DNA of 64,000 bases from an uncultured Flavobacteriaceae bacterium (GTDB taxonomy: Bacteria > Bacteroidota > Bacteroidia > Flavobacteriales > Flavobacteriaceae), in NCBI GenBank assembly GCA_905181625.1, contig CAJIYJ010000003.1, positions 248,001 through 312,000 on the forward strand, given 5' to 3'. The notes under the pieces are model-generated. The model had not been told where the DNA came from, searched no databases, and worked only from the letters and a program-made list of their open reading frames with translations. Every line of letters begins with the position of its first letter. Position 1 is the first letter of the stretch. This document shows, in pieces, positions 1-64,000 of the stretch. The translations under genes and the position numbers were made by a program.

Positions 1-630
1 ATCAACCTTGATAAAAACGAACAAGAAGAATTATTAGAGTTAGTGCAGTCTTATAAGAATGATTTACTTTCACATTATTATCAAGAAAAAATAGTTAAAG
101 CTCTTATGGACACCTTGATTTTAGATAAAGAAATAAAAGATTATTATGATACAAATAAATCAAACTTTAAATTAAATCAGGATCTAGTAAAAGGCAGGTA
201 TTTGAAAATTAAAAGTGATAATTATAACATGAATGATGTTATAAAAAGGTTTAAAAGGTTTAATGATAATGATATTTCTTTTTTAGATTCAATCTCTTTA
301 CAATTCACTTCTTTTTATTTTAATGATTCTATATGGGTTAATAAAAACACCTTTTTTAATAGACTTCCAGAAATTAACAATTATATAAAAAATAGGATTA
401 TAAAAAACTCATTATTTTATCAATTAGAAGATTCTTTAGAATTATATTTGATTAAAATAAATAGATCTATTTTTAGAAATGATTTAGCTCCTATTGAGTT
501 TATTAGGCCTACTTTAAAACAAGTGCTTTTAAATAAACAGAAATTAGAGTTTATTAGTAAATTTGAAAAAGATTTAATAGATGATGCAATACAACAAAAA
601 GAATTTGAATTTTATGAAACAAATAAGTAA
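1..630 (+). CDS. PPIase-like periplasmic protein, C-terminal part (cut by left edge)
   Basis: The reading frame is already open at base 1 (its first codons read I-N-L-D-K-N-E), so the gene begins left of the window; the GTG at 43 is only an internal codon. About 209 residues are visible. They are rich in Lys, Asn, Phe and Ile, with no parvulin signature that I can point to. The position, immediately before surA and overlapping it by 17 bp, is typical of the short PPIase-related gene that precedes surA in flavobacteria. The likely role is a periplasmic chaperone or folding factor for outer-membrane proteins. That role is inferred from context and not from catalytic residues. Confidence 0.6.
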   Translation: MNLDKNEQEELLELVQSYKNDLLSHYYQEKIVKALMDTLILDKEIKDYYDTNKSNFKLNQDLVKGRYLKIKSDNYNMNDVIKRFKRFNDNDISFLDSISLQFTSFYFNDSIWVNKNTFFNRLPEINNYIKNRIIKNSLFYQLEDSLELYLIKINRSIFRNDLAPIEFIRPTLKQVLLNKQKLEFISKFEKDLIDDAIQQKEFEFYETNK

Positions 631-1999
631 ATATTTTTTCTCAACGATTATACTATTATTTTTTAATTTATCTTTTTCTCAGGTTGATAATAGTTCAGAT
701 GCATTTCAAAATAAAATTAAAATTGATGGCGTTTCTGCTGTAGTGGGTGAGTACGTAATACTTGAATCTGATGTAGACAAGACTTTAATTGACCTTCAAT
801 CACAGGGAGTTTCAACTCAAAGCATTACTAGATGTAGTTTGTTAGGAAAACTGATGGAAGATAAACTATATGCTCATCATGCAGAACAAGATAGTTTAGA
901 AGTAGATAATAATCAGATATACGCTTATGTAGATAGAACAATCGAATACTTTGTTGATCAGCTCGGTAGTTTAGATAAAGTAATAGAGTTTTATAAAAAG
1001 AAGGATGAACAGTCTTTTAGAACCGAACTTTTTGAAATTAATAAAGTGAATCAATTGTCCGAAAAAATGCAAAGTAAAATTGTAGAGGCAATTGAAATAA
1101 CTCCAGAGGAAGTTAGACAGTTTTTTAATTCAATTCCGAAATATGAAAGACCCGTGTTTGGAGCTGAGCTAGAATTAGCTCAAATCGTTATTAATCCTGA
1201 AGTTTCGTCTGAAGATGAACAAAAAGTTATTGACCGTCTTGAAACTATAAAAAATGATATAGTTGTTAATGGTTCTTCATTTGCAACAAAAGCTATTTTA
1301 TATTCTCAAGATCCAGGTTCAAGATCTACTGGAGGAAAGTATACTCTAAATAGAAATAGACCTCAAATGGTAAAAGAATTTAGAGATGCTGCTTATAGAT
1401 TAAGAGAAGGTGAGGTTTCTGATCCTTTCAAGACACCAAATGGATGGCATATCATAAAAGTAGATAAAATTAGAGGACAAGAAGTAGATGTAAGACATAT
1501 ATTATTGATTCCAGAAGTTACTATTGATGCTTTGGCTGAAGCTAAAAGAACTATTGATTTGATCAGAAAAAGAATTATTGATAAAGAATTGACCTTTGAA
1601 GAAGCTGCAAAATCTCTTTCAGATGAGGAAGAGACTAAAAACAATGGAGGTGTTCTTATAAATCCTACAACTGGCGATACTAAATTTGAACTTACTAAAA
1701 TGGATCCAGTTCTTTACAGCCAAGCTCAAAAATTAAAAGACAATGAAATTTCAAATTCTCTACTGGAAGAAGATAGAAGAGGAATTAAGAAATATAAAAT
1801 CATAAAGGTTAGTAACAGGTTTGATGAACATATTGCTGAGTACTCTCAAGATTATATTAAAATAAAAGAGTTAGCCTTAAAAGAAAAACAGCTTAAAAAA
1901 ATTCAAAGTTGGATGGTTGAAAAGATTGATGAAACTTACATCAACATAAACAAAGATAATAAAGACTGTAATTTTACTAATAAATGGGTAACAAAATAA
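614..1999 (+). CDS. surA: SurA-type peptidylprolyl isomerase / OMP chaperone
   Basis: Periplasmic chaperone for outer-membrane proteins. I choose the ATG at 614 over an upstream in-frame ATG at 581 because it places a clean signal peptide (MKQISKYFF...LSFSQ) at the N-terminus. After the signal comes a SurA N-terminal helical region, then two parvulin-like (PpiC/rotamase) domains. The first contains the segment SQDPGSRSTGGKYTL and ends in PNGWHIIKVDKI. The second starts at VDVRHILL and contains SDEEETKNNGGVL. About 461 residues, usual for the family. The gene overlaps the preceding one by 17 bp and ccsBA by 16 bp, so the three are probably cotranscribed. Confidence 0.9.
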   Translation: MKQISKYFFSTIILLFFNLSFSQVDNSSDAFQNKIKIDGVSAVVGEYVILESDVDKTLIDLQSQGVSTQSITRCSLLGKLMEDKLYAHHAEQDSLEVDNNQIYAYVDRTIEYFVDQLGSLDKVIEFYKKKDEQSFRTELFEINKVNQLSEKMQSKIVEAIEITPEEVRQFFNSIPKYERPVFGAELELAQIVINPEVSSEDEQKVIDRLETIKNDIVVNGSSFATKAILYSQDPGSRSTGGKYTLNRNRPQMVKEFRDAAYRLREGEVSDPFKTPNGWHIIKVDKIRGQEVDVRHILLIPEVTIDALAEAKRTIDLIRKRIIDKELTFEEAAKSLSDEEETKNNGGVLINPTTGDTKFELTKMDPVLYSQAQKLKDNEISNSLLEEDRRGIKKYKIIKVSNRFDEHIAEYSQDYIKIKELALKEKQLKKIQSWMVEKIDETYININKDNKDCNFTNKWVTK

Positions 2000-4900
2000 T
2001 TTCCTTTTTAATTTCTACTAGACTTACTGCATTTTTATTTATTTTATTCGCCTTATCAATGGCTGCAGGTACTTTTATAGAAAATTACTATAGTACTGAT
2101 ACTGCTAAAATTATAATATATAATGCATTTTGGTTTGAGATAATTATAGGGTTTTTTGTAATAAACTTTATTTTAAATATCAAAAGATATAATTTGTTAA
2201 GGTTCGAAAAATGGCCAGTACTAATGCTACATGTTTCTTGGATATTAATAATAATAGGTGCTTTTGTAACACGTTATATTGGTTTTGAAGGAGTCATGCC
2301 AATTAGAGAAAATAATACATCCAAAATATTCTTATCCGAAAAAACTTATCTAACTGTAATGGTTGACGGAGATATTAACGGAGAGGTTGCTAGAAAAATA
2401 TTAGAAGATGACATGTTACTTTCTGAGCATGTAAATAATTCTTTTATATGGAATTATGACTTTAATAATCAGCCTTTTACAATTGAATACGTTGATTTTA
2501 TTGAAAATGCTAAAGAAGATTTAATTGAAAATGAAAACGGAGACCAGTTTCTAAAGATTGTAGAAGCTAGTGGAGGTGATAGGCATGATCATTTTCTTAA
2601 ATGGGGAGATGTGACCAGTATACACAACATATTATTTGCTTTAAACAACCCTACTGATGGAGCTATTAATATTAATATTATTAATGATGAATTAATTATA
2701 AATAGCCCATTTGAAGGAGATTTTTTAAGAATGGCTGATCAAAATAAAGGCCAATTAATTGAAAATTCCAATCAGCCTCTACAACTAAGATCATTATATA
2801 ACGTTGCAGGTTTACAATTTGTTTTTCCAGATGATATTATTAATGGAAAATTTGAAATTGTAAAGTCTAAGGAAGAAGGAGTCTTTAATGATGGGTTGTT
2901 TTTAAAGATATCAACTGAGAATGAATCTAAAGTAATCGGTCTTTTGGGTGCTAAGGGAATAGTAAATGATTTCAAACAAATTAGAGTAGGAGAATTAGAT
3001 TTTTTATTAAAATATGGCTCTTTAGAGTATGAATTACCCTTTGAAATAAAATTAAATGACTTTATAGCTGAAAAATATCCAGGTACTGAAAAAAGTTACA
3101 GTAGTTTTATGAGTAGAGTGACTGTTTTAGATGATGTAAATTTCGATTATGATATTTATATGAATCATATTTTAAATCATAAAAAATATCGTTTTTTTCA
3201 AGCTTCTTTTGATCCGGATGAAAAAGGAACTGTTTTATCGGTAAATCATGACTTTTACGGAACTGGGATAACATACATAGGATATTTTTTATTGTATTTA
3301 GGATTATTAGGAATTATGTTTTTTGGAAAAACTAGGTTCAAGGATTTAGCTCTTCAATTAGAAAAAGTTAAAATTAAAAAGAAGTCACTTTTAGTTTTCT
3401 TTTTAATTTTTTCAAGTTTGGCATTCTCACAAGAAAATCATGAGCATGCTAAAACACAAAATTTAAATCAAATTGATTCTTTAATAGTTAATAATCCAGT
3501 AAGTATAGAGCACTCTGCCGATTTTGGAAGATTGGTTATACAAGATTCTGGGGGAAGAATGAAACCTTTAAATACTTTTGCATCTGAACTTTTGAGAAAG
3601 GTTAGTAAATCTGATAAGTATAAAGAATTAAATGCAGATCAGGTATTATTATCAATAATTAAAAGCCCATACCTATGGTATAATGTTCCTATTATCTATT
3701 TAAAAAGAGGAAACGATAGCATAAGAAAAATTGCTGGAAGAGATAAAAAAGAAAAGTACGCTTCATTTGTTGATTTTTTTGATGACAAGGGTAATTACAA
3801 ATTATCTACACAACTTGAAAATTCTTATAAATCAGCATTACCTAATCAGTTTGAAAAAGATTTTATTGAAATAGATAGAAAAATAAATTTACTGTTTTCA
3901 GCATTAGAAGGTAAAATTTTAAAAATATTTCCAATCCCTAATGATGAAAATAATAAGTGGGTTTCTTTTTCTGAATTAGATCCTGATTCATTTAGTGGTA
4001 TAGATTCTTTATATGTTAAAAATGTTTTACCTCTTTACTTAGGCTCTTTAGAAAAAGATATAGATTTAGGAGATTACTCCAATTCAAAAAAATTATTGGA
4101 AAGTATTAAGGGATTTCAAACAAAATATGGTTCAGAAGTTCTTCCTAATGAAAATAAAATTAAAGCTGAAATATTATATAATAAATATGATGTTTTTAAG
4201 AAATTATTTAGTTGGTACATGTATATAGGAACCTTGATGTTTGGGTTTTTAATATTTCAAATATTTTATGAAAATAGATATGTTAATTCATTAGTTTCTT
4301 TTTGTAAGATTTTAATTTTTTCATTGTTTGTTCTTCATACTTTAGGACTTGTAGCTAGGGGTTATATTGCAGGTCACGCACCTTGGAGTGATGCCTATGA
4401 GTCGATGATTTTTGTGGCTTGGGCAACTGTCGGTATTGGCCTTGCTTTTGGCAGGAAGTCAGACTTAACTATTGCAGCTACTTCTTTTGTTGCTTCAATG
4501 ATATTAATGATTGCTCATTGGAGCTGGATGGACCCTGCAATAGCCAATTTAGTTCCAGTTCTTGACAGTTATTGGTTGATGATTCATGTTTCAGTAATAG
4601 TAGGTAGTTATGGTCCATTTACTCTATCAATGATTCTAGGTATTGTTTCTTTGATTTTGATTTTGATTTCAAATGAAAAAAATAAAAAGAAGATAGAACT
4701 TAATTTAAAAGAATTAACCATAATTAATGAGCTTTCACTTACTGTTGGATTGATTATGCTGACAATTGGTAATTTTCTTGGAGGTCAATGGGCTAATGAA
4801 AGTTGGGGAAGGTACTGGGGGTGGGATCCTAAAGAAACCTGGGCGTTAATTAGTATTTTGATTTATGCCTTTGTGTTACATATGAGATTAGTACCTGGAC

Positions 4901-5112
4901 TTAGAGGAAAATGGATATTTAATTTAATGACAATTTTAGCTTTCTCTAGTATTATGATGACTTATTTTGGTGTTAATTTTTATTTATCTGGTTTACATTC
5001 ATATGCTAGTGGAGACAAAGTAATTACACCAGATTTCGTGTATTATTCATTAGCTTTTGTTTTAATTTTAGGGTTTTTATCCTATTTCAAATATAAAAAA
5101 CACTTTAAATAA
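1984..5112 (+). CDS. ccsBA: Cytochrome c biogenesis protein, ResB/CcsB-CcsA fusion
   Basis: System II cytochrome c synthetase that exports haem and attaches it to apocytochromes at the outer face of the inner membrane. At 1042 residues it is the fused form common in Bacteroidota. The N-terminal ResB-like part has membrane helices (FLFILFALSMAAGTFIE; VLMLHVSWILIIIGAF) and a large periplasmic region. The C-terminal CcsA part carries the tryptophan-rich haem-handling motif (WANESWGRYWGWDPKE, near residues 936-951) and nearby conserved His residues (GHAPWSDAYES, MIHVSVIVGSYG, GLHSYASG). Its start overlaps surA by 16 bp. A second internal signal-like hydrophobic stretch (LLVFFLIFSSLAFSQ) marks the junction of the two halves. 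Confidence 0.93.
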   Translation: MGNKIISFLISTRLTAFLFILFALSMAAGTFIENYYSTDTAKIIIYNAFWFEIIIGFFVINFILNIKRYNLLRFEKWPVLMLHVSWILIIIGAFVTRYIGFEGVMPIRENNTSKIFLSEKTYLTVMVDGDINGEVARKILEDDMLLSEHVNNSFIWNYDFNNQPFTIEYVDFIENAKEDLIENENGDQFLKIVEASGGDRHDHFLKWGDVTSIHNILFALNNPTDGAININIINDELIINSPFEGDFLRMADQNKGQLIENSNQPLQLRSLYNVAGLQFVFPDDIINGKFEIVKSKEEGVFNDGLFLKISTENESKVIGLLGAKGIVNDFKQIRVGELDFLLKYGSLEYELPFEIKLNDFIAEKYPGTEKSYSSFMSRVTVLDDVNFDYDIYMNHILNHKKYRFFQASFDPDEKGTVLSVNHDFYGTGITYIGYFLLYLGLLGIMFFGKTRFKDLALQLEKVKIKKKSLLVFFLIFSSLAFSQENHEHAKTQNLNQIDSLIVNNPVSIEHSADFGRLVIQDSGGRMKPLNTFASELLRKVSKSDKYKELNADQVLLSIIKSPYLWYNVPIIYLKRGNDSIRKIAGRDKKEKYASFVDFFDDKGNYKLSTQLENSYKSALPNQFEKDFIEIDRKINLLFSALEGKILKIFPIPNDENNKWVSFSELDPDSFSGIDSLYVKNVLPLYLGSLEKDIDLGDYSNSKKLLESIKGFQTKYGSEVLPNENKIKAEILYNKYDVFKKLFSWYMYIGTLMFGFLIFQIFYENRYVNSLVSFCKILIFSLFVLHTLGLVARGYIAGHAPWSDAYESMIFVAWATVGIGLAFGRKSDLTIAATSFVASMILMIAHWSWMDPAIANLVPVLDSYWLMIHVSVIVGSYGPFTLSMILGIVSLILILISNEKNKKKIELNLKELTIINELSLTVGLIMLTIGNFLGGQWANESWGRYWGWDPKETWALISILIYAFVLHMRLVPGLRGKWIFNLMTILAFSSIMMTYFGVNFYLSGLHSYASGDKVITPDFVYYSLAFVLILGFLSYFKYKKHFK

Positions 5113-5114
5113 AA

Positions 5115-5147
5115 GTAAAGTTCATTTAAAAGCCTGATGAACTTTAC
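5115..5147 (+). terminator. Inverted repeat after ccsBA
   Basis: A perfect 11-bp inverted repeat (GTAAAGTTCAT ... ATGAACTTTAC) with an 11-nt loop lies 2 bp after the ccsBA stop. There is no strong T-run behind it, so it may be an mRNA 3' stabiliser or a weak terminator. Confidence 0.55.
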
Positions 5148-5211
5148 AAAATAGATATATTTTTAATTATCGGTATGGTTTTTGAATAGTTATAAATTAT
5201 AAATTGAATGG

Positions 5212-5841
5212 ATGAATTATTTTAAACTTATTAAAGGAATATCTTTTGTATTTATACTATACTCAACTATTTCTTTTTCTCAAGTAGAGACATCTAAAAG
5301 AAAAATAGAATTATTACCCCCAGTTTCTTCAGCTTTAAAGAATATTCAAATTAGTCCTAAAAATCCAAATTATTTTTCATTAACTAAGAAATCGGAATCT
5401 AAAAAGAAGTCTAATTTAATGTATAACGATGAAACTTTTTTAAACCCAGGAGATATATACCTTAAGAAACTCAAGAAAGAAAAAGATAAAAATCCTAATG
5501 ATTACAGTAAAGGTTCTTATTTAGGAGACGTTTCTACTATCTCAGAATATGTAAATATTTTGTGTAGAGATTTTGAATATGTTGATGGTGATAGAGTAAG
5601 AATTCTGGTTAATGATTCCATTGTCATTTATAATCTATATTTAGATAATTCTTTTGCGGGCTTTAAGCTCCCTTTAAATAAGGGATTTAATAAAATAGAT
5701 TTCATTGCGCTTAATCAAGGTGAATCTGGACCTAATACTGCTGAGCTTAGGGTTTTTGATGATAATCAAAAACTTATTTCTTCAAATCAATGGAACCTCT
5801 CTACGGGTGCAACTGCAACTTTTATCGTTGTTAAACAATAA
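5212..5841 (+). CDS. Secreted hypothetical protein
   Basis: A 209-residue protein with a clear N-terminal signal peptide (MNYFKLIKGISFVFILYSTISFSQ). The mature part starts with a Lys/Ser-rich linker (to about residue 95). A probable beta-sandwich domain follows, with the pattern GDVSTISEYVNIL...DRVRILVNDSIVIYN...LDNSFAGFKLPLNKGFNKIDFIALNQGESGPNTAELRVFD. This resembles a secreted protein type I have seen in flavobacteria, but I do not know a function. It stands alone between the ccsBA hairpin and the next gene. A second ATG four bases upstream is in another frame. Confidence 0.7.
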   Translation: MNYFKLIKGISFVFILYSTISFSQVETSKRKIELLPPVSSALKNIQISPKNPNYFSLTKKSESKKKSNLMYNDETFLNPGDIYLKKLKKEKDKNPNDYSKGSYLGDVSTISEYVNILCRDFEYVDGDRVRILVNDSIVIYNLYLDNSFAGFKLPLNKGFNKIDFIALNQGESGPNTAELRVFDDNQKLISSNQWNLSTGATATFIVVKQ

Positions 5842-5903
5842 CATCTTTATTAGTATGTTTTTTTTTATATTTCCTTATATTACAATTCTAAAATTATAAT
5901 ATT

Positions 5904-6827
5904 ATGAAAAAAATTACATTTATGTTAATAGCACTTATTACATTTTCTGTTAGTGCTCAGAAAAAGAAAAATGGAACAGTTTATGTTAATCATCCTGCAA
6001 TTGATATGGTTGAATCTTTTCAAAATGCATGGGTAAGCGGAGATTTAGAAAAAGCTCAATCTTATTTGGCTGATGATTTTAGAATCTTTAATGGAGTTGG
6101 TTTAAATAAAGGGGCTAAAGGCTGGACTAAAACTCAGTTTGTCTCAAATATGACTTGGTGGGTAAACACCATGGATTATTTTCAAATTAAAAGATCTGAA
6201 GGCGCGTATCCTGATGCAATAGAATACAAAGAAGGTAATCAACTTTGGGTTCAAACATGGGATCATTTATATGGCGTAAATAAAGAAACTGGAGCTAAAT
6301 TCGATGCTCCTGTTCATAGGTTATATTTAGTTAGTAACGATAACAAATCTATAAAAGCTGTTCAAGAATACACAAATGAGGCTAGTTTTATAAACATGCG
6401 TGATTCATATGCTCAAAGAGAAAATGGTAAAATTTACATTAACCATGAAAATATTAATTCAGTTAGAAAACTAATGTATGCCTTTGCTAACGGAGATGTA
6501 GATAAAGCGTTTAGTTTTTTTCACGAAAATGCGACGTATATCGATATAAATGAATCAAAAGGAATGAATCAAGAGGGAATAAGAGCTAGAGATGCTAAAT
6601 TGTTAGCAGGCTGGATTTTATCTTCCCTTGATGAATCTGGGTATCCAGATTATCTTGAATATGACTGGAGAGAGTCTAAAGTTGTTCAGTCTTGGTGGAA
6701 TTTCACAATGGTTCGACAATCGGATGGTAAAAAAGTTGTAGTTCCTATTTATTATTTAGATGATTTTGATAATGATGGTAAAATTACAAAGAGAAATGCA
6801 TATTGGAATGCATCTTTATTGAAATAA
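5904..6827 (+). CDS. Secreted protein with two tandem NTF2/SnoaL-like domains
   Basis: A 307-residue protein with signal peptide MKKITFMLIALITFSVSAQ. It contains an internal duplication. The first half starts YVNHPAIDMVESFQNAWVSG and reads DLEKAQSYLADDFRIFNG. The second half starts YINHENINSVRKLMYAFANG and reads DVDKAFSFFHENATYID. Both are the 'helix, then Asp-rich turn' entry of NTF2-like (SnoaL-type) cone folds. The rest of each half is Trp-rich (TWWVNTMDYF, QSWWNFTMV). Such domains bind small hydrophobic ligands or act as isomerases or cyclases, but no catalytic residues can be assigned here. A strong terminator follows. Confidence 0.7.
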   Translation: MKKITFMLIALITFSVSAQKKKNGTVYVNHPAIDMVESFQNAWVSGDLEKAQSYLADDFRIFNGVGLNKGAKGWTKTQFVSNMTWWVNTMDYFQIKRSEGAYPDAIEYKEGNQLWVQTWDHLYGVNKETGAKFDAPVHRLYLVSNDNKSIKAVQEYTNEASFINMRDSYAQRENGKIYINHENINSVRKLMYAFANGDVDKAFSFFHENATYIDINESKGMNQEGIRARDAKLLAGWILSSLDESGYPDYLEYDWRESKVVQSWWNFTMVRQSDGKKVVVPIYYLDDFDNDGKITKRNAYWNASLLK

Positions 6828-6846
6828 AATATTAAATTATTTAATA

Positions 6847-6878
6847 AAAAAAACCCACTTATTAAGTGGGTTTTTTTT
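6847..6878. terminator. Bidirectional rho-independent terminator
   Basis: A stem AAACCCACTT / AAGTGGGTTT with a 3-nt loop is flanked by A-run and T-run (six A before, eight T within and after). It sits between the converging genes ending at 6827 (+) and 6877 (-) and would work in both directions. It marks the left boundary of the catabolic island. Confidence 0.9.
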
Positions 6879-8430
6879 ACCACGAATCGATAAATCCTTT
6901 ATATTTTTTTTCTTTTAATGAGTAATGCTCAAAAGCATCTAAAATTCTTCCCCTTGTTTCTTTAGGATCGATAACTTCATCTATTTCCATCGTTGATGCC
7001 GCATTGATTGCTTTTCCTCGATTATAAGCTTCTTTAACTAATTTATTATAAAGTTTATCTCTTTCTTCTTTAGAGTTTGTACTATCTAATTCTTTTTTAA
7101 AACCTAGTTTAACGCTTGCTTCAAGTCCCATTGGACCAAATTCACCAGTTTGCCAGCTTAGGGTCATATATGATTCATGAAAATTTCCTCCTGCCATTGC
7201 CATTGAACCTAATCCGTATGCTTTTCTAAGAATTATTGTCATAATAGGAACAGTTAAATTAGCGCCATTTAAAAATAATCTTGATGTTTTTCTAACAAGC
7301 GCAAGTTTCTCATGGTCTGGACCTACCATAAAACCTGGAGTATCACAAAATGAAATTATTGGAAAATTAAATGCATCACATAACTGCATAAATCTTGAAG
7401 CCTTATCGGATGCATCACCATCTATAGCCCCACTCAAGTACTTTGTGCTATTTGCTATAACACCAACAGGTTTTCCATTAATTCTAGCGAGTGATGTTAT
7501 CATATTTTTTGCAAATCCTTTTCTAAGTTCTAAAACAGAATTTTGATCGAAAATTAATTGAAGTATTTTTGTGACATCGTATGCATATTTTCGATCTTCA
7601 GGAATTAAATTTTTTAACAGGTTTTGATCTGAAACATTCCATTTTGGTGTGTTTCCTTGAAAATAGGAAAGATATGTTTTAACTTTTTCAACTGCTTCTT
7701 TTTCGTTTTCTACTAAAATATCTATAACTCCATTATTGAATTGAACTTTTGATGGACCAACCTCCTGAGCTTTAAAGTCTCCTAAACCACCTTCTCTAAT
7801 CATTGCAGGTCCAGCCATTCCAAGAGAACTGTTTTTAGTAGCAATAATAACGTCAGCACATCCAGCTATAGCCGCATTACCTGCAAAGCAATTTCCTGAA
7901 ACAACTGCTATTCTTGGTACTTTACCGCTTAATTTAGCAAATTCTGACCATGTAGAAAGATCTAATCCACCAGAGTTTATAGAATCAAAATCTATGTCTC
8001 CAGGTCTACCACCACCACCTTCTACAAAAAATACTATAGGAAGATTACCTTTTTTTGCTATAGATATTAATCTATCTGTTTTTTTATGATTAAACCCTCC
8101 TTGCGTTCCCGCCAGCACCATATAATCATAACTCATTATACAACATTTGGATTTTTCTTTTCCAAAGAAATTCTTATTTATACTCCCAAGTCCTGCAACT
8201 AATCCATCAGCTGGTGTTTTCTTAATTAATTCTTTTTGAGTCAATCTTTTACTTTGACCTGCCACTAATAGTGAACCTAACTCTTTAAACGTCTCTTTAT
8301 CACATAGATGTTCGATATTTTCTCGTGCAGTTCTTAAACCCTTTTCATGTCTTTTTTTAACAGATTCTTTTCTGCTTTTATCTTTTAAAAATTCTTTTCT
8401 ATCGTATAATTCTTTTAAATCTTTTCTCAT
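6877..8430 (-). CDS. Acyl-CoA carboxylase, carboxyltransferase (beta) subunit
   Basis: Carboxyltransferase of a biotin-dependent acyl-CoA carboxylase (propionyl-/acetyl-/methylcrotonyl-type): it moves CO2 from carboxybiotin to an acyl-CoA. 517 residues, the family size. The N-terminal crotonase-like domain carries VSGNCFAGNAAIAGCADV and SSLGMAGPAMIREGGLG. The C-terminal domain carries IISFCDTPGFMVGPDHEK and RKAYGLGSMAMAGG, where the usual Gly-rich oxyanion segments lie. It is the last gene of a nine-gene minus-strand run starting at 16424. No biotin carboxylase or biotin carrier is present in the window, so the partner must be elsewhere or shared. Substrate unknown. Confidence 0.88.
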   Translation of the reverse strand: MRKDLKELYDRKEFLKDKSRKESVKKRHEKGLRTARENIEHLCDKETFKELGSLLVAGQSKRLTQKELIKKTPADGLVAGLGSINKNFFGKEKSKCCIMSYDYMVLAGTQGGFNHKKTDRLISIAKKGNLPIVFFVEGGGGRPGDIDFDSINSGGLDLSTWSEFAKLSGKVPRIAVVSGNCFAGNAAIAGCADVIIATKNSSLGMAGPAMIREGGLGDFKAQEVGPSKVQFNNGVIDILVENEKEAVEKVKTYLSYFQGNTPKWNVSDQNLLKNLIPEDRKYAYDVTKILQLIFDQNSVLELRKGFAKNMITSLARINGKPVGVIANSTKYLSGAIDGDASDKASRFMQLCDAFNFPIISFCDTPGFMVGPDHEKLALVRKTSRLFLNGANLTVPIMTIILRKAYGLGSMAMAGGNFHESYMTLSWQTGEFGPMGLEASVKLGFKKELDSTNSKEERDKLYNKLVKEAYNRGKAINAASTMEIDEVIDPKETRGRILDAFEHYSLKEKKYKGFIDSW

Positions 8431-8441
8431 AAATTTAATTC

Positions 8442-9155
8442 TTAAACAAATGTTATCATATCACCTTTCAGATGAGGTAGCTCATTAAAAGATAATAAGT
8501 TTATTTCATTATTTGAATAAAGTAGTGAAGAAAAAGAGGTGTTTCTTACAGAAAAATTTAAGTCAGCAACTACAATTTCATTATTTATTTTTAACACTTC
8601 ACTTACAATTGAACTTATAGTTCCGCCAGATGAAAAAACACCAATAGTTTCACCTTTTTTTGTTTCATTTAAAATTGATTTTAGTGCATTTACAGAATTA
8701 AATCTAAATTTTTTCCATGGAATAATACCTTCAATAATTATTTCATTTTTCACCCACTTGTGTAAAAAATATTTAAACCCTAACATCATATAAGAATGCT
8801 GGTTCTTTGGGTTATTTTCAATTTTATCTTTTAATGTTTTGATGTAGGGGTCATTAAGTATCATTTTAGGAAATTCAGATTTCATAGCTTGAGTCGCTTG
8901 ATGCTCATTAAGGTCTTCTAGTACTTTTGGAATTGGAATTGGAATTCCAGATTTATTATATTCTTCAGAAACTATTTCAATTGTGTGTTGCTGTCTTCTT
9001 AAATTTCCAACATAAATCTTGTCAAAAACAAACTTTTTTTTACATAAGTATTTACCTAATTCTGCAGCTTGAAGTTCACCTTTTGATGATAATACATCAT
9101 AATTATCACTCCCTAATGACGCTTGAGCATGTCGAAATAAATAAATTTTACTCAT
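8442..9155 (-). CDS. Histidine phosphatase family protein with altered second His
   Basis: 237 residues of the phosphoglycerate mutase-like fold. The nucleophile motif RHAQ is at residues 8-11 (His9), followed by LSSKGELQAAELG and NLRRQQHT, as in the family. The C-terminal motif that normally reads HGG is SSGG (residues 175-178), so the second catalytic His is missing. It may therefore be a weak phosphatase or have another role. It follows a kinase-like gene, sharing one base with it, in an ACAD/SDR/kinase operon. This placement suggests a function on phosphorylated acyl-CoA intermediates, which is my inference. Confidence 0.8.
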   Translation of the reverse strand: MSKIYLFRHAQASLGSDNYDVLSSKGELQAAELGKYLCKKKFVFDKIYVGNLRRQQHTIEIVSEEYNKSGIPIPIPKVLEDLNEHQATQAMKSEFPKMILNDPYIKTLKDKIENNPKNQHSYMMLGFKYFLHKWVKNEIIIEGIIPWKKFRFNSVNALKSILNETKKGETIGVFSSGGTISSIVSEVLKINNEIVVADLNFSVRNTSFSSLLYSNNEINLLSFNELPHLKGDMITFV

Positions 9156-10216
9156 TAAAAAAGATTTTCTATTCTATTTTTTTGAATTGATTGCCAGCCA
9201 GTTTTACAAAGTATTTCAGCAATTTGATTTAGGTTTTTGAACTTTTCGTTTGTCGTTAATCCTTTATTATACCTGTAATATATTTGTTGTACAATAACTG
9301 CTATTTTAAAAAGTCCAAACACATAATAAAAAACTAAATTGTTTACAGGCTCCCCAGTCTTTTTCTCATACATGTCAACAACTTCCAATCTGGTAGGATT
9401 TCCTTTAAGTGATGTTGGATAATCAAAAGCACTTAAAAGTCCCTTTGGGTCTGATGACATTGCCCAATAAGCTATTGATGTTCCTAAATCCATTAATGGA
9501 TCTCCGATTGTACACATTTCCCAGTCTAATATTGAATTAATTTTATTCCATGACTCTGAACTAAACACTACATTATCATACTTATAGTCGTTGTGTATTA
9601 AACTGTGTTTATATTGTTTAGGTTGATGGTTACGAAGCCAATCCATTATAAAATTAGCCTCTTTAATATCCGAGGTTGCTGCTTTAATATATTGTTTACT
9701 CCAATTCCTTACTTGTCTTTCAACGTATCCTTCAGGTTTTCCTAAATCTGATAATCCTAATTTATTATAGTCTAATTGATGTAGTTCGACCATAGTATTT
9801 AACCAGGTTTTTGAAATTGCAGAATAATCTTTTTCTGAAATAGTTTTTTCTTTTAATTCCTTTGGGGTAATTATCCTTCCATCTACTTTTTCCATCACAT
9901 AAAAAGGAGTTCCAATAATTTTTATATCATTTGAGTAAGCATAAGCAATTGGAGCTTTATCAAATCCGTTATTAAGACCTTTTAAAACTTTGTACTCCCT
10001 TCCCATATCATGACCATAAACGGCACCTTTTGGAGGTTTTCTTATTACATATTCTTTCTCTTCAATATTTAATTTATAAGTTAAATTTGAAAAACCATTA
10101 GAAAATTGTAAAATACCTAAATCACTTTTTATATTTGAGATTAAATTGTTTTCTTTTAGAAATCTTTTAAGATTAATTTCATTTAATTCTTCGCCTTTTC
10201 TTACTTTTTGTTCCAT
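9155..10216 (-). CDS. APH-family kinase (ACAD10/11-type phosphotransferase)
   Basis: 353 residues of the aminoglycoside-phosphotransferase fold. Visible are a Gly-rich loop (FSNGFSNLTYKL, about 38-49), an ATP-binding Lys in YVIRKPP (Lys60), the catalytic loop HNDYKYDN (208-215) and the metal-binding Asp of LDWEM (Asp231). It resembles the kinase domain of mammalian ACAD10/11 and bacterial LvaA, which phosphorylate 4-hydroxyacyl-CoA before an ACAD-like enzyme removes the phosphate. The neighbours support that reading: an ACAD11-like dehydrogenase, an SDR and a phosphatase-like gene are in the same operon. The acyl substrate is unknown. Confidence 0.82.
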   Translation of the reverse strand: MEQKVRKGEELNEINLKRFLKENNLISNIKSDLGILQFSNGFSNLTYKLNIEEKEYVIRKPPKGAVYGHDMGREYKVLKGLNNGFDKAPIAYAYSNDIKIIGTPFYVMEKVDGRIITPKELKEKTISEKDYSAISKTWLNTMVELHQLDYNKLGLSDLGKPEGYVERQVRNWSKQYIKAATSDIKEANFIMDWLRNHQPKQYKHSLIHNDYKYDNVVFSSESWNKINSILDWEMCTIGDPLMDLGTSIAYWAMSSDPKGLLSAFDYPTSLKGNPTRLEVVDMYEKKTGEPVNNLVFYYVFGLFKIAVIVQQIYYRYNKGLTTNEKFKNLNQIAEILCKTGWQSIQKNRIENLF

Positions 10217-10224
10217 ATTCTTTC

Positions 10225-10983
10225 CTAAGCTGTTATTCCTCCATCTACTGAAATAGCTTGACCTGTTATAAAACTGGCTTCATTTGAACAAAGCCATAGC
10301 ATTGAATTAACTTGTTCCATAACATTGGCAAAGCGTTTCATTGGAATATTTGCTTTTAACTTATCAGAAATTCCAGTTTTTATTTTATCCATTGCATCTG
10401 GATCAAACATAGGAGTAACTGTGAACACGGGACATATAGCGTTAACTCTTATGTTATTTTTTGCATACTCCATGGCAACAGTTTTAGTAATACCAACTAC
10501 TGCATGTTTACTAGCAGAGTAGGCAGTTGCATTTGGTAGTCCTCTAATTCCTGCAATCGAAGAAGTGTTAAGTATAACTCCACCACCTTGTTTTAACATT
10601 ATTGGGATTTGATTTTTTACACAATAAAAAACACCAGAAGAATTAACTGACATTGTTTTATTCCAAGATTCAATGGTAAGATCTGTAATCTTTGCAAAGT
10701 CACCTCCTACACCTGCATTATTAATAGCGACATCTAATCTTCCATGTTTGTCAACAATGAATTTCATTAAATTTTCAACCATATTATGGTCTGACACATC
10801 AGCTTTGAAAAACGAAGCTTCTCTTCCGTTACTTTTTATTTCTGAAACTGTTTCCAAACCGTTTTTTTCATTTATATCAGAAACTATTAGAGTACCTCCT
10901 TCTTTAGAGAAGGCAATTGCTGCAGCCTTACCTATTCCAGATCCACTTCCTGTAATTAGAACTATTTTATCTTTATATCTCAT
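10225..10983 (-). CDS. SDR family oxidoreductase
   Basis: 252-residue classical short-chain dehydrogenase. It has the cofactor motif TGSGSGIG (11-18), NNAG (88-91), the catalytic Ser region NTSSIAG (139-145) and YSASK (Tyr155, Lys159), ending in [14 protein letters not shown]. An Asp after beta2 (IVSDINE) suggests NAD(H) preference. It overlaps the upstream ACAD gene by 11 bp and lies 8 bp before the kinase gene, so it probably oxidises a hydroxyl or reduces a ketone on the acyl-CoA handled by these enzymes. Confidence 0.88.
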
Positions 10984-12181
10984 GTTGTTTTGCTAAATTT
11001 CTACCTAATTGAAACATATGAACCTCGTCGGGTCCATCTGCTAATCTAATACATCTTGCGTATACATAAAATCCCGCTAAAGGAGAATCTTGACTTACAC
11101 CCATTCCGCCATGAACTTGTATTGCTCTGTCAATAACATTGCATGCCATTTGAGGAACTTGAATTTTTATCATTGCAATTAAGTTTTTTGCTTCTTTAGT
11201 GCCAAACTTATCTATTTTGTCTGCAGCTGCAAGAGTAAGTAATCTTGCCTGTTGAATTTCACATTCTGATTTTGCAATTTCTTGACGTATACTGCTAAAT
11301 TTTATTAAGTTTCTTCCAAAGGCTGTTCTTTCATTAGCTCTTTTACACATTAAATCAAGAGCTCTTTGAGCTGCTCCAATAAGCCTCATACAATGATGAA
11401 TTCTCCCAGGGCCTAATCTACCTTGAGCTATTTCAAATCCTCTCCCTTCACCAAGTAAAATATTACTAGCAGGTACTCTAACGTTGGTTAATTCAATCTC
11501 AGCATGACCTTCTGGAGAATCTACACTTCCAAAAACTTCCATAGGTCTTAATATTTTAACTCCAGGAGTGTTAGCAGCGACTAGGATCATACTTTGTTGT
11601 TGATGTTTTTGGGCATTAAAATCAGTTTTCCCCATTAAAATATAAATCTTGCAATGTGGATTCATAGCGCCTGAAGACCACCATTTTCTACCATTTATAA
11701 TATAGTCATCTCCGTCTTTTACAATTGAAGTTTGAATATTAGTTGCATCTGAAGATGCAACAGCTGGTTCTGTCATCAAAAAGGCCGATCTTATTTCACC
11801 ATTCATAATTGGTTTAAGCCATTTTTCTTTTTGTTTATCAGTACCATATTTTGCAATTGTTTCCATATTCCCTGTGTCTGGTGCTGAACAATTAAAAATT
11901 TCAGATGCCCATCCTAAACTTCCCATTTTTTCTGCAAGTGGAGCATATTCTAAATTAGTTAGACCTGGACTTAAATCTCCGTAATTTGAAGGAAGAAATA
12001 AATTCCATAAGCCTTCTTTTTTAGCAAGTTTTTTCCAATTTTCTAGTTCAGGATAATTCTCCCAAAGATTAGTTTTACTAAACTCATATACTTTTTTTTC
12101 ATGAGGAAATAGATGTTTTTTCATAAACTGATCTACTTTTTCAATAAGATCAACAGTTTTTTGTGGATATTCGAAATTCAT
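10973..12181 (-). CDS. ACAD11-like acyl-CoA dehydrogenase
   Basis: 402-residue FAD acyl-CoA dehydrogenase fold. FAD/substrate motifs are [17 protein letters not shown] and the subfamily signature [12 protein letters not shown]. The C-terminal base region, normally Y-E-G-T, reads A-D-G-P (381-384, within [10 protein letters not shown]), as in the ACAD10/11/LvaC group where an Asp replaces Glu. That group eliminates phosphate from 4-phospho-acyl-CoA instead of, or in addition to, carrying out simple dehydrogenation. It sits directly upstream of the SDR and kinase genes, overlapping the SDR by 11 bp. I am confident of the subfamily but not of the substrate. Confidence 0.88.
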
Positions 12182-12192
12182 ATTTTAAATTT

Positions 12193-12978
12193 TTAGTGCA
12201 TTGGTATTAAAGGAGCATTCATTAACCCTCCATCGTTAACTATTGAAGTTCCTGTCATATAAGAACTTGCATCTGATGCTAAAAAGACAGCTAACCCCGC
12301 CATTTCATCTGGTGTTGAGCCTCTTCCTAGAGAAACATTTTTTAGAAAACCATTTCTTGATGCTTCGTTTTCTAGTAAAGCAGCACTCAATTTCGTTTTT
12401 ACATAACCAGGGCAAATTGAATTGACTCTTATATTGTGTCTTCCCCATTCAATAGATTGATTTTTTCCAGCCATTAAAAGGGCTGTTTTACTTATGTTAT
12501 ATGCAGCCATAAAAGGAGAGGGGTGAAGTCCTTCAATTGAACTAATGTGTATTATACTACCACCTCCTTGTTTTTTCATTTGTGGATAGACCAGATTGCT
12601 CAGTTCAATTGCAGAATTAACATTTATATCCATAGTCTTTTGATATAAATCAATAGGCATTTTACTAATTGGTCCAAAATAAGGATTTGTTCCTGCGTTA
12701 TTTATAAGTATATCAATACGGTCATATTTTTCAATTACCTTTTCAACAAGTTTAATTCTGTCTTCTTGTTTTGCAACATGACATTCTATTGAATCAGCAC
12801 TAAACCCAAGTTCAGAAAATTCTTTTGCAACTTGGTCAACAGATTCCTGTTTTCTGCTACTTACTATAACTGTAGCTCCGAATTCAGCAAGTCCTAAAGC
12901 CATTGCTTTACCAATTCCTTTAGATGCTCCAGTTATAACAGCAACCTTATTAGTTAAATCAAATTTTTCTTTTATCAT
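12193..12978 (-). CDS. SDR family oxidoreductase
   Basis: 261-residue short-chain dehydrogenase with TGASKGIG (16-23), NNAG (93-96), IHISSIEG (143-150) and YNISK (Tyr160, Lys164). Residues SSRK after beta2 suggest NADP(H) preference, similar to DHRS4-like carbonyl reductases. The C-terminus ends GTSIVNDGGLMNAPLIPMH. Gaps of 11-12 bp to the ACAD and the sulfatase genes place it in the same operon. Confidence 0.86.
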   Translation of the reverse strand: MIKEKFDLTNKVAVITGASKGIGKAMALGLAEFGATVIVSSRKQESVDQVAKEFSELGFSADSIECHVAKQEDRIKLVEKVIEKYDRIDILINNAGTNPYFGPISKMPIDLYQKTMDINVNSAIELSNLVYPQMKKQGGGSIIHISSIEGLHPSPFMAAYNISKTALLMAGKNQSIEWGRHNIRVNSICPGYVKTKLSAALLENEASRNGFLKNVSLGRGSTPDEMAGLAVFLASDASSYMTGTSIVNDGGLMNAPLIPMH

Positions 12979-12990
12979 TTTATAGTTTTT

Positions 12991-14634
12991 TTAGTTAGAC
13001 CAATAAATATATTCATCATTCATATTTTTTTTCTTATTTAGTGTCTTATCAATAAATATAGGGGAATCAGCTAAACTTGGCCAAATTGGCTTGGATTGCT
13101 CAGATAGTTTTTTATTTAAAATTTCCTCTAATTCCTTTAATTTATTGAGATTTATTTTACTTAAATCATTTTGCTCGTTAGGGTCCTGATTTAAGTTAAA
13201 TAACCATTTTTTATTTTGAATTAAATTTACTTGTAATTTCCATCCATTTTTTAATATGTATGAGTATTTTCCAGATTTATTAAAAATAATTCTTTCAGGC
13301 TCCCCTTCTTTTTCACCAATTAAATAGGGTAGAATATCAACCCCATCCAATTCAGAATTCCTTAAGTCTACCTGAGCTATATTTGAAAATGTCGAAAAAA
13401 TATCCAAATTAGAAACCCTTCCACTATAAACTTTACCAGCAGGAATTTTATTAGGGTAACTAACTATGAAAGGAACATGAATCCCTCCTTCAAAATGAGT
13501 TAATTTCCACCCTCTATATGGTTTGTTTAGATCAGGCAAACCAATATATCCAGGAGCGCCGTTGTCACTAGTAAATACTATAATTGTATTATCATCAATT
13601 CCGCTATCTTTTAAAGCTTTTCGTATTTTACCAACACCTCTATCTACAGTCATTACCATTGATGCTAGGACCCTCTCTTCATGATTTTCAATATAATCGA
13701 GTTTCTCGTAATCCTCTATTTTAGCTTGTAATGGACTGTGAACTGCCCAATAAGCCATATATAAAAAGAAAGGTCTATTCTTATTATATTCAATAAACTT
13801 AACTGCCTCATCTGTTAAATAATCTGTTAAATGACCTTTTGGTTCCATTCTTGGCCCTTCATTAAAATTAACTGCATAGGGTAAATTACCCCAAAGAATT
13901 TTGTCAATTGGATCAAATTCTAATTTTGCATTTACAACATTAGGGTCATCTTTAGGTAAAAACAGAGAACCTTGGTCAATTCTTAAACTTTCGTCAAAAC
14001 CTTGTTTTCTAGGTAAAAATTCATTAGAATGTCCTAAATGCCATTTTCCAATGTGTACGTTATGATATCCTTGAGGTTTTAACATTTCAGCAATTGTTAT
14101 TTCCGATTGAGGAAGACCCATTTTTTCAATATTAATTATATCTTTTTCTTTTTCGTCGTTATAGATATATGGAGCTACACCATTATCTTTGGAAAAAAGA
14201 CTTATGCCTTTCATAAAGGTTGAAGCAGTGGGAGTGAATTCATATCCAAACCTTGTAGGAAATCTTCCTGTAAGTAAAGCAGCTCTTGAGGGTGAACAAA
14301 TTGGACTTGATGAATACCCGTTAGTGCATAATACTCCATCATTAGCTAACTTATCTATGTTTGGTGTTTTAAAATTTCCATTAGACATTCCACCACCATA
14401 AGAACTAATCTGGTTAAACCCTAAGTCATCAACTAAAATGACTATAACGTTTGGTTTATCACTAGTTCTTATTTCAGGCCCTTTTTCCCAATTTATAGTA
14501 ATGTTTTTCCCAGTTGGATTCTTCCAATCACCAATATACTTAGGCATTTTATACCAATTTTGAGAAAACCATATTGAAAATACTACAATAAATAATAAAA
14601 AACCTATAAAGAATTTTAGAAGTTTTTTTTTCAT
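12991..14634 (-). CDS. Exported/membrane-anchored sulfatase
   Basis: 547-residue alkaline-phosphatase-superfamily sulfatase. An N-terminal hydrophobic segment (residues 8-23) anchors or exports it. Metal ligands are in ILVDDLG (Asp69, Asp70). The formylglycine motif is C-S-P-S-R at 113-117, followed by AALLTGRFPTRFG. Further family motifs are GKWHLGH, HSPLQA and FTSDNGAPG. The Cys must be converted to formylglycine, and no maturation enzyme is seen in the window. It is embedded among acyl-CoA genes rather than carbohydrate genes, suggesting a sulfate ester on a lipid-like substrate, though phosphonate or phosphate monoester activity cannot be excluded. Confidence 0.88.
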   Translation of the reverse strand: MKKKLLKFFIGFLLFIVVFSIWFSQNWYKMPKYIGDWKNPTGKNITINWEKGPEIRTSDKPNVIVILVDDLGFNQISSYGGGMSNGNFKTPNIDKLANDGVLCTNGYSSSPICSPSRAALLTGRFPTRFGYEFTPTASTFMKGISLFSKDNGVAPYIYNDEKEKDIINIEKMGLPQSEITIAEMLKPQGYHNVHIGKWHLGHSNEFLPRKQGFDESLRIDQGSLFLPKDDPNVVNAKLEFDPIDKILWGNLPYAVNFNEGPRMEPKGHLTDYLTDEAVKFIEYNKNRPFFLYMAYWAVHSPLQAKIEDYEKLDYIENHEERVLASMVMTVDRGVGKIRKALKDSGIDDNTIIVFTSDNGAPGYIGLPDLNKPYRGWKLTHFEGGIHVPFIVSYPNKIPAGKVYSGRVSNLDIFSTFSNIAQVDLRNSELDGVDILPYLIGEKEGEPERIIFNKSGKYSYILKNGWKLQVNLIQNKKWLFNLNQDPNEQNDLSKINLNKLKELEEILNKKLSEQSKPIWPSLADSPIFIDKTLNKKKNMNDEYIYWSN

Positions 14635-14636
14635 TT

Positions 14637-15596
14637 TTATAATTTATAATCTTTTAATATATCAGCGCAACTTTTGATTGATTTTATTCCACTAACACCC
14701 TTTCCAGCTTGCCAAAATTTGATTGATTCATCAAATGTAGTTTTACTGTAATTTTTTAATCCTTTATTCATTAAATACATTCTTGCGTATTTTTTAAGTT
14801 TAGGATTTCTAAGCATAAAATTAATAATTGGACCGGTTCTAAGTCCTCCTCTCATTATATCCTTAGTTTTTATAACAGATGAGTTGTTTCCAGCTATTTT
14901 GTTTGTCCATACTATATCTTTTTCTTCAGAATCTACAATAGCTTGTTTATAGTTATTAGTAACTATGCATTCTTTAGATGCAAGAAATCTGGTACCAAGC
15001 TGGACACCAGCATAACCCATTTCTAATACCTTTTTGTAGTCATCCTTATTCCCAATACCTCCAGCACAAATTAAAGGAATTTTAACATCTTTTAAATCTT
15101 CTATAAACTTTTCGGCAGATTGAATACCAGTTTGTCCACCCGCTCGCCAATTTATACAATTAAGTCCGTCAACTCCGCAATCAACCATTGCAAGAGCAAC
15201 TTTTTTATTTGGGACATCATGATAAACTCTAATTCCATTTTGTTTTGCAACTTTTACAATTTCATTTGGTTTTCCTAGTGAAGTTAGAAAGAATTTTACA
15301 CCTTCTTCAATGGAAATGTCCATCCATTTTTTCATTTGATCATGATACTTTTGATTAGCACCTCCAAAAATTGTAAAGTTAACTCCAAAGGGTTTTTTAG
15401 TTAATTTTTTAATAAATTTAAGTCCTTCTCTGAAATCATGACCATATAAAGAAGTTAAAGAAAGTGGTTGAACCACACCAAAACCACCAGCTTCTGAAAC
15501 AGCTGCTATTAACTCAGGATTAGATCCTGGGTACATAGGTCCACAAACAACTGGTATTGAAGCTCCAGTATCTTTTAGAAAAGTTTTTGTTTTCAT
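14637..15596 (-). CDS. Nitronate monooxygenase (NPD/2-nitropropane dioxygenase) family FMN protein
   Basis: 319-residue TIM-barrel flavoprotein. Motifs include VVCGPMYPGSNPELIAAVSEAGGFG at the start, INWRAGGQTG in place of the usual GxEAGGH-type loop, and the FMN phosphate-binding segment ICAGGIGNKDDYKKVLEMGYAGVQLGTRFLAS. Family members range from nitroalkane oxidation to enoyl-CoA-type reduction in ring degradation (IpdC of the mycobacterial steroid pathway). In this acyl-CoA operon a CoA-ester reductase role is more plausible than nitronate oxidation. That is an inference. Confidence 0.8.
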   Translation of the reverse strand: MKTKTFLKDTGASIPVVCGPMYPGSNPELIAAVSEAGGFGVVQPLSLTSLYGHDFREGLKFIKKLTKKPFGVNFTIFGGANQKYHDQMKKWMDISIEEGVKFFLTSLGKPNEIVKVAKQNGIRVYHDVPNKKVALAMVDCGVDGLNCINWRAGGQTGIQSAEKFIEDLKDVKIPLICAGGIGNKDDYKKVLEMGYAGVQLGTRFLASKECIVTNNYKQAIVDSEEKDIVWTNKIAGNNSSVIKTKDIMRGGLRTGPIINFMLRNPKLKKYARMYLMNKGLKNYSKTTFDESIKFWQAGKGVSGIKSIKSCADILKDYKL

Positions 15597-15599
15597 AAT

Positions 15600-16424
15600 T
15601 TATTTTGTAGAATATATGTTAAATGTTTTTTTTAATCCAGCATCTCTGTGTTTTAATGCTTCTTTATACCCAGGCATTTTTTCAAGATCAAGCATATTCC
15701 TTGCAAGGGGATATTCCATGATCCCTAAAGCTTGCCAATTTCCCTTTGTATCGTTAGGAACATTAAATTCAATTAAAGGTTCACCATTAAATCTTCCAAC
15801 ATAAGTTACGTCACCTCCCATTAAAAGTACACTTCTTAAAGCGATATTACCATATTTTTTATAGTAGGCTTCTCTTCCACTTATCACGATAGACTGATCA
15901 CTGTATTTAGCTGTTTCTCTGGCTTCTAAGAGGTTAATCATGTAAGCTTTTTTATTAGAAGTTTCATTTAGAAGTCGTTTAGTTTGTTTTTTACTTGGAA
16001 TAATTTCACTATTATTTTCAATAAGCTCTTCTATCAATGAATTCTTAAATAATTTAAAAAGATATCCAGCTGGCCTAAATAGTTTTAAAAAATCAATCAA
16101 TAATCTAGATGGATTATTAGGTAATACATTAAAAACTTGTAAAGCTTTTATATTACTGAATTCTAATTTATTATTAAAAGCTTTTAGTAATGTTTCTTTA
16201 TTTTCAAACTCTATAATTGATGCATTAGTCCAGAAATCCTCTTTTCCAATATTAGTATATTGACAATTAAACCAGTGAAGACAATTAATTTTTTTTTTAG
16301 ATATACTAATTATAAATTCTGAGCTATCTGAAAATTTAGAAAATTTAAAGAAATAGAATAATATAATTTTATTTGTATTTTCGGTATTTAGGAAATTAGA
16401 TGGGTTGGGAATAAAATTAATCAT
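15600..16424 (-). CDS. Protein with C-terminal DUF1330-like ferredoxin-fold domain
   Basis: 274 residues, first gene of the long minus-strand operon. The C-terminal third (about residues 165-265) reads AYMINLLEARETAKYS...GREAYYKKYGNIALRSVLLMGGDVTYVGRFNGEPLIE...WQALGIMEYPLARNMLDLEKMPGYKEAL, the pattern of DUF1330-like dimeric alpha/beta barrels. The N-terminal half looks like a degenerate second copy of a similar fold (FKFSKFSDSSEFIISI...WFNCQYTNIGKEDFW...IIEFENKETLL). No catalytic residue is evident. It may be a small-ligand isomerase, monooxygenase or binding protein. The TetR gene diverges from it 80 bp upstream. Confidence 0.65.
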   Translation of the reverse strand: MINFIPNPSNFLNTENTNKIILFYFFKFSKFSDSSEFIISISKKKINCLHWFNCQYTNIGKEDFWTNASIIEFENKETLLKAFNNKLEFSNIKALQVFNVLPNNPSRLLIDFLKLFRPAGYLFKLFKNSLIEELIENNSEIIPSKKQTKRLLNETSNKKAYMINLLEARETAKYSDQSIVISGREAYYKKYGNIALRSVLLMGGDVTYVGRFNGEPLIEFNVPNDTKGNWQALGIMEYPLARNMLDLEKMPGYKEALKHRDAGLKKTFNIYSTK

Positions 16425-16460
16425 AAATTGCTTTTAAGCTTAGAAAAACATGATCTTTAA

Positions 16461-16482
16461 ATCTAGTATTTTTATACTAATT
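16461..16482. promoter_or_regulatory. TetR-type operator, copy 1 (between 16424- and TetR)
   Basis: Left arm ATCTAGTAT, spacer TTTT, right arm ATACTAATT: seven of nine positions are symmetric. It lies in the 80-bp divergent intergenic region, 36 bp from the 16424(-) start and 22 bp from the regulator start. The same palindrome occurs at four other places upstream of island genes. Confidence 0.7.
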
Positions 16483-16504
16483 AAACAAAATCTAATATCA
16501 AAAA

Positions 16505-17152
16505 GTGAGTAGTACAAGAATTAAAATTGTTGAGTCATCTATATTATTATTTAATAATAAGGGTTTAGCTAATGTAAGGCTTCAAGACATAGCTGAATAT
16601 AATAATATTAGTCCTGGAAATTTAACTTATCATTTTAAAACAAAAAGAGATTTAATGGATTATATAATCTATTATATGATAAGAAAATTGGTCGAAAATG
16701 AAGTGAATCAAAAGGAATTACTTAAAGAATTATCTTTATATAAAATTTTTAAAAATCATCTTATTTTTTTGATTAGTTATCGTTTTTTCTTCAGAGATAT
16801 TTTAGAGATTATCAATTTGGTTCCTAATGCTAAATCTGTTTTTAGAGATGTTATAAGAGGAAATGAGAAGTTTACAGCAACATACGTTAATATTGCTATT
16901 GAAAATGGTTTCATGCTTAAAGAATCACACAAAGGTCAGTACTCAACTTTTGCAAAAAATAGCTGGGCAATAGTTAATTCATCATTAACTAAATGGGAAG
17001 TTTTGGAAGATTCTAAATCAAAGTATTCAAATACTATAAAGGAAATTATAGAGCATCATTATCCATATTTGACTAAAAAAGGAGTAGATAGATATAAAAA
17101 AAGAAAAAAGGAGATATCAGAAAAAATAGCAAAAGATTTTAAAACCCTTTAA
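16505..17152 (+). CDS. TetR/AcrR family transcriptional regulator
   Basis: 215 residues with a GTG start (GTG AGT AGT ACA). The N-terminal helix-turn-helix reads RIKIVESSILLFNNKGLANVRLQDIAEYNNISPGNLTYHFKTKRDLMDYI, the TetR pattern including the FKTK/YHF recognition-helix end. The C-terminal region is an all-helical ligand pocket with many Phe/Tyr (FFFRDILEII), suiting a hydrophobic or acyl-CoA ligand. It is divergently transcribed from the operon starting at 16424 with an operator between them. I infer autoregulation and control of the operons that carry the same palindrome. Confidence 0.88.
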   Translation: MSSTRIKIVESSILLFNNKGLANVRLQDIAEYNNISPGNLTYHFKTKRDLMDYIIYYMIRKLVENEVNQKELLKELSLYKIFKNHLIFLISYRFFFRDILEIINLVPNAKSVFRDVIRGNEKFTATYVNIAIENGFMLKESHKGQYSTFAKNSWAIVNSSLTKWEVLEDSKSKYSNTIKEIIEHHYPYLTKKGVDRYKKRKKEISEKIAKDFKTL

Positions 17153-17157
17153 TCTAT

Positions 17158-17958
17158 TTATATTGGATAGTAATCTGGTTTTATAGTAGTTGGAAATGTA
17201 ATTCTAAAAGTTTCAGCACCTGAAAAGTTTGGAGCTAGTAATCTTTCCCTGGTGAATTCACCAGTTATTCCATTAAAAATTCCTGTACCTCCTAGAATAG
17301 TACCATTAAAAATCTGACCTTTAATTCCCCAAACAAATAACATAATACCTGTAATAGTATCTTTTGCCGGTTCATTAACATCTCCATGGTTTTTTGATCT
17401 GAAAGCAAAAGTAGCTGTTTGTTCCAAGATTATTTTATTATCTAGTTTTTTACACTCTACGGCACTTTTAATATAAGCTTCTATTATCTGTTTTTTTGAA
17501 CTTGTAGGAATCAGTTTTCTGTTAATAGAACTCGCTATAAACTCACTTGAAATTTCTGTAAAAAACCTATTCATCGCGGTAAAGTTTCCAATTACTCTAT
17601 TAGGGTATTTAGCCGTTTGAACCATTGGATCATCTTTTTCTAACTTTAAACCTCCTGAAGTTTTTTCTATAAAATGAGGATCTTTTGGATCTAATTCTAG
17701 TGGGTTACAACACTCATTGTCTTGAATAGTACTGTTGCTGTAAATTGGACCACCACCATGTAAGATTAAACCATTACTATTTACTTCTTTTTTAGAAAGT
17801 GAAAATAATTTTGATTTTATTGAATAGGGAATAAAAGGAATTCTAGAAAGAATAAATTTTCTTTTAATAGAAGATAAATTACTTACCATTTCCAGGTTAA
17901 ATGTTTGTCCAAACAATGGTCCGTTCGAAACTGACTCTATTACTAAGTTATTGTACAT
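17158..17958 (-). CDS. Hypothetical protein with possible AOC-barrel/dirigent-like C-terminus
   Basis: 266 residues without signal peptide. I do not recognise the family. The C-terminal segment (about residues 215-255: FNGTILGGTGIFNGITGEFT..., then ETFRITF) matches the 'GGTGxFxGxxGxxT' pattern of allene oxide cyclase-barrel and dirigent-like proteins, which bind small hydrophobic molecules. The N-terminal half contains paired Cys (NECCNPLEL) and a GGGP turn. It is the last gene of the dehalogenase / DJ-1 / sulfatase operon, 10 bp after the sulfatase, and converges on the TetR gene 5 bp away. Confidence 0.5.
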   Translation of the reverse strand: MYNNLVIESVSNGPLFGQTFNLEMVSNLSSIKRKFILSRIPFIPYSIKSKLFSLSKKEVNSNGLILHGGGPIYSNSTIQDNECCNPLELDPKDPHFIEKTSGGLKLEKDDPMVQTAKYPNRVIGNFTAMNRFFTEISSEFIASSINRKLIPTSSKKQIIEAYIKSAVECKKLDNKIILEQTATFAFRSKNHGDVNEPAKDTITGIMLFVWGIKGQIFNGTILGGTGIFNGITGEFTRERLLAPNFSGAETFRITFPTTIKPDYYPI

Positions 17959-17968
17959 AGTTATTGTT

Positions 17969-20290
17969 TTACCAAGGAAAATAATATTTTTTAGAATTTT
18001 CTGAATTACTTATTGGAATTGAAACATCAGCATTTGATTTCCATATGGGTTCTTTTAAAGTATTATTCCACTGTTCCCAACTTTCAGTAAGTTTTTTTGC
18101 TTTTTCAGGGTATTTTGAAATTAAATTAAATTTTTCAGATGGGTCATTTTCTAAATTTATTAAAGTCCTAAAATTTTCTTTTTCGTTTATATGTAATTTA
18201 AAATTATCTGATATTATGGATTTTACATAACCTGTTTTCCAAAACAATTCTTTGTGTGGTTTTTTATCTTTTGATTTTATATATGGTAGCAATGAAACTC
18301 CATCAAATGTATTACTTAGAGAAGGTGACTTAACGGCATCTAATATAGTAGGAACAATATCTAGTAAACTGACCATATTAGAATAATTTCCTTGAGGTTT
18401 GATTTTATTAGTCCATTCTATTATCATAGGAACTGTAGTTCCACCTTCAAAATTTGACATCTTTCCTCCAATAAATGGTGAATTATCAGTAGCTCTAGTA
18501 TAAGTAGCCCCGCCGTTATCACTTGTAAAAATAATTAATGTATTTTCCGCAATTCCTTCATCATTAAGAGCTTTTTTAATTTCACCAATACTATCATCTA
18601 AATTCTTTATCATAGCATAATAAACTCTTTTATTATGATCCTTAATGTGTGAGAATTGGTCATAATATTTTTTTTGAGCCTGAAAAGGTCCATGAGGAGC
18701 CATATGAGATAAGTGTAGAAAAAATGGTTTATTTTTATTTACTTTAATGTAATCAACTGCTCTTTTTGTAAAAACATCTGTTAAATATTCTGAATTTTTT
18801 GGAATTGTTTTTTTTCCATTTTCTAGAGTGTGATAATTAGTTGCCTGCCAAATTATAAAGTCAGCAAAATCCCATGTATGTCTAGATTCTATAATATTAT
18901 CCTGATTAATTGGAGCGTATAGTGATCCAGCCCCTGAAATTCCATAATGAAAGTCAAATCCAAAATTTGTAGCATTAAATTTTGAATTTGTTCCCATATG
19001 CCACTTTCCAATTACAGAAGTCTGGTAACCCATTTTCTTTAAATAATCTCCTATTGTATTTACAAAAGGATTTAAACCTCTTTTATTAATAGGAGTATCA
19101 TTTTCATACCATTTTTTGAAATTATCTTGATGTCCAAATCTTTTGAAATCTGCTTTTCTAACTCTAGGACTATAATTAAATAGATCTGGTAAGAATTCAA
19201 ATCCATATCTCTGTTGATAGTTGCCTGTTAAAAATGCAGCTCTTGAAGGCGCACATACTGAAGCTGTAGCATAAGCTCTAGAAAAATTAATTCCGTTTTT
19301 AGCTATTTGATCAATATTTTTAGTCTCTATTAATGTATTACCATTATATGAAATATCGTTGTACCCTAAATCGTCTGCAACAATTAAAATTACATTAGGA
19401 CTAACTGTTTTATTCAATGATAGATCTGTGTATACTGCAGGATTAGAGTCAGAAAAAACAAATGAATTATAAAATGATATAAATGAAAAAATTATAATAA
19501 TTGAAAAACCAGTATAAACAAGCTTTAGTTTATTTTTAAGGTAAAACCATATCAGTTCGCTTAACAACAGTGTGGGTAAAAAATATTTCCAGGTCCTTGT
19601 AAATTCATCTTCAAAAAATCCTATTGGAGAGTCAACTCCTATTTCAAAATGGTAAAGATGAATCTCGATAAGCTGAATAATCCAAGCTAATATGGATCCT
19701 GAAATGGAGATAAAAAGTATTTTTTTAATTGAACCTTTTAGTTTTTTATTAGCTACTTTATTTATATAGTATAAGCCTGGAAAAACAAGAATTATAAAAA
19801 GTAGGATTATTCTAAAAAAAGACTTGTCGCTTACTGTTGTTGGCAATGCAAACAGAACGTAATTAGTCGTAATTAAAGCAGTTGTTATTATTGCAAACAA
19901 GTAGAGTAGAAGCTTACTGAAATTATTTGCTAAACTTTTTTTTTTAATTATAAAATATATACCAATACATCCTAACACAAGATGAAAAAATCCAGGTGCA
20001 GGAGTTTCAAATCCAGAACTCAAGTTTGATTGAATAACTGAGTAAGCTATTCCGATATTAAAAATTGAAAATATAATTAAAAAAGGTTTGTGTAAATTAT
20101 TAAGATTAAAAAAATTCCAAATATATAATGCGAAAAGTCCAAGGGAAAATGCGGCTACGCCATACATTTTCGCAAAACCTAAAGTAAGTTGACTGGCATT
20201 ATTAAATTGAGGTATTTTATCAGCAGCAAAAAACAAAACTATCCCTGCTAGAATTTCAAAAAATGCTATTAAAAGAAAAAACTTTTTCAT
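17969..20290 (-). CDS. Sulfatase fused to a multi-pass N-terminal membrane domain
   Basis: 773 residues. Residues 1-280 contain about nine hydrophobic segments (for example 3-23, 38-62, 70-88, 101-116, 128-148, 158-176, 190-210, 236-251, 258-279). A sulfatase domain follows: ILIVADDLGYND with Asp306/Asp307, then the formylglycine motif C-A-P-S-R at 346-350 and AAFLTGNYQQRYG, GKWHMGT, LSHMAPHGPFQ, FTSDNGG. The first 115 residues resemble the stand-alone 117-residue membrane protein at 60584-60937 (MYGVAAFSLGLFAL versus MYGGAAFSIAIFAL). The fusion would hold the sulfatase at the outer face of the inner membrane. It shares one base with the DJ-1-like gene (TAATG). Confidence 0.88.
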   Translation of the reverse strand: MKKFFLLIAFFEILAGIVLFFAADKIPQFNNASQLTLGFAKMYGVAAFSLGLFALYIWNFFNLNNLHKPFLIIFSIFNIGIAYSVIQSNLSSGFETPAPGFFHLVLGCIGIYFIIKKKSLANNFSKLLLYLFAIITTALITTNYVLFALPTTVSDKSFFRIILLFIILVFPGLYYINKVANKKLKGSIKKILFISISGSILAWIIQLIEIHLYHFEIGVDSPIGFFEDEFTRTWKYFLPTLLLSELIWFYLKNKLKLVYTGFSIIIIFSFISFYNSFVFSDSNPAVYTDLSLNKTVSPNVILIVADDLGYNDISYNGNTLIETKNIDQIAKNGINFSRAYATASVCAPSRAAFLTGNYQQRYGFEFLPDLFNYSPRVRKADFKRFGHQDNFKKWYENDTPINKRGLNPFVNTIGDYLKKMGYQTSVIGKWHMGTNSKFNATNFGFDFHYGISGAGSLYAPINQDNIIESRHTWDFADFIIWQATNYHTLENGKKTIPKNSEYLTDVFTKRAVDYIKVNKNKPFFLHLSHMAPHGPFQAQKKYYDQFSHIKDHNKRVYYAMIKNLDDSIGEIKKALNDEGIAENTLIIFTSDNGGATYTRATDNSPFIGGKMSNFEGGTTVPMIIEWTNKIKPQGNYSNMVSLLDIVPTILDAVKSPSLSNTFDGVSLLPYIKSKDKKPHKELFWKTGYVKSIISDNFKLHINEKENFRTLINLENDPSEKFNLISKYPEKAKKLTESWEQWNNTLKEPIWKSNADVSIPISNSENSKKYYFPW

Positions 20291-21147
20291 TATTCATTTT
20301 TATTTTTTAATATTTCCATCATCTTTTGAGGTGTTTCGTGTCCAGCATTTTGATTTTGCCCAGTTACAAACTTAGCTTCGTCGTCGTAGACTGTTAGGTT
20401 AGCAAATACATCTCTAAATGCTGTTTTACTCTCAAATATTACACCTGCTTTTATTAACTCATCTTCAGGGTGTTGTGGCGTAAAGTCAATTCCTAATTCT
20501 TTGATTTGTTTACTTGTAACCCCTGTCATTCTTTTGTTTTCTATAATTAAGTTACCCAAAGAATCTTTGGCTTTAATAAAACCCAAAACTCCGTGACATA
20601 CAGCCCCTATTACAGTTTTTTTGTTGTAATAGGCTTGACTAATTTTTTTTCCAAGAATTTCAGAGTAACCTAAATCATAGGCTGCTCCCCATCCACCAGA
20701 AATAAATACTAAATCATACTGATTCATTTCTAAATCGTCAATCAATATTGAGTTTTTAACTTTTTTCAGAAGAATATTATCATCAAGATACCAATCATCT
20801 TCTTTAGTCTTAATTGCATAAAAAAATGATTCAGGATCAATAGGGATTTCACCTCCTTTTATACTTGCTATATCAACTTCAATTCCTGAATTAATGAATT
20901 CATAATATGGCACGGTTAATTCTGATGCAAATACTCCAGTTAATTTACCATCAGTCTCCCCAGGCTTACTTAATACACTATGGCTTGTGGAAATAATTAC
21001 AGCTTTTTTATTTTTAAAATCATAGTTTTTACTTCCTTCAAAGACTGGATGTAAACCTGCGTTATTTAACAATGTAGGTAAGAAAATAAAAAACATTATT
21101 ATTATTCCAGAAATAAGTCCAATTATTTTTAAAGTTTTTTTCTTCAT
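20290..21147 (-). CDS. DJ-1/PfpI superfamily protein, membrane-anchored
   Basis: 285 residues. An N-terminal hydrophobic anchor (IIGLISGIIIMFFIFLPTLL) precedes a class I glutamine-amidotransferase-like domain. The nucleophile elbow is GAVCHGVLGF (Cys-His), the acid region is FISGGWGAAYDLG, and the oxyanion/C-terminal region is FVTGQNQNAG. This is closest to the Hsp31/glyoxalase III-like branch of the superfamily. Possible roles are an isomerase/hydratase or aldehyde detoxification. It is translationally coupled on both sides (TAATG overlaps), in the operon led by the dehalogenase-like gene. Confidence 0.8.
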   Translation of the reverse strand: MKKKTLKIIGLISGIIIMFFIFLPTLLNNAGLHPVFEGSKNYDFKNKKAVIISTSHSVLSKPGETDGKLTGVFASELTVPYYEFINSGIEVDIASIKGGEIPIDPESFFYAIKTKEDDWYLDDNILLKKVKNSILIDDLEMNQYDLVFISGGWGAAYDLGYSEILGKKISQAYYNKKTVIGAVCHGVLGFIKAKDSLGNLIIENKRMTGVTSKQIKELGIDFTPQHPEDELIKAGVIFESKTAFRDVFANLTVYDDEAKFVTGQNQNAGHETPQKMMEILKNKNE

Positions 21148-22286
21148 TAAATTTTATTTTTCACTATAAATTTATGCATTCTATCTGCCATCATTTCACC
21201 AATATCTTCTTGAATAAAATGATTGGCTTCTTTGAATTGCTCATGATTTTGACCTTTAGCCCCCGGAACCATTTTTATAAATCTGTTCTGAATTCTTGGA
21301 GTTCCAAGCAGATTATCCTGTAACCCAATTAAAGATAAAAAAGGTTTTTCAAATTTTTTTAAACCCTCAATTGCTTTTAAAGTCTGTCCTGTAATACCGG
21401 CATTCATTGAAGGTAATGTTCTAGGTCCTGCCATGTAAATGAAAGAGGGGAATGGAGCGCTGTAAGCATTGAGAATATCATCACTTTTTTTAAAATTTCT
21501 TGAAAAAGATAATTTCATAATACTTTTAATATCAACCATTGGAGCCGTTAAACAGTAGAGTATCCATGCTTGAAAGCTTTCTACAGCAAACCCTCCAATT
21601 GAATAATAAGCCATAGCACCAACAAAACTTTTGATTTTAGTGTTAATTTCAATTGTTTCTGGAATATATAGAGGATTTGTTTCTTTAGTAAAATTTGGAA
21701 GTTCAGCATTAGCTGCAATTATTCCTGAAAATAAATTAGGGTTTTCACCAGCAATTCTAAGTCCAATAAGACTTCCCCAATCTTGGCAAAAAAGAGTCAT
21801 GTTCTTTAACTTAAGCCCATTAATAAAAGTCAGAATATTCTCACAATGTGTTTCATATGTATGATATTTAATTGAAATAGGCTTATCTGATTTACCCATA
21901 CCTATTAGATCTGGTGCAATACACCTATATCCTTTAGATAACAAGTCATGAATCATTGTGCGATACAAGTAGGACCACACAGGTTGACCATGAAGAAGTA
22001 ATAAGATTTTGCCATCACTTGGGCCTGCATCTATATAATGAATTTTTATTCCATGTAAATCAAAATAGTTTTCATTAAAATTATAGTCAGGTAGATTTAA
22101 AAAACATTTTGAAGGGGTTTTTACATATTCAATTCCGTTTTGTGTTTTATGAATTTTAACATTATTATCCCAATATACTGTTTCTGGAAGTGGAGCTATA
22201 TTTTGTATTTTTCGACCTTTGGCTTCTCTATCAATTTTTATTGAAGAACCAATTATTTTTACAATTAATTTTTTAAGCTTCCTCAT
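21147..22286 (-). CDS. Haloalkane dehalogenase-like alpha/beta hydrolase
   Basis: 379 residues. An extended N-terminus of about 70 residues precedes an alpha/beta hydrolase core. HGQPVWSYLYR (99-109) corresponds to the haloalkane dehalogenase HGEPTWSYLYR. The nucleophile elbow is CQDWGSLIGLR, with Asp169 as nucleophile and Trp170 as in dehalogenases. The general-base His is likely in EANHFIQED near the C-terminus. The oxyanion/halide motif has Gln instead of Glu. It could also be an epoxide hydrolase or an ester-type hydrolase. It is first in its operon, with a perfect operator palindrome 5 bp before the start codon. Confidence 0.78.
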   Translation of the reverse strand: MRKLKKLIVKIIGSSIKIDREAKGRKIQNIAPLPETVYWDNNVKIHKTQNGIEYVKTPSKCFLNLPDYNFNENYFDLHGIKIHYIDAGPSDGKILLLLHGQPVWSYLYRTMIHDLLSKGYRCIAPDLIGMGKSDKPISIKYHTYETHCENILTFINGLKLKNMTLFCQDWGSLIGLRIAGENPNLFSGIIAANAELPNFTKETNPLYIPETIEINTKIKSFVGAMAYYSIGGFAVESFQAWILYCLTAPMVDIKSIMKLSFSRNFKKSDDILNAYSAPFPSFIYMAGPRTLPSMNAGITGQTLKAIEGLKKFEKPFLSLIGLQDNLLGTPRIQNRFIKMVPGAKGQNHEQFKEANHFIQEDIGEMMADRMHKFIVKNKI

Positions 22287-22291
22287 ATAAT

Positions 22292-22313
22292 AATTAGTAT
22301 TACAATACTAATT
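22292..22313. promoter_or_regulatory. TetR-type operator, copy 2 (perfect palindrome)
   Basis: AATTAGTAT, spacer TACA, ATACTAATT: perfect 9-bp arms. The site ends 5 bp before the start codon at 22286, where a bound repressor would cover the transcript start. Confidence 0.78.
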
Positions 22314-22335
22314 TAAATAAAAATGTATAAAAAAA

Positions 22336-22851
22336 CTATTTAATCACAATACTTTTTTGAAGAGACTTGTAATAATCTAAAGATTCTTTGTCTTTTTTCT
22401 CTACAAGTATTCTGACGATCATAAAACCTTTTTCAACAGGTGATTTTATAGTATTTTCTTTTAAATTATTATTTAGAGATAGTTTGAGATCCAGTTTGTT
22501 GGTGTTAAATTCCTGATCATTTTTCACGTACCAGTTAATTGTGTTTGGTTTGTAAAAAGAAACAGACCAATAGGATGAATCAGGCATATTTCCTTTTAAA
22601 TTCAAATCTTTTTTAGATAGATCATAAAAACTAACAGAATATAAAAAATCAGGATTTGGCATTACTACATCTCTAGACTGATCGCTTGGAATGTCAAAAT
22701 GTTTTATTTCATTATCCTTTATGTTTTGATTTTTTTCAATTTTATAATGAAAGACTTCGTAAACTAATTTTGGAATATAATTTATTGTTAATTGATATGA
22801 ACCAAAGCTCATCAATAATAAAAATAATAAATAGAAAAATATTTTCTTCAT
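22336..22851 (-). CDS. DUF1254-like membrane-anchored protein
   Basis: 171 residues with an N-terminal signal anchor (IFFYLLFLLLMSFGSYQLTI). The core reads SRDVVMPNPDFLYSVSFYDLSKKDL...SSYWSVSFYKPNTINWYV, the typical start of DUF1254 domains. It is truncated relative to full DUF1254-DUF1214 proteins because the second half is encoded by the gene upstream, with which it overlaps by 4 bp. Such pairs occur near lipid or xenobiotic catabolism genes. Their biochemical role is not established to my knowledge. Confidence 0.68.
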   Translation of the reverse strand: MKKIFFYLLFLLLMSFGSYQLTINYIPKLVYEVFHYKIEKNQNIKDNEIKHFDIPSDQSRDVVMPNPDFLYSVSFYDLSKKDLNLKGNMPDSSYWSVSFYKPNTINWYVKNDQEFNTNKLDLKLSLNNNLKENTIKSPVEKGFMIVRILVEKKDKESLDYYKSLQKSIVIK

Positions 22852-23423
22852 TTTTCTATTCTTTTAATTAAGGGAAGTTCTATAGAATCTAAGTTGTTAT
22901 ATACTTCTTTATCAGGGTTATATAATCTTAATGTAATATGAAATTGCTTTTCATTTCCAGAGGGTAACCAATTTGAATTCTTTTTTGTAGAGGATATGGT
23001 TATTGGATGATTTTTTTCAAAATTTTCTTTATTAATATTATAAACATCAGTCTTGTTATTTACTAGATAATAATCCCCCCCATATAATGTGTAACTCCAA
23101 TATCTGCCAGCTGGGGGATTTCCAGTTATTTCATAATCGAAATCAGAGGATAAATTTTTACCCATGTTATCTTTACTTGACAAGAAATAAAGAGCTTCTT
23201 TTTCGTCAAGAGCAAAAACACCTATTCTTGAAATATAAGCTCTTTGATAACTATCCTTTAAATCCATTTTAGGATTTACAATCCAATTTCCGTTTTTAAT
23301 AGAAAACTCATTGTTTTGTGTAGAGGAATTAATACTTGAAATAGCTATAAATGTACCTATAAAAAAAGATATTATAATTAATATTGGAACTAATATTAGC
23401 TTGTTTTCGATTAGCTTTTTCAT
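22848..23423 (-). CDS. DUF1214-like membrane-anchored protein
   Basis: 191 residues with an N-terminal hydrophobic anchor (KLILVPILIIISFFIGTFIAI). The body has the DUF1214 pattern: YQRAYISRIGVFALDEKEALYF, GNPPAGRYWSYTLYGGDYYLV, ISSTKKNSNWLPSGNEKQFHITLRLYNPDKEVYN and a final LPLIKRI. It overlaps the MBL gene and the DUF1254-like gene by 4 bp each, so translation of the three is coupled. Probable periplasmic face of the inner membrane. Confidence 0.72.
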   Translation of the reverse strand: MKKLIENKLILVPILIIISFFIGTFIAISSINSSTQNNEFSIKNGNWIVNPKMDLKDSYQRAYISRIGVFALDEKEALYFLSSKDNMGKNLSSDFDYEITGNPPAGRYWSYTLYGGDYYLVNNKTDVYNINKENFEKNHPITISSTKKNSNWLPSGNEKQFHITLRLYNPDKEVYNNLDSIELPLIKRIEK

Positions 23424-24445
23424 TTTACTACAAATTTATCTCCATCGTTTGCTACATGTATTTTTCCATTAAAATTTTTAGTTTCCTTTTCATATATTTT
23501 TTTTATCACAATATTATCTGGCGCAGGAATTAAATGATGTAAAATAAGCGTTTTAATACCGGCTTTGTTTGCTAAACTAACTATTTCATTTGGCGGAGTG
23601 TGATAATCCTGAATATCATTAATAATGTGCGAATTTCTTACCATTAATTTTTTGTCAAGTACTTTAATAGTTTTATCTAATAGAGAGTTTAATATTACTT
23701 CATGTATTAATAAATCAGCATTTTTAGCCATTTCAAAAACAAGATCATTAGCTTTTGTATCTCCACTTATAACTACTTTTTTATTATTGTATTCAATAAC
23801 ATAGCCAACAGACGGAGAAACAGGGTAATGATTTACATTAAAAGCGGTTATTTTTATTCCATCATTCTCGTATATTATCTGCTTATTCTGATTTTTAAAC
23901 TCATTAGAAACTCCAAAAGCATATTTGATATTCATTATCTGAGAACCATGATGATCAACTCTGTGTTTGTTTTCTAATTTTAAAAAAGATTTATTACTAT
24001 CAAGTATTTCTTTTAATCCCTTTGGTCCGTAAACATTTAAGTCTTTGTTTCTTCCAAGGACCCATGATCTATTAATCATGTAAGGAAGGTCAATATAATG
24101 GTCAGAATGATAATGAGTTATAAAAATACCATCTAAATCATTTAATGGTAAGTTCATACTCTCTGCTTTTTGAACAACACCATCACCAACATCAAAAATG
24201 AAAAATTTATTATTAACAAATAAAGCTGTTCCTGATTGAACTCTATCTGCACTTAGTGGTGAACCGGTTCCAATAGTAAATACAGTAATTTCATCTTTAT
24301 CTAATGATAAATTATTTTTATTTTGTTCAATAGTATAATTGATTAAAATTTTAGAAATTTTTTCAGGATAAAAATTGATAATTGAAATACAAAAAAATAT
24401 TAATGACGATGTAAATAAAATAATGTGTTTAATTTTTTTATTCAT
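23420..24445 (-). CDS. MBL-fold hydrolase (arylsulfatase/RNase Z-like)
   Basis: 341 residues with an N-terminal hydrophobic anchor. The metallo-beta-lactamase fold shows TIGTGSPLSADRVQSGTALFV, the metal motif HYHSDH (111-116), SGDTKANDLV with a metal-bridging Asp, and a late HHL. The N-terminal GTGSP and DVGDG motifs are those of AtsA-type arylsulfatases and RNase Z relatives. Export suggests a hydrolase of small esters rather than an RNase. In an island with two formylglycine sulfatases, a sulfatase role is tempting but unproven. Confidence 0.8.
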   Translation of the reverse strand: MNKKIKHIILFTSSLIFFCISIINFYPEKISKILINYTIEQNKNNLSLDKDEITVFTIGTGSPLSADRVQSGTALFVNNKFFIFDVGDGVVQKAESMNLPLNDLDGIFITHYHSDHYIDLPYMINRSWVLGRNKDLNVYGPKGLKEILDSNKSFLKLENKHRVDHHGSQIMNIKYAFGVSNEFKNQNKQIIYENDGIKITAFNVNHYPVSPSVGYVIEYNNKKVVISGDTKANDLVFEMAKNADLLIHEVILNSLLDKTIKVLDKKLMVRNSHIINDIQDYHTPPNEIVSLANKAGIKTLILHHLIPAPDNIVIKKIYEKETKNFNGKIHVANDGDKFVVK

Positions 24446-25263
24446 TATGAAATTTTCATCATTTTTTTAGCCCAATTAACCATGAATTTCATAGTTAATC
24501 TTTGAGAAAACCTTGATAATAAATACATAAACTTTGCATCTGGACCTATTACTATTCTAGTTTTCTTTTTTTTAATTGCATAAATAATTTTATCTGCTGT
24601 TTGATCTGCAGTGGTTGGAAAATGAGCGTCTAATTTTTTTAATTGTCCTTCTGTCAGGTTTTGTCCTTCAATGTTTCTTACTATATTAGTTTTAATACCC
24701 CCTGGATGAACACTTGTAACTACTACTCCAGTGTTGTTGCATAATTCTTCTGCTGCTAACGCTTCAGTAAAACCTCTTATGCCAAATTTTGACGTGCTGT
24801 AAGCAGATTGAAAAGGTGATCCTAAAAGACCCCATATACTAGAAATATTAACTACACTTGATTCGTTTTGTTTTCTTAATTCAGGCATAAAAGCTAAAGT
24901 GCCATATATCATTCCCCATAAATTTACTCCCAAAATTTTTTCGTAAGATTCGATTGTTGTTTCAACTGCAGAAATGCTTCCGTTTGTAATTCCAGCATTA
25001 TTAATAACAACATCTACTTTTTTATAATGTTGAATTACATTTTTAGCAAATTGATCAAAATCCTCTTTGTTTGAAACGTCGAATATTTCACTATAAATTT
25101 CACTAGTCGATCCAATTAACTTAATTGTTTCTTTAAGAGAATTTTTATTAAAATCATTTAAAGCTAACATAACTCCTTTTTCGTGTAATTTTACAGCAAG
25201 AGAACGACCAATTCCTGATCCAGCTCCAGTAATTACCACTATTTTATTTTTTAAATTTTTCAT
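24445..25263 (-). CDS. SDR family oxidoreductase
   Basis: 272-residue short-chain dehydrogenase: TGAGSGIG (12-19), NNAG (88-91), NISSIWGLLG (139-148) and YSTSK (Tyr155, Lys159). The C-terminal extension is basic and partly hydrophobic (KFMYLLSRFSQRLTMKFMVNWAKKMM), as in membrane-associated SDRs acting on hydrophobic alcohols. It lies 8 bp after the sterol-desaturase-family gene and shares one base with the MBL gene. Confidence 0.86.
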   Translation of the reverse strand: MKNLKNKIVVITGAGSGIGRSLAVKLHEKGVMLALNDFNKNSLKETIKLIGSTSEIYSEIFDVSNKEDFDQFAKNVIQHYKKVDVVINNAGITNGSISAVETTIESYEKILGVNLWGMIYGTLAFMPELRKQNESSVVNISSIWGLLGSPFQSAYSTSKFGIRGFTEALAAEELCNNTGVVVTSVHPGGIKTNIVRNIEGQNLTEGQLKKLDAHFPTTADQTADKIIYAIKKKKTRIVIGPDAKFMYLLSRFSQRLTMKFMVNWAKKMMKIS

Positions 25264-25271
25264 TAATTTTT

Positions 25272-26153
25272 TTAAGATTGGTAGTCTTTGTAATCTTTTG
25301 ATGGATCAAAATCTATATCTGTTTTAATTGAACTCAGTTCACTTCTTGGGTCTTTAGATCTAATAATCGGAAACAGTAGTTGAACATACCAAGGCTCTTT
25401 CATTTTATTCCAAGCTCCAAAACGCTTAGGATATTTCCTGGTTATTTTAGCAGTTCCAAACAAAACATCCCAAAAAAACAATAAATTACCGTAGTTTCCA
25501 TTAGGATTAGACACTCCATCTTCTGAAGTTAAACCATGATGAGCATAATGTGTACAAGGAGTAGATATGGTTCGTTCAACTATCCAAGCCAAGGGGTGTA
25601 ATATTTTGTATTTATATAAAAACCTATCCCATCTAATTTCACTGTGAGCAAGTAAGATAACAGCCATTTTTATAGGTAAATAATATAAATAAACTTCTAT
25701 CATACCCAAATAGATTAAAAGTGCAGAGAACCAGATTCCTGGCATAAATGCATAATATAAAACGGCATTTCTGTACGTCACTAAAACACCCATTTCTTCA
25801 ACAACATGATGAGGGCGGTGAAGCTTCCACATAAAAGGATTTTCATGAGAGAGTCTATGCCATAAATATTGGGTAAGATCATCTAAGATTGTAAAGGCTA
25901 AAACATGCCACAAAAAAAAAGTATTTATAAAAAAGTCTTCATAGAGAGGGAACCATAAATCCATTACAAATAAAACAAAAAGCAGAATGGCAGGTTGAAT
26001 TAGTGTAGGTAAAACAGTAAGAGAGATCAGTTCGATAGTTAGATCATCTTTAGATCTTTTATCATTAAAATATAATCCTCCAAATGATTCAATTATTCCT
26101 AGAATTACAAGAATTATTGCGGGAATTAATTTACTGATACTTTCGTTATCCAT
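25272..26153 (-). CDS. Sterol desaturase/fatty acid hydroxylase family protein
   Basis: 293-residue integral membrane di-iron enzyme. The histidine clusters are HRLSH (99-103), HRPHH (112-116) and HYAHH (202-206), plus His170 (LLAHSEIRWDR). These clusters define the superfamily that hydroxylates or desaturates sterols, fatty acids and carotenoids using O2. Hydrophobic segments flank the clusters (residues 10-28, 45-65, 73-90, 137-168). It leads an operon of five genes with an operator 10 bp upstream, so it may carry out an early oxygenation of a hydrophobic substrate. Confidence 0.88.
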   Translation of the reverse strand: MDNESISKLIPAIILVILGIIESFGGLYFNDKRSKDDLTIELISLTVLPTLIQPAILLFVLFVMDLWFPLYEDFFINTFFLWHVLAFTILDDLTQYLWHRLSHENPFMWKLHRPHHVVEEMGVLVTYRNAVLYYAFMPGIWFSALLIYLGMIEVYLYYLPIKMAVILLAHSEIRWDRFLYKYKILHPLAWIVERTISTPCTHYAHHGLTSEDGVSNPNGNYGNLLFFWDVLFGTAKITRKYPKRFGAWNKMKEPWYVQLLFPIIRSKDPRSELSSIKTDIDFDPSKDYKDYQS

Positions 26154-26163
26154 GTTCTATTAA

Positions 26164-26185
26164 AAATAGTAAATAAATACTAATT
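26164..26185. promoter_or_regulatory. TetR-type operator, copy 3
   Basis: Left arm AAATAGTAA, spacer ATAA, right arm ATACTAATT (perfect consensus half). The core TAGTA-N6-TACTA is intact. It sits 10 bp upstream of the start codon at 26153. Confidence 0.62.
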
Positions 26186-26231
26186 AAATTAAAGTTGATT
26201 TTAAATTAGTTTAATTTAAAAAACAATCAGT

Positions 26232-27416
26232 TTATAACCTCTCAATTATAATTGAACTAGCGCCACCGCCACCATTACAAATTACGGCACAACCTACAGA
26301 CGCGTCTTTAGCTTGCAATACAGTATTTAATGTTGTTATTATTCTAGCACCTGAAGCCCCTAAGGGGTGACCCAGTGAAACTGCTCCACCGTGAATATTT
26401 ACTTTATCTATATTAATGTCCAGTATTTTGTTGAAAGCTAATGGTACAACTGAAAAAGCTTCGTTTATTTCAAAAAAATCAACGTCATCCGTTGTCATTT
26501 TTGCTAACTTCAATGCTTTAGGTGCTGCTTTTGTAGGAGCCGTTGTAAACCATTGTGGAGCTTGTGCCGTATCAGCAAAAGATAAAATTTTAGCTATCGG
26601 CTTCAAATCATATTTTTTAACTGCATCTGCACTTGCCAGAACTAACGCAGAGGCCCCGTCATTAATTGTAGAAGCATTAGCAGCGGTTACTGTTCCGTCT
26701 TTAGAAAATGCAGCTCTTAGTTGAGGAATTTTTTCAAATTTTACATTTTTGTACTCTTCATCTTCATCGACAATTATAGGATTTCCTTTTCGTTGAGGGA
26801 TAGAAACTCCTATGATTTCCTTTTTAAAAATTCCGCTTTTAGTAGTTGCTTCAGAATTTTTATATGACCTAATAGCAAAAGCGTCTTGTTCTTGTCTGGA
26901 AATATTATATTTTTCCGCAGTTTTATCTGCAAACACTCCCATGGCAATTTCATCGTATGGATCAAGTAATCCATCTTTGTGCAATCCATCAATTAGTTCT
27001 GAATTACCATATTTATAGCCAAATCTAGCTTTTGGCACGTAGTAAGGGACATTAGACATGTTTTCCATTCCTCCAGCAACCAAAATATCAGCTTGACCTA
27101 GCATAATGCTTTGTGCAGCAAACATGATAGATTTTGCGCCAGAAGAACACACTTTATTAACTGTCGTGCATGGAACTGAATATGGAATACCAGCAGCTAT
27201 GGCTGATTGTCGAGCCGGTGCTTGACCTAAATTAGCAGAACATACGTTTCCCATAAACACTTCATCAATGTTTTGTGAGTTTACATTTGCCTTTTCTAGA
27301 GCTCCTTTAATAGCAATAGAACCAAGCTTAGTGGCTGACATATTTGCGAAAACACCTCCAAAACTTCCTAATGGTGTTCTGACAGCTGAAACTATATAAA
27401 CTTCTTTTTTGGTCAT
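26232..27416 (-). CDS. Acetyl-CoA C-acyltransferase (thiolase)
   Basis: 394 residues, biosynthetic/degradative thiolase of the AtoB/FadA type. The nucleophile Cys90 is in VNKVCSSGAKS. The second motif is NEAFSVVPLAF, then GHPLGASGARI, and the catalytic Cys of AVICNGGGGASS is near the C-terminus. It cleaves 3-ketoacyl-CoA or acetoacetyl-CoA. It is alone on its strand, divergent from the ACAD-SCOT operon across a 317-bp intergenic region, which suggests joint use in producing or consuming acetoacetyl-CoA. Confidence 0.9.
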   Translation of the reverse strand: MTKKEVYIVSAVRTPLGSFGGVFANMSATKLGSIAIKGALEKANVNSQNIDEVFMGNVCSANLGQAPARQSAIAAGIPYSVPCTTVNKVCSSGAKSIMFAAQSIMLGQADILVAGGMENMSNVPYYVPKARFGYKYGNSELIDGLHKDGLLDPYDEIAMGVFADKTAEKYNISRQEQDAFAIRSYKNSEATTKSGIFKKEIIGVSIPQRKGNPIIVDEDEEYKNVKFEKIPQLRAAFSKDGTVTAANASTINDGASALVLASADAVKKYDLKPIAKILSFADTAQAPQWFTTAPTKAAPKALKLAKMTTDDVDFFEINEAFSVVPLAFNKILDINIDKVNIHGGAVSLGHPLGASGARIITTLNTVLQAKDASVGCAVICNGGGGASSIIIERL

Positions 27417-27733
27417 AGTTTTTAAATTTATATTAAAAATAATTCAATTTGTAATAATTAACAATTTAAAACATTCATTAATGTTGTTAATGCAACAATT
27501 TTATTGTTTATTAAATTATAATCTTTATTTTTATGATAGATTTTTAATTTTTTGAAAGTTTGTTTTATTAGGTTTTAATATAATGAATTTAAAGCTTTTA
27601 ATTTTTAACATATTAAAATAAAACTATTGTTTGGCACATGTTTTGTTTAAATTATTTAACAAGTAAGTTTATAAAATGTACTGTTATTTTATGAAAATAA
27701 GTTTAATACTAAACAGGTAATAATATTAAAAAA
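27417..27733. promoter_or_regulatory. 317-bp divergent intergenic region
   Basis: This region separates the thiolase (-) from the ACAD/SCOT operon (+) and contains no ORF that I would accept. It holds a short inverted repeat TGTTG-N6-CAACA at 27482-27497, a sigma-54-like element at 27631-27647, and a half operator ATACTAAAC at 27706-27714 without a matching left arm. Confidence 0.5.
27631..27647 (+). promoter_or_regulatory. Possible sigma-54 (-24/-12) promoter
   Basis: TTGGCAC followed by five bases and TTGTT. The GG and the following G are spaced as in the RpoN consensus (TGGCAC-N5-TTGC), with T in place of the final C. It lies about 90 bp upstream of the ACAD start at 27734. In such AT-rich DNA a GC-containing match is less likely by chance, but a single site without a known activator site is weak evidence. 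Confidence 0.35.
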
Positions 27734-28912
27734 ATGCATTTAAAAAACACTCAATTTGGTTTAAATGAAGAGCAGGAAGCTGTATTAGATGCTGCTGATA
27801 AATTTGGAAAAAAAGAATTATACCCTTTAGCTGAAAAAATGGATAATGAAGAGTGGTGGCCTGAAGGTATTTTTAAAAAAATGGGAGACGCTGGTTTAGT
27901 GGGTTTAACAGTTGACCCTAAGTTTGGAGGAGCTGGAATGAGTTATTTACAAGCAGGTTTAGTTTGTCAAGCATTTGGAAGGTGGAACCACGCGATGGCA
28001 TTAAGTTGGGTAGCTCACGATAATTTATGTTTAGATAATATTTACCGAAATGGTTCACAATACATTAGAGAAAAGTATTTACCTGGACTTTGTAGTGGGG
28101 AATTAGTAGGAGCTTTGGGATTGACAGAGCCAGGAGCAGGGTCTGATGCGTTGGGTTCAATGCGAACCATAGCCAAAAAAGAAGGTGATCATTACGTTTT
28201 AAATGGAAGTAAAACATACATTACTAACGGTTCAATTGCTGATGTTGTCATAGTTTATGCAAAAACAGATGTTAATAAAGGCAATAAAGGGATTACTGCT
28301 TTTGTAGTTGAGACTAATAATCCAGGCTTTAAGGTTGTGTCAAAATTAAAGAAAATGGGTTTTAGAGGAAGCCAAACTTCAGAATTGTTTTTCGAAAACT
28401 TAAAAGTTTCTGAAAAAAATATTTTAGGTAAAGAAGGTCAAGGTCATGTTGTTGCTATGAATGGATTAGATTTTGAACGTGCCATGATAGCACCTATATC
28501 TCTTGGAATTAGTGAAAGAGCTTTAGAAATATCTATTGAATATGCTAAAATAAGAGAGCAATTTGGAAAACCCATTTCTAGCTTTCAAATGATTCAGTCT
28601 AAGTTAGCTGACATGTATACATGGGTTCAGTCTATTAAAGCATTGGTCTACGTAGTGTTGGCGGAATGTGATGCAACTGACAAGAAAGAAGGTGGAAGGG
28701 GACAAATTCATATGAATACTGCTGCATCAGTAATGCATGCCGCTTCTACCTCTAATAAAGTATTAGATGAAACACTTCAAATTCATGGAGGAATGGGTTA
28801 TATGTGGGAAAGTGAAGCTAATCGCCTTTATAGAGCAAATAAATTATTAGAAATTGGAGCAGGAACTACTGAAGTTCGAAAAATGATTATTAGTAAAGTT
28901 TTATTAAAATAA
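27734..28912 (+). CDS. Acyl-CoA dehydrogenase, isovaleryl-CoA dehydrogenase type
   Basis: 392 residues. ACAD motifs are GALGLTEPGAGSDALG, TYITNGSIADVVIVYAKT and IHGGMGYMWESEANRLYR. The catalytic base appears to be Glu248 in LDFERA, the position used by isovaleryl-CoA dehydrogenase. The C-terminal site that holds Glu in straight-chain enzymes reads GAGTTEV. This argues for a branched short-chain acyl-CoA (isovaleryl-like). It is followed 18 bp later by the SCOT genes, consistent with a route ending in acetoacetate or acetoacetyl-CoA. Confidence 0.87.
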   Translation: MHLKNTQFGLNEEQEAVLDAADKFGKKELYPLAEKMDNEEWWPEGIFKKMGDAGLVGLTVDPKFGGAGMSYLQAGLVCQAFGRWNHAMALSWVAHDNLCLDNIYRNGSQYIREKYLPGLCSGELVGALGLTEPGAGSDALGSMRTIAKKEGDHYVLNGSKTYITNGSIADVVIVYAKTDVNKGNKGITAFVVETNNPGFKVVSKLKKMGFRGSQTSELFFENLKVSEKNILGKEGQGHVVAMNGLDFERAMIAPISLGISERALEISIEYAKIREQFGKPISSFQMIQSKLADMYTWVQSIKALVYVVLAECDATDKKEGGRGQIHMNTAASVMHAASTSNKVLDETLQIHGGMGYMWESEANRLYRANKLLEIGAGTTEVRKMIISKVLLK

Positions 28913-28930
28913 AAAACAATTACAGATCAG

Positions 28931-29635
28931 ATGATTAATAAAAAGCTATTAAATGCTCAAGAAGCTTTAGTTGGAATCAAAAGTGAGATGACAATTATGC
29001 TTGGAGGATTTGGCCTTTGTGGGATTCCTGAAAATTCTATTTCCGAGCTTGTGAAATTGGGAGTTAAAAATCTAACTTGTATTTCAAATAATGCAGGAGT
29101 TGATGACTTCGGTTTAGGTTTATTATTAAAAGATAAACAAATAGATAAAATGATTTCATCTTATGTCGGAGAAAACAATGAATTTGAAAGGCAAATGTTA
29201 AGCGGTGAATTAAAAGTTGATTTAATCCCTCAAGGTTCATTAGCGGAACGATGTAGAGCTGCAAAGTCAGGGATTCCGGCATTTTTCACACCAGCTGGTT
29301 ATGGAACTGAAGTTGGAGAAGGGAAAGAATCAAGAGAATTTAACGGAAAAATGCATTTAATGGAAACTGCTTTTAAAGCAGATTTCTCAATAGTAAAAGC
29401 ATGGAAAGGAGACGAAGCTGGTAACTTAATATTTAAAGGAACTGCTAGAAATTTTAATCCAAATATGTGTGGTGCTGCTAAAGTTACAGTTGCTGAAGTA
29501 GAAGAGCTTTATCCAGCAGGTGAGCTTGACCCTAACGAAATACATGTTTCGGGAATTTTTATTCAAAGAATATTTGAAGGAAAAAATTATGAAAAAAGAA
29601 TTGAGCAACGAACAATAACCAATAGGCAATGTTAG
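28931..29635 (+). CDS. scoA: 3-oxoacid CoA-transferase, subunit A
   Basis: 234 residues, SCOT-type subunit A. Conserved segments are [75 protein letters not shown] and the C-terminal [19 protein letters not shown]. It moves CoA between succinyl-CoA and acetoacetate (or a related 3-oxoacid). It overlaps subunit B by 7 bp. Length and motifs fit SCOT and not the longer IpdA ring-cleaving relative. Confidence 0.9.
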
Positions 29636-30285
29636 ATAAGATAGGTATTGCTAAAAGAATAGCGCAAGAAGTTAAAGACCGTTATTATGTTAACTTAGGG
29701 ATAGGTATTCCAACTTTAGTAGCAAATTACGTTAATAAAAATATTGAAGTAGAATTTCAAAGTGAAAATGGAATTCTAGGTATGGGTGCATTTCCTTACG
29801 ATGAGGACGTTGATGCCGACATTATTAATGCTGGAAAGCAAACTATTACTACATTGCCTGGAGCAAGTTTTTTTGATTCTGCAACTAGTTTTTCAATGAT
29901 AAGAGGTAAGCATGTGGATCTCACTATTTTAGGTGCTATGGAAGTTTCTGATAATGGAGATATTGCTAATTGGAAAATTCCAGGTAAAATGGTTAAAGGA
30001 ATGGGTGGAGCTATGGATTTAGTTGCTTCAGCTGAGAATATCATAGTGGCAATGATGCATACAAATAAAGTAGGTGAATCAAAACTTTTAAAAAAATGTT
30101 CCCTTCCGTTAACTGGGTTAAATTGCGTTAAAAAAATTGTCACTAATTTGGCAGTTTTAGAAGTAACTTCTTCTGGATTTCAGCTTTTAGAAAGAGCTCC
30201 AGGTGTTTCTATTGAAACTATAAAAAAAGCTACAGCAGGTCGTTTAGTAGTGAAAGGAGAAATTCCTGAAATGAAAATTTCCTAA
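29629..30285 (+). CDS. scoB: 3-oxoacid CoA-transferase, subunit B
   Basis: 218 residues. The catalytic Glu46 is in the SENGILGMG motif. Other conserved parts are [27 protein letters not shown] and [23 protein letters not shown]. It forms the active site with subunit A. Its stop overlaps the stop region of the opposite-strand flavoprotein gene by 4 bp. Confidence 0.9.
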
Positions 30286-31250
30286 CTATATTTCTTTAGC
30301 ATTTCGGTCTGTTCATTAATTGAAGTTGTAAACTCTTCTTTTAATGAATTGACAAGATCTTTGGTGCTAGGAGAATTTTCAATTGAAGTGACTCCTTGTC
30401 CTGCAGACCAAATGGTTTTCCAAGCTTTTGCTTCTGTATCCATTTCTTTACCAAAATCTATTTTACCTTTTTTGCTCCAAGTCTCTTCTGTAATCCCCAT
30501 AGCTTCTAAGCTTGGTTTTAAAAAATTTGCTGCTACTCCAGAAACTGAAGCAGTATATATAATGTCGCTTGCTTTAGAATTAATAATCATATCCTTGTAT
30601 TCTTCTTCAGCCATGCTTTCTTTAGTATTTATAAATCTAGTGCCCATATATGCAAGATCTGCTCCCATTTGTTTTGCTGAAGCGATATCTCTTCCACTTG
30701 AAATGCAACCTGAAAGTAAAATTGTTTTTTTAAAAAAAGTTTTAACTTCTGAAATAAAAGGCATTGGATTTATAGTTCCTCCGTGTCCTCCAGCGCCAGC
30801 GGCAACTAAGATAAGTCCGTCAACTCCAGCTTCAGCTGCTTTTTCTGCATGTCTTTTTTTAATCACATCATGAAACACTAGCCCTCCATAAGAATGGACA
30901 GCGTCGACTAATTGACTTACTGCTCCAAGTGATGTTATTATAATTGGAACTTTATGTTTAACACAGATCGTTAAGTCAGCTTGTACTCTTGGATTAGTTT
31001 GGTGAACTATTAAGTTTACACCATAAGGAGCTGCTTTTTTTCCTGTTTCTTTTTCAAATTCACTCAACTCTTGTTTGATAGTAATTAACCACTCTTCAAA
31101 CCCTTCGCTTGTTCTCTGATTTAGCGCAGGAAAAGTTCCTACAATTCCATTTTTACAGCATTCTATAACAAGTTGTGGTCCTGAAATCAGGAACATTGGT
31201 GCTGCAACTGCTGGTAGGTTTAAATGATTAATAAATTCTGGTTTAGACAT
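30282..31250 (-). CDS. Nitronate monooxygenase family FMN protein
   Basis: 322-residue NPD-type TIM barrel: AAPMFLISGPQLVIECCKNGIVGTFPALN, the canonical AAGAGGHGGTINP loop with the His used by nitronate monooxygenases, and the FMN site LLSGCISSGRDIASAKQMGADLAYMGTRFI. It differs from the paralogue at 14637 by having the complete GAGGHGG loop. It converges on the SCOT operon with overlapping ends. It could be a true nitronate monooxygenase or a CoA-thioester reductase. The sequence does not decide. Confidence 0.83.
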   Translation of the reverse strand: MSKPEFINHLNLPAVAAPMFLISGPQLVIECCKNGIVGTFPALNQRTSEGFEEWLITIKQELSEFEKETGKKAAPYGVNLIVHQTNPRVQADLTICVKHKVPIIITSLGAVSQLVDAVHSYGGLVFHDVIKKRHAEKAAEAGVDGLILVAAGAGGHGGTINPMPFISEVKTFFKKTILLSGCISSGRDIASAKQMGADLAYMGTRFINTKESMAEEEYKDMIINSKASDIIYTASVSGVAANFLKPSLEAMGITEETWSKKGKIDFGKEMDTEAKAWKTIWSAGQGVTSIENSPSTKDLVNSLKEEFTTSINEQTEMLKKYS

Positions 31251-31300
31251 TATAATATGAGTTAATAATTTGTTAGAGTATAAAATTTATATTTATTTAT

Positions 31301-31334
31301 AAAAAAAAAGAGCAAAATAAATTGCTCTTTTTTT
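31301..31334 (-). terminator. Rho-independent terminator of the TonB receptor gene
   Basis: Stem AAAGAGCAA / TTGCTCTTT with a six-base loop and long A/T flanks, 19 bp after the receptor stop codon. The T-run on the minus strand is nine long. It may also stop leftward readthrough into the flavoprotein gene. Confidence 0.85.
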
Positions 31335-31352
31335 AATATTAAGTATTTTTTT

Positions 31353-34076
31353 TTAGAAATCATGTTTTAAAGAAACAATAATTTGTCTTCCCAATTGTGC
31401 CATGTTTGGAAACACACTGTATTGTTCATCCATTAAGTTAATAACGTTTAGACCTAAAGAAGTTTTTGAATTTATGTTGTAGCCTAAATTAGCGTCCACA
31501 AGGTTTCTTTTCAATACTGTTCCTGAATAAAAACTACCCATGTTTGCGTCAAAACCTCCATCATACTTATAGGCGATTCCATAATTAAATTTTTCTGAAC
31601 CATACATCATTCCTGCTTTTGCTCTATGTTTAGAATGATTTAATGACCATGTTCCTGTTTCAAGTAAACTACCGACATCATCTTGTTTGAATGTTGTTTG
31701 ACTTACAGTAGAATAATTTCCGTAAAATGTTAAATTATCGTTAGCTCTCCACTTCATACCTGTTTCAAATCCCCAGTAATTAACTTTTCCAAAGTTTTTG
31801 TAGCCAATCATAATATTAGGTTCTCCGTCTGTTGTAGGAGCTTGATCACTTTCAATAACACCTAAGGCTCCTGCTGCAGAAACCATACCTGCCACTGCTG
31901 CATATTGATTTGCTAAAGCTGATGCATAGGCAGCTCCATATATTGGTCCATATGTTGGTGTAAGTGATGATGTGAAGAATGGTAATAATGTAGCGCCTAA
32001 GTCTGAACCTAGTGTTGGTAATGCTACCAATGGACTTAGTTGTACTGTAGCAACAAAATTTTCTTTTATTGCATTATAAACATTGAAATTCCAAGTTAAT
32101 TTATCAGATAACATCCCCTTATACCCTAATTCATAATGTGTTTCAGTTTGAAGTGTTCCCTTGTCTCCGTCTTCAAGTGGGCCAAATGGTTTTCCATTTA
32201 AATCTAACAATGCTCCATTTGTGAATCCATTTAGACCAGCTACTGAAGCTAGAGTGTTCTGACTAGCTAAGAAAGGGATAAAGCCTGCTAATGGAGTGCC
32301 TGCTAAACCAGGTAATAAAAGCGAATTTACTAAGGCAAATGCAGTTGCATGATTCATTCCAATCCCTGTATTTTTAGGAAGTGCACCACCTCCTACTAAC
32401 CATGTTGTTTGAATATTGTTGAAAGTTTGCGCATCTCTATTTCCGTAAATCCATACATTGCCATAACCAATATCTTGTACTTGTTGATCAAGGAACAAGT
32501 TTAAAGCTGAAGGAGCAACATAAGCTTTGTTAAATGTTAATCTTAAACTATGCCTATTACTAGGCTTGAAAACAAGTGCAGCTCTTGGAGAAAATGAATT
32601 TTCTCCAATTGCTGGGTAATGATCATGTCTTCCAGCTAACTGTAAGTTTAGTTTATCTGATAGATCCGTTTTAGTTGAGAAATAAGCACCATAAACTCTG
32701 TAATCATCGCTACTTTCATTTCTTCCAAAAGTTCCTCCATTAGTTTCAAAAGTTGCTCCTGAATGCTCTACTCCAATAGACATTTTAGTGTTTATTTGAT
32801 CAAAAGATAATTCATATTGAACTTGTAATTGAGATTGTTTACTTGCTACTCCACTTACTGCTCCAGCTCGGTAAGCAAATCCAGCATACTTATCTTCTTT
32901 ATGAGGTTGAATATTTGTAAAATTCCATTGAGCAAATAAGTTTTTACTTTGTACTCTAGCTTGAACAAATGCTTGTGCTTGTGTAGCTCTACTTTCTCCA
33001 GTTGATCCAGTCAAAAAGTTACCAGCTGTTTCGTTTATTCCACTTGCTAAAGTAAAAGAAAAATCATTGGAAGGTCTATAGTAAAGAGTAGCGTCTGCTC
33101 CTCTAGCTGCTGCTCTTTCTTGCCACTTTCCACCAATTGATCTAACTACTCTTCCAGAAGGATCTTTAATGTCATCTGCAAATTGAGCTACTGTACTTGC
33201 GGGTAAATCAAAATCTTCGTTTTCTTGATATTTTAAATTAAATTTATATCCAAAAGTTTTTTCTTTATTACTTACTGCATGTCTAAATAACATTTTTTGC
33301 ATATTTAAATCAAACTTTCCAGCTTTTTCAAAACCTCCAGTTTGTAAAAGTATAGTAGATCCAGGATATTTGAAAGGATCTTTACTTAAGTAATGTACAA
33401 CTCCAGCTCCTACACCTGGTCCATATAGTGCAGAGGCAGGTCCTCTTACGACTTCAACTCTTTCTAAGTCAATGTTGCTTAAGTTACTGGCATCAGCATC
33501 AAAAAAATTAAGACCAGCAAGATTCATTGTTCTATAGTCTAACATTATAAGAGTAGAGGTAGTAAAAACATCCACGTTATCTCTTAACGAAATGTTAGTT
33601 CTATTTGCACCTTGTTTGTCAATTTGAACTCCTAATACATCATCTAATAAGGCCATAGAGTTAAAAGCTGATTTATTTTCTATTTCTTTAGCGCCTATAA
33701 CTGTTATTGAAGAAGCAGCATTCATTACTTTTTCTGCTTTTCTTGATCCAGAAATAACTACTTCATCTAATATTTCTCCTGATGAAAGGCTAATTGAAAC
33801 AACGTCAGAAGTTGATTTCACGTTAATAGTTTGGTTTTGATAGCCTATATAGCTTATTTCTAAAGTCCAAGGCAAATCCTTATCAGAAGATAGAGTGAAT
33901 ACTCCATTATCCCCTGTTACAACTCCAGTTGTAGTACCCTGTATAATTACATTTACTCCATATATAGCATCTACACCATCAGTAATTTTTCCTGTTACAG
34001 TGTTAGTTTGAGCATTAACCATCAAAAATGTGGCTAATAATAAAGTCAAACTGGATAAATAAAATTTAAATTTCAT
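31353..34076 (-). CDS. TonB-dependent outer-membrane receptor
   Basis: 907 residues: signal peptide (to about residue 22), CarboxypepD_reg-like domain (VTGKITDGVDAIYGVNVIIQGTTTGVVTGDNGVF), plug domain with VVISGSRKAEKVMNAASSITVI and RVEVVRGPASALYGPGVGAGVVH, then the 22-strand barrel ending in QIIVSLKHDF with a terminal Phe. Two inserts in putative loops are strikingly hydrophobic and Ala/Gly-rich (about residues 590-640 and 690-765, for example PGLAGTPLAGFIPFLAS and AAYASALANQYAAVAG). There is no SusD partner. It probably imports a hydrophobic compound. An operator lies 54 bp upstream and a terminator behind. Confidence 0.92.
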   Translation of the reverse strand: MKFKFYLSSLTLLLATFLMVNAQTNTVTGKITDGVDAIYGVNVIIQGTTTGVVTGDNGVFTLSSDKDLPWTLEISYIGYQNQTINVKSTSDVVSISLSSGEILDEVVISGSRKAEKVMNAASSITVIGAKEIENKSAFNSMALLDDVLGVQIDKQGANRTNISLRDNVDVFTTSTLIMLDYRTMNLAGLNFFDADASNLSNIDLERVEVVRGPASALYGPGVGAGVVHYLSKDPFKYPGSTILLQTGGFEKAGKFDLNMQKMLFRHAVSNKEKTFGYKFNLKYQENEDFDLPASTVAQFADDIKDPSGRVVRSIGGKWQERAAARGADATLYYRPSNDFSFTLASGINETAGNFLTGSTGESRATQAQAFVQARVQSKNLFAQWNFTNIQPHKEDKYAGFAYRAGAVSGVASKQSQLQVQYELSFDQINTKMSIGVEHSGATFETNGGTFGRNESSDDYRVYGAYFSTKTDLSDKLNLQLAGRHDHYPAIGENSFSPRAALVFKPSNRHSLRLTFNKAYVAPSALNLFLDQQVQDIGYGNVWIYGNRDAQTFNNIQTTWLVGGGALPKNTGIGMNHATAFALVNSLLLPGLAGTPLAGFIPFLASQNTLASVAGLNGFTNGALLDLNGKPFGPLEDGDKGTLQTETHYELGYKGMLSDKLTWNFNVYNAIKENFVATVQLSPLVALPTLGSDLGATLLPFFTSSLTPTYGPIYGAAYASALANQYAAVAGMVSAAGALGVIESDQAPTTDGEPNIMIGYKNFGKVNYWGFETGMKWRANDNLTFYGNYSTVSQTTFKQDDVGSLLETGTWSLNHSKHRAKAGMMYGSEKFNYGIAYKYDGGFDANMGSFYSGTVLKRNLVDANLGYNINSKTSLGLNVINLMDEQYSVFPNMAQLGRQIIVSLKHDF

Positions 34077-34130
34077 AATTGTTTTTTTTGGTTTGTTTTA
34101 AATCTTTTTTTTTATTCAAATTAATAATAC

Positions 34131-34152
34131 AAACAGTATTAAAATACTAATA
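34131..34152. promoter_or_regulatory. TetR-type operator, copy 4
   Basis: Left arm AAACAGTAT, spacer TAAA, right arm ATACTAATA. Core AGTAT-N4-ATACT is intact and the outer bases degenerate. It lies 54 bp upstream of the TonB receptor start, a normal promoter distance. Confidence 0.62.
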
Positions 34153-34174
34153 TAATTAAAACTTTATACTTTTT

Positions 34175-35197
34175 TTAAGAATTACCTATTATGTGTGGTA
34201 ATATGATACTATTTATTCGACTTTTAAAGCTTTTGTTAAAGTCATGACCCATTCCTTTTATAATAACCAGTTTAGAACCGTGAATCAAGGAAGCCATTTT
34301 TTCTGAGTGACTTGGTTTAATTAATAAGTCATCCGATCCATGAATTATCAGAGTTGGAGCTTGAATTTTCTTTAACTTTCTATATCTAGAACCGGATTTT
34401 TTAATTGCTTTTTTATGTTGGTTAAAAGCAGTGTTGTTAAATCCGTTCCTGTGTTTTATTTCGTAAAGAGTTTTTAAGATTTGTTTTTCTGAGTTATGGA
34501 CATAATTATCGCCTCCGTGCCATAAATGATCTACCTTAAAATGAAATCTCAATACTTTATCTATATCTCTTTTGCTATTTCTATAACCAAATATCATTTT
34601 TTTTAATTGCCCAAGTCTTTTTTTGTCTGCTTGTTCGGCTTCTGGGTCAAATAAATGAGCAGTGGACATTAATACAGTTAAAGAAAGAATTTTTTTAGGA
34701 TAGTTTATAGCTAATATTTGGGCAATCATTCCTCCTGTGGAATAACCAATAACATGAAATTTTTCAGCATTAAGATGGTTAGCAACTGCTAATGTGTCTC
34801 TAGCCATTTCTTCCAGGCTATATGAATTTGAACTTGACCAATTAGGCATCCAATCAGATTGTCCTAGTCCTCTATTATCAAATCTAATAACTCTAAAGTT
34901 GTTTTTAAGTATTGTTCTGATCATTTGATCAGGCCATTGAATCATTGTTTCTGCTGCTCCATTAATTAATAAAACTGTAGCTATAGGATTATCAGTATGG
35001 CATAAGTCTTCATAAAACAATTTAACATCTATGTTTTTTGCATAACCAGTTTTCCCCGTAATTAAACCAGGAATATCTTTTGATTTAGCTATAGAAATGA
35101 GTTTGTTTATATACGAATCAAGAAGATTGTCATTTGTAAGGGCTTTTATATAAAAGCCTAAAAGAAAAGCAATAAAAATTAATAAAAAAAGTACCAT
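34175..35197 (-). CDS. Alpha/beta hydrolase, membrane-anchored
   Basis: 340 residues from the ATG at 35197; a TTG five codons upstream is also possible. An N-terminal transmembrane segment (MVLFLLIFIAFLLGFYI) precedes an alpha/beta hydrolase core: INGAAETMIQWPDQM, FDNRGLGQSD, nucleophile elbow GYSTGG (Ser153), acid in HGSDDLLI and His in GMGHDF. It could be a lactonase or esterase acting on the product of the Baeyer-Villiger-type enzyme encoded upstream in the same run. It follows the acyl-CoA ligase directly. Confidence 0.82.
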   Translation of the reverse strand: MVLFLLIFIAFLLGFYIKALTNDNLLDSYINKLISIAKSKDIPGLITGKTGYAKNIDVKLFYEDLCHTDNPIATVLLINGAAETMIQWPDQMIRTILKNNFRVIRFDNRGLGQSDWMPNWSSSNSYSLEEMARDTLAVANHLNAEKFHVIGYSTGGMIAQILAINYPKKILSLTVLMSTAHLFDPEAEQADKKRLGQLKKMIFGYRNSKRDIDKVLRFHFKVDHLWHGGDNYVHNSEKQILKTLYEIKHRNGFNNTAFNQHKKAIKKSGSRYRKLKKIQAPTLIIHGSDDLLIKPSHSEKMASLIHGSKLVIIKGMGHDFNKSFKSRINSIILPHIIGNS

Positions 35198-35202
35198 TAA
35201 AT

Positions 35203-36867
35203 TTATTCCCAAATAACAGATTCGTTATTTTTTTCCCAATGAACATAGTTCTGAGAAAATTTCTCATCAATTTTTGCTCTTTTAATTTTAAGAGTAGGAG
35301 TGGTCATTCCATTTTCAGGCAACCAATCTTCTTTTACTAATATAATTTTAGAGATTTTTTTGTAACCAACTAGATCGTTGTTAACTTTCTGTAAAATATT
35401 AATTAATTTTTTGGTGGTACGTTCTTTATTTTTAATAGCTAATTCTGTAGGAACTGCTAAAAGAATGGGTTGAACACAGTTAAGGCCAACAATACATGTT
35501 TGAGAGAATTCAGAAACACTTCCGAAATATGCTTCTAAAACTCCTGGTTCTATATACTTCCCCTTAGCTGTTTTGAACATGTCTTTAATCCTTCCAGTTA
35601 TATACAGGAAACCATCATTATCAATACGTCCTTTATCTCCAGTATGTAGCCACCCATCTTTTAAAGTTTCATTAGTGACTTCTTTGTTTTTATAATAACA
35701 ACTTAATAAGAATGGACCTTTCATTAAGATTTCTCCCTGATCACTGATTTTTAATTCCACACCTGGTACTGCTTGTCCAACTGATCCCCTTCCTAAAGGT
35801 TGGTATGGGTTTAAATTTGTACATGTAGCGCAGTTTTCTGTCATTCCGTACCCATTTGTAATATAAATCCCTATACTTCTATACCAGTCTAACAGCTCTA
35901 ACGGCATTGCTGCAGCTCCGGTTACTAAAGCTTTAACCCTGGACATCCCTAAAGCACTTTTTAATTTCTTTTTAATTAACCAGGAAATTATCGGAATTTT
36001 TAGAAGTTTTGAAAGCTTCTTTTGTGGCATTTTCATTAATATTTTTTCTTGAAACTTTGTGTAAATTCTTGGAACACCTTGAAAAGCCGTTGGTTTTATA
36101 TCATTTAAATTTTGTCCAAAAGTTTCTAAAGATTCAACAAATGAAAGCGTTCCACCAAACCTAAAAGCAGTATGTTCTATAACAATTCTTTCAAAAATAT
36201 GATTCAATGGCATGTATGAAATAAAGTCATTATTTCCCTTCATGTCTACTCTAAGGGGATTTCCGTTTTCTGTAATTCTTTTAGTATTATAAAGTGTCTC
36301 ATATGTAAGAACAACTCCTTTTGGATCTCCAGTAGTTCCAGAAGTGAAAATTATAGTCCAGATATCTTTTAAATTTGGAATAAAATTTTCTGTTTGTGGA
36401 TCAAATTTATTTAAAAAATCATGCCACTGATGTCCTGTGCTAATTTTAGAATGGTCTTTATAATGAGGGAATGCTATTGTAGGCATGTCGCTACTAACGC
36501 CTTTTTTCATTTCTTCCCAGTCTTCTAATTTTCCTACAAAAAGGGCTTTAACATCACCAAATTCTAATAAATTACCTACTTCTTTGGAATTTAAGGTTGG
36601 AAAAAATGGAACAGAAATGTATCCAGCCATTGAAATAGCTAAATCCGCTATAATCCATTCTCTACAATTCTTAGAAATTAATCCAATATGACTGTCTTTT
36701 TTTAAACCTAAACTTTTAAGCCCAGTTGCTAACTTTCTAGCCATAAGACCAGCTTCGTTCCATGTGTAAGTTTCCCAAAGGGTTCCAAATGGTTGTTTAA
36801 GAAATGGCTTATCTGCTAAATCTTTTTCCCATTTGTAAAAAGGAAAATCAAATAATTCATCATTCAT
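35203..36867 (-). CDS. Long-chain-type acyl-CoA synthetase (AMP-binding)
   Basis: 554 residues of the adenylate-forming family. The P-loop is FTSGTTGDPKG (174-184). Other motifs are NGYGMTENCA, then GWLHTGDKGRIDNDGFLYITGRIKDMFKTAKGKYIEP, which is the hinge and adenylate core of FACL-type ligases. The C-terminus contains the Lys-rich TPTLKIKRAK segment of the family. It activates a carboxylic acid with CoA at the entry to beta-oxidation. It follows a decaying gene and precedes the membrane hydrolase. Confidence 0.9.
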   Translation of the reverse strand: MNDELFDFPFYKWEKDLADKPFLKQPFGTLWETYTWNEAGLMARKLATGLKSLGLKKDSHIGLISKNCREWIIADLAISMAGYISVPFFPTLNSKEVGNLLEFGDVKALFVGKLEDWEEMKKGVSSDMPTIAFPHYKDHSKISTGHQWHDFLNKFDPQTENFIPNLKDIWTIIFTSGTTGDPKGVVLTYETLYNTKRITENGNPLRVDMKGNNDFISYMPLNHIFERIVIEHTAFRFGGTLSFVESLETFGQNLNDIKPTAFQGVPRIYTKFQEKILMKMPQKKLSKLLKIPIISWLIKKKLKSALGMSRVKALVTGAAAMPLELLDWYRSIGIYITNGYGMTENCATCTNLNPYQPLGRGSVGQAVPGVELKISDQGEILMKGPFLLSCYYKNKEVTNETLKDGWLHTGDKGRIDNDGFLYITGRIKDMFKTAKGKYIEPGVLEAYFGSVSEFSQTCIVGLNCVQPILLAVPTELAIKNKERTTKKLINILQKVNNDLVGYKKISKIILVKEDWLPENGMTTPTLKIKRAKIDEKFSQNYVHWEKNNESVIWE

Positions 36868-38027
36868 ATTGTTTTTTTTTTGTTGTTTTAACTTTTAATT
36901 CAGCAATTCCTATTCCTTTTTCACCACCTCCACTATACAAAAGGTACATTTTATCATCTTCATCTTTAAAAACAGAAGGGTTTCTTAATTCATTTATTAA
37001 TTCAACGGACGCTCCTTTTACTGATTTTTTTGATTTTAAAACTGAACCTTCCCATGGTAATTCTGCTTTTAATAGCTAATGTTCTGGACCAGCCTTCCAT
37101 TTATTCCAATCTGAATTATCAAGGTTAATTTTCCTGTAAACAATTTTTCTAGGAATATCTCCAACGCTTGAATAAATCAAATATAAAATATTTTCTTGTA
37201 TAAGTAAGCTAGGGTATCTAACCTTGGTTTCAAGAATAAGCCTTTTTCTAGTTTCATATTTTTTTAAATTCTTTGAAAATTTATAAAAAAATCCAGACAT
37301 TGAAATGCCTAAATAAGAATTTTTTGTATTCAACTAGTTTTAATTAAGGACCTGTAAGTATTTTAGATTTTGCATTGAAATTTAAACCATCTTTAGAAAT
37401 TGCAATTTTACTTTTTTGAATATTTCCTGAAACCATTCCATGAAAAAACATTACAATTTCTTTAGACTCGTTGTTAATTATTATTTCAGGACTTGCAATG
37501 TGTGGGTCATTTGAATCAACACTAGTATTATTTTTTTTAAAATCTAATTGACTTAATAAGGCAAAAGTTTCATTGCTGTTATTGTGATTAAAGACGTCTT
37601 TTAGGTTAGATTGAGTAGTACGATATGTTATTAATGTTGAATTTTTTAGACTTAATATTTTATCATTATAAATTGTCCATCTGCCATTAATTGAATCTGA
37701 ATAGGCCATTTTTATATATTCACCTTTGTGATGGGAAAAATACAAGTAATACTTAACTAGTGGTTTTTTAATCCATTTAGGAACTCTAACTAGAGTGGGG
37801 CTTGCTAAACTTATAAACCCATGTTTTTTCTCGTCTTTTAATAGATTAGAGTCACTGAATTTTGAAATTATTGGAGTATCGTAAAGTCTTTTAGATTCCA
37901 ATAAGTAATTGTTAAAATCTTGATTTTCAAATTGAGCAATAAATTGATTTGAGTATAGATTAAGACTTATGTAAAATACAGCAATACTAATTGATAGAAA
38001 AATTGCTAATTTTTTAATTGATTTCAT
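36860..38027 (-). pseudogene. Broken five-bladed beta-propeller (GH43-like) gene
   Basis: Three pieces read as one protein of about 385 residues. Piece 1 (37344-38027) has a signal anchor and ends ...FNAKSKILTGP at a TAA. Piece 2 (37079-37333) restarts in another frame at YLGISMSGFFYKFSK; between the two, all three frames hold a stop (37344-46, 37334-36, 37330-32). Piece 3 continues after an in-frame TAG (37076-37078) to 36860, reading LLKAELPWEGSVLKS...RNPSVFKDEDDKMYLLYSGGGEKGIGIAEL. Repeats such as KYYLYFSHHKGEYIKMAYSDS, ENILYLIYSS and DKMYLLYSGGG are propeller blades of the GH43/GH32-like type. Its start shares one base with the monooxygenase stop. Piece 3 overlaps the ligase start, so recent decay in an operon is likely; sequencing error could explain part but hardly all of it. 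Confidence 0.75.
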
Positions 38028-39511
38028 TATTTATTAGTAGATATAATATCGTAATCTGAAACTTTAATTTTCCTTGTTTTTAGCCTGTAGGATATTGTTG
38101 TTCCAGGCCAAATAGTGACATTTTTTTTGTTTTCTCCAGAGATATACCAACTTTGACATCCTCCTGTATACCAAATCATTTTCTTTAATCTTTTTTGAAT
38201 TTTTTTATTAAAATTTTTAAACACAGATTCTTTAAGATTTAAATATGAATTGGGTTTGTTTTTTAGATTTTTCAAATAATCTAAAGCATAATTATATTGA
38301 GATTCCATTACATGAATTATCGAAGTATGAGAAAGTCCAGTGTTTGGTCCAACTAAAAATAGAAAATTAGGCATATCATTAGATGCCATTCCATAATACG
38401 CTTCACCTCCATTTATGTTCCATTCATCAAATAGTTTCTTATTGTTAATCCCCTCTAGTTCGAACATGTGTGAAAACTGACCTGTTTTGAATCCAGTTCC
38501 GTATATTATTGCATCTAATTGGTGAAATACATCATTATTATCAATGATTCCGTTTTCCTTTATTTCTTTAATGTTTTCAGTTATAAGGCTTACATTATCT
38601 TTTTGAATTGCGCCATAATATAAATTTGAATATAATATTCTTTTGCAACCTATTTCGTAGTCAGGAGTTAATTTGTCCTTCAATTTTTCATCTATTACAG
38701 ACTTGTTTAAAAAATCTAAAGATTCTTTCTTAAGTGCTTTAGCTGCAATGCTATTTTTATATTTAAACATTCCTCTTAACTCTAGAGTCCAGTAAATAAA
38801 TTCCCTCAAAATTCGATTATAAAAAGGGTATTTTTTAAACCTTTGTTTGCTTTTGTCTTCTATTTCTGTATTTATTCTAGGGGAAATCCAAGGAGCTGTT
38901 CTTTGAAAAACAGTCATATGTTTAGGTTGATCTGCAATATGTGGAATTATTTGAACTGAACTTGCTCCAGTTCCAATCATTGCAATTCTTTTATTTTTTA
39001 AATCATAGTTGTGATTCCAATTTGAAGAATGAAAGCTTTCTCCTTTGAAGTTATTTATACCTTTTATTTTTGGCATTAAAGGTTCATTTAATCCACCTAC
39101 TGCAGTTAAAAGCATTCTTGCAATAATTATTTCTCCATTAGAATCTTTTATTTCCCATTTACCCATTTTACTATTAAATTTTACCGATTCTACACATTTA
39201 TTTTTCCTTAAATGATCTTCAAGTTTATATTTTTTTACACAATGCTTAAGGTAATTTAGTATTTCAACGTGTGGAGCGCATAAATTACTCCAGTCTGGAT
39301 TGAGTTCAAAAGAAAAAGAATATAAAAAAGATGGAATATCACAGGCACACCCAGGGTAATTGTTATCTCTCCAGGTTCCTCCAATTTCATTAGATCTTTC
39401 TAAAAGTAAAAATGAATTGTGTCCATTTTCTTTTAATTTAATTGCCATTCCAATTCCGGCAAATCCTGCTCCAATTATTACCGTATCTAAGTCGATATTC
39501 TTAGTTTTCAT
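38027..39511 (-). CDS. Flavin-containing monooxygenase, Baeyer-Villiger type
   Basis: 494 residues. The FAD motif GAGFAG is at 14-19, GGTWRDNNYPGCACDIPSFLYSFSF follows, the NADPH motif GTGASS is at 180-185, and the Baeyer-Villiger fingerprint F-x-G-x-x-x-H-x-x-x-W is complete at 155-165 (FKGESFHSSNW), with Asn after the Trp where Pro or Asp is usual. It inserts oxygen next to a ketone to give an ester or lactone. Together with the downstream alpha/beta hydrolase and the CoA ligase this makes a ring- or ketone-opening sequence (ketone, lactone, hydroxyacid, CoA ester). That order is inference. Confidence 0.88.
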   Translation of the reverse strand: MKTKNIDLDTVIIGAGFAGIGMAIKLKENGHNSFLLLERSNEIGGTWRDNNYPGCACDIPSFLYSFSFELNPDWSNLCAPHVEILNYLKHCVKKYKLEDHLRKNKCVESVKFNSKMGKWEIKDSNGEIIIARMLLTAVGGLNEPLMPKIKGINNFKGESFHSSNWNHNYDLKNKRIAMIGTGASSVQIIPHIADQPKHMTVFQRTAPWISPRINTEIEDKSKQRFKKYPFYNRILREFIYWTLELRGMFKYKNSIAAKALKKESLDFLNKSVIDEKLKDKLTPDYEIGCKRILYSNLYYGAIQKDNVSLITENIKEIKENGIIDNNDVFHQLDAIIYGTGFKTGQFSHMFELEGINNKKLFDEWNINGGEAYYGMASNDMPNFLFLVGPNTGLSHTSIIHVMESQYNYALDYLKNLKNKPNSYLNLKESVFKNFNKKIQKRLKKMIWYTGGCQSWYISGENKKNVTIWPGTTISYRLKTRKIKVSDYDIISTNK

Positions 39512-39603
39512 TTTTTAAATAAGAAACATTAATTATTGTATGCAATATACTAAAATTATCAAATAAAATTATATTTAAAATATAGTTTTGTAAACTAAAA
39601 AAA

Positions 39604-41010
39604 TTAATTGGATTGATTTAATTTCTCTCTAATTTCGTTATATCTAACTTTTGTTATAGGGTATTTGATTATGAAAAAAATGGATGTTAAATAAATTACC
39701 ATTAACATTGGTCCTCCAATTAAGCCAAGTTTAGATATTGTTTCTGGTGGTATTTCGCTAATATCAGATTGTGTTGGAAAAGCAATTATTTTTAACAAAA
39801 TTCCTGCAAAAAAGTATCCCACACCAACTGTTAATTTATATGCAAAGGACATGGTTGAAAAAAACAACCCTTCATGTCTTTGTTTGGTTATTGACTCATA
39901 TTCATCAACAACATCCGCCATCATTGAATTAGCAAGACTCATTGCAGTCCATAGAAATGTAAAACCAATAGTAGAAAGAATTAGATAAGAAATTAAAAGA
40001 TACGGAGATTCGTTTGAAGGAAATAGCTCGAGTAATCTCAAGTTGTATGGGCTTGACATAAAAAACCCAAATAGAGCAGTGCTAATTATAACAGCTTTTT
40101 TTTTATCGTATAATTCTCCAAGTCTTGGTGCTATGAATAAAGATAGAACACCAGCTATTCCACCTGAAAAAATAATTGCAGCGATTCCGGTTTGATCTAA
40201 TTCGAAAAAATATGATAAGAAGTATGTCGTTAGAGAGTTACCTATTCCAAAGGCAATATAGATCATCATAGTGAACAATACTATTGAATTAAACGATTTC
40301 ATTTTTACTGCTACTAATATATTTTTTAGTAAAGATCCAACGCTTTCTTTTTTATTCATTTTTGGAAGGGAAGGGATCGTGTGTTTTGTCCCATAGACAC
40401 TTATTATGATTGTGCAGACCATTAAAATAGCACATAATAGAGCAAATTTAGGATAAGCTTCAATATTTAATAATCCAGTAGACATTCCTTCTTTAGGAAC
40501 AAAAATAAATATCAATCCAAAAAGACAAACAAATGGAGAAACTAGTGTGGTGAACATAATTCGAAAACTTGTAATAACCGTTCTTTCGTCATAGTCTGAT
40601 GAAAGTTCAGCTCCTAAAGACATCCCTGGCACTAAAAATAGAGTTAGAAATAATCTAATTAGTATAGAAAAAATAGTCATCCACAAAAACAAATTAAATT
40701 CACTAATTCCAGAAGGAGGTAAGAATAACAGGAAAGTTGATATTCCTAATGGAAAGGCGGACATTAGCATTATAGGGTGTCTTCTTCCCCATTTAGTTGA
40801 TTTAAAGTTATCAGAAATAGTTCCAATTATTGGATCTGAAATTGCGTCAAACATGATGGCAATTAAAGTAGCAGATCCAGTATAAATTGGATCAAGACCA
40901 AGGATTTGACTGAAATAAAAAAAAACAAAAATAGAATACAGTACATCTTTAATTCCAACCGATATAAAGCCAAGCCCATAAAAAAATTTAGTCTTATTAT
41001 TAACGCTCAT
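39604..41010 (-). CDS. GPH-type (MFS_2) transporter
   Basis: 468 residues with about 12 hydrophobic segments. The N-terminal signature DAISDPIIGTISDNFKSTKWGRRHPIMLMSAFPLG is that of the glycoside-pentoside-hexuronide:cation symporter family. Members beside acyl-CoA genes often move non-sugar substrates. Here it probably carries the island substrate or an intermediate across the inner membrane. It is divergent from the second TetR gene, with palindromes between them. Confidence 0.87.
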   Translation of the reverse strand: MSVNNKTKFFYGLGFISVGIKDVLYSIFVFFYFSQILGLDPIYTGSATLIAIMFDAISDPIIGTISDNFKSTKWGRRHPIMLMSAFPLGISTFLLFLPPSGISEFNLFLWMTIFSILIRLFLTLFLVPGMSLGAELSSDYDERTVITSFRIMFTTLVSPFVCLFGLIFIFVPKEGMSTGLLNIEAYPKFALLCAILMVCTIIISVYGTKHTIPSLPKMNKKESVGSLLKNILVAVKMKSFNSIVLFTMMIYIAFGIGNSLTTYFLSYFFELDQTGIAAIIFSGGIAGVLSLFIAPRLGELYDKKKAVIISTALFGFFMSSPYNLRLLELFPSNESPYLLISYLILSTIGFTFLWTAMSLANSMMADVVDEYESITKQRHEGLFFSTMSFAYKLTVGVGYFFAGILLKIIAFPTQSDISEIPPETISKLGLIGGPMLMVIYLTSIFFIIKYPITKVRYNEIREKLNQSN

Positions 41011-41056
41011 GTTTATATATTTGATGTTAAGTTATTATAATATTCTTATATATTCT

Positions 41057-41099
41057 AATACAGTATTCTAAATACAAATTTTTATAATATATTTGTATT
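41057..41099. promoter_or_regulatory. Palindromes in the transporter/TetR intergenic region
   Basis: There are two inverted repeats: AATAC-A-GTATT at 41057-41067, and AATACAAAT (41071-41079) with ATTTGTATT (41091-41099), perfect 9-bp arms 11 bp apart. They lie 22 bp before the TetR start at 41121 and 47 bp before the transporter start at 41010. They differ from the five-copy operator and may be the site of the second regulator. Confidence 0.5.
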
Positions 41100-41120
41100 A
41101 TAAACATAGTTATTACTGTA

Positions 41121-41747
41121 ATGAATAAAACTAAGCAACGTATAATTTTAAGAGCAATTAATCTTTACAATAATAGAGGTTTTACTAATGTTTTGAATCA
41201 AGATGTTGCTAAAGAATCCGAAATTAGCTTAAGTAATTTTAATTATCATTTTCCAGCAAAAAAAGATTTAATATTGGCTGTGTGTGCTTATTTGAGTCAA
41301 GAGCTCGAAATTAGAATTTCGAGAGATAAACTTTTTTCAGGAAATTTTATTGGACTTGAAATCACTAAAATATTTTTAGAATTTGAAAGAGATTTTAAGT
41401 TTTTTTATCTTGATACTTTTAATATTTTAAATTGTTATCCAGCTATAAAAGTAGAGATGATTAGGCAGGTAAATAATGCAGTTGAAATGATTAAAAATTT
41501 AAACTTTATGTCAATTGGAAAAGGATATTTAAAACCCGAGCCTGTTGATAATCCGGGTTTGTATGATCATGTCGCAAATCAAATATGGATGCACAATTTC
41601 TTTTGGTATGCTCAATCTGATTTAAGAGACTTAAATGATAACACAATTATTAAAAAAGGATTGGAATCAAGTTATGCAATAATTTACCCCTATCTTACTG
41701 AATTAGGAATTGAAAAATATCAAGAATACCTGAATAATATTAAATGA
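41121..41747 (+). CDS. TetR/AcrR family transcriptional regulator
   Basis: 208 residues. The helix-turn-helix reads RIILRAINLYNNRGFTNVLNQDVAKESEISLSNFNYHFPAKKDLILAVCAYL. It is a diverged paralogue of the regulator at 16505 (both have NNxG, NxxYHF and KxDL at equivalent positions). The ligand domain is rich in aromatic residues. It is divergent from the transporter and 95 bp upstream of the carboxyltransferase gene. It probably controls this right-hand part of the island. Confidence 0.87.
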   Translation: MNKTKQRIILRAINLYNNRGFTNVLNQDVAKESEISLSNFNYHFPAKKDLILAVCAYLSQELEIRISRDKLFSGNFIGLEITKIFLEFERDFKFFYLDTFNILNCYPAIKVEMIRQVNNAVEMIKNLNFMSIGKGYLKPEPVDNPGLYDHVANQIWMHNFFWYAQSDLRDLNDNTIIKKGLESSYAIIYPYLTELGIEKYQEYLNNIK

Positions 41748-41842
41748 TTGCCAGCTTTCATTGATATAGTTTCTAAATATCAGTATGTTTTCATTTATTT
41801 TGTATTTTTAAATTTAATATAACTCAATATATTTTTTATTTA

Positions 41843-43441
41843 ATGAAAGTTCGAAAGCCCATTGTAGATGTTTTAAGTTCAAATTTTATCGAAAATGAGA
41901 TTTCAATGAAGATATTATTGAAAGAGCTTAACTCGTATTTTAGATTATCAAAAACTGAAGGAAGTAAAGAAAAAATTAAAAGAACCAGAAGTAGAAAAAA
42001 ACTACTTGCTAGAGAAAAAATTGATTTGTTGCTTGATAAAAAGAAACCTCACATAGAGTTAATGCCTCTTGCTGGCTTAAAGCATGAAAATGGATTTGGT
42101 GCTGGGGGAACTACAGTGGTAGTATTAGGATATGTTTCTGATGTACTTTGCTTAATAAATGCCAATGTTGCTACTAGAAAAGCAGGTGCAATTGATTATG
42201 CTACAAGTTTAAAAAATCTAAGGTTATCGCAAATTGCTAGTGAAAATAAATTATTAACCATAAATCTTGTTGAAAGCGGTGGAGCTAATTTACCAGATCA
42301 AGATAGAGTTTTTAATAATTATGGCAAGTTTTTCTTGGAGATGTCCAGAAGATCTAAAGAAGGAATACCAACAATATCTGTAGTTTTTGGTAATGCAACA
42401 GCAGGTGGAGCTTATGTTCCAGGAATGTCTGACTATTCAATTTTTCAAAAGAATACCGCTAAAGTATTTTTAGCTGGACCACCGTTAGTTAAAATGGCAA
42501 CTAACGAAGTTGCTGATGATGAGGAATTGGGAGGAGCTCAAATGCATAGTAGTATTTCAGGTGTTTCAGACTTTTTAGCTAAAGACGAAAAGGACGCTCT
42601 AGAAATAACCAAAAATTTAATCAAAAAAATTAAGCAGCCAACAGAAAATAAGTACGAAAATGATGCAACTGCACCAAAATTTGATAAAAAAGAGATTTTA
42701 GGAATTATTCCTTCACATTTAAAAAAACCTTTTGATATAAGATATCTTGTGAAAAGATTTGTTGATAGTTCTGAATTTATTGAGTTTAAAGAAAATTATG
42801 GTAGAACAATGTTTTGCTGTTGGACCAAAATCAATGGCTATCCTGTTGGAATTATTGCAAATAATGGAGTGATTTTTATTGAGTCGGCAAGAAAAGCAAC
42901 ACATTTCATACAACTGGCTAATAAATCAAATACTCCTTTACTATTTATTCATAATACAACAGGATTTATGGTAGGAAAAAAGCATGAACAAAATGGTATG
43001 ATTAACGTAGGATCCCAACTAATTCATGCTGTTTCTGGAAGCACAGTCCCACATATTAGTCTTCAGGTTGGTAATTCTTATGGTGCTGGAAATTATGCAA
43101 TGTGTGGTAGATCATTTGAGCCTCGATTTTTATTTTCATATCCCAATGCAAAATCTGGTGTTATGGGAGCAGATCAGTTGTCTGGTGTAATGGAAATTGT
43201 GAAAAGAAATTCGGCATCTTCATTAAATAAAGTTATTGATGAAGAGAAACTTAAAATAGAAAAGAAAAAGCTAGCTGAACAGGCTGATGAAAAAGCTAGT
43301 GTGTGGCATACTACATCAGAGGTGTGGGATGATGGAGTTATTGATCCAACAGAAACAAGAAAATATTTATCCCTAGCATTAGCAACTGTTTACAGTAATG
43401 AAATAAAAGGATCTAGTTCTTTTGGAATATTTAGAATGTAA
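41843..43441 (+). CDS. Acyl-CoA carboxylase beta subunit, methylcrotonyl-/geranyl-CoA carboxylase type
   Basis: 532 residues. Motifs are FGAGGTTVVVLGYV, LVESGGANLPDQDRVFNN, VVFGNATAGGAYVPGMSDY, FLAGPPLVKMATNEVADDEELGGAQMH, HNTTGFMVGKKHEQNGMI and SYGAGNYAMCGRSFEPRFLFSYPNAKSGVMG, typical of MccB/AtuC/LiuB. This branch carboxylates 3-methyl-branched 2-enoyl-CoAs. The biotin-bearing alpha subunit and an HMG-CoA lyase-like gene are absent from the window. It precedes an enoyl-CoA hydratase-like gene by 8 bp, an order also seen in liu/atu clusters. Confidence 0.87.
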   Translation: MKVRKPIVDVLSSNFIENEISMKILLKELNSYFRLSKTEGSKEKIKRTRSRKKLLAREKIDLLLDKKKPHIELMPLAGLKHENGFGAGGTTVVVLGYVSDVLCLINANVATRKAGAIDYATSLKNLRLSQIASENKLLTINLVESGGANLPDQDRVFNNYGKFFLEMSRRSKEGIPTISVVFGNATAGGAYVPGMSDYSIFQKNTAKVFLAGPPLVKMATNEVADDEELGGAQMHSSISGVSDFLAKDEKDALEITKNLIKKIKQPTENKYENDATAPKFDKKEILGIIPSHLKKPFDIRYLVKRFVDSSEFIEFKENYGRTMFCCWTKINGYPVGIIANNGVIFIESARKATHFIQLANKSNTPLLFIHNTTGFMVGKKHEQNGMINVGSQLIHAVSGSTVPHISLQVGNSYGAGNYAMCGRSFEPRFLFSYPNAKSGVMGADQLSGVMEIVKRNSASSLNKVIDEEKLKIEKKKLAEQADEKASVWHTTSEVWDDGVIDPTETRKYLSLALATVYSNEIKGSSSFGIFRM

Positions 43442-43449
43442 TATTTACT

Positions 43450-44262
43450 ATGAATTATTTTAATGAAAAAGATATTCAAAATATAAAATCATATAAATTT
43501 GATTTTATTGAACTAGACGAAACAGATTTTGTCTTTTCAGTCACATTGAACCGCCCAAAAAAGAAAAACGCTTTACATCCTCAAATGATTAATGAAATAG
43601 CATTTGCCTTTCAATATGCATTTTATAATGATAATATTAGAGCAGTATTGTTAAAGTCTAATGGAGATGTTTTTTGTTCAGGGTTAGATCTGAAAGCCTT
43701 AAATGGTGACATTGAAAAAAATAATTCAACTGTTCCTAAAGCCAATTCAAAAATTTTGATTGGAGAATTATTTAATAAATTATATAAACCTAAAATCTGT
43801 CAGTTAGAGGGTGATGTCTATGCTGGTGGTTTTTTAATTATTGCTGGTTGTAATTATGTTGTCTCTAAAGATGGAATTAAATTAGGTTTACCTGAAGTAA
43901 AAAGAGGAATATTTCCAATGCAAGTAATGGAGTCTTTGTCGAAAGTTATTTCTGTAAGGAATGTTGTTGACTGGTGTATTAGGGGTTATAATTTAGATGT
44001 TAAAACTGCTCATCAGTGGGGATTAATTTCTGTAATTGCTAATTCTATTGAAATCCGATCTGTGGTGTCAAAATGGCTTGATGATGTAACAAGTAATTCT
44101 CCCAATGCAATAAAATATGGTTTAAAAGCGATTGACAAGATTATCTCCAGTGAATCGAACCATAAGTATCTATCTGATATGTTAGATTTAGTTTTAAATT
44201 CTGACGATGCTAAAGAAGGTATTTCTGCTTTCAAAGAAAAAAGAAAACCCAATTGGAAATAA
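43450..44262 (+). CDS. Enoyl-CoA hydratase/isomerase family protein, atypical
   Basis: 270-residue crotonase-fold protein: VTLNRPKKKNALHPQMI, FCSGLDLKAL, QLEGDVYAGGFLIIAGCNYVV and LGLPEVKRGIFP. The Glu of LPEVKRG is present, but the first catalytic Glu of the usual GGGxELALACD motif is missing (AGGFLIIAGCN). It may be an isomerase, a hydrolase or a hydratase with altered chemistry. Following a methylcrotonyl/geranyl-type carboxylase it would be expected to hydrate a glutaconyl-CoA, but the altered site leaves that open. Confidence 0.8.
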   Translation: MNYFNEKDIQNIKSYKFDFIELDETDFVFSVTLNRPKKKNALHPQMINEIAFAFQYAFYNDNIRAVLLKSNGDVFCSGLDLKALNGDIEKNNSTVPKANSKILIGELFNKLYKPKICQLEGDVYAGGFLIIAGCNYVVSKDGIKLGLPEVKRGIFPMQVMESLSKVISVRNVVDWCIRGYNLDVKTAHQWGLISVIANSIEIRSVVSKWLDDVTSNSPNAIKYGLKAIDKIISSESNHKYLSDMLDLVLNSDDAKEGISAFKEKRKPNWK

Positions 44263-44337
44263 TTTTATAAAAATATTATGCACGCATAGTATTAATTTAT
44301 ATTTTTATTTAATTATTAATAATTAAAAAAAAACAAT

Positions 44338-45333
44338 ATGATTGATAATAAATTTGTAAAATTAATGAAACGTCCTTCTGGATTTCCTTCCAAGGACACA
44401 TGGTCACATGATAATGAACAGGTTAAGGCTGTAAAAGACGGAGAGATTTTAATTAAAAATTTATATGTTTCATTAGATCCTGCAATGAGGGGATGGTTAA
44501 ATGAAACTAGATCTTATATTCCTCCAGTAAAAATTGGAGAAGTTATGAGAGCTGGAACTATAGGAGAAGTGATTGAGTCTAAAAATTCAAAATTTAAAAA
44601 AGGTGATATTCTCTCTGGTTGGGGTGGTGTTCAACAATATTCTATTTCTGATGGAAAGGGATATTTCAAGGTTAATCCAACTCAAATTCCATTACAAACT
44701 TATATAGGAACTTTGGGAATGCCAGGAATGACAGCATACTTTGGAATTCTTGAAGTTGGAAAAATTAAAGAAGGTGATACCGTTTTGGTTTCTGCAGCAG
44801 CTGGTGCAGTTGGAAGTATCGTAGGCCAAATTGCTAAGATAAAGGGATGTAAAGTTATTGGAATAGCAGGTGGTAAGGAAAAGTGTGATTATGTAATAAA
44901 GGAATTAGGTTTTGATGGATGTATAGATTATAAAAATGAAAGTGTAAAAAGAGGAATTAAGAGAGAATGTCCTGATGGAATAGATGTTTATTTTGATAAT
45001 GTTGGAGGTGAAATTTTAGATTCAGCTTTAGTATTTTTAAGAATGGGAGCCAGAATTGTTATTTGTGGAGCAATTTCTCAATACAATGAAATGTCAGCAA
45101 AAGGACCTGATAATTATTTATCACTTCTTGTTAATAGAGCGACTATGAAGGGTATGGTTGTTTTTGATTATGCTAATAAATACCCATTAGCTACTAAGGA
45201 AATGACTCAATGGATTATTGATGGAAGTTTGAAATCTAAAGAAGATATACATGATGGGATAGAAAATTTTTATGAAATTTTTAAAAAGTTATTTAACGGA
45301 GAAAAAAAAGGTAAATTAATATTAAAATTATAA
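44338..45333 (+). CDS. NADP-dependent MDR oxidoreductase (curA/leukotriene-B4 reductase-like)
   Basis: 331-residue medium-chain dehydrogenase/reductase without zinc ligands. Motifs are [65 protein letters not shown] and [11 protein letters not shown]. Family members reduce the C=C of alpha,beta-unsaturated ketones using NADPH. It lies 2 bp upstream of a thiolase gene. It probably saturates an enone intermediate. Confidence 0.87.
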
Positions 45334-45335
45334 AA

Positions 45336-46517
45336 ATGAGAGATGCATTAATTGTTTCAACGGCGAGAACACCATTAGGTAAATCATATAGAGGAGCGTT
45401 CAACAATACAACAGCACCAACAATGGCTGGATGGGCTATAGAAGAAGCTGTTAAAAGATCGGGAGTTGATCCTAATAAAGTTGATGATGTAATTATGGGT
45501 GCCGCTCTTCAGCAAGGAACATCTCACGGGAATATTGCTAGAAATGCAGCCTTGGCAGCAGGTCTTCCTGTTACTGTTAGTGGAATGAGTGTTGATAGAC
45601 AGTGTTCTTCAGGAATGATGGCAATTTCTACAGCAGCCAAACAGATTATCACTGATGGAATGGATATTGTAGTAGGTGGAGGGTTAGATTCTATAAGTTT
45701 AGTTCAAACGCAAAAAATGAATTTAGATAGGTATGTAGATAAAAAACTAGTGGCTAAACACAATCATATTTATATGCCTATGCTTCAAACAGCTGAAGTA
45801 GTAGCTAAAAGATATAAAATTTCTCGCGAAGATCAAGATCAGTACGCTTTAGAAAGTCAAATAAAAACAGCTAATGGTCAGGATGAAGGTAAGTTTGATG
45901 ATGAAATTATTTCTGTTACAACTTCAATGGGAATTATGGATAAAGAAACTAAAGAAGTTTCATTTATTGAAAAAACACTTTCTAAAGATGAATGTAATAG
46001 ACCTTCTACAACTATTGAAGGATTAAGATCTTTAAAACCTGTTATAAAAGGTGGATCAATTACTGCTGGTAATGCTAGTCAACTTTCAGATGGAGCCTCT
46101 GCTTGTGTATTGATGGAATCTACTATTGCAGCTAAGCATAATGTGACTCCACTTGGAATTTATAGAGGAATTGCAGTAGCGGGTTGTGAGCCAGATGAAA
46201 TGGGTATAGGTCCAATTTATGCAGTTCCTAAACTTTTAAAGCAAAATGGTCTTAAAATGAGTGATATTGGATTATGGGAGTTAAATGAAGCATTTGCGGT
46301 ACAAGTCATTTACTGTAGAGAGGTGCTAGGTATTCCAAATGAAATACTTAATGTAAACGGCGGATCTATTTCAATAGGTCATCCTTATGGAATGAGTGGT
46401 TCTAGAATGGTTGCTCATGCACTTATTGAAGGCAAACGAAGAGGAGCAAAATATGTTGTTTCTACGATGTGTGTTGGAGGTGGAATGGGTGCTGCAGGTT
46501 TATTTGAGGTTGTATAA
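45336..46517 (+). CDS. Acetyl-CoA C-acyltransferase (thiolase)
   Basis: 393 residues: nucleophile Cys90 in [40 protein letters not shown] and the C-terminal catalytic Cys in [13 protein letters not shown]. The YGMSG variant and C-terminal VGGG place it in a degradative thiolase group distinct from the thiolase at 26232, so the island has two thiolases probably specific for different 3-ketoacyl-CoAs. It is followed by a gene relic. Confidence 0.88.
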
Positions 46518-46528
46518 TAATTAATTAA

Positions 46529-46774
46529 AATGTTTAAAAAAATAACTATTTATTCAACATTATTTTGAGACTGCCTAAATCACTTAGACATGCAAAAGAA
46601 AATAAACCTTACGGATTTATATTAGGATTTAATAAAAAAGAAGAAGTAGTTTATAATTTACAAGATTCATCTGGAAAATCAGGATTTTACACTTCAGCTA
46701 TTGAATTCAATGACCAACTTTTTTTAGTTTCAAATGTTTCTAATGAAATTAATGTATATAATCTAGATAAGTGA
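46529..46774 (+). pseudogene. Relic of a strictosidine synthase/SMP-30-like beta-propeller gene
   Basis: A frame open from 46529 ends at 46772-46774 and reads LRLPKSLRHAKENKPYGFILGFNKKEEVVYNLQDSSGK...TSAIEFNDQLFLVSNVSNEINVYNLDK. That is the C-terminal end of strictosidine-synthase/APMAP-like propellers (LPK..RP...PYGFVL...G...NLQDPSG...TS..E..G.LY.GS). The full proteins are about 350-400 residues. An ATG in another frame at 46530 gives MFKKITIYSTLF and a stop, which looks like the remaining original N-terminus. An internal deletion is the simplest explanation. Confidence 0.65.
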
Positions 46775-46787
46775 TACTTTTTTTTTA

Positions 46788-46809
46788 AATTAGTATCGAA
46801 ATACTAATT
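46788..46809. promoter_or_regulatory. TetR-type operator, copy 5 (perfect palindrome)
   Basis: AATTAGTAT, spacer CGAA, ATACTAATT: perfect 9-bp arms, as in copy 2. It lies 34 bp upstream of the SDR start at 46844, at the head of the five-gene plus-strand operon that ends at 51221. Confidence 0.78.
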
Positions 46810-46843
46810 AACTGAATTAGGTTTAATAAATAAAAATAAAATC

Positions 46844-47584
46844 ATGAAAAGATTAGAAGGCCAAGTTGCAATTGTTACTGGAGGAGCTCGTGGAATTGGT
46901 AAAGGAATATGTGAGGTGTTTTGTAGAGAAGGTGCTACAGTTGCTCTTTGGGATGTTCTTGACGGAAGCGAAACAGTAAATGAAATTTCAAATAATGGTG
47001 GTAAAATATTTTATCAAAAAGTTGATGTAACATCTCAAGAGTCTGTAGATAAAGCCATTGCAGAAATCATCAAAGAGCATGGGAAAATTGAAATTTTAAT
47101 TAATAATGCAGGAATTATAAGAGACAAATCATTTTTAAAAATGTCTGAAGAAGAATGGGATTCAGTTATTAACGTAAACCTTAAATCTCTTTTTGTGGTA
47201 ACTAAATCAGTAGTTCCACATATGAAAGCAAATAGTTATGGAAGAATTGTTTCTGCTTCCTCAATAAACGGAACTGCTGGAGCTTTTGGTCAAACAAATT
47301 ATTGTGCTACAAAAGCAGGGATTTCTGGATTTACAAGAGCACTTTGTAAAGAAGTGGGTAAATATGGTATTACAGCTAATGCTGTAGCGCCTGGGTTTGT
47401 GAAATCAGTTATGTCAGACAGTATGCCTGATGAAGTAATTCAAGCTGGTGTAAGAATGATCCCAGTAGGTAGGATAGGTACACCTGAGGATATGGGACAT
47501 GCTTATCTTTTCTTAGCGTCTAAAGAATCAGGGTTTGTTAGTGGAATAACTCTACACGCAAATGGAGGGGCTATGCCTATGTAA
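46844..47584 (+). CDS. SDR, FabG/3-hydroxyacyl-CoA dehydrogenase type
   Basis: 246 residues: TGGARGIG (12-19), NNAG (87-90), SASSINGTAG (137-146) and YCATK (Tyr153, Lys157). The overall sequence is FabG-like, with ANGGAMPM at the C-terminus. Asp after beta2 (LWDVLD) suggests NAD(H) use, fitting oxidation of a 3-hydroxyacyl-CoA. It heads an operon with a MaoC hydratase, a crotonase and an ACAD pair, a nearly complete beta-oxidation set. Confidence 0.89.
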   Translation: MKRLEGQVAIVTGGARGIGKGICEVFCREGATVALWDVLDGSETVNEISNNGGKIFYQKVDVTSQESVDKAIAEIIKEHGKIEILINNAGIIRDKSFLKMSEEEWDSVINVNLKSLFVVTKSVVPHMKANSYGRIVSASSINGTAGAFGQTNYCATKAGISGFTRALCKEVGKYGITANAVAPGFVKSVMSDSMPDEVIQAGVRMIPVGRIGTPEDMGHAYLFLASKESGFVSGITLHANGGAMPM

Positions 47585-47603
47585 AATTTAAATACTTAAA
47601 TAA

Positions 47604-48080
47604 ATGGAAAATAAAGAAGCTTATAAAACTCATTTTAAAAATTTAGAAGAAATGAGTAAGAGTGTTGGAAAAGAATTAGGAGTTTCAAATTGGATCGAAA
47701 TTTCACAAGAGAAAATAGACTTGTTTGCAAAAGTAACTGAAGATGAACAGTGGATTCATATTGATAAAGATAAGTCTAAAAAACATTCTCCTTATAAAAC
47801 TACAATAGCTCATGGTTTTATGATTTTATCTCTAGCATCAAGATTTTCATACGACACACTTACTATAGAAAGTGTTAAAATGGGAGTTAATTACGGTTTA
47901 GATCGAGTTCGATTTACTAGTGCAACTCCATCTGGAGGCAAAGTAAGAGGAAGAGTTTCTTTGTTAGAATTCGAGATAAAAACAGGTGGCGCTAAGTATA
48001 AATTAGGAATCACAGTAGAACTTGAAGGTCAAGAAAAACCAGTTTGCGTTGCTGAAACTTTAGCAATTGCTTACGAATAA
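47604..48080 (+). CDS. MaoC-like (R)-specific enoyl-CoA hydratase
   Basis: 158-residue hot-dog fold. The hydratase 2 motif is present: FAKVTEDEQWIHIDKDKS, followed by TTIAHGFMILSL, with Asp and His as catalytic pair. It hydrates a 2-enoyl-CoA to an (R)-3-hydroxyacyl-CoA. Gaps of 19 and 9 bp to the neighbours put it in the operon. Confidence 0.88.
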   Translation: MENKEAYKTHFKNLEEMSKSVGKELGVSNWIEISQEKIDLFAKVTEDEQWIHIDKDKSKKHSPYKTTIAHGFMILSLASRFSYDTLTIESVKMGVNYGLDRVRFTSATPSGGKVRGRVSLLEFEIKTGGAKYKLGITVELEGQEKPVCVAETLAIAYE

Positions 48081-48089
48081 AATTTTTAT

Positions 48090-48869
48090 ATGGATAAAGC
48101 AGTATTAGTTGAAATAGAAGGTAGTGTAGCTATAATTACCTTAAATAGACCAGAGAGATATAATGCAGTTAATCAAGATTTGCTTGATGGCTTTAATGAG
48201 TCTTTCTCAATAGTTGAAAATGACGATAGTGTTAGAGCGGTAATTTTAACAGGAAAAGGAAAAGGTTTTTGTGCTGGAGCAGATATGTCAACTTTTGGAC
48301 TTATTACACCTGAACAGAGCCGAGATTATATAATTGAAAAATATAAACCTTTAATGAAACGTTTTTTAGCATTAAAGAAACCAATTATTGGTGCAATAAA
48401 TGGGTCAGCTGCTGGAGTTGGTGCAGCTTTTGCTCTTGCTTGTGATTTTAGAGTAATGAGTAAAGAAAGTTCAATTCTTTACGCATTTATAAACATTGGT
48501 TTAGGCCCTGATGGAGGGGCAAGTTGGTTGCTTTCCAGACAAGTAGGGTATAGTAAAGCTTTAGAAATTGCCTCGAACGGAAAAAAAGTTTTAGGAGAAG
48601 AATGCTTGAGCTTAGGCTTGACAAATAAATTAGTTGATAGTTCGGAAATTTTAAATAGTGCAAAAAAATGGGCAGTTGAACTTTCTGAAAAAGCTACTGT
48701 TGCTATAGGAATTACAAAACAAGATATGATCTTTTCTTTAGATAATAATTTATACGATACTATTGAATTTGAAGCGAAAGAGCAAGTAGCTGCATTTTAT
48801 AGTCACGACCTTAAAGAGGGGGTTAATGCATTTTTAGAAAAAAGAAAAGCAAAGTTTACAGGAAAATAA
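48090..48869 (+). CDS. Enoyl-CoA hydratase/isomerase, PaaG-like
   Basis: 259-residue crotonase-fold protein: ITLNRPERYNAVNQDLLDGF, FCAGADMS, AINGSAAGVGAAFALACDFRV and FINIGLGPDGGASWLLSRQVG. The GLGPDGG segment with Asp rather than two Glu is characteristic of PaaG-type isomerases (2,3- to 3,4-dehydroacyl-CoA). It may shift a double bond or open an oxepin or epoxide in a cyclic intermediate. Confidence 0.86.
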   Translation: MDKAVLVEIEGSVAIITLNRPERYNAVNQDLLDGFNESFSIVENDDSVRAVILTGKGKGFCAGADMSTFGLITPEQSRDYIIEKYKPLMKRFLALKKPIIGAINGSAAGVGAAFALACDFRVMSKESSILYAFINIGLGPDGGASWLLSRQVGYSKALEIASNGKKVLGEECLSLGLTNKLVDSSEILNSAKKWAVELSEKATVAIGITKQDMIFSLDNNLYDTIEFEAKEQVAAFYSHDLKEGVNAFLEKRKAKFTGK

Positions 48870-48896
48870 AAAACAAGTTTAAATAGAATATAGAGA

Positions 48897-50090
48897 ATGG
48901 AAACACAAGTAAAAGTAGATCTAACTAGCTTTAGAATGGAAACCAGAAAATGGTTAGAAGAAAACTGTCCTGATAGCATGAGAGAAAAACTTACAGATCC
49001 TAATCAAGTGTATTGGGGCGGAAGAAAAGGGGAGTTTGATAATAAAGATCAAAAAATTTGGTTTGAAAAAATGCATGAAAAAAAGTGGATTGTTCCATAT
49101 TGGGAATCAAAATATGGAGGAGGAGGATTAACACCTGAACAGAATAATGTTTTAAACCAAGAAATGGGAAGGTTAGGATGTAGAAAACCTCACATTAATT
49201 TTGGTATTACTATGCTTGGACCAGCCATGTTGAAGTTTGCTAGTGAAGAACAAAAACGACATTATTTACCTCAAATTTCTGAAGCCAAAATAAGATGGGT
49301 TCAAGGTTATAGTGAACCAAATGCTGGTAGTGATTTAGCTAACTTGCAAACTAAGGCAATAGACAAGGGAGATCATTTCTTAGTTACAGGTTCTAAAGTA
49401 TGGACTTCATTTGGAGATAAAGGAGATTGGATTTTTTGTTTAGTTAGAACAGATTCTAGTTCAAAGCACAACGGAGTTAGTTTTCTTTTAATTGATATGG
49501 CTTCTAAGGGAGTTACGACAAGACCAATTAAGCTTATAAGTGGAAATTCTCCTTTTACAGAGACATTTTTTGATTCTGTAAAAGTTCCTAAAGAAAATTT
49601 AGTGGGAACACTTAATGAAGGTTGGACTATAGCTAAATACTTATTGACTCATGAACGTCAAATGATTGGAGGAATAGGTGATACTGATAAAAAGGAATAT
49701 CTAAGAGATGAAGCTATTAAAGTTTTGGGAAAAAATAACGATATTTTGTCAGATACTATTTTAAGATCTAAAATAGCTGAACTGGAAATGAATCAAGAAA
49801 TATTTGATTTAACTATTCAAAGAACTATGGATGAACATAAAGCAGGTAACAATTCTGGAGCAGCGTCTTCTTTTTTTAAATATTATGGTACAGAATTAAG
49901 CATTCAGAGTGAAGAATTGAGACTAAGTGTAAATGGTTTCAATGCAAGTGAATGGACTAGTAAAGAATCAAATAATGGGATGCAAGCTAGATACTTTTGT
50001 AGAACTAAAGGTCATTCTATTGAAGGAGGAACCCACGAAGTTCAATTAAATATCATTGCAAAAAGAATCTTAGGTTTACCCTCAAAATAA
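48897..50090 (+). CDS. Acyl-CoA dehydrogenase, catalytic member of a pair
   Basis: 397 residues: QGYSEPNAGSDLANLQTKA, VTGSKVWTSFGDKGDWIFCLVRT, and the C-terminal SIEGGTHEVQLNIIAKRILGLP with Glu376 as the catalytic base. It is followed after 6 bp by a second ACAD that lacks the base. This resembles the alpha2beta2 ACADs of steroid side-chain degradation (for example FadE28-FadE29), in which one subunit supplies the base. It likely dehydrogenates a bulky or branched acyl-CoA. Confidence 0.87.
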   Translation: METQVKVDLTSFRMETRKWLEENCPDSMREKLTDPNQVYWGGRKGEFDNKDQKIWFEKMHEKKWIVPYWESKYGGGGLTPEQNNVLNQEMGRLGCRKPHINFGITMLGPAMLKFASEEQKRHYLPQISEAKIRWVQGYSEPNAGSDLANLQTKAIDKGDHFLVTGSKVWTSFGDKGDWIFCLVRTDSSSKHNGVSFLLIDMASKGVTTRPIKLISGNSPFTETFFDSVKVPKENLVGTLNEGWTIAKYLLTHERQMIGGIGDTDKKEYLRDEAIKVLGKNNDILSDTILRSKIAELEMNQEIFDLTIQRTMDEHKAGNNSGAASSFFKYYGTELSIQSEELRLSVNGFNASEWTSKESNNGMQARYFCRTKGHSIEGGTHEVQLNIIAKRILGLPSK

Positions 50091-50096
50091 AATATA

Positions 50097-51221
50097 ATGG
50101 CACTAATAATAAATGAAGAGCAGCAAATGCTCAAAACATCAACTAAAGAATTCTTAGATTTAAAATCTCCTCTTTCGAGTTTAAGAGATTTGAGAGATAA
50201 TAGCTACAAAACATACGATAAGGAGTTGTGGATGGAGATGGTTGAGATGGGGTGGACTGCATTGACAATACCAGAAAAATATAATGGATTAAATTTTGGA
50301 TATGTTGGTTTAGGTCAATTGTTAGAGGAAATGGGCAGAAAATTAACCCTTTCTCCTATAGTGTCTACTGTTTTACTATCTTCTACATTAATATCACTTT
50401 CTAAAAATGAGATTTTAAAAGCAAAGTTATTTCAAGAGATAATGAATGGAAGTAAATTAGTTTCAGTTGCTCATGAAGAAGGAGTTCATCACAACCCCAA
50501 TATGTTAAATTCTTTACTTTCTAAGAAAGGAGAAAGGTATGTTTTAAATGGTAACAAGAATTTTGTAATTGATGGTAGTTTATCAGATTATCTTATTGTG
50601 TCATCAAAAGATGAATCTGGATCAAACACTATGTTGGTTTTAGTAGATTCAAAATCTGATGGAATATCATTTAACAATAAAGTTCATATGGATTCAAGAA
50701 CATACTCTGATATATCTTTTAATAATGTTAAAGTAGAAGAATCAAGTTTTCTTTCTCAAGGTAATGATGGTAATTCTATTTTAGAAAAAACCTTTGATAT
50801 TGCAAGAGTGGGCTTAGCTGCAGAAATGCTAGGAAGTATTCAAGAGGCTTTTGAAATGACAATGAATTACTTAAAAGAAAGGGAACAGTTCGGAGTTAAG
50901 ATAGGCTCTTTTCAAGCGCTTCAACACCGATCTGCCATCATGTTTGGTGAGATTGAATTGTGTAAGTCTATTGTTTTAAAATCGTTGCAAGCTATTGATT
51001 CTGATGATTCTAATCTTCCGAAACTGGCTAGTTTAGCAAAAGCCAAATTAGGAATGACTTTTAAACTTGTAAGTAATGAAGCTGTTCAAATGCATGGAGG
51101 AATAGGCGTAACTGACGATGCAGATATTGGATTTTTCCTTAAAAGAGCAAGAGTTATTCAAAGAACTTTAGGAGATTCTAACTATCATTTAGACAGATTA
51201 GCGAAGATGAACAATTATTAA
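50097..51221 (+). CDS. Acyl-CoA dehydrogenase, base-less member of a pair
   Basis: 374 residues. The ACAD fold is recognisable from NEEQQMLKTSTKEFLD, VLNGNKNFVIDGSLSDYLIVSS, REQFGVKIGSFQALQHRSAIMFGEIE and MHGGIGVTDDADIGFFLKRA. The C-terminal catalytic motif reads RTLGDSNYHLDRLA (LGD at 358-360), with no Glu at the usual site. It probably forms a heteromer with the preceding ACAD and supplies part of the FAD or acyl pocket. Its stop is 3 bp from the opposite-strand DUF1338 gene end, marking the right border of the island. Confidence 0.86.
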   Translation: MALIINEEQQMLKTSTKEFLDLKSPLSSLRDLRDNSYKTYDKELWMEMVEMGWTALTIPEKYNGLNFGYVGLGQLLEEMGRKLTLSPIVSTVLLSSTLISLSKNEILKAKLFQEIMNGSKLVSVAHEEGVHHNPNMLNSLLSKKGERYVLNGNKNFVIDGSLSDYLIVSSKDESGSNTMLVLVDSKSDGISFNNKVHMDSRTYSDISFNNVKVEESSFLSQGNDGNSILEKTFDIARVGLAAEMLGSIQEAFEMTMNYLKEREQFGVKIGSFQALQHRSAIMFGEIELCKSIVLKSLQAIDSDDSNLPKLASLAKAKLGMTFKLVSNEAVQMHGGIGVTDDADIGFFLKRARVIQRTLGDSNYHLDRLAKMNNY

Positions 51222-51224
51222 GAA

Positions 51225-52121
51225 TTATTTTTCTATTTGTTTTATATAGGTGCTCTCAAATATTTTGTCAGCGTTGGAAGTTTCAAATCCATCTCTTCTA
51301 TGTATGGGTTTAATTTTACTAACATTACTGTACTTAGGAAGTATTCTTCTTTCAGCAAACTCAACATAACTTCCTGAGATTAAAGAACTACCCTCTGTAA
51401 AACTAGCTTTAACTTTATTAGCTACTGAACTACTTTGAAGTAATAACCCATCTTTACTTTCTTTGATTACACCTCCAGAGTCATTGAGTTTTATACCAAT
51501 TTTTGTTACAAAAGCATTAAACTTTTCTAATGTATTATATTGATCAATAAGTTCATGTACACTGATCGTGTAATGGTTTAAGTAGTATCTGTTATAAATG
51601 ACCCAAGATCCATATTCTGTTTCCTTTAATAAGTCGTTAAAATCATTTAAGGATGGCAAACTCCAAAGAGGGTTACTTAAAAAATTTATTACTTCATTTG
51701 CATTACTTAAGTCTAATTTATCAACTGGGTCTTCAGTTACTTGATCTGTATATTTAGATATAATCCTTCTTGAGTTTTCACTCAAATCGTTAACTTTTAG
51801 TTCGCTTATGAAAATTCTTGGCATATTTTCATCTGAATGTGAATACCAAAAGGCATTTAATTTTTTAGTTTTAAATGAATAAAAATCTTTTTTCACATAA
51901 CCATGGTGAAGAAATATTTTTTCTAAAGATTGAATTCCAAGAAACTCTACTCCCATAGTTCTAAATGCAATATGATCATTAACTATCTCAGATTGATTAG
52001 AAATTATATTGCTTTCAATTAAAGCACTAGTTATTTTTTTTACATCAGGAACTCTGTCAGAGTAGGTGTCAAACAATGATTCTAAAATAATATTTATTGT
52101 TTTTTTATCTTTAAATCTCAT
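51225..52121 (-). CDS. hglS: DUF1338 protein, 2-oxoadipate dioxygenase/decarboxylase (HglS-like)
   Basis: 298 residues. The metal-centre region shows NDHIAFRT (His50), LNHYTISVHEL (His183) and GSYVEFAERRILP (Glu254 or Glu257), matching the two His and one Glu of HglS/YdcJ. That enzyme converts 2-oxoadipate to D-2-hydroxyglutarate in lysine catabolism. It is shorter than the Pseudomonas enzyme, as in the compact DUF1338 branch. It follows a saccharopine dehydrogenase-like gene by 9 bp, which supports a lysine route through aminoadipate and oxoadipate. Confidence 0.82.
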   Translation of the reverse strand: MRFKDKKTINIILESLFDTYSDRVPDVKKITSALIESNIISNQSEIVNDHIAFRTMGVEFLGIQSLEKIFLHHGYVKKDFYSFKTKKLNAFWYSHSDENMPRIFISELKVNDLSENSRRIISKYTDQVTEDPVDKLDLSNANEVINFLSNPLWSLPSLNDFNDLLKETEYGSWVIYNRYYLNHYTISVHELIDQYNTLEKFNAFVTKIGIKLNDSGGVIKESKDGLLLQSSSVANKVKASFTEGSSLISGSYVEFAERRILPKYSNVSKIKPIHRRDGFETSNADKIFESTYIKQIEK

Positions 52122-52130
52122 GAATTAAAT

Positions 52131-53192
52131 TTAATCTAAAAATAACTTTCCTGAATCAGTTTTTAAAAAATCTTCAAATGAAATTTCTTCTTGTTTTATA
52201 AAACCTTTATTTGAAAGTTTACCGTTATTAACCATTTCAATTACAGCAACTAAAGATGCAGCTGTTGTCCATGAAATAGCTCTCCATTTATTTCCTCCAA
52301 TTTCAATTGGATAAAATGCTTTGAAGTATTCACTTCTCGATATTTTTTCTTTTTTCCATCCCTCAACTACAGCATACACATAAACAACATCATCCTCTAC
52401 TGGAGGTTTAGCGTTACTTAATATTTCTTTTAGTTTAGGCTTGTCATTTTTTAAAATCAGCTCGTACATTAAAAACCTCATTAATTTCCCATGTCCTGGA
52501 TACCTTATGGTTTTGTAGTTTAGAGTATCAACCTTTCCTTCATAAGTGTCACACATAGTTCCTAGTCCACCAGAGGTTGCAAATGCTTCAAACTCTTGAC
52601 CTTCAATATTTATATATTCAAAACCATCTAGAGACGGAACCATTTTTTTTACACCATTTTGAATTACTTGGGCATCGTTTATATATTCATTAATAACTCC
52701 TTCAGGAGACCAAGTAAAAGAGTAGGCTAATTGCCCATTTGGATACCTTGGCAGAGCTCCAACCCTTAACTCTATATCCCTTAGTTTGTCAAACTTAACA
52801 GCTAGATTGTTACCTATTATGCCAATAAGTCCTGGAGCTAAACCACATTGAGGAGCCATTACTTTATTTGATTTGGCACTTAATTTCTTAATATATTCTG
52901 TAGTTTCTATGTCTTCGGTTAAATCAAAGTAATTTAGATCTAAATCAAAAGCTAGTTTGGCTATATTTTTATTTAAAAAGAATGGCAGAGCTGATACGAC
53001 CGTATCATACTTTTTAAATATTTTTTTTAATTTCCCACCATCACTTACATCAGATTCAATCACTTCAAATGGAAGTTTAAAATCATAATGAGGTTTATTT
53101 TGATCTAATCCCGTAACGTTAAAGTTTTTACTAAGTAATACACCAACTAATGTTCCGACTTTTCCTAATCCAAGTACAAGTATGTTTTTCAT
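52131..53192 (-). CDS. Saccharopine dehydrogenase family protein (LYS9-like)
   Basis: About 353 residues from the ATG at 53192; an upstream in-frame start six codons earlier is less likely, as it would precede the Rossmann strand MKNILVLGLGKVG. It has the N-terminal NAD(P) fold, VSALPFF, a central FDLTEDIETTEYI, and APQCGLAPGLIGIIGNNLA typical of saccharopine dehydrogenases. It acts in lysine degradation together with the neighbouring DUF1338 enzyme. A perfect 20-bp palindrome lies 20 bp upstream. Confidence 0.85.
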   Translation of the reverse strand: MKNILVLGLGKVGTLVGVLLSKNFNVTGLDQNKPHYDFKLPFEVIESDVSDGGKLKKIFKKYDTVVSALPFFLNKNIAKLAFDLDLNYFDLTEDIETTEYIKKLSAKSNKVMAPQCGLAPGLIGIIGNNLAVKFDKLRDIELRVGALPRYPNGQLAYSFTWSPEGVINEYINDAQVIQNGVKKMVPSLDGFEYINIEGQEFEAFATSGGLGTMCDTYEGKVDTLNYKTIRYPGHGKLMRFLMYELILKNDKPKLKEILSNAKPPVEDDVVYVYAVVEGWKKEKISRSEYFKAFYPIEIGGNKWRAISWTTAASLVAVIEMVNNGKLSNKGFIKQEEISFEDFLKTDSGKLFLD

Positions 53193-53212
53193 ATATAACA
53201 AATTAAACAAAT

Positions 53213-53232
53213 ATTGTTATATTTATAACAAT
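53213..53232. promoter_or_regulatory. 20-bp palindrome upstream of the lysine-catabolism pair
   Basis: ATTGTTATA-TT-TATAACAAT, perfect 9-bp arms around TT. It lies between the saccharopine dehydrogenase-like start (53192) and the small gene at 53309, so it could control either or both. Its length and symmetry suggest a dimeric regulator site. Confidence 0.55.
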
Positions 53233-53308
53233 AACTTGTGTGTTTTATTAAATATTTTTTAACATTTTTATATTTAATTGTGTGTGTTTAATAAAACTAT
53301 ATTTAAAA

Positions 53309-53542
53309 ATGAGTTATTTAAAATTAATTTGGGATTTTAAGGGGCCTAATTCAGAACATATTGCAAAACATCATGAAATACATTTAAAAGAATTTTTTGA
53401 TTTAGAAAAAAAACAGTTAATTAAATCAGGAATTGAATCACTTAATTTATCTCATCACATAGCTTATGCTTTTATTGATAAAAGTGATTTAGAATATATT
53501 AAAAAATCACTTAAGCCTCACAGGGGGCAATTAGTGAATTAA
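53309..53542 (+). CDS. Small conserved flavobacterial-type protein
   Basis: 77 residues from the ATG at 53309 (MSYLKLIWDFKGPNSEHIAKHHEIHLKEFF); an in-frame start nine codons upstream only adds a Leu/Lys tail. It is soluble and His-rich (HHEIHL, LSHHIAYAF, LKPHRGQLVN). The layout resembles short proteins I recall from flavobacteria, but no function is known to me. Confidence 0.62.
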   Translation: MSYLKLIWDFKGPNSEHIAKHHEIHLKEFFDLEKKQLIKSGIESLNLSHHIAYAFIDKSDLEYIKKSLKPHRGQLVN

Positions 53543-53557
53543 TTTAAGAATCATCTA

Positions 53558-53659
53558 ATGAAAAAATCATATTTTAAACAATATCTAGTTGTAGGTGTAA
53601 TTATTATTATTGGAATACTTTTTGGAATATTGTTTTATCCTATAATTGAAAAGCTTTAA
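53558..53659 (+). CDS. 33-residue single-pass membrane protein
   Basis: The ATG at 53558 gives MKKSYFKQYLVVGVIIIIG..., one transmembrane helix (residues 10-28), a Pro and a charged tail IIEKL, then a stop. It has positive N-terminal residues and lies 15 bp after the previous gene. A downstream hairpin at 53664-53705 acts as a plausible terminator. No family recognised. Confidence 0.45.
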   Translation: MKKSYFKQYLVVGVIIIIGILFGILFYPIIEKL

Positions 53660-53663
53660 AATA

Positions 53664-53705
53664 AAAAAAGCTCAAGAATAATGACCATAAAACTCTTGAA
53701 CTTTT
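53664..53705. terminator. Hairpin after the small membrane protein gene
   Basis: AAGCTCAAGA and TCTTGAACTT pair with one mismatch around a 16-nt loop, with A-rich and T-rich ends. It is a moderate, probably bidirectional terminator. Confidence 0.5.
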
Positions 53706-53711
53706 AATACG

Positions 53712-53729
53712 TGTTGTTGGGAAACAACA
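53712..53729. repeat. Short hairpin with GGGA loop
   Basis: A 7-bp stem TGTTGTT / AACAACA is closed by a GNRA-type GGGA tetraloop, in the leader of the gene at 53796. Function unknown. Confidence 0.4.
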
Positions 53730-53795
53730 GCGCGAATTTATAATTATTAATTGGATTATTAATAACATTAATCAAATAATGTTTAATATTAGTGT

Positions 53796-55013
53796 ATGAA
53801 GAAAACAAGAGAATTTGATATTATAATTTGGGGAGCATCTGGTTTCACAGGCAGACTAGTTGCTAATTACCTCTTTAACAAATATGGTATTAATGGAGAT
53901 TTAAAATGGGCGATGGCCGGAAGAAATTTAGACAAACTTAAATTGATTAGATCTGAAGTCGCAAATGAAAACGTTCCTTTAATAGTAGCTGATAGTAATG
54001 ATGAAGTTAGTTTAAATGATTTGACTAAACGTGCTTCTGTAATTTGCACAACTGTTGGACCTTATGCAAAATATGGTTCAAAACTAGTAGATGCATGTGT
54101 GGAAAATAAAACTCATTACTGTGATTTAGCTGGTGAGGTTCAGTGGATTCGAAAAATAATTGATAAACATCATGAATCTGCCAAATCTAATGGAACTAAA
54201 ATTGTGAACTGTTGTGGATTTGATTCTATTCCGTCTGACATGGGGGTTTATTTCATTCAAAATGATGTTAGAAATAAAAACATAAAAATTGCTAAACATA
54301 TAGAAATGCGAGTTGCAGGTGTTAGTGGGGGAATCAGCGGAGGAACTTATGAAAGTTTAAGTCATGTTAACGAAGAAGCACATAAAGACAAAAATATTTT
54401 TAAGGTTTTAATTAATCCTTATGGACTTAATCCAGGTGGTGAACAAGAAGGATTAGACAAGTATGATTTAAGGTCGGTTGTATTTGACAAATCATCAAAA
54501 AACTGGATTGGACCTTTTATTATGGCAGCAATTAACACGAAAATTGTTCGTCGTAGTAATGCATTAAATGGTTATTCTTATGGAAAAGATTTTAAGTATG
54601 ACGAAGCAACTTTATGTGGAAAAGGATTATTTGGAAGGATAAAAGGTATTATTAGTACTATTCCTCTAGCAATAATAATGTCTGCCAAGCCTGGTTCTTT
54701 TGTTAAAAAAATAGTTGATAAAATCCTCCCAAAAGCAGGTGAGGGACCTGACAAAAATAAAAGAGAAAATGGGTTTTATAATTTACGTTTTTATATTACA
54801 TATGATGATGGATCTAAGGATGTTGCTAAAGTAATTGGAGACATGGATCCAGGGTATGGTTCTACTTCTAAAATGCTTGGGGAAACTGCAGTTTGTTTAG
54901 CAAAAGATCAACTTTCAGATGTAAGTGGAGTATTGACTCCATCAGTTGCTATGGGTGATAAGCTTTTGATTCGACTTAAAAATAACGCCGGTTTGACTTT
55001 TAGTTTTAAATAA
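53796..55013 (+). CDS. Saccharopine dehydrogenase-like oxidoreductase (SCCPDH/trans-acting enoyl reductase type)
   Basis: 405 residues. The N-terminal Rossmann motif is IIIWGASGFTGRLVANYL. TTVGPYAKYGSKLVDACVENKTHYCDLAGEVQWI and NCCGFDSIPSDMGVYFI are the hallmark segments of the SCCPDH / trans-acting enoyl reductase family. It lacks the transmembrane pair seen in eukaryotic SCCPDH. The substrate is not predictable; homologues act on polyketide-like lipids or remain uncharacterised. It is preceded by a 136-bp gap with hairpins. Confidence 0.82.
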   Translation: MKKTREFDIIIWGASGFTGRLVANYLFNKYGINGDLKWAMAGRNLDKLKLIRSEVANENVPLIVADSNDEVSLNDLTKRASVICTTVGPYAKYGSKLVDACVENKTHYCDLAGEVQWIRKIIDKHHESAKSNGTKIVNCCGFDSIPSDMGVYFIQNDVRNKNIKIAKHIEMRVAGVSGGISGGTYESLSHVNEEAHKDKNIFKVLINPYGLNPGGEQEGLDKYDLRSVVFDKSSKNWIGPFIMAAINTKIVRRSNALNGYSYGKDFKYDEATLCGKGLFGRIKGIISTIPLAIIMSAKPGSFVKKIVDKILPKAGEGPDKNKRENGFYNLRFYITYDDGSKDVAKVIGDMDPGYGSTSKMLGETAVCLAKDQLSDVSGVLTPSVAMGDKLLIRLKNNAGLTFSFK

Positions 55014-55043
55014 CGAAGAAGCTATTTACTTTAAAATATATTT

Positions 55044-55862
55044 ATGAAAAAAATATTTTATTCTTTATTTTTTTTGCTCTTAGGGTTTTTTGTAATTACT
55101 GGATTTAATTATATTGATTTAAATAAAGTTATTAATGTCAAATCAACAAATAATCAATGGGAGTATTTATTTAATGGAAAAGATTTAGATGGATGGAAAA
55201 TTAAAATTAATGGACATGAACTCGAAGATAATTACAAAAACACTTTCAAGGTTAAAGATGGTGTAATAAAAATTTCCTATGAGAATTACGATTCTTTTAA
55301 CGATAAATTTGGTCATATTTTTTTCACTAAAAATAAATTTAAAAATTATCACTTAAGTTTAGAATATAAGTTCAGTGGACTTCATTTAAAAGGAGCTCCA
55401 GGGTGGTCAATAAAAAATAGCGGAATAATGCTTCATTGCCAAGATCCCGAAACTATGTTAATTAATCAAGATTTTCCAGTTAGTGCTGAAGTTCAACTAT
55501 TAGGTGGTTTAGGAAAGGGAAATAGACCAACAGCAAATATTTGTACGCCTGGAACTGACGTAGATATTGATTCTAAGTTAGCTAATGCGCATTGTATTAG
55601 TTCTAGTTCAAAAACTTACCATGAAGATGATTGGGTTAAGGTTGATGTAATAGTTTATTCTAATAAGTTAATCCATCATGTAATTGAAAATGACACAGTT
55701 TTGTCTTATTCTAACCTGAAAGTTGGTGGAAATAATGTGCCCATAAATTTTTTAGACAAAATAGGTAATCCTTTATCCGATGGTTATATTTCTTTACAAT
55801 CTGAAGGGCATCCTGTAGAATTTAGAAATATAAAAATTAAAAATATAAAATCTATTTTTTAA
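55044..55862 (+). CDS. DUF1080 (3-keto-disaccharide hydrolase-like) secreted protein
   Basis: 272 residues with an N-terminal membrane signal (IFYSLFFLLLGFFVITGFNYI). The DUF1080 core reads WEYLFNGKDLDGWKIKI, NYHLSLEYKFSG, NSGIMLHCQDPE and VSAEVQLLGG, ending in a beta-jelly-roll segment YISLQSEGHPVEFRNIKIK. DUF1080 proteins are laminarinase-like lectin or hydrolase domains, some shown to cleave 3-keto-glycosides. The 3' end overlaps the opposite-strand gene by 11 bp. Confidence 0.85.
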   Translation: MKKIFYSLFFLLLGFFVITGFNYIDLNKVINVKSTNNQWEYLFNGKDLDGWKIKINGHELEDNYKNTFKVKDGVIKISYENYDSFNDKFGHIFFTKNKFKNYHLSLEYKFSGLHLKGAPGWSIKNSGIMLHCQDPETMLINQDFPVSAEVQLLGGLGKGNRPTANICTPGTDVDIDSKLANAHCISSSSKTYHEDDWVKVDVIVYSNKLIHHVIENDTVLSYSNLKVGGNNVPINFLDKIGNPLSDGYISLQSEGHPVEFRNIKIKNIKSIF

Positions 55863-56427
55863 TTTTTCCAGAAAAAACAGATGCCTTAGGATTAATTGGG
55901 TTTCCGCTAGCTCTTCTTAATATGGCTAATTGACCTGAATGCCAAACAGCATCTTCAATAGGTCCGTTTATTTGATTCCAGAAAGGATATTCACTTTTAT
56001 TATTAGTTCTTTGAAAAATTATTTTAAAGCTTGATAAATCATTCGATTTGGATAAAATTTCTGAAGAACGTTTTAAGTTAAATAAAATTTGTTTTCTAGT
56101 TTCTTTAAACCCTAATTTTTCATTTTTATTATCAGTATTTGGTAAGCCCTCTAAGGAATTAAGTATCACAGTAGATAAATTATAAATATGGTCAATGGTT
56201 TCATGACTAGATCTCGATTCACTGTTAATTCTATAACTTAAATCTGTATTTCTTAAACCTTCAGTTGCCCAATAGAATCTAAATCCTAAACCATCAATCA
56301 TTCTTGACATTATATTGCCACTTGTGTAGGAGTCAGGATAATCAGGAATTTCATAATAAGGTAAACTTTCTTGCGATTGAGACATAGAAATATTAATTAA
56401 AAAAATTAAAGCAAATATTTTTTTCAT
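55852..56427 (-). CDS. Secreted DinB-like protein
   Basis: 191 residues with signal peptide MKKIFALIFLINISMSQSQ. It shows a DinB/YfiT-like four-helix pattern: MIDGLGFRFYWATEGL, HETIDHIYNLSTVILNSL, KETRKQILFNLKRSSEIL and the typical DAVWHSGQLAILRRASGNPI (His in the metal position). DinB-fold proteins bind metals or act as thiol-dependent enzymes. This exported form's role is unknown. Confidence 0.68.
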   Translation of the reverse strand: MKKIFALIFLINISMSQSQESLPYYEIPDYPDSYTSGNIMSRMIDGLGFRFYWATEGLRNTDLSYRINSESRSSHETIDHIYNLSTVILNSLEGLPNTDNKNEKLGFKETRKQILFNLKRSSEILSKSNDLSSFKIIFQRTNNKSEYPFWNQINGPIEDAVWHSGQLAILRRASGNPINPKASVFSGKIKK

Positions 56428-56497
56428 AATGTTATAATATTTAAAAATAACTTAAAATAATTTAAGGCATAGTTTTTGTAATAATTCAAATATAAAA

Positions 56498-57379
56498 ATG
56501 AAAAAAATATTAATTCTTTTTGTTATTGCATTACTTATTAATTGTAGTGATGAAACTGACGTTTTAGGCACGGAAATCTTACCAGGGTCTACTTCAACTC
56601 AAAAAATAAATCACGATGGATTGGAAAGACAATATTTAATATATATTCCTAACTCATACAATGGACAATCAAAACTTCCTTTGATGATTAATTTTCATGG
56701 TTTTGGGGGTGAAGTAAATGATCATTTGGCTTATACTGATATGAGATCTTTAGCTGATTCTGAAAATTTTATATTAATCTATCCACAAGGCAGTGAACTT
56801 GGAGGTTATTCTCATTGGAATGCTGCTTTAAATGGAGGGGATAATAAAAGTACTGTTGATGATTTAGGGTTTGTCGAAGCGCTAATCAATTTACATTCAG
56901 ATATAGTTAATTTGAAAAGAGTTTATGCTGTTGGTTATTCAAATGGTGGAATGATGAGTTATGCCCTTGCATGTTATAAAAGTTATCTAATCGCGGCTAT
57001 TGGCTCTGTTTCTGGGTCTATGTTACAAACTGACTGCACTCCTTCTCATTCTATTCCATTAATTAAATTACATGGAACATCAGATAGTGTAATTTCTTAT
57101 GATGGAAATAGTTACTATAGTTCTGTTGAATCAATACTTGGTTTTTGGATAAATTTTAATAAAACTAGTACATCACCAGTTTTTGAAACTGTAGATGATA
57201 ACGGTACTACTATACAAAAACACCTATACGATGGAGGAACCAATGAATCTTCAATAGAACATTATAAAATATTAAATGGTTCTCATGTTTGGTTTGACAT
57301 AAATTTTGAAGGAAATAATACAAACGAACTGATTTGGAACTTTGTATCTAAGCATGATATTAATGGTTTAAGGAAATAA
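56498..57379 (+). CDS. Lipoprotein esterase, PHB depolymerase/LpqC-like
   Basis: 293 residues. A lipobox at ALLINC (Cys near residue 16) makes it a lipoprotein. The alpha/beta hydrolase core is LPLMINFHGFGGEVNDHL, YPQGSELGGYSHWNAALNGGDNKSTVDDLGF, nucleophile elbow GYSNGGMMSYAL, HGTSDSVISYDG, and His in NGSHVW. This matches the polyhydroxybutyrate depolymerase / feruloyl esterase (LpqC) group. It probably hydrolyses extracellular esters at the outer membrane or periplasm. Confidence 0.83.
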   Translation: MKKILILFVIALLINCSDETDVLGTEILPGSTSTQKINHDGLERQYLIYIPNSYNGQSKLPLMINFHGFGGEVNDHLAYTDMRSLADSENFILIYPQGSELGGYSHWNAALNGGDNKSTVDDLGFVEALINLHSDIVNLKRVYAVGYSNGGMMSYALACYKSYLIAAIGSVSGSMLQTDCTPSHSIPLIKLHGTSDSVISYDGNSYYSSVESILGFWINFNKTSTSPVFETVDDNGTTIQKHLYDGGTNESSIEHYKILNGSHVWFDINFEGNNTNELIWNFVSKHDINGLRK

Positions 57380-57416
57380 TTTTTTATTACTTTTAAAAAA
57401 AAACAATTTAAATATT

Positions 57417-57938
57417 ATGAAAAAAAATAAAAACTTTTTATCGGGACTTATTGTATTGCTATTAACTATGACAATTATAAGTTGCAATACACCATCTGAG
57501 AAACATGTAGAATTAGAAAATGCTCAAACACAATTAGAAGAGAATATAAACATGTATAAAACTGTTTGGAATAAAGTAATTAATGAAAGACAAATTGATT
57601 TAATTAACGGAGATTCTTTTGATGAAAACATAACAGGTATTACTAAACCTGAAAATATAGTTGGAATTGAAAATTTCAAAGCATATTATAACAGCTATTT
57701 GAATGGGTTTTCAGATGGTAAGATTACATTTATAAATGTTTTTGGTCAGGGAGATGATATTGTAAAACAATGGAATTTTAAAGGAACTCACGATGGTGAT
57801 TTTTTTGGAAACCCTGCTACAGATAAAAAAGTTGATGTTTCTGGGTCTACTATTGTTAAAATGAAAGATGGTAAAATTCTATCAGAAGAAAATTACATGG
57901 ATAACCTAGACTTTTATACTCAATTAGGGTTAATGTAG
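57417..57938 (+). CDS. SnoaL-like (ester cyclase-type) lipoprotein
   Basis: 173 residues. Signal and lipobox MTIISCN, then a coiled N-terminal helix (ENAQTQLEENINMYKTVWNKVINERQIDLINGDSF) and a SnoaL-like core (GIENFKAYYNSYLNGFSDGKITFINVFGQGDDIVKQWNFKGTHDGDFFG, KVDVSGSTIVKMKDGKI). Such domains bind small hydrophobic ligands, and no catalysis can be claimed. It lies 37 bp after the esterase gene with a strong terminator behind, so the two may be cotranscribed. Confidence 0.75.
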   Translation: MKKNKNFLSGLIVLLLTMTIISCNTPSEKHVELENAQTQLEENINMYKTVWNKVINERQIDLINGDSFDENITGITKPENIVGIENFKAYYNSYLNGFSDGKITFINVFGQGDDIVKQWNFKGTHDGDFFGNPATDKKVDVSGSTIVKMKDGKILSEENYMDNLDFYTQLGLM

Positions 57939-57958
57939 TAAAAGTGTTTTTTAAAAAC

Positions 57959-57991
57959 TTAAAATGGAAGACAAATGTCTTCCATTTTTTT
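57959..57991. terminator. Bidirectional rho-independent terminator
   Basis: AAAATGGAAGACA pairs with TGTCTTCCATTTT around a very short loop, flanked by A-run and seven T. It lies between convergent genes ending at 57938 (+) and 58007 (-). Confidence 0.88.
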
Positions 57992-58006
57992 GCAATAATT
58001 TTATAT

Positions 58007-58588
58007 TTAAAAACAAAGTGTTTTTATTGCGTCTAATAGTTTCTTTTCTTCTTTTTTAGGAGTTGTAAATCGTGAACCTTTTAAAAACCTTTCAACGTCA
58101 TTAGCTTTTTTGATAGCTTCTATTTCCTTTTTATAAAAAATTATTTTGTTTATAGATTTAACTCCATTATTGCAAGTCGCCTTAACTTCAATTATAAGTT
58201 TTATTATGCCATCATTAAAAAGAACTGATTGAATGATTTTTTGTTCCAAAATATAAGTTCCTATTTTAGATTCCTTATCGTTTTTAAACGAACTTCTTTC
58301 AGTGAAGTTGTTCATGTCCTTGTTTATAAATTTGTCTATTCTCTCAGAATTTGATTCCATTGAAGATGATTCAATATATGTGTCTTTATCATCTGTAAAG
58401 TAGCCAATACTATCTTTGATTTTCAACCAATTTGGATTTTTTAATTGATTTATTTTTTTTTCCTTTTTTTCTAATTTTTTTATTTGTCTAGTTTCTTTTT
58501 TTGTTTGACTGTTTAAATTGAAATTTAAAAAAAATAAACATAAAGAAAGTAGACATAGGTGTTTTTTGAAATATAAAGGATGTTTCAT
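58007..58588 (-). CDS. Hypothetical secreted protein
   Basis: 193 residues with a signal peptide (LCLLSLCLFFLNFNLNSQ). The mature part starts with a Lys/Glu coiled region (KKETRQIKKLEKKEKKINQL). It is otherwise polar, with a beta-rich middle (SKIGTYILEQKIIQSVLFNDGIIKLIIEVKATCNNGVKSINKI). No family recognised. Confidence 0.6.
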   Translation of the reverse strand: MKHPLYFKKHLCLLSLCLFFLNFNLNSQTKKETRQIKKLEKKEKKINQLKNPNWLKIKDSIGYFTDDKDTYIESSSMESNSERIDKFINKDMNNFTERSSFKNDKESKIGTYILEQKIIQSVLFNDGIIKLIIEVKATCNNGVKSINKIIFYKKEIEAIKKANDVERFLKGSRFTTPKKEEKKLLDAIKTLCF

Positions 58589-58650
58589 AAGTTTTAGATA
58601 AATGATTTGAGTTAATACCTAAAGTTAAATAATAAACTAACACTTTTTAT

Positions 58651-58863
58651 ATGGGTCGTAAAGCTGGAGTGCCAAACAAAATTACAGTAGAAGTTAAAGA
58701 GAAATTTAGTGAAGTAATAATGAATGCTATGTCTTCTATTGATATAGATTCAATGACTCAAAATGAAAGATTAAAACTTATACAAATTGGGTTGACCTAT
58801 GTTGTTCCAAAATTAAAACACACAGTAATACATAAAGGGAGAAGATTATTAAGGTTTAGATAA
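58651..58863 (+). CDS. Small conserved protein, MGRKxGxPNK type
   Basis: 70 residues starting MGRKAGVPNKITVEVKEKFSEVI. The middle reads DSMTQNERLKLIQIGLTYVVPKL. The N-terminal 'GRKxGxPNK' and the 'MTxxERLKLIxxxxxYVxPKL' pattern resemble small proteins I recall from Bacteroidota genomes and their phages. The short basic head suggests nucleic-acid binding. The function is not established. The next gene starts 16 bp downstream. Confidence 0.62.
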   Translation: MGRKAGVPNKITVEVKEKFSEVIMNAMSSIDIDSMTQNERLKLIQIGLTYVVPKLKHTVIHKGRRLLRFR

Positions 58864-58879
58864 TTGTTATATTTAGAAC

Positions 58880-59398
58880 ATGAAAAAACTAATCTTAATA
58901 ATTATGATAATTCCTGTTTTAGGAACAGGTTATTTAAACGCTCAAAAATTATCTAAAAATGATGCTTTTGATATTTTAACAAAATGGGAAGGCAAATGGA
59001 AAAGCAGTGCAGTTTTTGAAAAATCTGTTTGGACTCCTGAAAGGACTGAGAATAGAGGAACAACTGAGACAAATTTAATTCTTTCAAACAATTACCTTGA
59101 AATAATGGTTTATAATGATGATAATACAAGCAAACATATTATTTGTTATGACCAAATGTCAAATCAATTCAATCGATGGGAATTTAAAAGTGACGGTAGT
59201 AATACTTTCTGGACAGGAAAATGGAATAAAGCTGATAAATCAATGACGTGGAACTATATAGATTTTTCAAACTATGGTATTAGCGGTAAAATAATAGAGA
59301 ATTTTAAGTCGGATAATATAATTAAATCCAGAGTTACTATGAAAGATAAGAGTGGAAAATCATTACTTAGAATAAATTCTACAAAAGAAAAAATCTAA
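58880..59398 (+). CDS. DUF1579-like secreted protein
   Basis: 172 residues with signal peptide (LILIIMIIPVLGTGYLNAQ). A lipocalin-like beta pattern follows: ILTKWEGKWKSSAVFEKSVWTPE, TTETNLILSNNYLEIMVYND, YDQMSNQFNRWEFKSDGSNTFWTGKWNKADKSMTW, KSRVTMKDKSGKSLLRINSTKEK. It matches the DUF1579 layout. It probably binds a small ligand in the periplasm. Confidence 0.66.
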   Translation: MKKLILIIMIIPVLGTGYLNAQKLSKNDAFDILTKWEGKWKSSAVFEKSVWTPERTENRGTTETNLILSNNYLEIMVYNDDNTSKHIICYDQMSNQFNRWEFKSDGSNTFWTGKWNKADKSMTWNYIDFSNYGISGKIIENFKSDNIIKSRVTMKDKSGKSLLRINSTKEKI

Positions 59399-59599
59399 AC
59401 CATAGGCATATCTTCTTCTTTTAATTAAGCAACTTCTAATCCTCGTAAGTTGGTTAAACTAACATTTTATATAAGAATTATGTGCTGCTAAATGGAGCAG
59501 TTAAGGTTGTTTTTAAATAGGCTTACTTAAAGGATGTAGTAAACATAGTAGTAAACAAAATAAAAAAGGGAACTACTAATTAAAGTAATTCCCTTTTTG
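59399..59599. other. Gap between DUF1579-like gene and tRNA-Arg
   Basis: No gene is seen. It contains the 10-bp direct repeat GTAGTAAACA at 59536-59545 and 59548-59557, and the tRNA terminator. Short open frames on both strands have no starts I would accept. Confidence 0.5.
59562..59598 (-). terminator. Terminator downstream of tRNA-Arg
   Basis: AAAAAGGGAACTAC and GTAATTCCCTTTTT form a long stem around an A/T loop, just beyond the 3' end of the tRNA on the minus strand, with T-run on that strand. Confidence 0.8.
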
Positions 59600-59673
59600 T
59601 GACCTCGGTAGGATTCAAACCTACAACCTCTTGAGCCGTAATCAAGTGCACTATTCAGTTATGCTACGAGGCC
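59600..59673 (-). tRNA. tRNA-Arg (anticodon ACG)
   Basis: On the minus strand the acceptor GGCCTCG pairs with CGAGGTC, discriminator A, and no encoded CCA. The anticodon stem is CTTGA / TCAAG with loop TTACGGC, giving anticodon ACG, which reads CGU (CGN with inosine). The T arm is GTAGG-TTTGAAT-CCTAC. All four arms can be drawn. Confidence 0.93.
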
Positions 59674-60079
59674 TTGATAAATATAAAATGATTTATTTAA
59701 CTAGAGACGAACAGTCTATTAGTTCGGCCTAGTGTATAACTAGATGCAACATTAATTAAACACCAGAGTATGATCATTTTTTTTTATTTGCGAATTTATA
59801 TAAATTTTAAGACAACTTTACCATCTAATTTTATAAATATTAAAGCAAGTATTGATAAAGTAATCTTACTGTAAAATATCCAATAAGTGATATCCAAATT
59901 ATTTTTCTATTTTTTTGAAACCATTCCATTTATTATTTTTTTAAAGAATTAATTATTTAAACAACTTTTTTTATTTTAAAACATATGATTATTATACAAT
60001 ACGATCGTAGTTGTGAATTATAGCATTTTTGTAATTACTTATTTCCATATAAGTTTAGCTTTTATAACTATTTTGTTTT
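59674..60079. other. 406-bp gap without a gene
   Basis: This region lies upstream of tRNA-Arg and past the end of the small protein gene at 60080. Very A/T-rich. It holds a short palindrome CTAGT-GTATA-ACTAG at 59729-59743, possibly in the tRNA promoter region. I see no coding sequence. Confidence 0.5.
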
Positions 60080-60454
60080 CTAAAGACTTAAATCTAAAAG
60101 ACTGTCTTGTGATCTTTGATTAACTATTTGGATTATTCTTCTTTTTAGTTCTGATGTATTCTTCGTATAAAACATTAATTCATTTTTTGAAAAATGACCA
60201 ATAACAATTCCTAAAAGTATGTTTTTGAAGTTTGTGTCTTTTGTTAGAATTATATTAATTCTTTCTTTCTGTTTTTCTTTTTTAAGATTGTTGAAATTAA
60301 TTTTTCTATGTTTTAAATAATTTTGAAACAAAATAATCAATAAATTATGTTGCATTTTTATAATTGGTCTAATCGCTTCATTTTGAAATTTTTCAATATC
60401 TGAAGTTCCTGCATTTACTAACTCTGATAATATTGGTCTTTCTTTTTTATTCAT
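60080..60454 (-). CDS. Conserved small cytosolic protein
   Basis: 124 residues without signal peptide: ERPILSELVNAGTSDIEKFQNEAIRPIIKMQHNLLIILFQNYLKHRKINF, then ILLGIVIGHFSKNELMFY and the C-terminus IIQIVNQRSQDSLLD. It is mainly helical and basic. The pattern resembles a small protein I recall from flavobacteria. No function known to me. Confidence 0.65.
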   Translation of the reverse strand: MNKKERPILSELVNAGTSDIEKFQNEAIRPIIKMQHNLLIILFQNYLKHRKINFNNLKKEKQKERINIILTKDTNFKNILLGIVIGHFSKNELMFYTKNTSELKRRIIQIVNQRSQDSLLDLSL

Positions 60455-60583
60455 TTCTTAAGTTGACAATTTATTTATTATATTTCTTTTGAAGTTTTAC
60501 ACATAGCGATAGTTTTGTTTAGGTTTTATTTAATTAAATAATGTTATTATAAAATCTAAAACAAACGAAACAAAATATAAATG

Positions 60584-60937
60584 TTAGAATGTAATTAAGA
60601 AATAGAGAGTTATGACAGCAAATAGACTGTGAATAAAACCTATATTAATTTCTCTGGTTTGTTTGCTAATAAAAGATATAAGAACAGCAAGAGCCACTGT
60701 TGTATGGAATACAAAATAAATTAATAAAAACGACTGGGTAAAATTTTTATTTTCAAAGTCTGATACAACTAAAAGTGCAAAAATAGCAATAGAAAAAGCT
60801 GCTCCGCCATACATCCTTGCTGTAGTAATTAATGCACCACCTGCCTTTTTATAAGAAGGAATAAATTTTGGATTGACAAGCATAGCCAAACCAACCGTTA
60901 ATTCTAAAATACCAGTAATTAAAATGAATAATTTCAT
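60584..60937 (-). CDS. Small four-helix membrane protein
   Basis: 117 residues with four hydrophobic segments (2-20, 38-59, 70-91, 98-116). The sequence LITGILELTVGLAMLVNP...TTARMYGGAAFSIAIFALLV closely parallels the first 60 residues of the sulfatase-fusion protein at 17969-20290 (LIAFFEILAGIVLFF...GFAKMYGVAAFSLGLFALYI). This is the stand-alone version of that module. Role unknown, possibly binding a lipid or quinone in the membrane. Confidence 0.72.
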   Translation of the reverse strand: MKLFILITGILELTVGLAMLVNPKFIPSYKKAGGALITTARMYGGAAFSIAIFALLVVSDFENKNFTQSFLLIYFVFHTTVALAVLISFISKQTREINIGFIHSLFAVITLYFLITF

Positions 60938-61028
60938 AATTTATATTTTTAATAAATCTAATTAAATTAAATTAAAATAATTTATAGTATTTTTTTAATA
61001 CCATCCCTTTCATTTCGATAGAATAAAT

Positions 61029-61036
61029 TAAATTTG
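61029..61036 (+). promoter_or_regulatory. Flavobacterial -7 box (TAnnTTTG)
   Basis: TAAATTTG matches the Bacteroidota housekeeping -7 element exactly and lies 13 bp before the ATG at 61049. No clear -33 TTG is visible at the expected distance. Confidence 0.4.
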
Positions 61037-61048
61037 TGCTTTGTTTTT

Positions 61049-61450
61049 ATGAATAAAAAAAAACCTGATAACGTAGTTTACGACTCTTCTTCGGAAAAGT
61101 ATGACGCTCATCTTCTTCCGTATGGAAGTAATGTTGGTGCTCCATCTATAAAAATTGAAGATAACAAAAGTTGGAAAGAAAGAGGTGTTAGTAAAGTAAA
61201 CAAGAATATAAGTTCTAAATTTACTGAGCTTAAAAAACAGTATCAAGATTTGCTAGATGATTTCAAGTGGAATGAAATCATTTATAACTCTAAATTTTCT
61301 TTTGAGCCAGTAATTGGTGAAAAATATTTTCTTTACTTAAATGACAATCAAACTTATTTTCTGTCTTTAATAAACCCAGATTCTTGGAATAAAACTTTTG
61401 TTGGAGAATTCATGTTAAATTCTGAAAACAAATGGGTTAAAATCAATTAA
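61049..61450 (+). CDS. DUF2452 protein
   Basis: 133 residues from the ATG at 61049; an upstream in-frame start five codons earlier is possible. MNKKKPDNVVYDSSSEKYDAHLLPYGSNVGAPSIKIEDNKSWKERGVSKVNKNISSKFTELKKQYQDLLDDFKWNE and FEPVIGEKYFLY match the DUF2452 pattern. Cytosolic, function unknown. The 3' end overlaps the tdh gene by 8 bp. Confidence 0.8.
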   Translation: MNKKKPDNVVYDSSSEKYDAHLLPYGSNVGAPSIKIEDNKSWKERGVSKVNKNISSKFTELKKQYQDLLDDFKWNEIIYNSKFSFEPVIGEKYFLYLNDNQTYFLSLINPDSWNKTFVGEFMLNSENKWVKIN

Positions 61451-62357
61451 ATACTTTATCTAAAGTTTTTTTAAGACTAAAGTTACATGACCATCCCCAA
61501 TCTTTATTAGATATTGAGTCATCAATGTCCTTAGGCCATGAATTGGCAATTTCTTGCCTAAAATCAGGTTTGTAATCTACTGTTATATCAATCCCTCTTG
61601 ATTTTATTTCGTTAGCGAGTTCAAAAGGAGTAATACTAAACCCAGTAACATTATATGATGAAGAGATTGTAAGCTTCTTTCTGTCAACAGACATTAGCTT
61701 TATAGCGGCTTCAATTGCATCATCTATATACATCATAGGAAGTCTAGTTTCTTTGTTTAAAAAACACGTATAATCAGATTTGTTTTTTGCTGAGTTTAGC
61801 ATTTCAATTATGTAATCTGTAGTTCCACCACCAGGTAATGTGTCTATTGATATTATGCCAGGATATCTTAATGAACGAATGTCTAATTCAAATCTATTAA
61901 AATAATAGTTTGCAAGTTTTTCGCCTGCTAGTTTTGAAACCCCATAGATAGTTTCAGGATTCATAGCAGGGTTTTGAGAAACAAAATCTAAGTTTGATTC
62001 GGTTCCAAAAACTGCTATTGAACTTGGCCAAAAAACTTTTTTAATTTTATTATTTACGGAAATTTCAATAATATTTTGAAAGCTTTCCATATTAACTTTC
62101 CAAGAATTATAAGGGTTTTTCTCACCATTTGCTGAAAGAACAGCAACAAGGTGATAAACTGTGTTTATTTTATATTTTTTTACTAGTAAATCTATTCTCT
62201 CTTTGTTTAAAACATCTGCAAATTCAAATAAACATGGTAAATTTTTAGGAGGGTCTTTTATGTCAGTAGCAAGTACGAAAATATCTTTATTATTAAAGTA
62301 TTTTATAAACTCATGACCAAGTTGACCTAATGCTCCTGTAATAAGTATTCTTTCCAT
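61443..62357 (-). CDS. tdh: L-threonine 3-dehydrogenase (epimerase-like SDR type)
   Basis: 304 residues of the extended SDR / UDP-galactose-4-epimerase-like fold used by the bacterial NAD-dependent threonine dehydrogenase. The motif TGALGQLG is at 7-14, PSSIAVFG at 111-118, and the active pair is Tyr138 and Lys142 (YGVSK). The substrate loop is YPGIISIDTLPGGGTTDYIIEML. It oxidises L-threonine to 2-amino-3-ketobutyrate. It is divergent from kbl across 55 bp. Confidence 0.9.
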   Translation of the reverse strand: MERILITGALGQLGHEFIKYFNNKDIFVLATDIKDPPKNLPCLFEFADVLNKERIDLLVKKYKINTVYHLVAVLSANGEKNPYNSWKVNMESFQNIIEISVNNKIKKVFWPSSIAVFGTESNLDFVSQNPAMNPETIYGVSKLAGEKLANYYFNRFELDIRSLRYPGIISIDTLPGGGTTDYIIEMLNSAKNKSDYTCFLNKETRLPMMYIDDAIEAAIKLMSVDRKKLTISSSYNVTGFSITPFELANEIKSRGIDITVDYKPDFRQEIANSWPKDIDDSISNKDWGWSCNFSLKKTLDKVFN

Positions 62358-62412
62358 AAGTTATTTTAAAATAATAGTTTAATTTTAATAGTTTAAATTT
62401 AAATTTAAAATC

Positions 62413-63603
62413 ATGTACGAATCTATCAAAAATAGACTTAAAAACGAATTAGAAAGTATAAAAAATGCTGGTCGTTATAAAAGCGAAAGAATCATAGAGT
62501 CTAGTCAAAGTTCTGAAATTTTAGTAAATCAAGGTAAAGAAGTATTGAATTTTTGCGCAAATAATTACTTGGGTTTATCGTCACATCCATTAGTAATAGA
62601 TAGGGCAAAAAAAACATTAGATTCTCATGGTTTTGGAATGTCCTCCGTTAGATTTATATGTGGAACTCAAGATATACATAAGCAATTAGAAGAGAAATTA
62701 TCAAATTTTTTAGGCAAAGAAGATACTATATTATATGCTGCTGCGTTTGACGCTAATGGTGGTTTTTTCGAACCATTATTTGATCATCAAGACGCAATTA
62801 TTAGTGATTCATTAAATCATGCTTCTATAATTGATGGTGTAAGACTTTGTAAGGCACAGAGGTTTAGATTTAAACATAATGATATGAATGATCTAGAATT
62901 GCAATTAAAGAATTCTGGTGATTGTCGTAATCGAATTATAGTTACAGATGGAGTTTTTTCAATGGATGGCACAATAGCACAATTAGATAAGATTTGTGAA
63001 TTAGCTAAAAAATATGATGCTCTTGTTATGTCGGATGAATGTCATTCAACTGGATTTATCGGTCAATCTGGAAAAGGTGTTCATGAAGAACTTAACGTAA
63101 TAGAAGAAGTTGATGTTATAACTGGAACATTAGGTAAAGCATTAGGAGGAGCTTCTGGTGGTTTCACAAGTGGTCCTAAAGAAATAATAGAGATTCTTAG
63201 ACAAAAATCTCGTCCATATTTATTTTCAAACACATTAGCTCCTGCAATTGTCGGAGCTTCTTTAGGAGTGTTAGAGATTTTAGAAACCGACAACTCTTTT
63301 TTGAAACAATTAAACAATAATACAAGTTTATTTAGAACTGGTATGGAAAAATTAGGTTTTGATATAAAGCCTGGAAATCACCCTATTGTTCCGGTGATGC
63401 TATATGATGATCATTTAGCTCAAAAAATGTCAGAAAATTTATTAGAATTAGGCATTTATGTTATTGGGTTTTTTTTCCCCGTAGTTCCTAAAGGAGAAGC
63501 TAGGATTAGAGTACAACTTTCAGCTGCACATTCTACTGAAAACATTCTTCAAGCTTTACGTGCTTTTGAAAAAGTTGGAAGAGAATTGGGTGTGATTAAA
63601 TAA
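62413..63603 (+). CDS. kbl: Glycine C-acetyltransferase (2-amino-3-ketobutyrate CoA ligase)
   Basis: 396 residues of the PLP alpha-oxoamine synthase family: NFCANNYLGLSSHP, GTQDIHKQLE, His136 in SLNHASII, Asp208 and His211 in SDECHSTGF, and the PLP lysine Lys242 in TGTLGKALGGASGG. It cleaves 2-amino-3-ketobutyrate with CoA to glycine and acetyl-CoA, the step after Tdh. It shares the divergent promoter region 62358-62412. Confidence 0.93.
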   Translation: MYESIKNRLKNELESIKNAGRYKSERIIESSQSSEILVNQGKEVLNFCANNYLGLSSHPLVIDRAKKTLDSHGFGMSSVRFICGTQDIHKQLEEKLSNFLGKEDTILYAAAFDANGGFFEPLFDHQDAIISDSLNHASIIDGVRLCKAQRFRFKHNDMNDLELQLKNSGDCRNRIIVTDGVFSMDGTIAQLDKICELAKKYDALVMSDECHSTGFIGQSGKGVHEELNVIEEVDVITGTLGKALGGASGGFTSGPKEIIEILRQKSRPYLFSNTLAPAIVGASLGVLEILETDNSFLKQLNNNTSLFRTGMEKLGFDIKPGNHPIVPVMLYDDHLAQKMSENLLELGIYVIGFFFPVVPKGEARIRVQLSAAHSTENILQALRAFEKVGRELGVIK

Positions 63604-63604
63604 T

Positions 63605-64000
63605 TTAAAAGAAAGAGCTAGTGATGGTCAAGCTGAAACCAGTACTCTCAGGGACATACCTGCAAATCCCTCCATTACAAACCAAGCCTCCTCTTTGTCT
63701 TCCGTAGTTTACAGCATAACGATTAATCCCTTTATTAAAACTTCCTCCTACATTGTAGTAGTGTATCTTGTTTTCTTTTTTAGGGCTTTGGTAATTATAC
63801 ATGTCAGAAATGTATAAAGACACTGCTGAACTTAAATTATATTCAAGTGCAAATGCCGCCCAATTTTTCATATCATCTTTAGTTGATAGATGTTGAAGTT
63901 CTAGTCTTAGTGATTTGTTTTCATTTATTTTAAAGGTACTTTCTAAAACAAAAACATTTGATTTTACTTCTCCAATGGTTTCTTCTACAAGCCTTTTGTT
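63605..64000 (-). CDS. DUF6029-like outer-membrane protein, C-terminal part (cut by right edge)
   Basis: The frame is open to the window edge (its first visible codons read N-K-R-L-V-E-E), so the gene continues to the right. About 131 residues are visible, with alternating beta-strand pattern and a C-terminal Phe: KSLRLELQHLSTKDDMKNWAAFALEYN, LYISDMYNYQSPKKENKIHYYNVGGSFNKGINRYAVNYGRQRGGLVCNGGICRYVPESTGFSLTITSSFF. This matches the end of DUF6029-type beta-barrel proteins of Bacteroidota. It begins 2 bp after kbl, convergent. Confidence 0.7.
   Translation of the reverse strand, partial: NKRLVEETIGEVKSNVFVLESTFKINENKSLRLELQHLSTKDDMKNWAAFALEYNLSSAVSLYISDMYNYQSPKKENKIHYYNVGGSFNKGINRYAVNYGRQRGGLVCNGGICRYVPESTGFSLTITSSFF

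What the first reader, a model, noticed from the sequence alone, without database searches (positions are those of the whole stretch)
16461..46809. Five near-identical palindromes define a local TetR regulon
AATTAGTAT-N4-ATACTAATT occurs at 16461, 22292, 26164, 34131 and 46788 (copies 2 and 5 perfect; the others keep TAGTA/CAGTA-N6-TACTA). Each lies 5-54 bp upstream of a start: the divergent TetR/DUF1330-operon pair, the dehalogenase operon, the sterol-desaturase-family operon, the TonB receptor and the SDR/ACAD-pair operon. That covers more than 20 genes over 30 kb on both strands. A site in the promoter of the TetR at 16505 makes that protein the obvious binder.
Basis: partly seen in the sequence, partly recalled or inferred. 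Interest (0 to 1): 0.85.

Follow-up and report, generated by a model that had tools for sequence, protein, structure and literature searches.

The report
Self-regulated TetR switch for lipid genes
A small DNA palindrome marks the genes that one repressor protein most likely switches on and off for breaking down an unknown lipid-like compound in uncultured marine flavobacteria; relatives that lost the repressor also lost or damaged most of the palindromes.

Summary
The five palindromes are real, at the stated coordinates and beyond chance (0 of 100 shuffles reach five), 5-54 bp upstream of starts. Comparison makes the TetR at 16505 (TetR1) the very likely binder. Of 22 genomes of the genus, 12 have TetR1. 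Where the SDR4/ADHN2 operon was read, 12 of 12 genomes with TetR1 carry an operator there and 0 of 8 without it do. G004 and G318 lie inside the TetR1+ clade, lack TetR1 between retained neighbours, and keep only half of the SDR4 operator. The second TetR (41121) has a close copy in 1 of 10 other genomes searched, so it is not the binder. Corrections: the TonB-receptor site is lineage-specific; the operator sits before SDR4 in some species and before ADHN2 in others; the regulon is not purely local, since a DUF4442 gene beside trxB has a site in three genomes. Likely mechanism: autoregulated repression relieved by a pathway intermediate. Binding, ligand and substrate are untested. New member of a known kind (compare KstR2).

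The parts
16461..16482 (.). Operator 1, ATCTAGTATTTTTATACTAATT, between divergent TetR1 and the 16424-6877 operon
   Evidence: orthologous site in 12 of 12 TetR1+ genomes, 19 of 22 columns invariant against 19 of 99 flanking columns
22292..22313 (.). Operator 2, perfect palindrome 5 bp upstream of the haloalkane-dehalogenase-like gene
   Evidence: present in 7 of 8 TetR1+ genomes with readable upstream (absent in G305)
26164..26185 (.). Operator 3, 10 bp upstream of the fatty-acid-hydroxylase (sterol desaturase-like) gene
   Evidence: 9-23 bits in the 11 TetR1+ genomes read, the least uniform core site
34131..34152 (.). Operator 4, 54 bp upstream of the TonB receptor; 3 mismatches, 20.3 bits; lineage-specific
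   Evidence: decayed in G299 (5.9 bits); a TonB site at a different distance in G310
46788..46809 (.). Operator 5, perfect palindrome 34 bp upstream of the SDR4 operon
   Evidence: in other relatives the site sits upstream of ADHN2 instead
16505..17152 (+). TetR1, the proposed repressor, GTG start, 215 aa
   Evidence: PF00440 31.5 bits and PF13972 32 bits; closest solved structures 3nnr and 3rh2
6877..16424 (-). Nine-gene operon: 15600 gene, NMO-like flavoenzyme, sulfatase, SDR, acyl-CoA dehydrogenase, SDR, APH-type kinase, histidine phosphatase, carboxyltransferase
   Evidence: Pfam; gaps below 13 bp
17158..22286 (-). Four-gene operon: haloalkane dehalogenase-like hydrolase (motif QDW), DJ-1/PfpI, sulfatase (CAPSR motif), unknown protein
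22336..26153 (-). Five-gene operon: fatty acid hydroxylase, SDR, metallo-beta-lactamase fold, DUF1214, DUF1254
31353..34076 (-). TonB-dependent receptor with CarboxypepD_reg domain
46844..51221 (+). Five-gene operon: SDR, MaoC hydratase, enoyl-CoA hydratase, two acyl-CoA dehydrogenases (PimC/PimD-like, below those models' cut-offs)
41121..41747 (+). TetR2, the other PF13972 regulator of the genome; not the binder
   Evidence: close copy in 1 of 10 other genomes searched (G299); no site in its promoter

Best explanation
TetR1 is an autoregulated repressor. As a dimer it binds the 22-bp palindrome AATTAGTAT-N4-ATACTAATT at its own divergent promoter and 5-54 bp upstream of the first genes of the dehalogenase/sulfatase, fatty-acid-hydroxylase, TonB-receptor and SDR/acyl-CoA-dehydrogenase operons, blocking their transcription. 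A pathway intermediate, most likely a CoA thioester or acid, releases it, so that about 25 genes for uptake and oxidation of a lipid-like (perhaps sulfated or halogenated) substrate are switched on together. Shown: sites, positions, conservation, and loss or damage of most sites where TetR1 is gone. Inferred: binding, repression, inducer, substrate.
For:: five sites, 0 of 100 shuffles reach five; in 12 of 12 TetR1+ genomes the TetR1-promoter site has 19 of 22 invariant columns against 19 of 99 in the flanks; at <=2 mismatches the 12 TetR1+ genomes hold 47 matches against 12 for the reversed control; the 10 genomes without a TetR1 hit hold 11 against 9. Of the 47, 40 lie in the island by my mapping. 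SDR4/ADHN2-operon site of 20.9 bits or more in 12 of 12 TetR1+ genomes; best 9.9 bits in 8 TetR1- genomes. G318 and G004, inside the TetR1+ clade (support 0.997; sister G312 is TetR1+), lack TetR1 between retained neighbours on one contig, and both keep only the right half of the SDR4 operator; the G318 NMO2 site differs from G312 at a core base (10.9 against 17.5 bits); the second TetR has a close copy only in G299 of 10 genomes. Three genomes not used for the matrix (G310, G311, G313) carry the TetR1-promoter site at 22-26 bits. A DUF4442 gene outside the island has a site in G310 and G317 and a weaker one at the same place in the window's own genome.
Against: No binding or expression data. 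The genomes are related, so the 12-to-8 count reduces to about two events. TetR1 is not the only island gene missing: G318 also lacks DUF1214/DUF1254, and G004 also lacks unk17158, NMO1, the dehalogenase and the metallo-beta-lactamase gene. The FA-hydroxylase site stays at about 13 bits in TetR1- G004 and G318, no weaker than in TetR1+ G312 (13.1), so it may be kept for another reason; G318 keeps a 13.6-bit remnant at the dehalogenase. Scattered high-scoring palindromes occur in TetR1- genomes too (20.5 bits in G325, 18.1 in G318), more than my simulated background predicts. Most relatives scored lack the TonB site. The 22 genomes are 51-93% complete, so some TetR1 absences may be gaps. The tree uses island proteins, and TetR1 of G324 (75% identity to the window) does not go with its SDR4 operon (96%), which points to recombination or a mixed bin.
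Confidence: 0.88

Rival explanations
1. The second TetR of the island (41121) is the binder.
For: Same Pfam C-terminal family and the only other PF13972 member of the genome; lies nearer to the 46788 site.
Against: Among 10 other genomes searched, a close copy is found only in G299 (92%); in the other seven TetR1+ ones the best match (31-34%) is TetR1 itself, yet all nine TetR1+ genomes keep palindromes. No such palindrome in its own promoter.
Confidence: 0.03
2. A regulator outside the island binds the palindromes and TetR1 is a bystander.
For: Most of the genome was not read gene by gene; a MarR gene lies beside one distal site; other island genes were lost in G004 and G318 too.
Against: In G318 TetR1 is the one gene missing from the interval between unk17158 and the 15600-type gene, and the SDR4 and NMO2 sites are damaged there; the site is very uniform in TetR1's own promoter.
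Confidence: 0.07
3. The palindromes are RNA hairpins (5'-UTR elements or terminators), not operators.
For: The perfect copies could form 9-bp stems with 4-base loops; the copy at C7:359517 of the genome does look like a terminator, with a longer stem and a T-run.
Against: One site serves two divergent genes; the arms hold 7, 9, 7, 6 and 9 of 9 possible pairs, and the TetR1-promoter site keeps a T-T mismatch in 12 of 12 genomes; no T-run follows in the reading direction; presence follows TetR1.
Confidence: 0.03

Closest known systems
KstR2 regulon (mycobacteria and rhodococci; PMC3068626, abstract and passages seen)
   Same: TetR-type repressor, palindrome in its own promoter, 15 genes in several neighbouring operons of CoA-linked catabolism, sites mostly 22-82 bp from starts.
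   Different: Motif AnCAAGnnCTTGnT (14 bp), actinobacteria, cholesterol pathway; TetR1 matches KstR2 structures only weakly. The CoA-transferase pair here is closest to succinyl-CoA:3-ketoacid transferases; 6co6 (the steroid ring hydrolase IpdA, name recalled) matches one subunit only at 4.5e-5.
TetR-type FadR regulators (Thermus PMC5597230, Sulfolobus PMC6449355; search listing only)
   Same: TetR-family regulators of fatty acid metabolism; weak fold similarity of TetR1 to SaFadR and Thermus FadR structures.
   Different: Different sequence and lineage; acyl-CoA binding by TetR1 is untested.
Streptomyces TetR regulators divergent to a neighbour (PMC3511530, abstract seen)
   Same: A divergent neighbour at under 200 bp is the likely target; here 80 bp separate the two starts.
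   Different: Here further operons and at least one distant gene carry the site.

Membership tests
TetR family transcriptional repressor (TFR) | TetR_N helix-turn-helix domain above cut-off | tested here: met
   PF00440 31.5 bits, cut-off 24
TetR family transcriptional repressor (TFR) | All-helical fold of the family | tested here: met
   AlphaFold2 model, mean pLDDT 77.9; best PDB fold matches are TetR-family proteins 3rh2 and 3nnr
TetR family transcriptional repressor (TFR) | Binds a palindromic operator and represses | not testable with these tools
   Only conservation and co-loss of sites
KstR2-type regulators | KstR2 motif AnCAAGnnCTTGnT at targets | tested here: not met
   The conserved site in the TetR1 promoter is TAGTAT-N4-ATACTA (KstR2 motif); I did not scan for the KstR2 motif elsewhere
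FadR-like acyl-CoA-responsive TetR | Release by acyl-CoA | not testable with these tools
   No ligand data
Polysaccharide utilisation locus | SusC/SusD pair | tested here: not met
   TonB receptor scores 80 bits on SusC model TIGR04056, cut-off 368; no SusD family among Pfam matches (E<=0.001) of the 40 proteins

The most novel reading that the evidence does not exclude
The TetR1 regulon is a dedicated catabolic switch for a sulfated and halogenated algal lipid (for instance a chlorosulfolipid-like compound): two sulfatases, a haloalkane dehalogenase-like enzyme, a fatty-acid hydroxylase, a TonB receptor without SusD and a broad set of acyl-CoA enzymes, in streamlined marine flavobacteria.
Probability: 0.08. 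Interest if true: 0.85.

Novelty: new member of a known kind. Interest (0 to 1): 0.48.

Why it matters
It gives a concrete, testable regulon in an uncultured genus (MAG-121220-bin8 by inference from a relative's record name). One paper names that genus among three clades with the highest pre-bloom Bacteroidetes abundances, together reaching up to about 8.5% (PMC6794258, passages). The regulon defines which genes act as one pathway. The paired loss of regulator and operators is a natural knock-out that ties a DNA motif to its protein without an experiment. Finding TetR1's inducer would reveal what the pathway degrades.

Tried and rejected
Tested and rejected: the second TetR as binder; chance palindromes; RNA hairpins or terminators for the five sites. 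The CoA-transferase pair as steroid ring hydrolases: the closest structures are succinyl-CoA:3-ketoacid CoA-transferases. The carboxyltransferase at 41843 as a marker of isoprenoid breakdown: methylcrotonyl-CoA (440.2 bits) and geranyl-CoA (425.5 bits) carboxylase subunits score alike. The distal Zn-alcohol dehydrogenase site (C3:433111, 22.3 bits) stays undecided: that gene was found in 1 of 22 genus genomes at E<=1e-100.

Literature: searches (56 papers, 15 listed; 595, 20 listed; 23, 10 listed; 2 listed; 3,630, 10 listed; none). No listed title or abstract start describes this motif or such a regulon in Bacteroidota; the unlisted papers were not seen.

Full report
OBSERVATION. All lie between genes, 5-54 bp before a start codon. 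In the whole 1.86 Mb assembly the <=3-mismatch pattern finds 23 places on one strand and the reversed control 18, so the weaker copies alone would not be convincing; at <=2 mismatches it is 6 against 0. I looked at all 16 three-mismatch hits outside the window: 11 are inside ORFs of at least 100 aa, and 2 are within 150 bp upstream of an ORF.

SETTING. GC is 30%. The genome is about 91% complete in 8 contigs. One relative's record is named 'Cryomorphaceae bacterium BACL29 MAG-121220-bin8'; by matching coordinates it lies in a same-genus genome (G300, G322). MAG-121220-bin8 is a GTDB genus of Flavobacteriaceae with genomes below 2 Mb (PMC6794258, passages). The island holds acyl-CoA dehydrogenases, SDRs, thiolases, hydratases, carboxyltransferases, two sulfatases, a haloalkane dehalogenase-like hydrolase, a fatty-acid hydroxylase, a TonB receptor and two TetR regulators. 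The hydrolase passes the NCBIfam cut-off of a haloalkane dehalogenase model (287 against 265 bits) and aligns with a solved one across the Asp-Trp motif and a C-terminal histidine (the roles of these residues are recalled).

CONSERVATION. Eight named orthologues of TetR1 (73-95% identity; the ninth locus is a 40% partial match and was left out) all carry the site in the TetR1 promoter. Across 12 TetR1+ genomes 19 of 22 site columns are invariant against 19 of 99 flanking columns. Among nine TetR1 proteins 54 of 63 N-terminal residues are invariant against 69 of 152 of the rest, as expected if DNA recognition is constrained. A matrix was built on 17 sites (0 hits at >=17 bits in 2 Mb of simulated sequence, though real TetR1- genomes do hold a few: 20.5 bits in G325 and 18.1 in G318). 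It gives: TetR1/divergent operon 12 of 12; dehalogenase 7 of 8, and also G311 and G313; FA hydroxylase 9-23 bits in the 11 TetR1+ genomes read; NMO2 has its own site in several relatives but not in the window; TonB in the window and, at another distance, in G310, of 7 TetR1+ genomes scored. The SDR4/ADHN2 operon has a site in every TetR1+ genome, but before SDR4 in the window, G299, G300, G301 and G305, before ADHN2 in G302, G303, G304, G306, G310 and G313, and before both in G299 and G311. The operator has thus moved while control of the operon was kept. For G310 and G313 the ADHN2 site lies inside an over-long ORF call and is read.

WHICH PROTEIN. TetR1 is in 12 of 22 genus genomes. In a draw of 299 family genomes it is found in 3: the window's own, one of the same genus and a 33% relative. 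At <=2 mismatches the TetR1+ genomes hold 47 palindromes against 12 control matches, the other ten 11 against 9. Two of those 11, one of them perfect, are in G307, whose contig ends before the TetR1 place, so I leave it undecided. The acyl-CoA dehydrogenase of the SDR4 operon is in 19 of 22 genomes. Reading that operon: a site in 12 of 12 TetR1+ and in 0 of 8 TetR1- genomes (G313 read only through ADHN2, G307 and G314 left out). On a tree of seven island proteins from 21 genomes G004 and G318 fall inside the TetR1+ clade next to TetR1+ G312 (support 0.997). In G318 the genes on both sides of TetR1 are adjacent on one contig; in G004 TetR1 and unk17158 are missing between Sulf2 and the 15600-type gene. 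In both, the SDR4 operator has lost its left half and the right half AATACTAATA remains; in G318 the NMO2 site differs from G312 at a core base.

AGAINST A PERFECT STORY. The FA-hydroxylase site is no weaker in G004 and G318 (about 13 bits) than in G312, and G318 keeps 13.6 bits at the dehalogenase. Both genomes also lost other island genes. The six other TetR1- genomes have no site above 11 bits in the stretches read, but they are 62-87% complete, so TetR1 could in part be missing by gaps. By eye the tree needs at least two changes of TetR1, each with a change of the SDR4/ADHN2 site. G324 has TetR1 at 75% but the SDR4-operon dehydrogenase at 96% identity to the window, and G311 and G312 share nearly the same TetR1 promoter though they lie apart on the tree, so blocks of the island may recombine. 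The second TetR has a close copy only in G299 of 10 genomes searched.

BEYOND THE ISLAND. In G310 and G317 (the same genome as G303 by its coordinates) a site lies just upstream of a DUF4442 gene next to trxB (Pfam; its place in the hotdog thioesterase fold is recalled). The window's own genome has a weaker site (9.6 bits, 3 mismatches) at the same place. A 22.3-bit site precedes a Zn-alcohol dehydrogenase and aldehyde dehydrogenase pair; that gene was found only in this genome of the 22. The site at C7:359517 is part of a longer hairpin with a T-run and is most likely a terminator.

MECHANISM AND NOVELTY. The two most informative positions of the palindrome, a G and a C, lie 11 bp apart, about one helical turn, which suits a TetR dimer (recalled). 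The fold model resembles 3rh2 and 3nnr, and more weakly KstR2 and FadR structures. Repression fits the site positions and the general behaviour of divergent TetR regulators (PMC3511530, abstract). The best parallel is KstR2 (PMC3068626, passages). I therefore file it as a new member of a known kind, with a motif that no listed result of searches describes. What the pathway degrades is open; a sulfated, possibly halogenated, lipid is a guess from gene content.

Noticed in passing
window 41070-41110: The promoter of the second TetR holds another inverted repeat, ATACAAAT...ATTTGTAT, kept in G299; a likely operator of TetR2.
   Followed up: partly
window 44262-44338 and relatives: A conserved hairpin followed by T-rich sequence between ECH1 and ADHN2, probably the terminator of the CarbT2-ECH1 unit.
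   Followed up: no
window 21147-22286: Haloalkane dehalogenase-like enzyme with a QDW motif in an island with two sulfatases.
   Followed up: partly
L120 7007-7028, L054 10513-10534, L137 1557-1578: DUF4442 gene next to trxB carries a regulon-type site in three genomes.
   Followed up: partly
window 51225-53210: 2-oxoadipate dioxygenase/decarboxylase-type gene next to a gene that looks like a saccharopine dehydrogenase (not scanned), suggesting lysine breakdown beside the island.
   Followed up: no
window 26232-30285: Thiolase, acyl-CoA dehydrogenase and SCOT-type CoA-transferase genes sit inside the island without a palindrome and were not seen at this place in most relatives read.
   Followed up: no
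G324 (L057, L085, L086) and G311 (L122): The TetR1 block and the SDR4 block have different closest relatives, so the island may recombine in blocks, or a bin is mixed.
   Followed up: no
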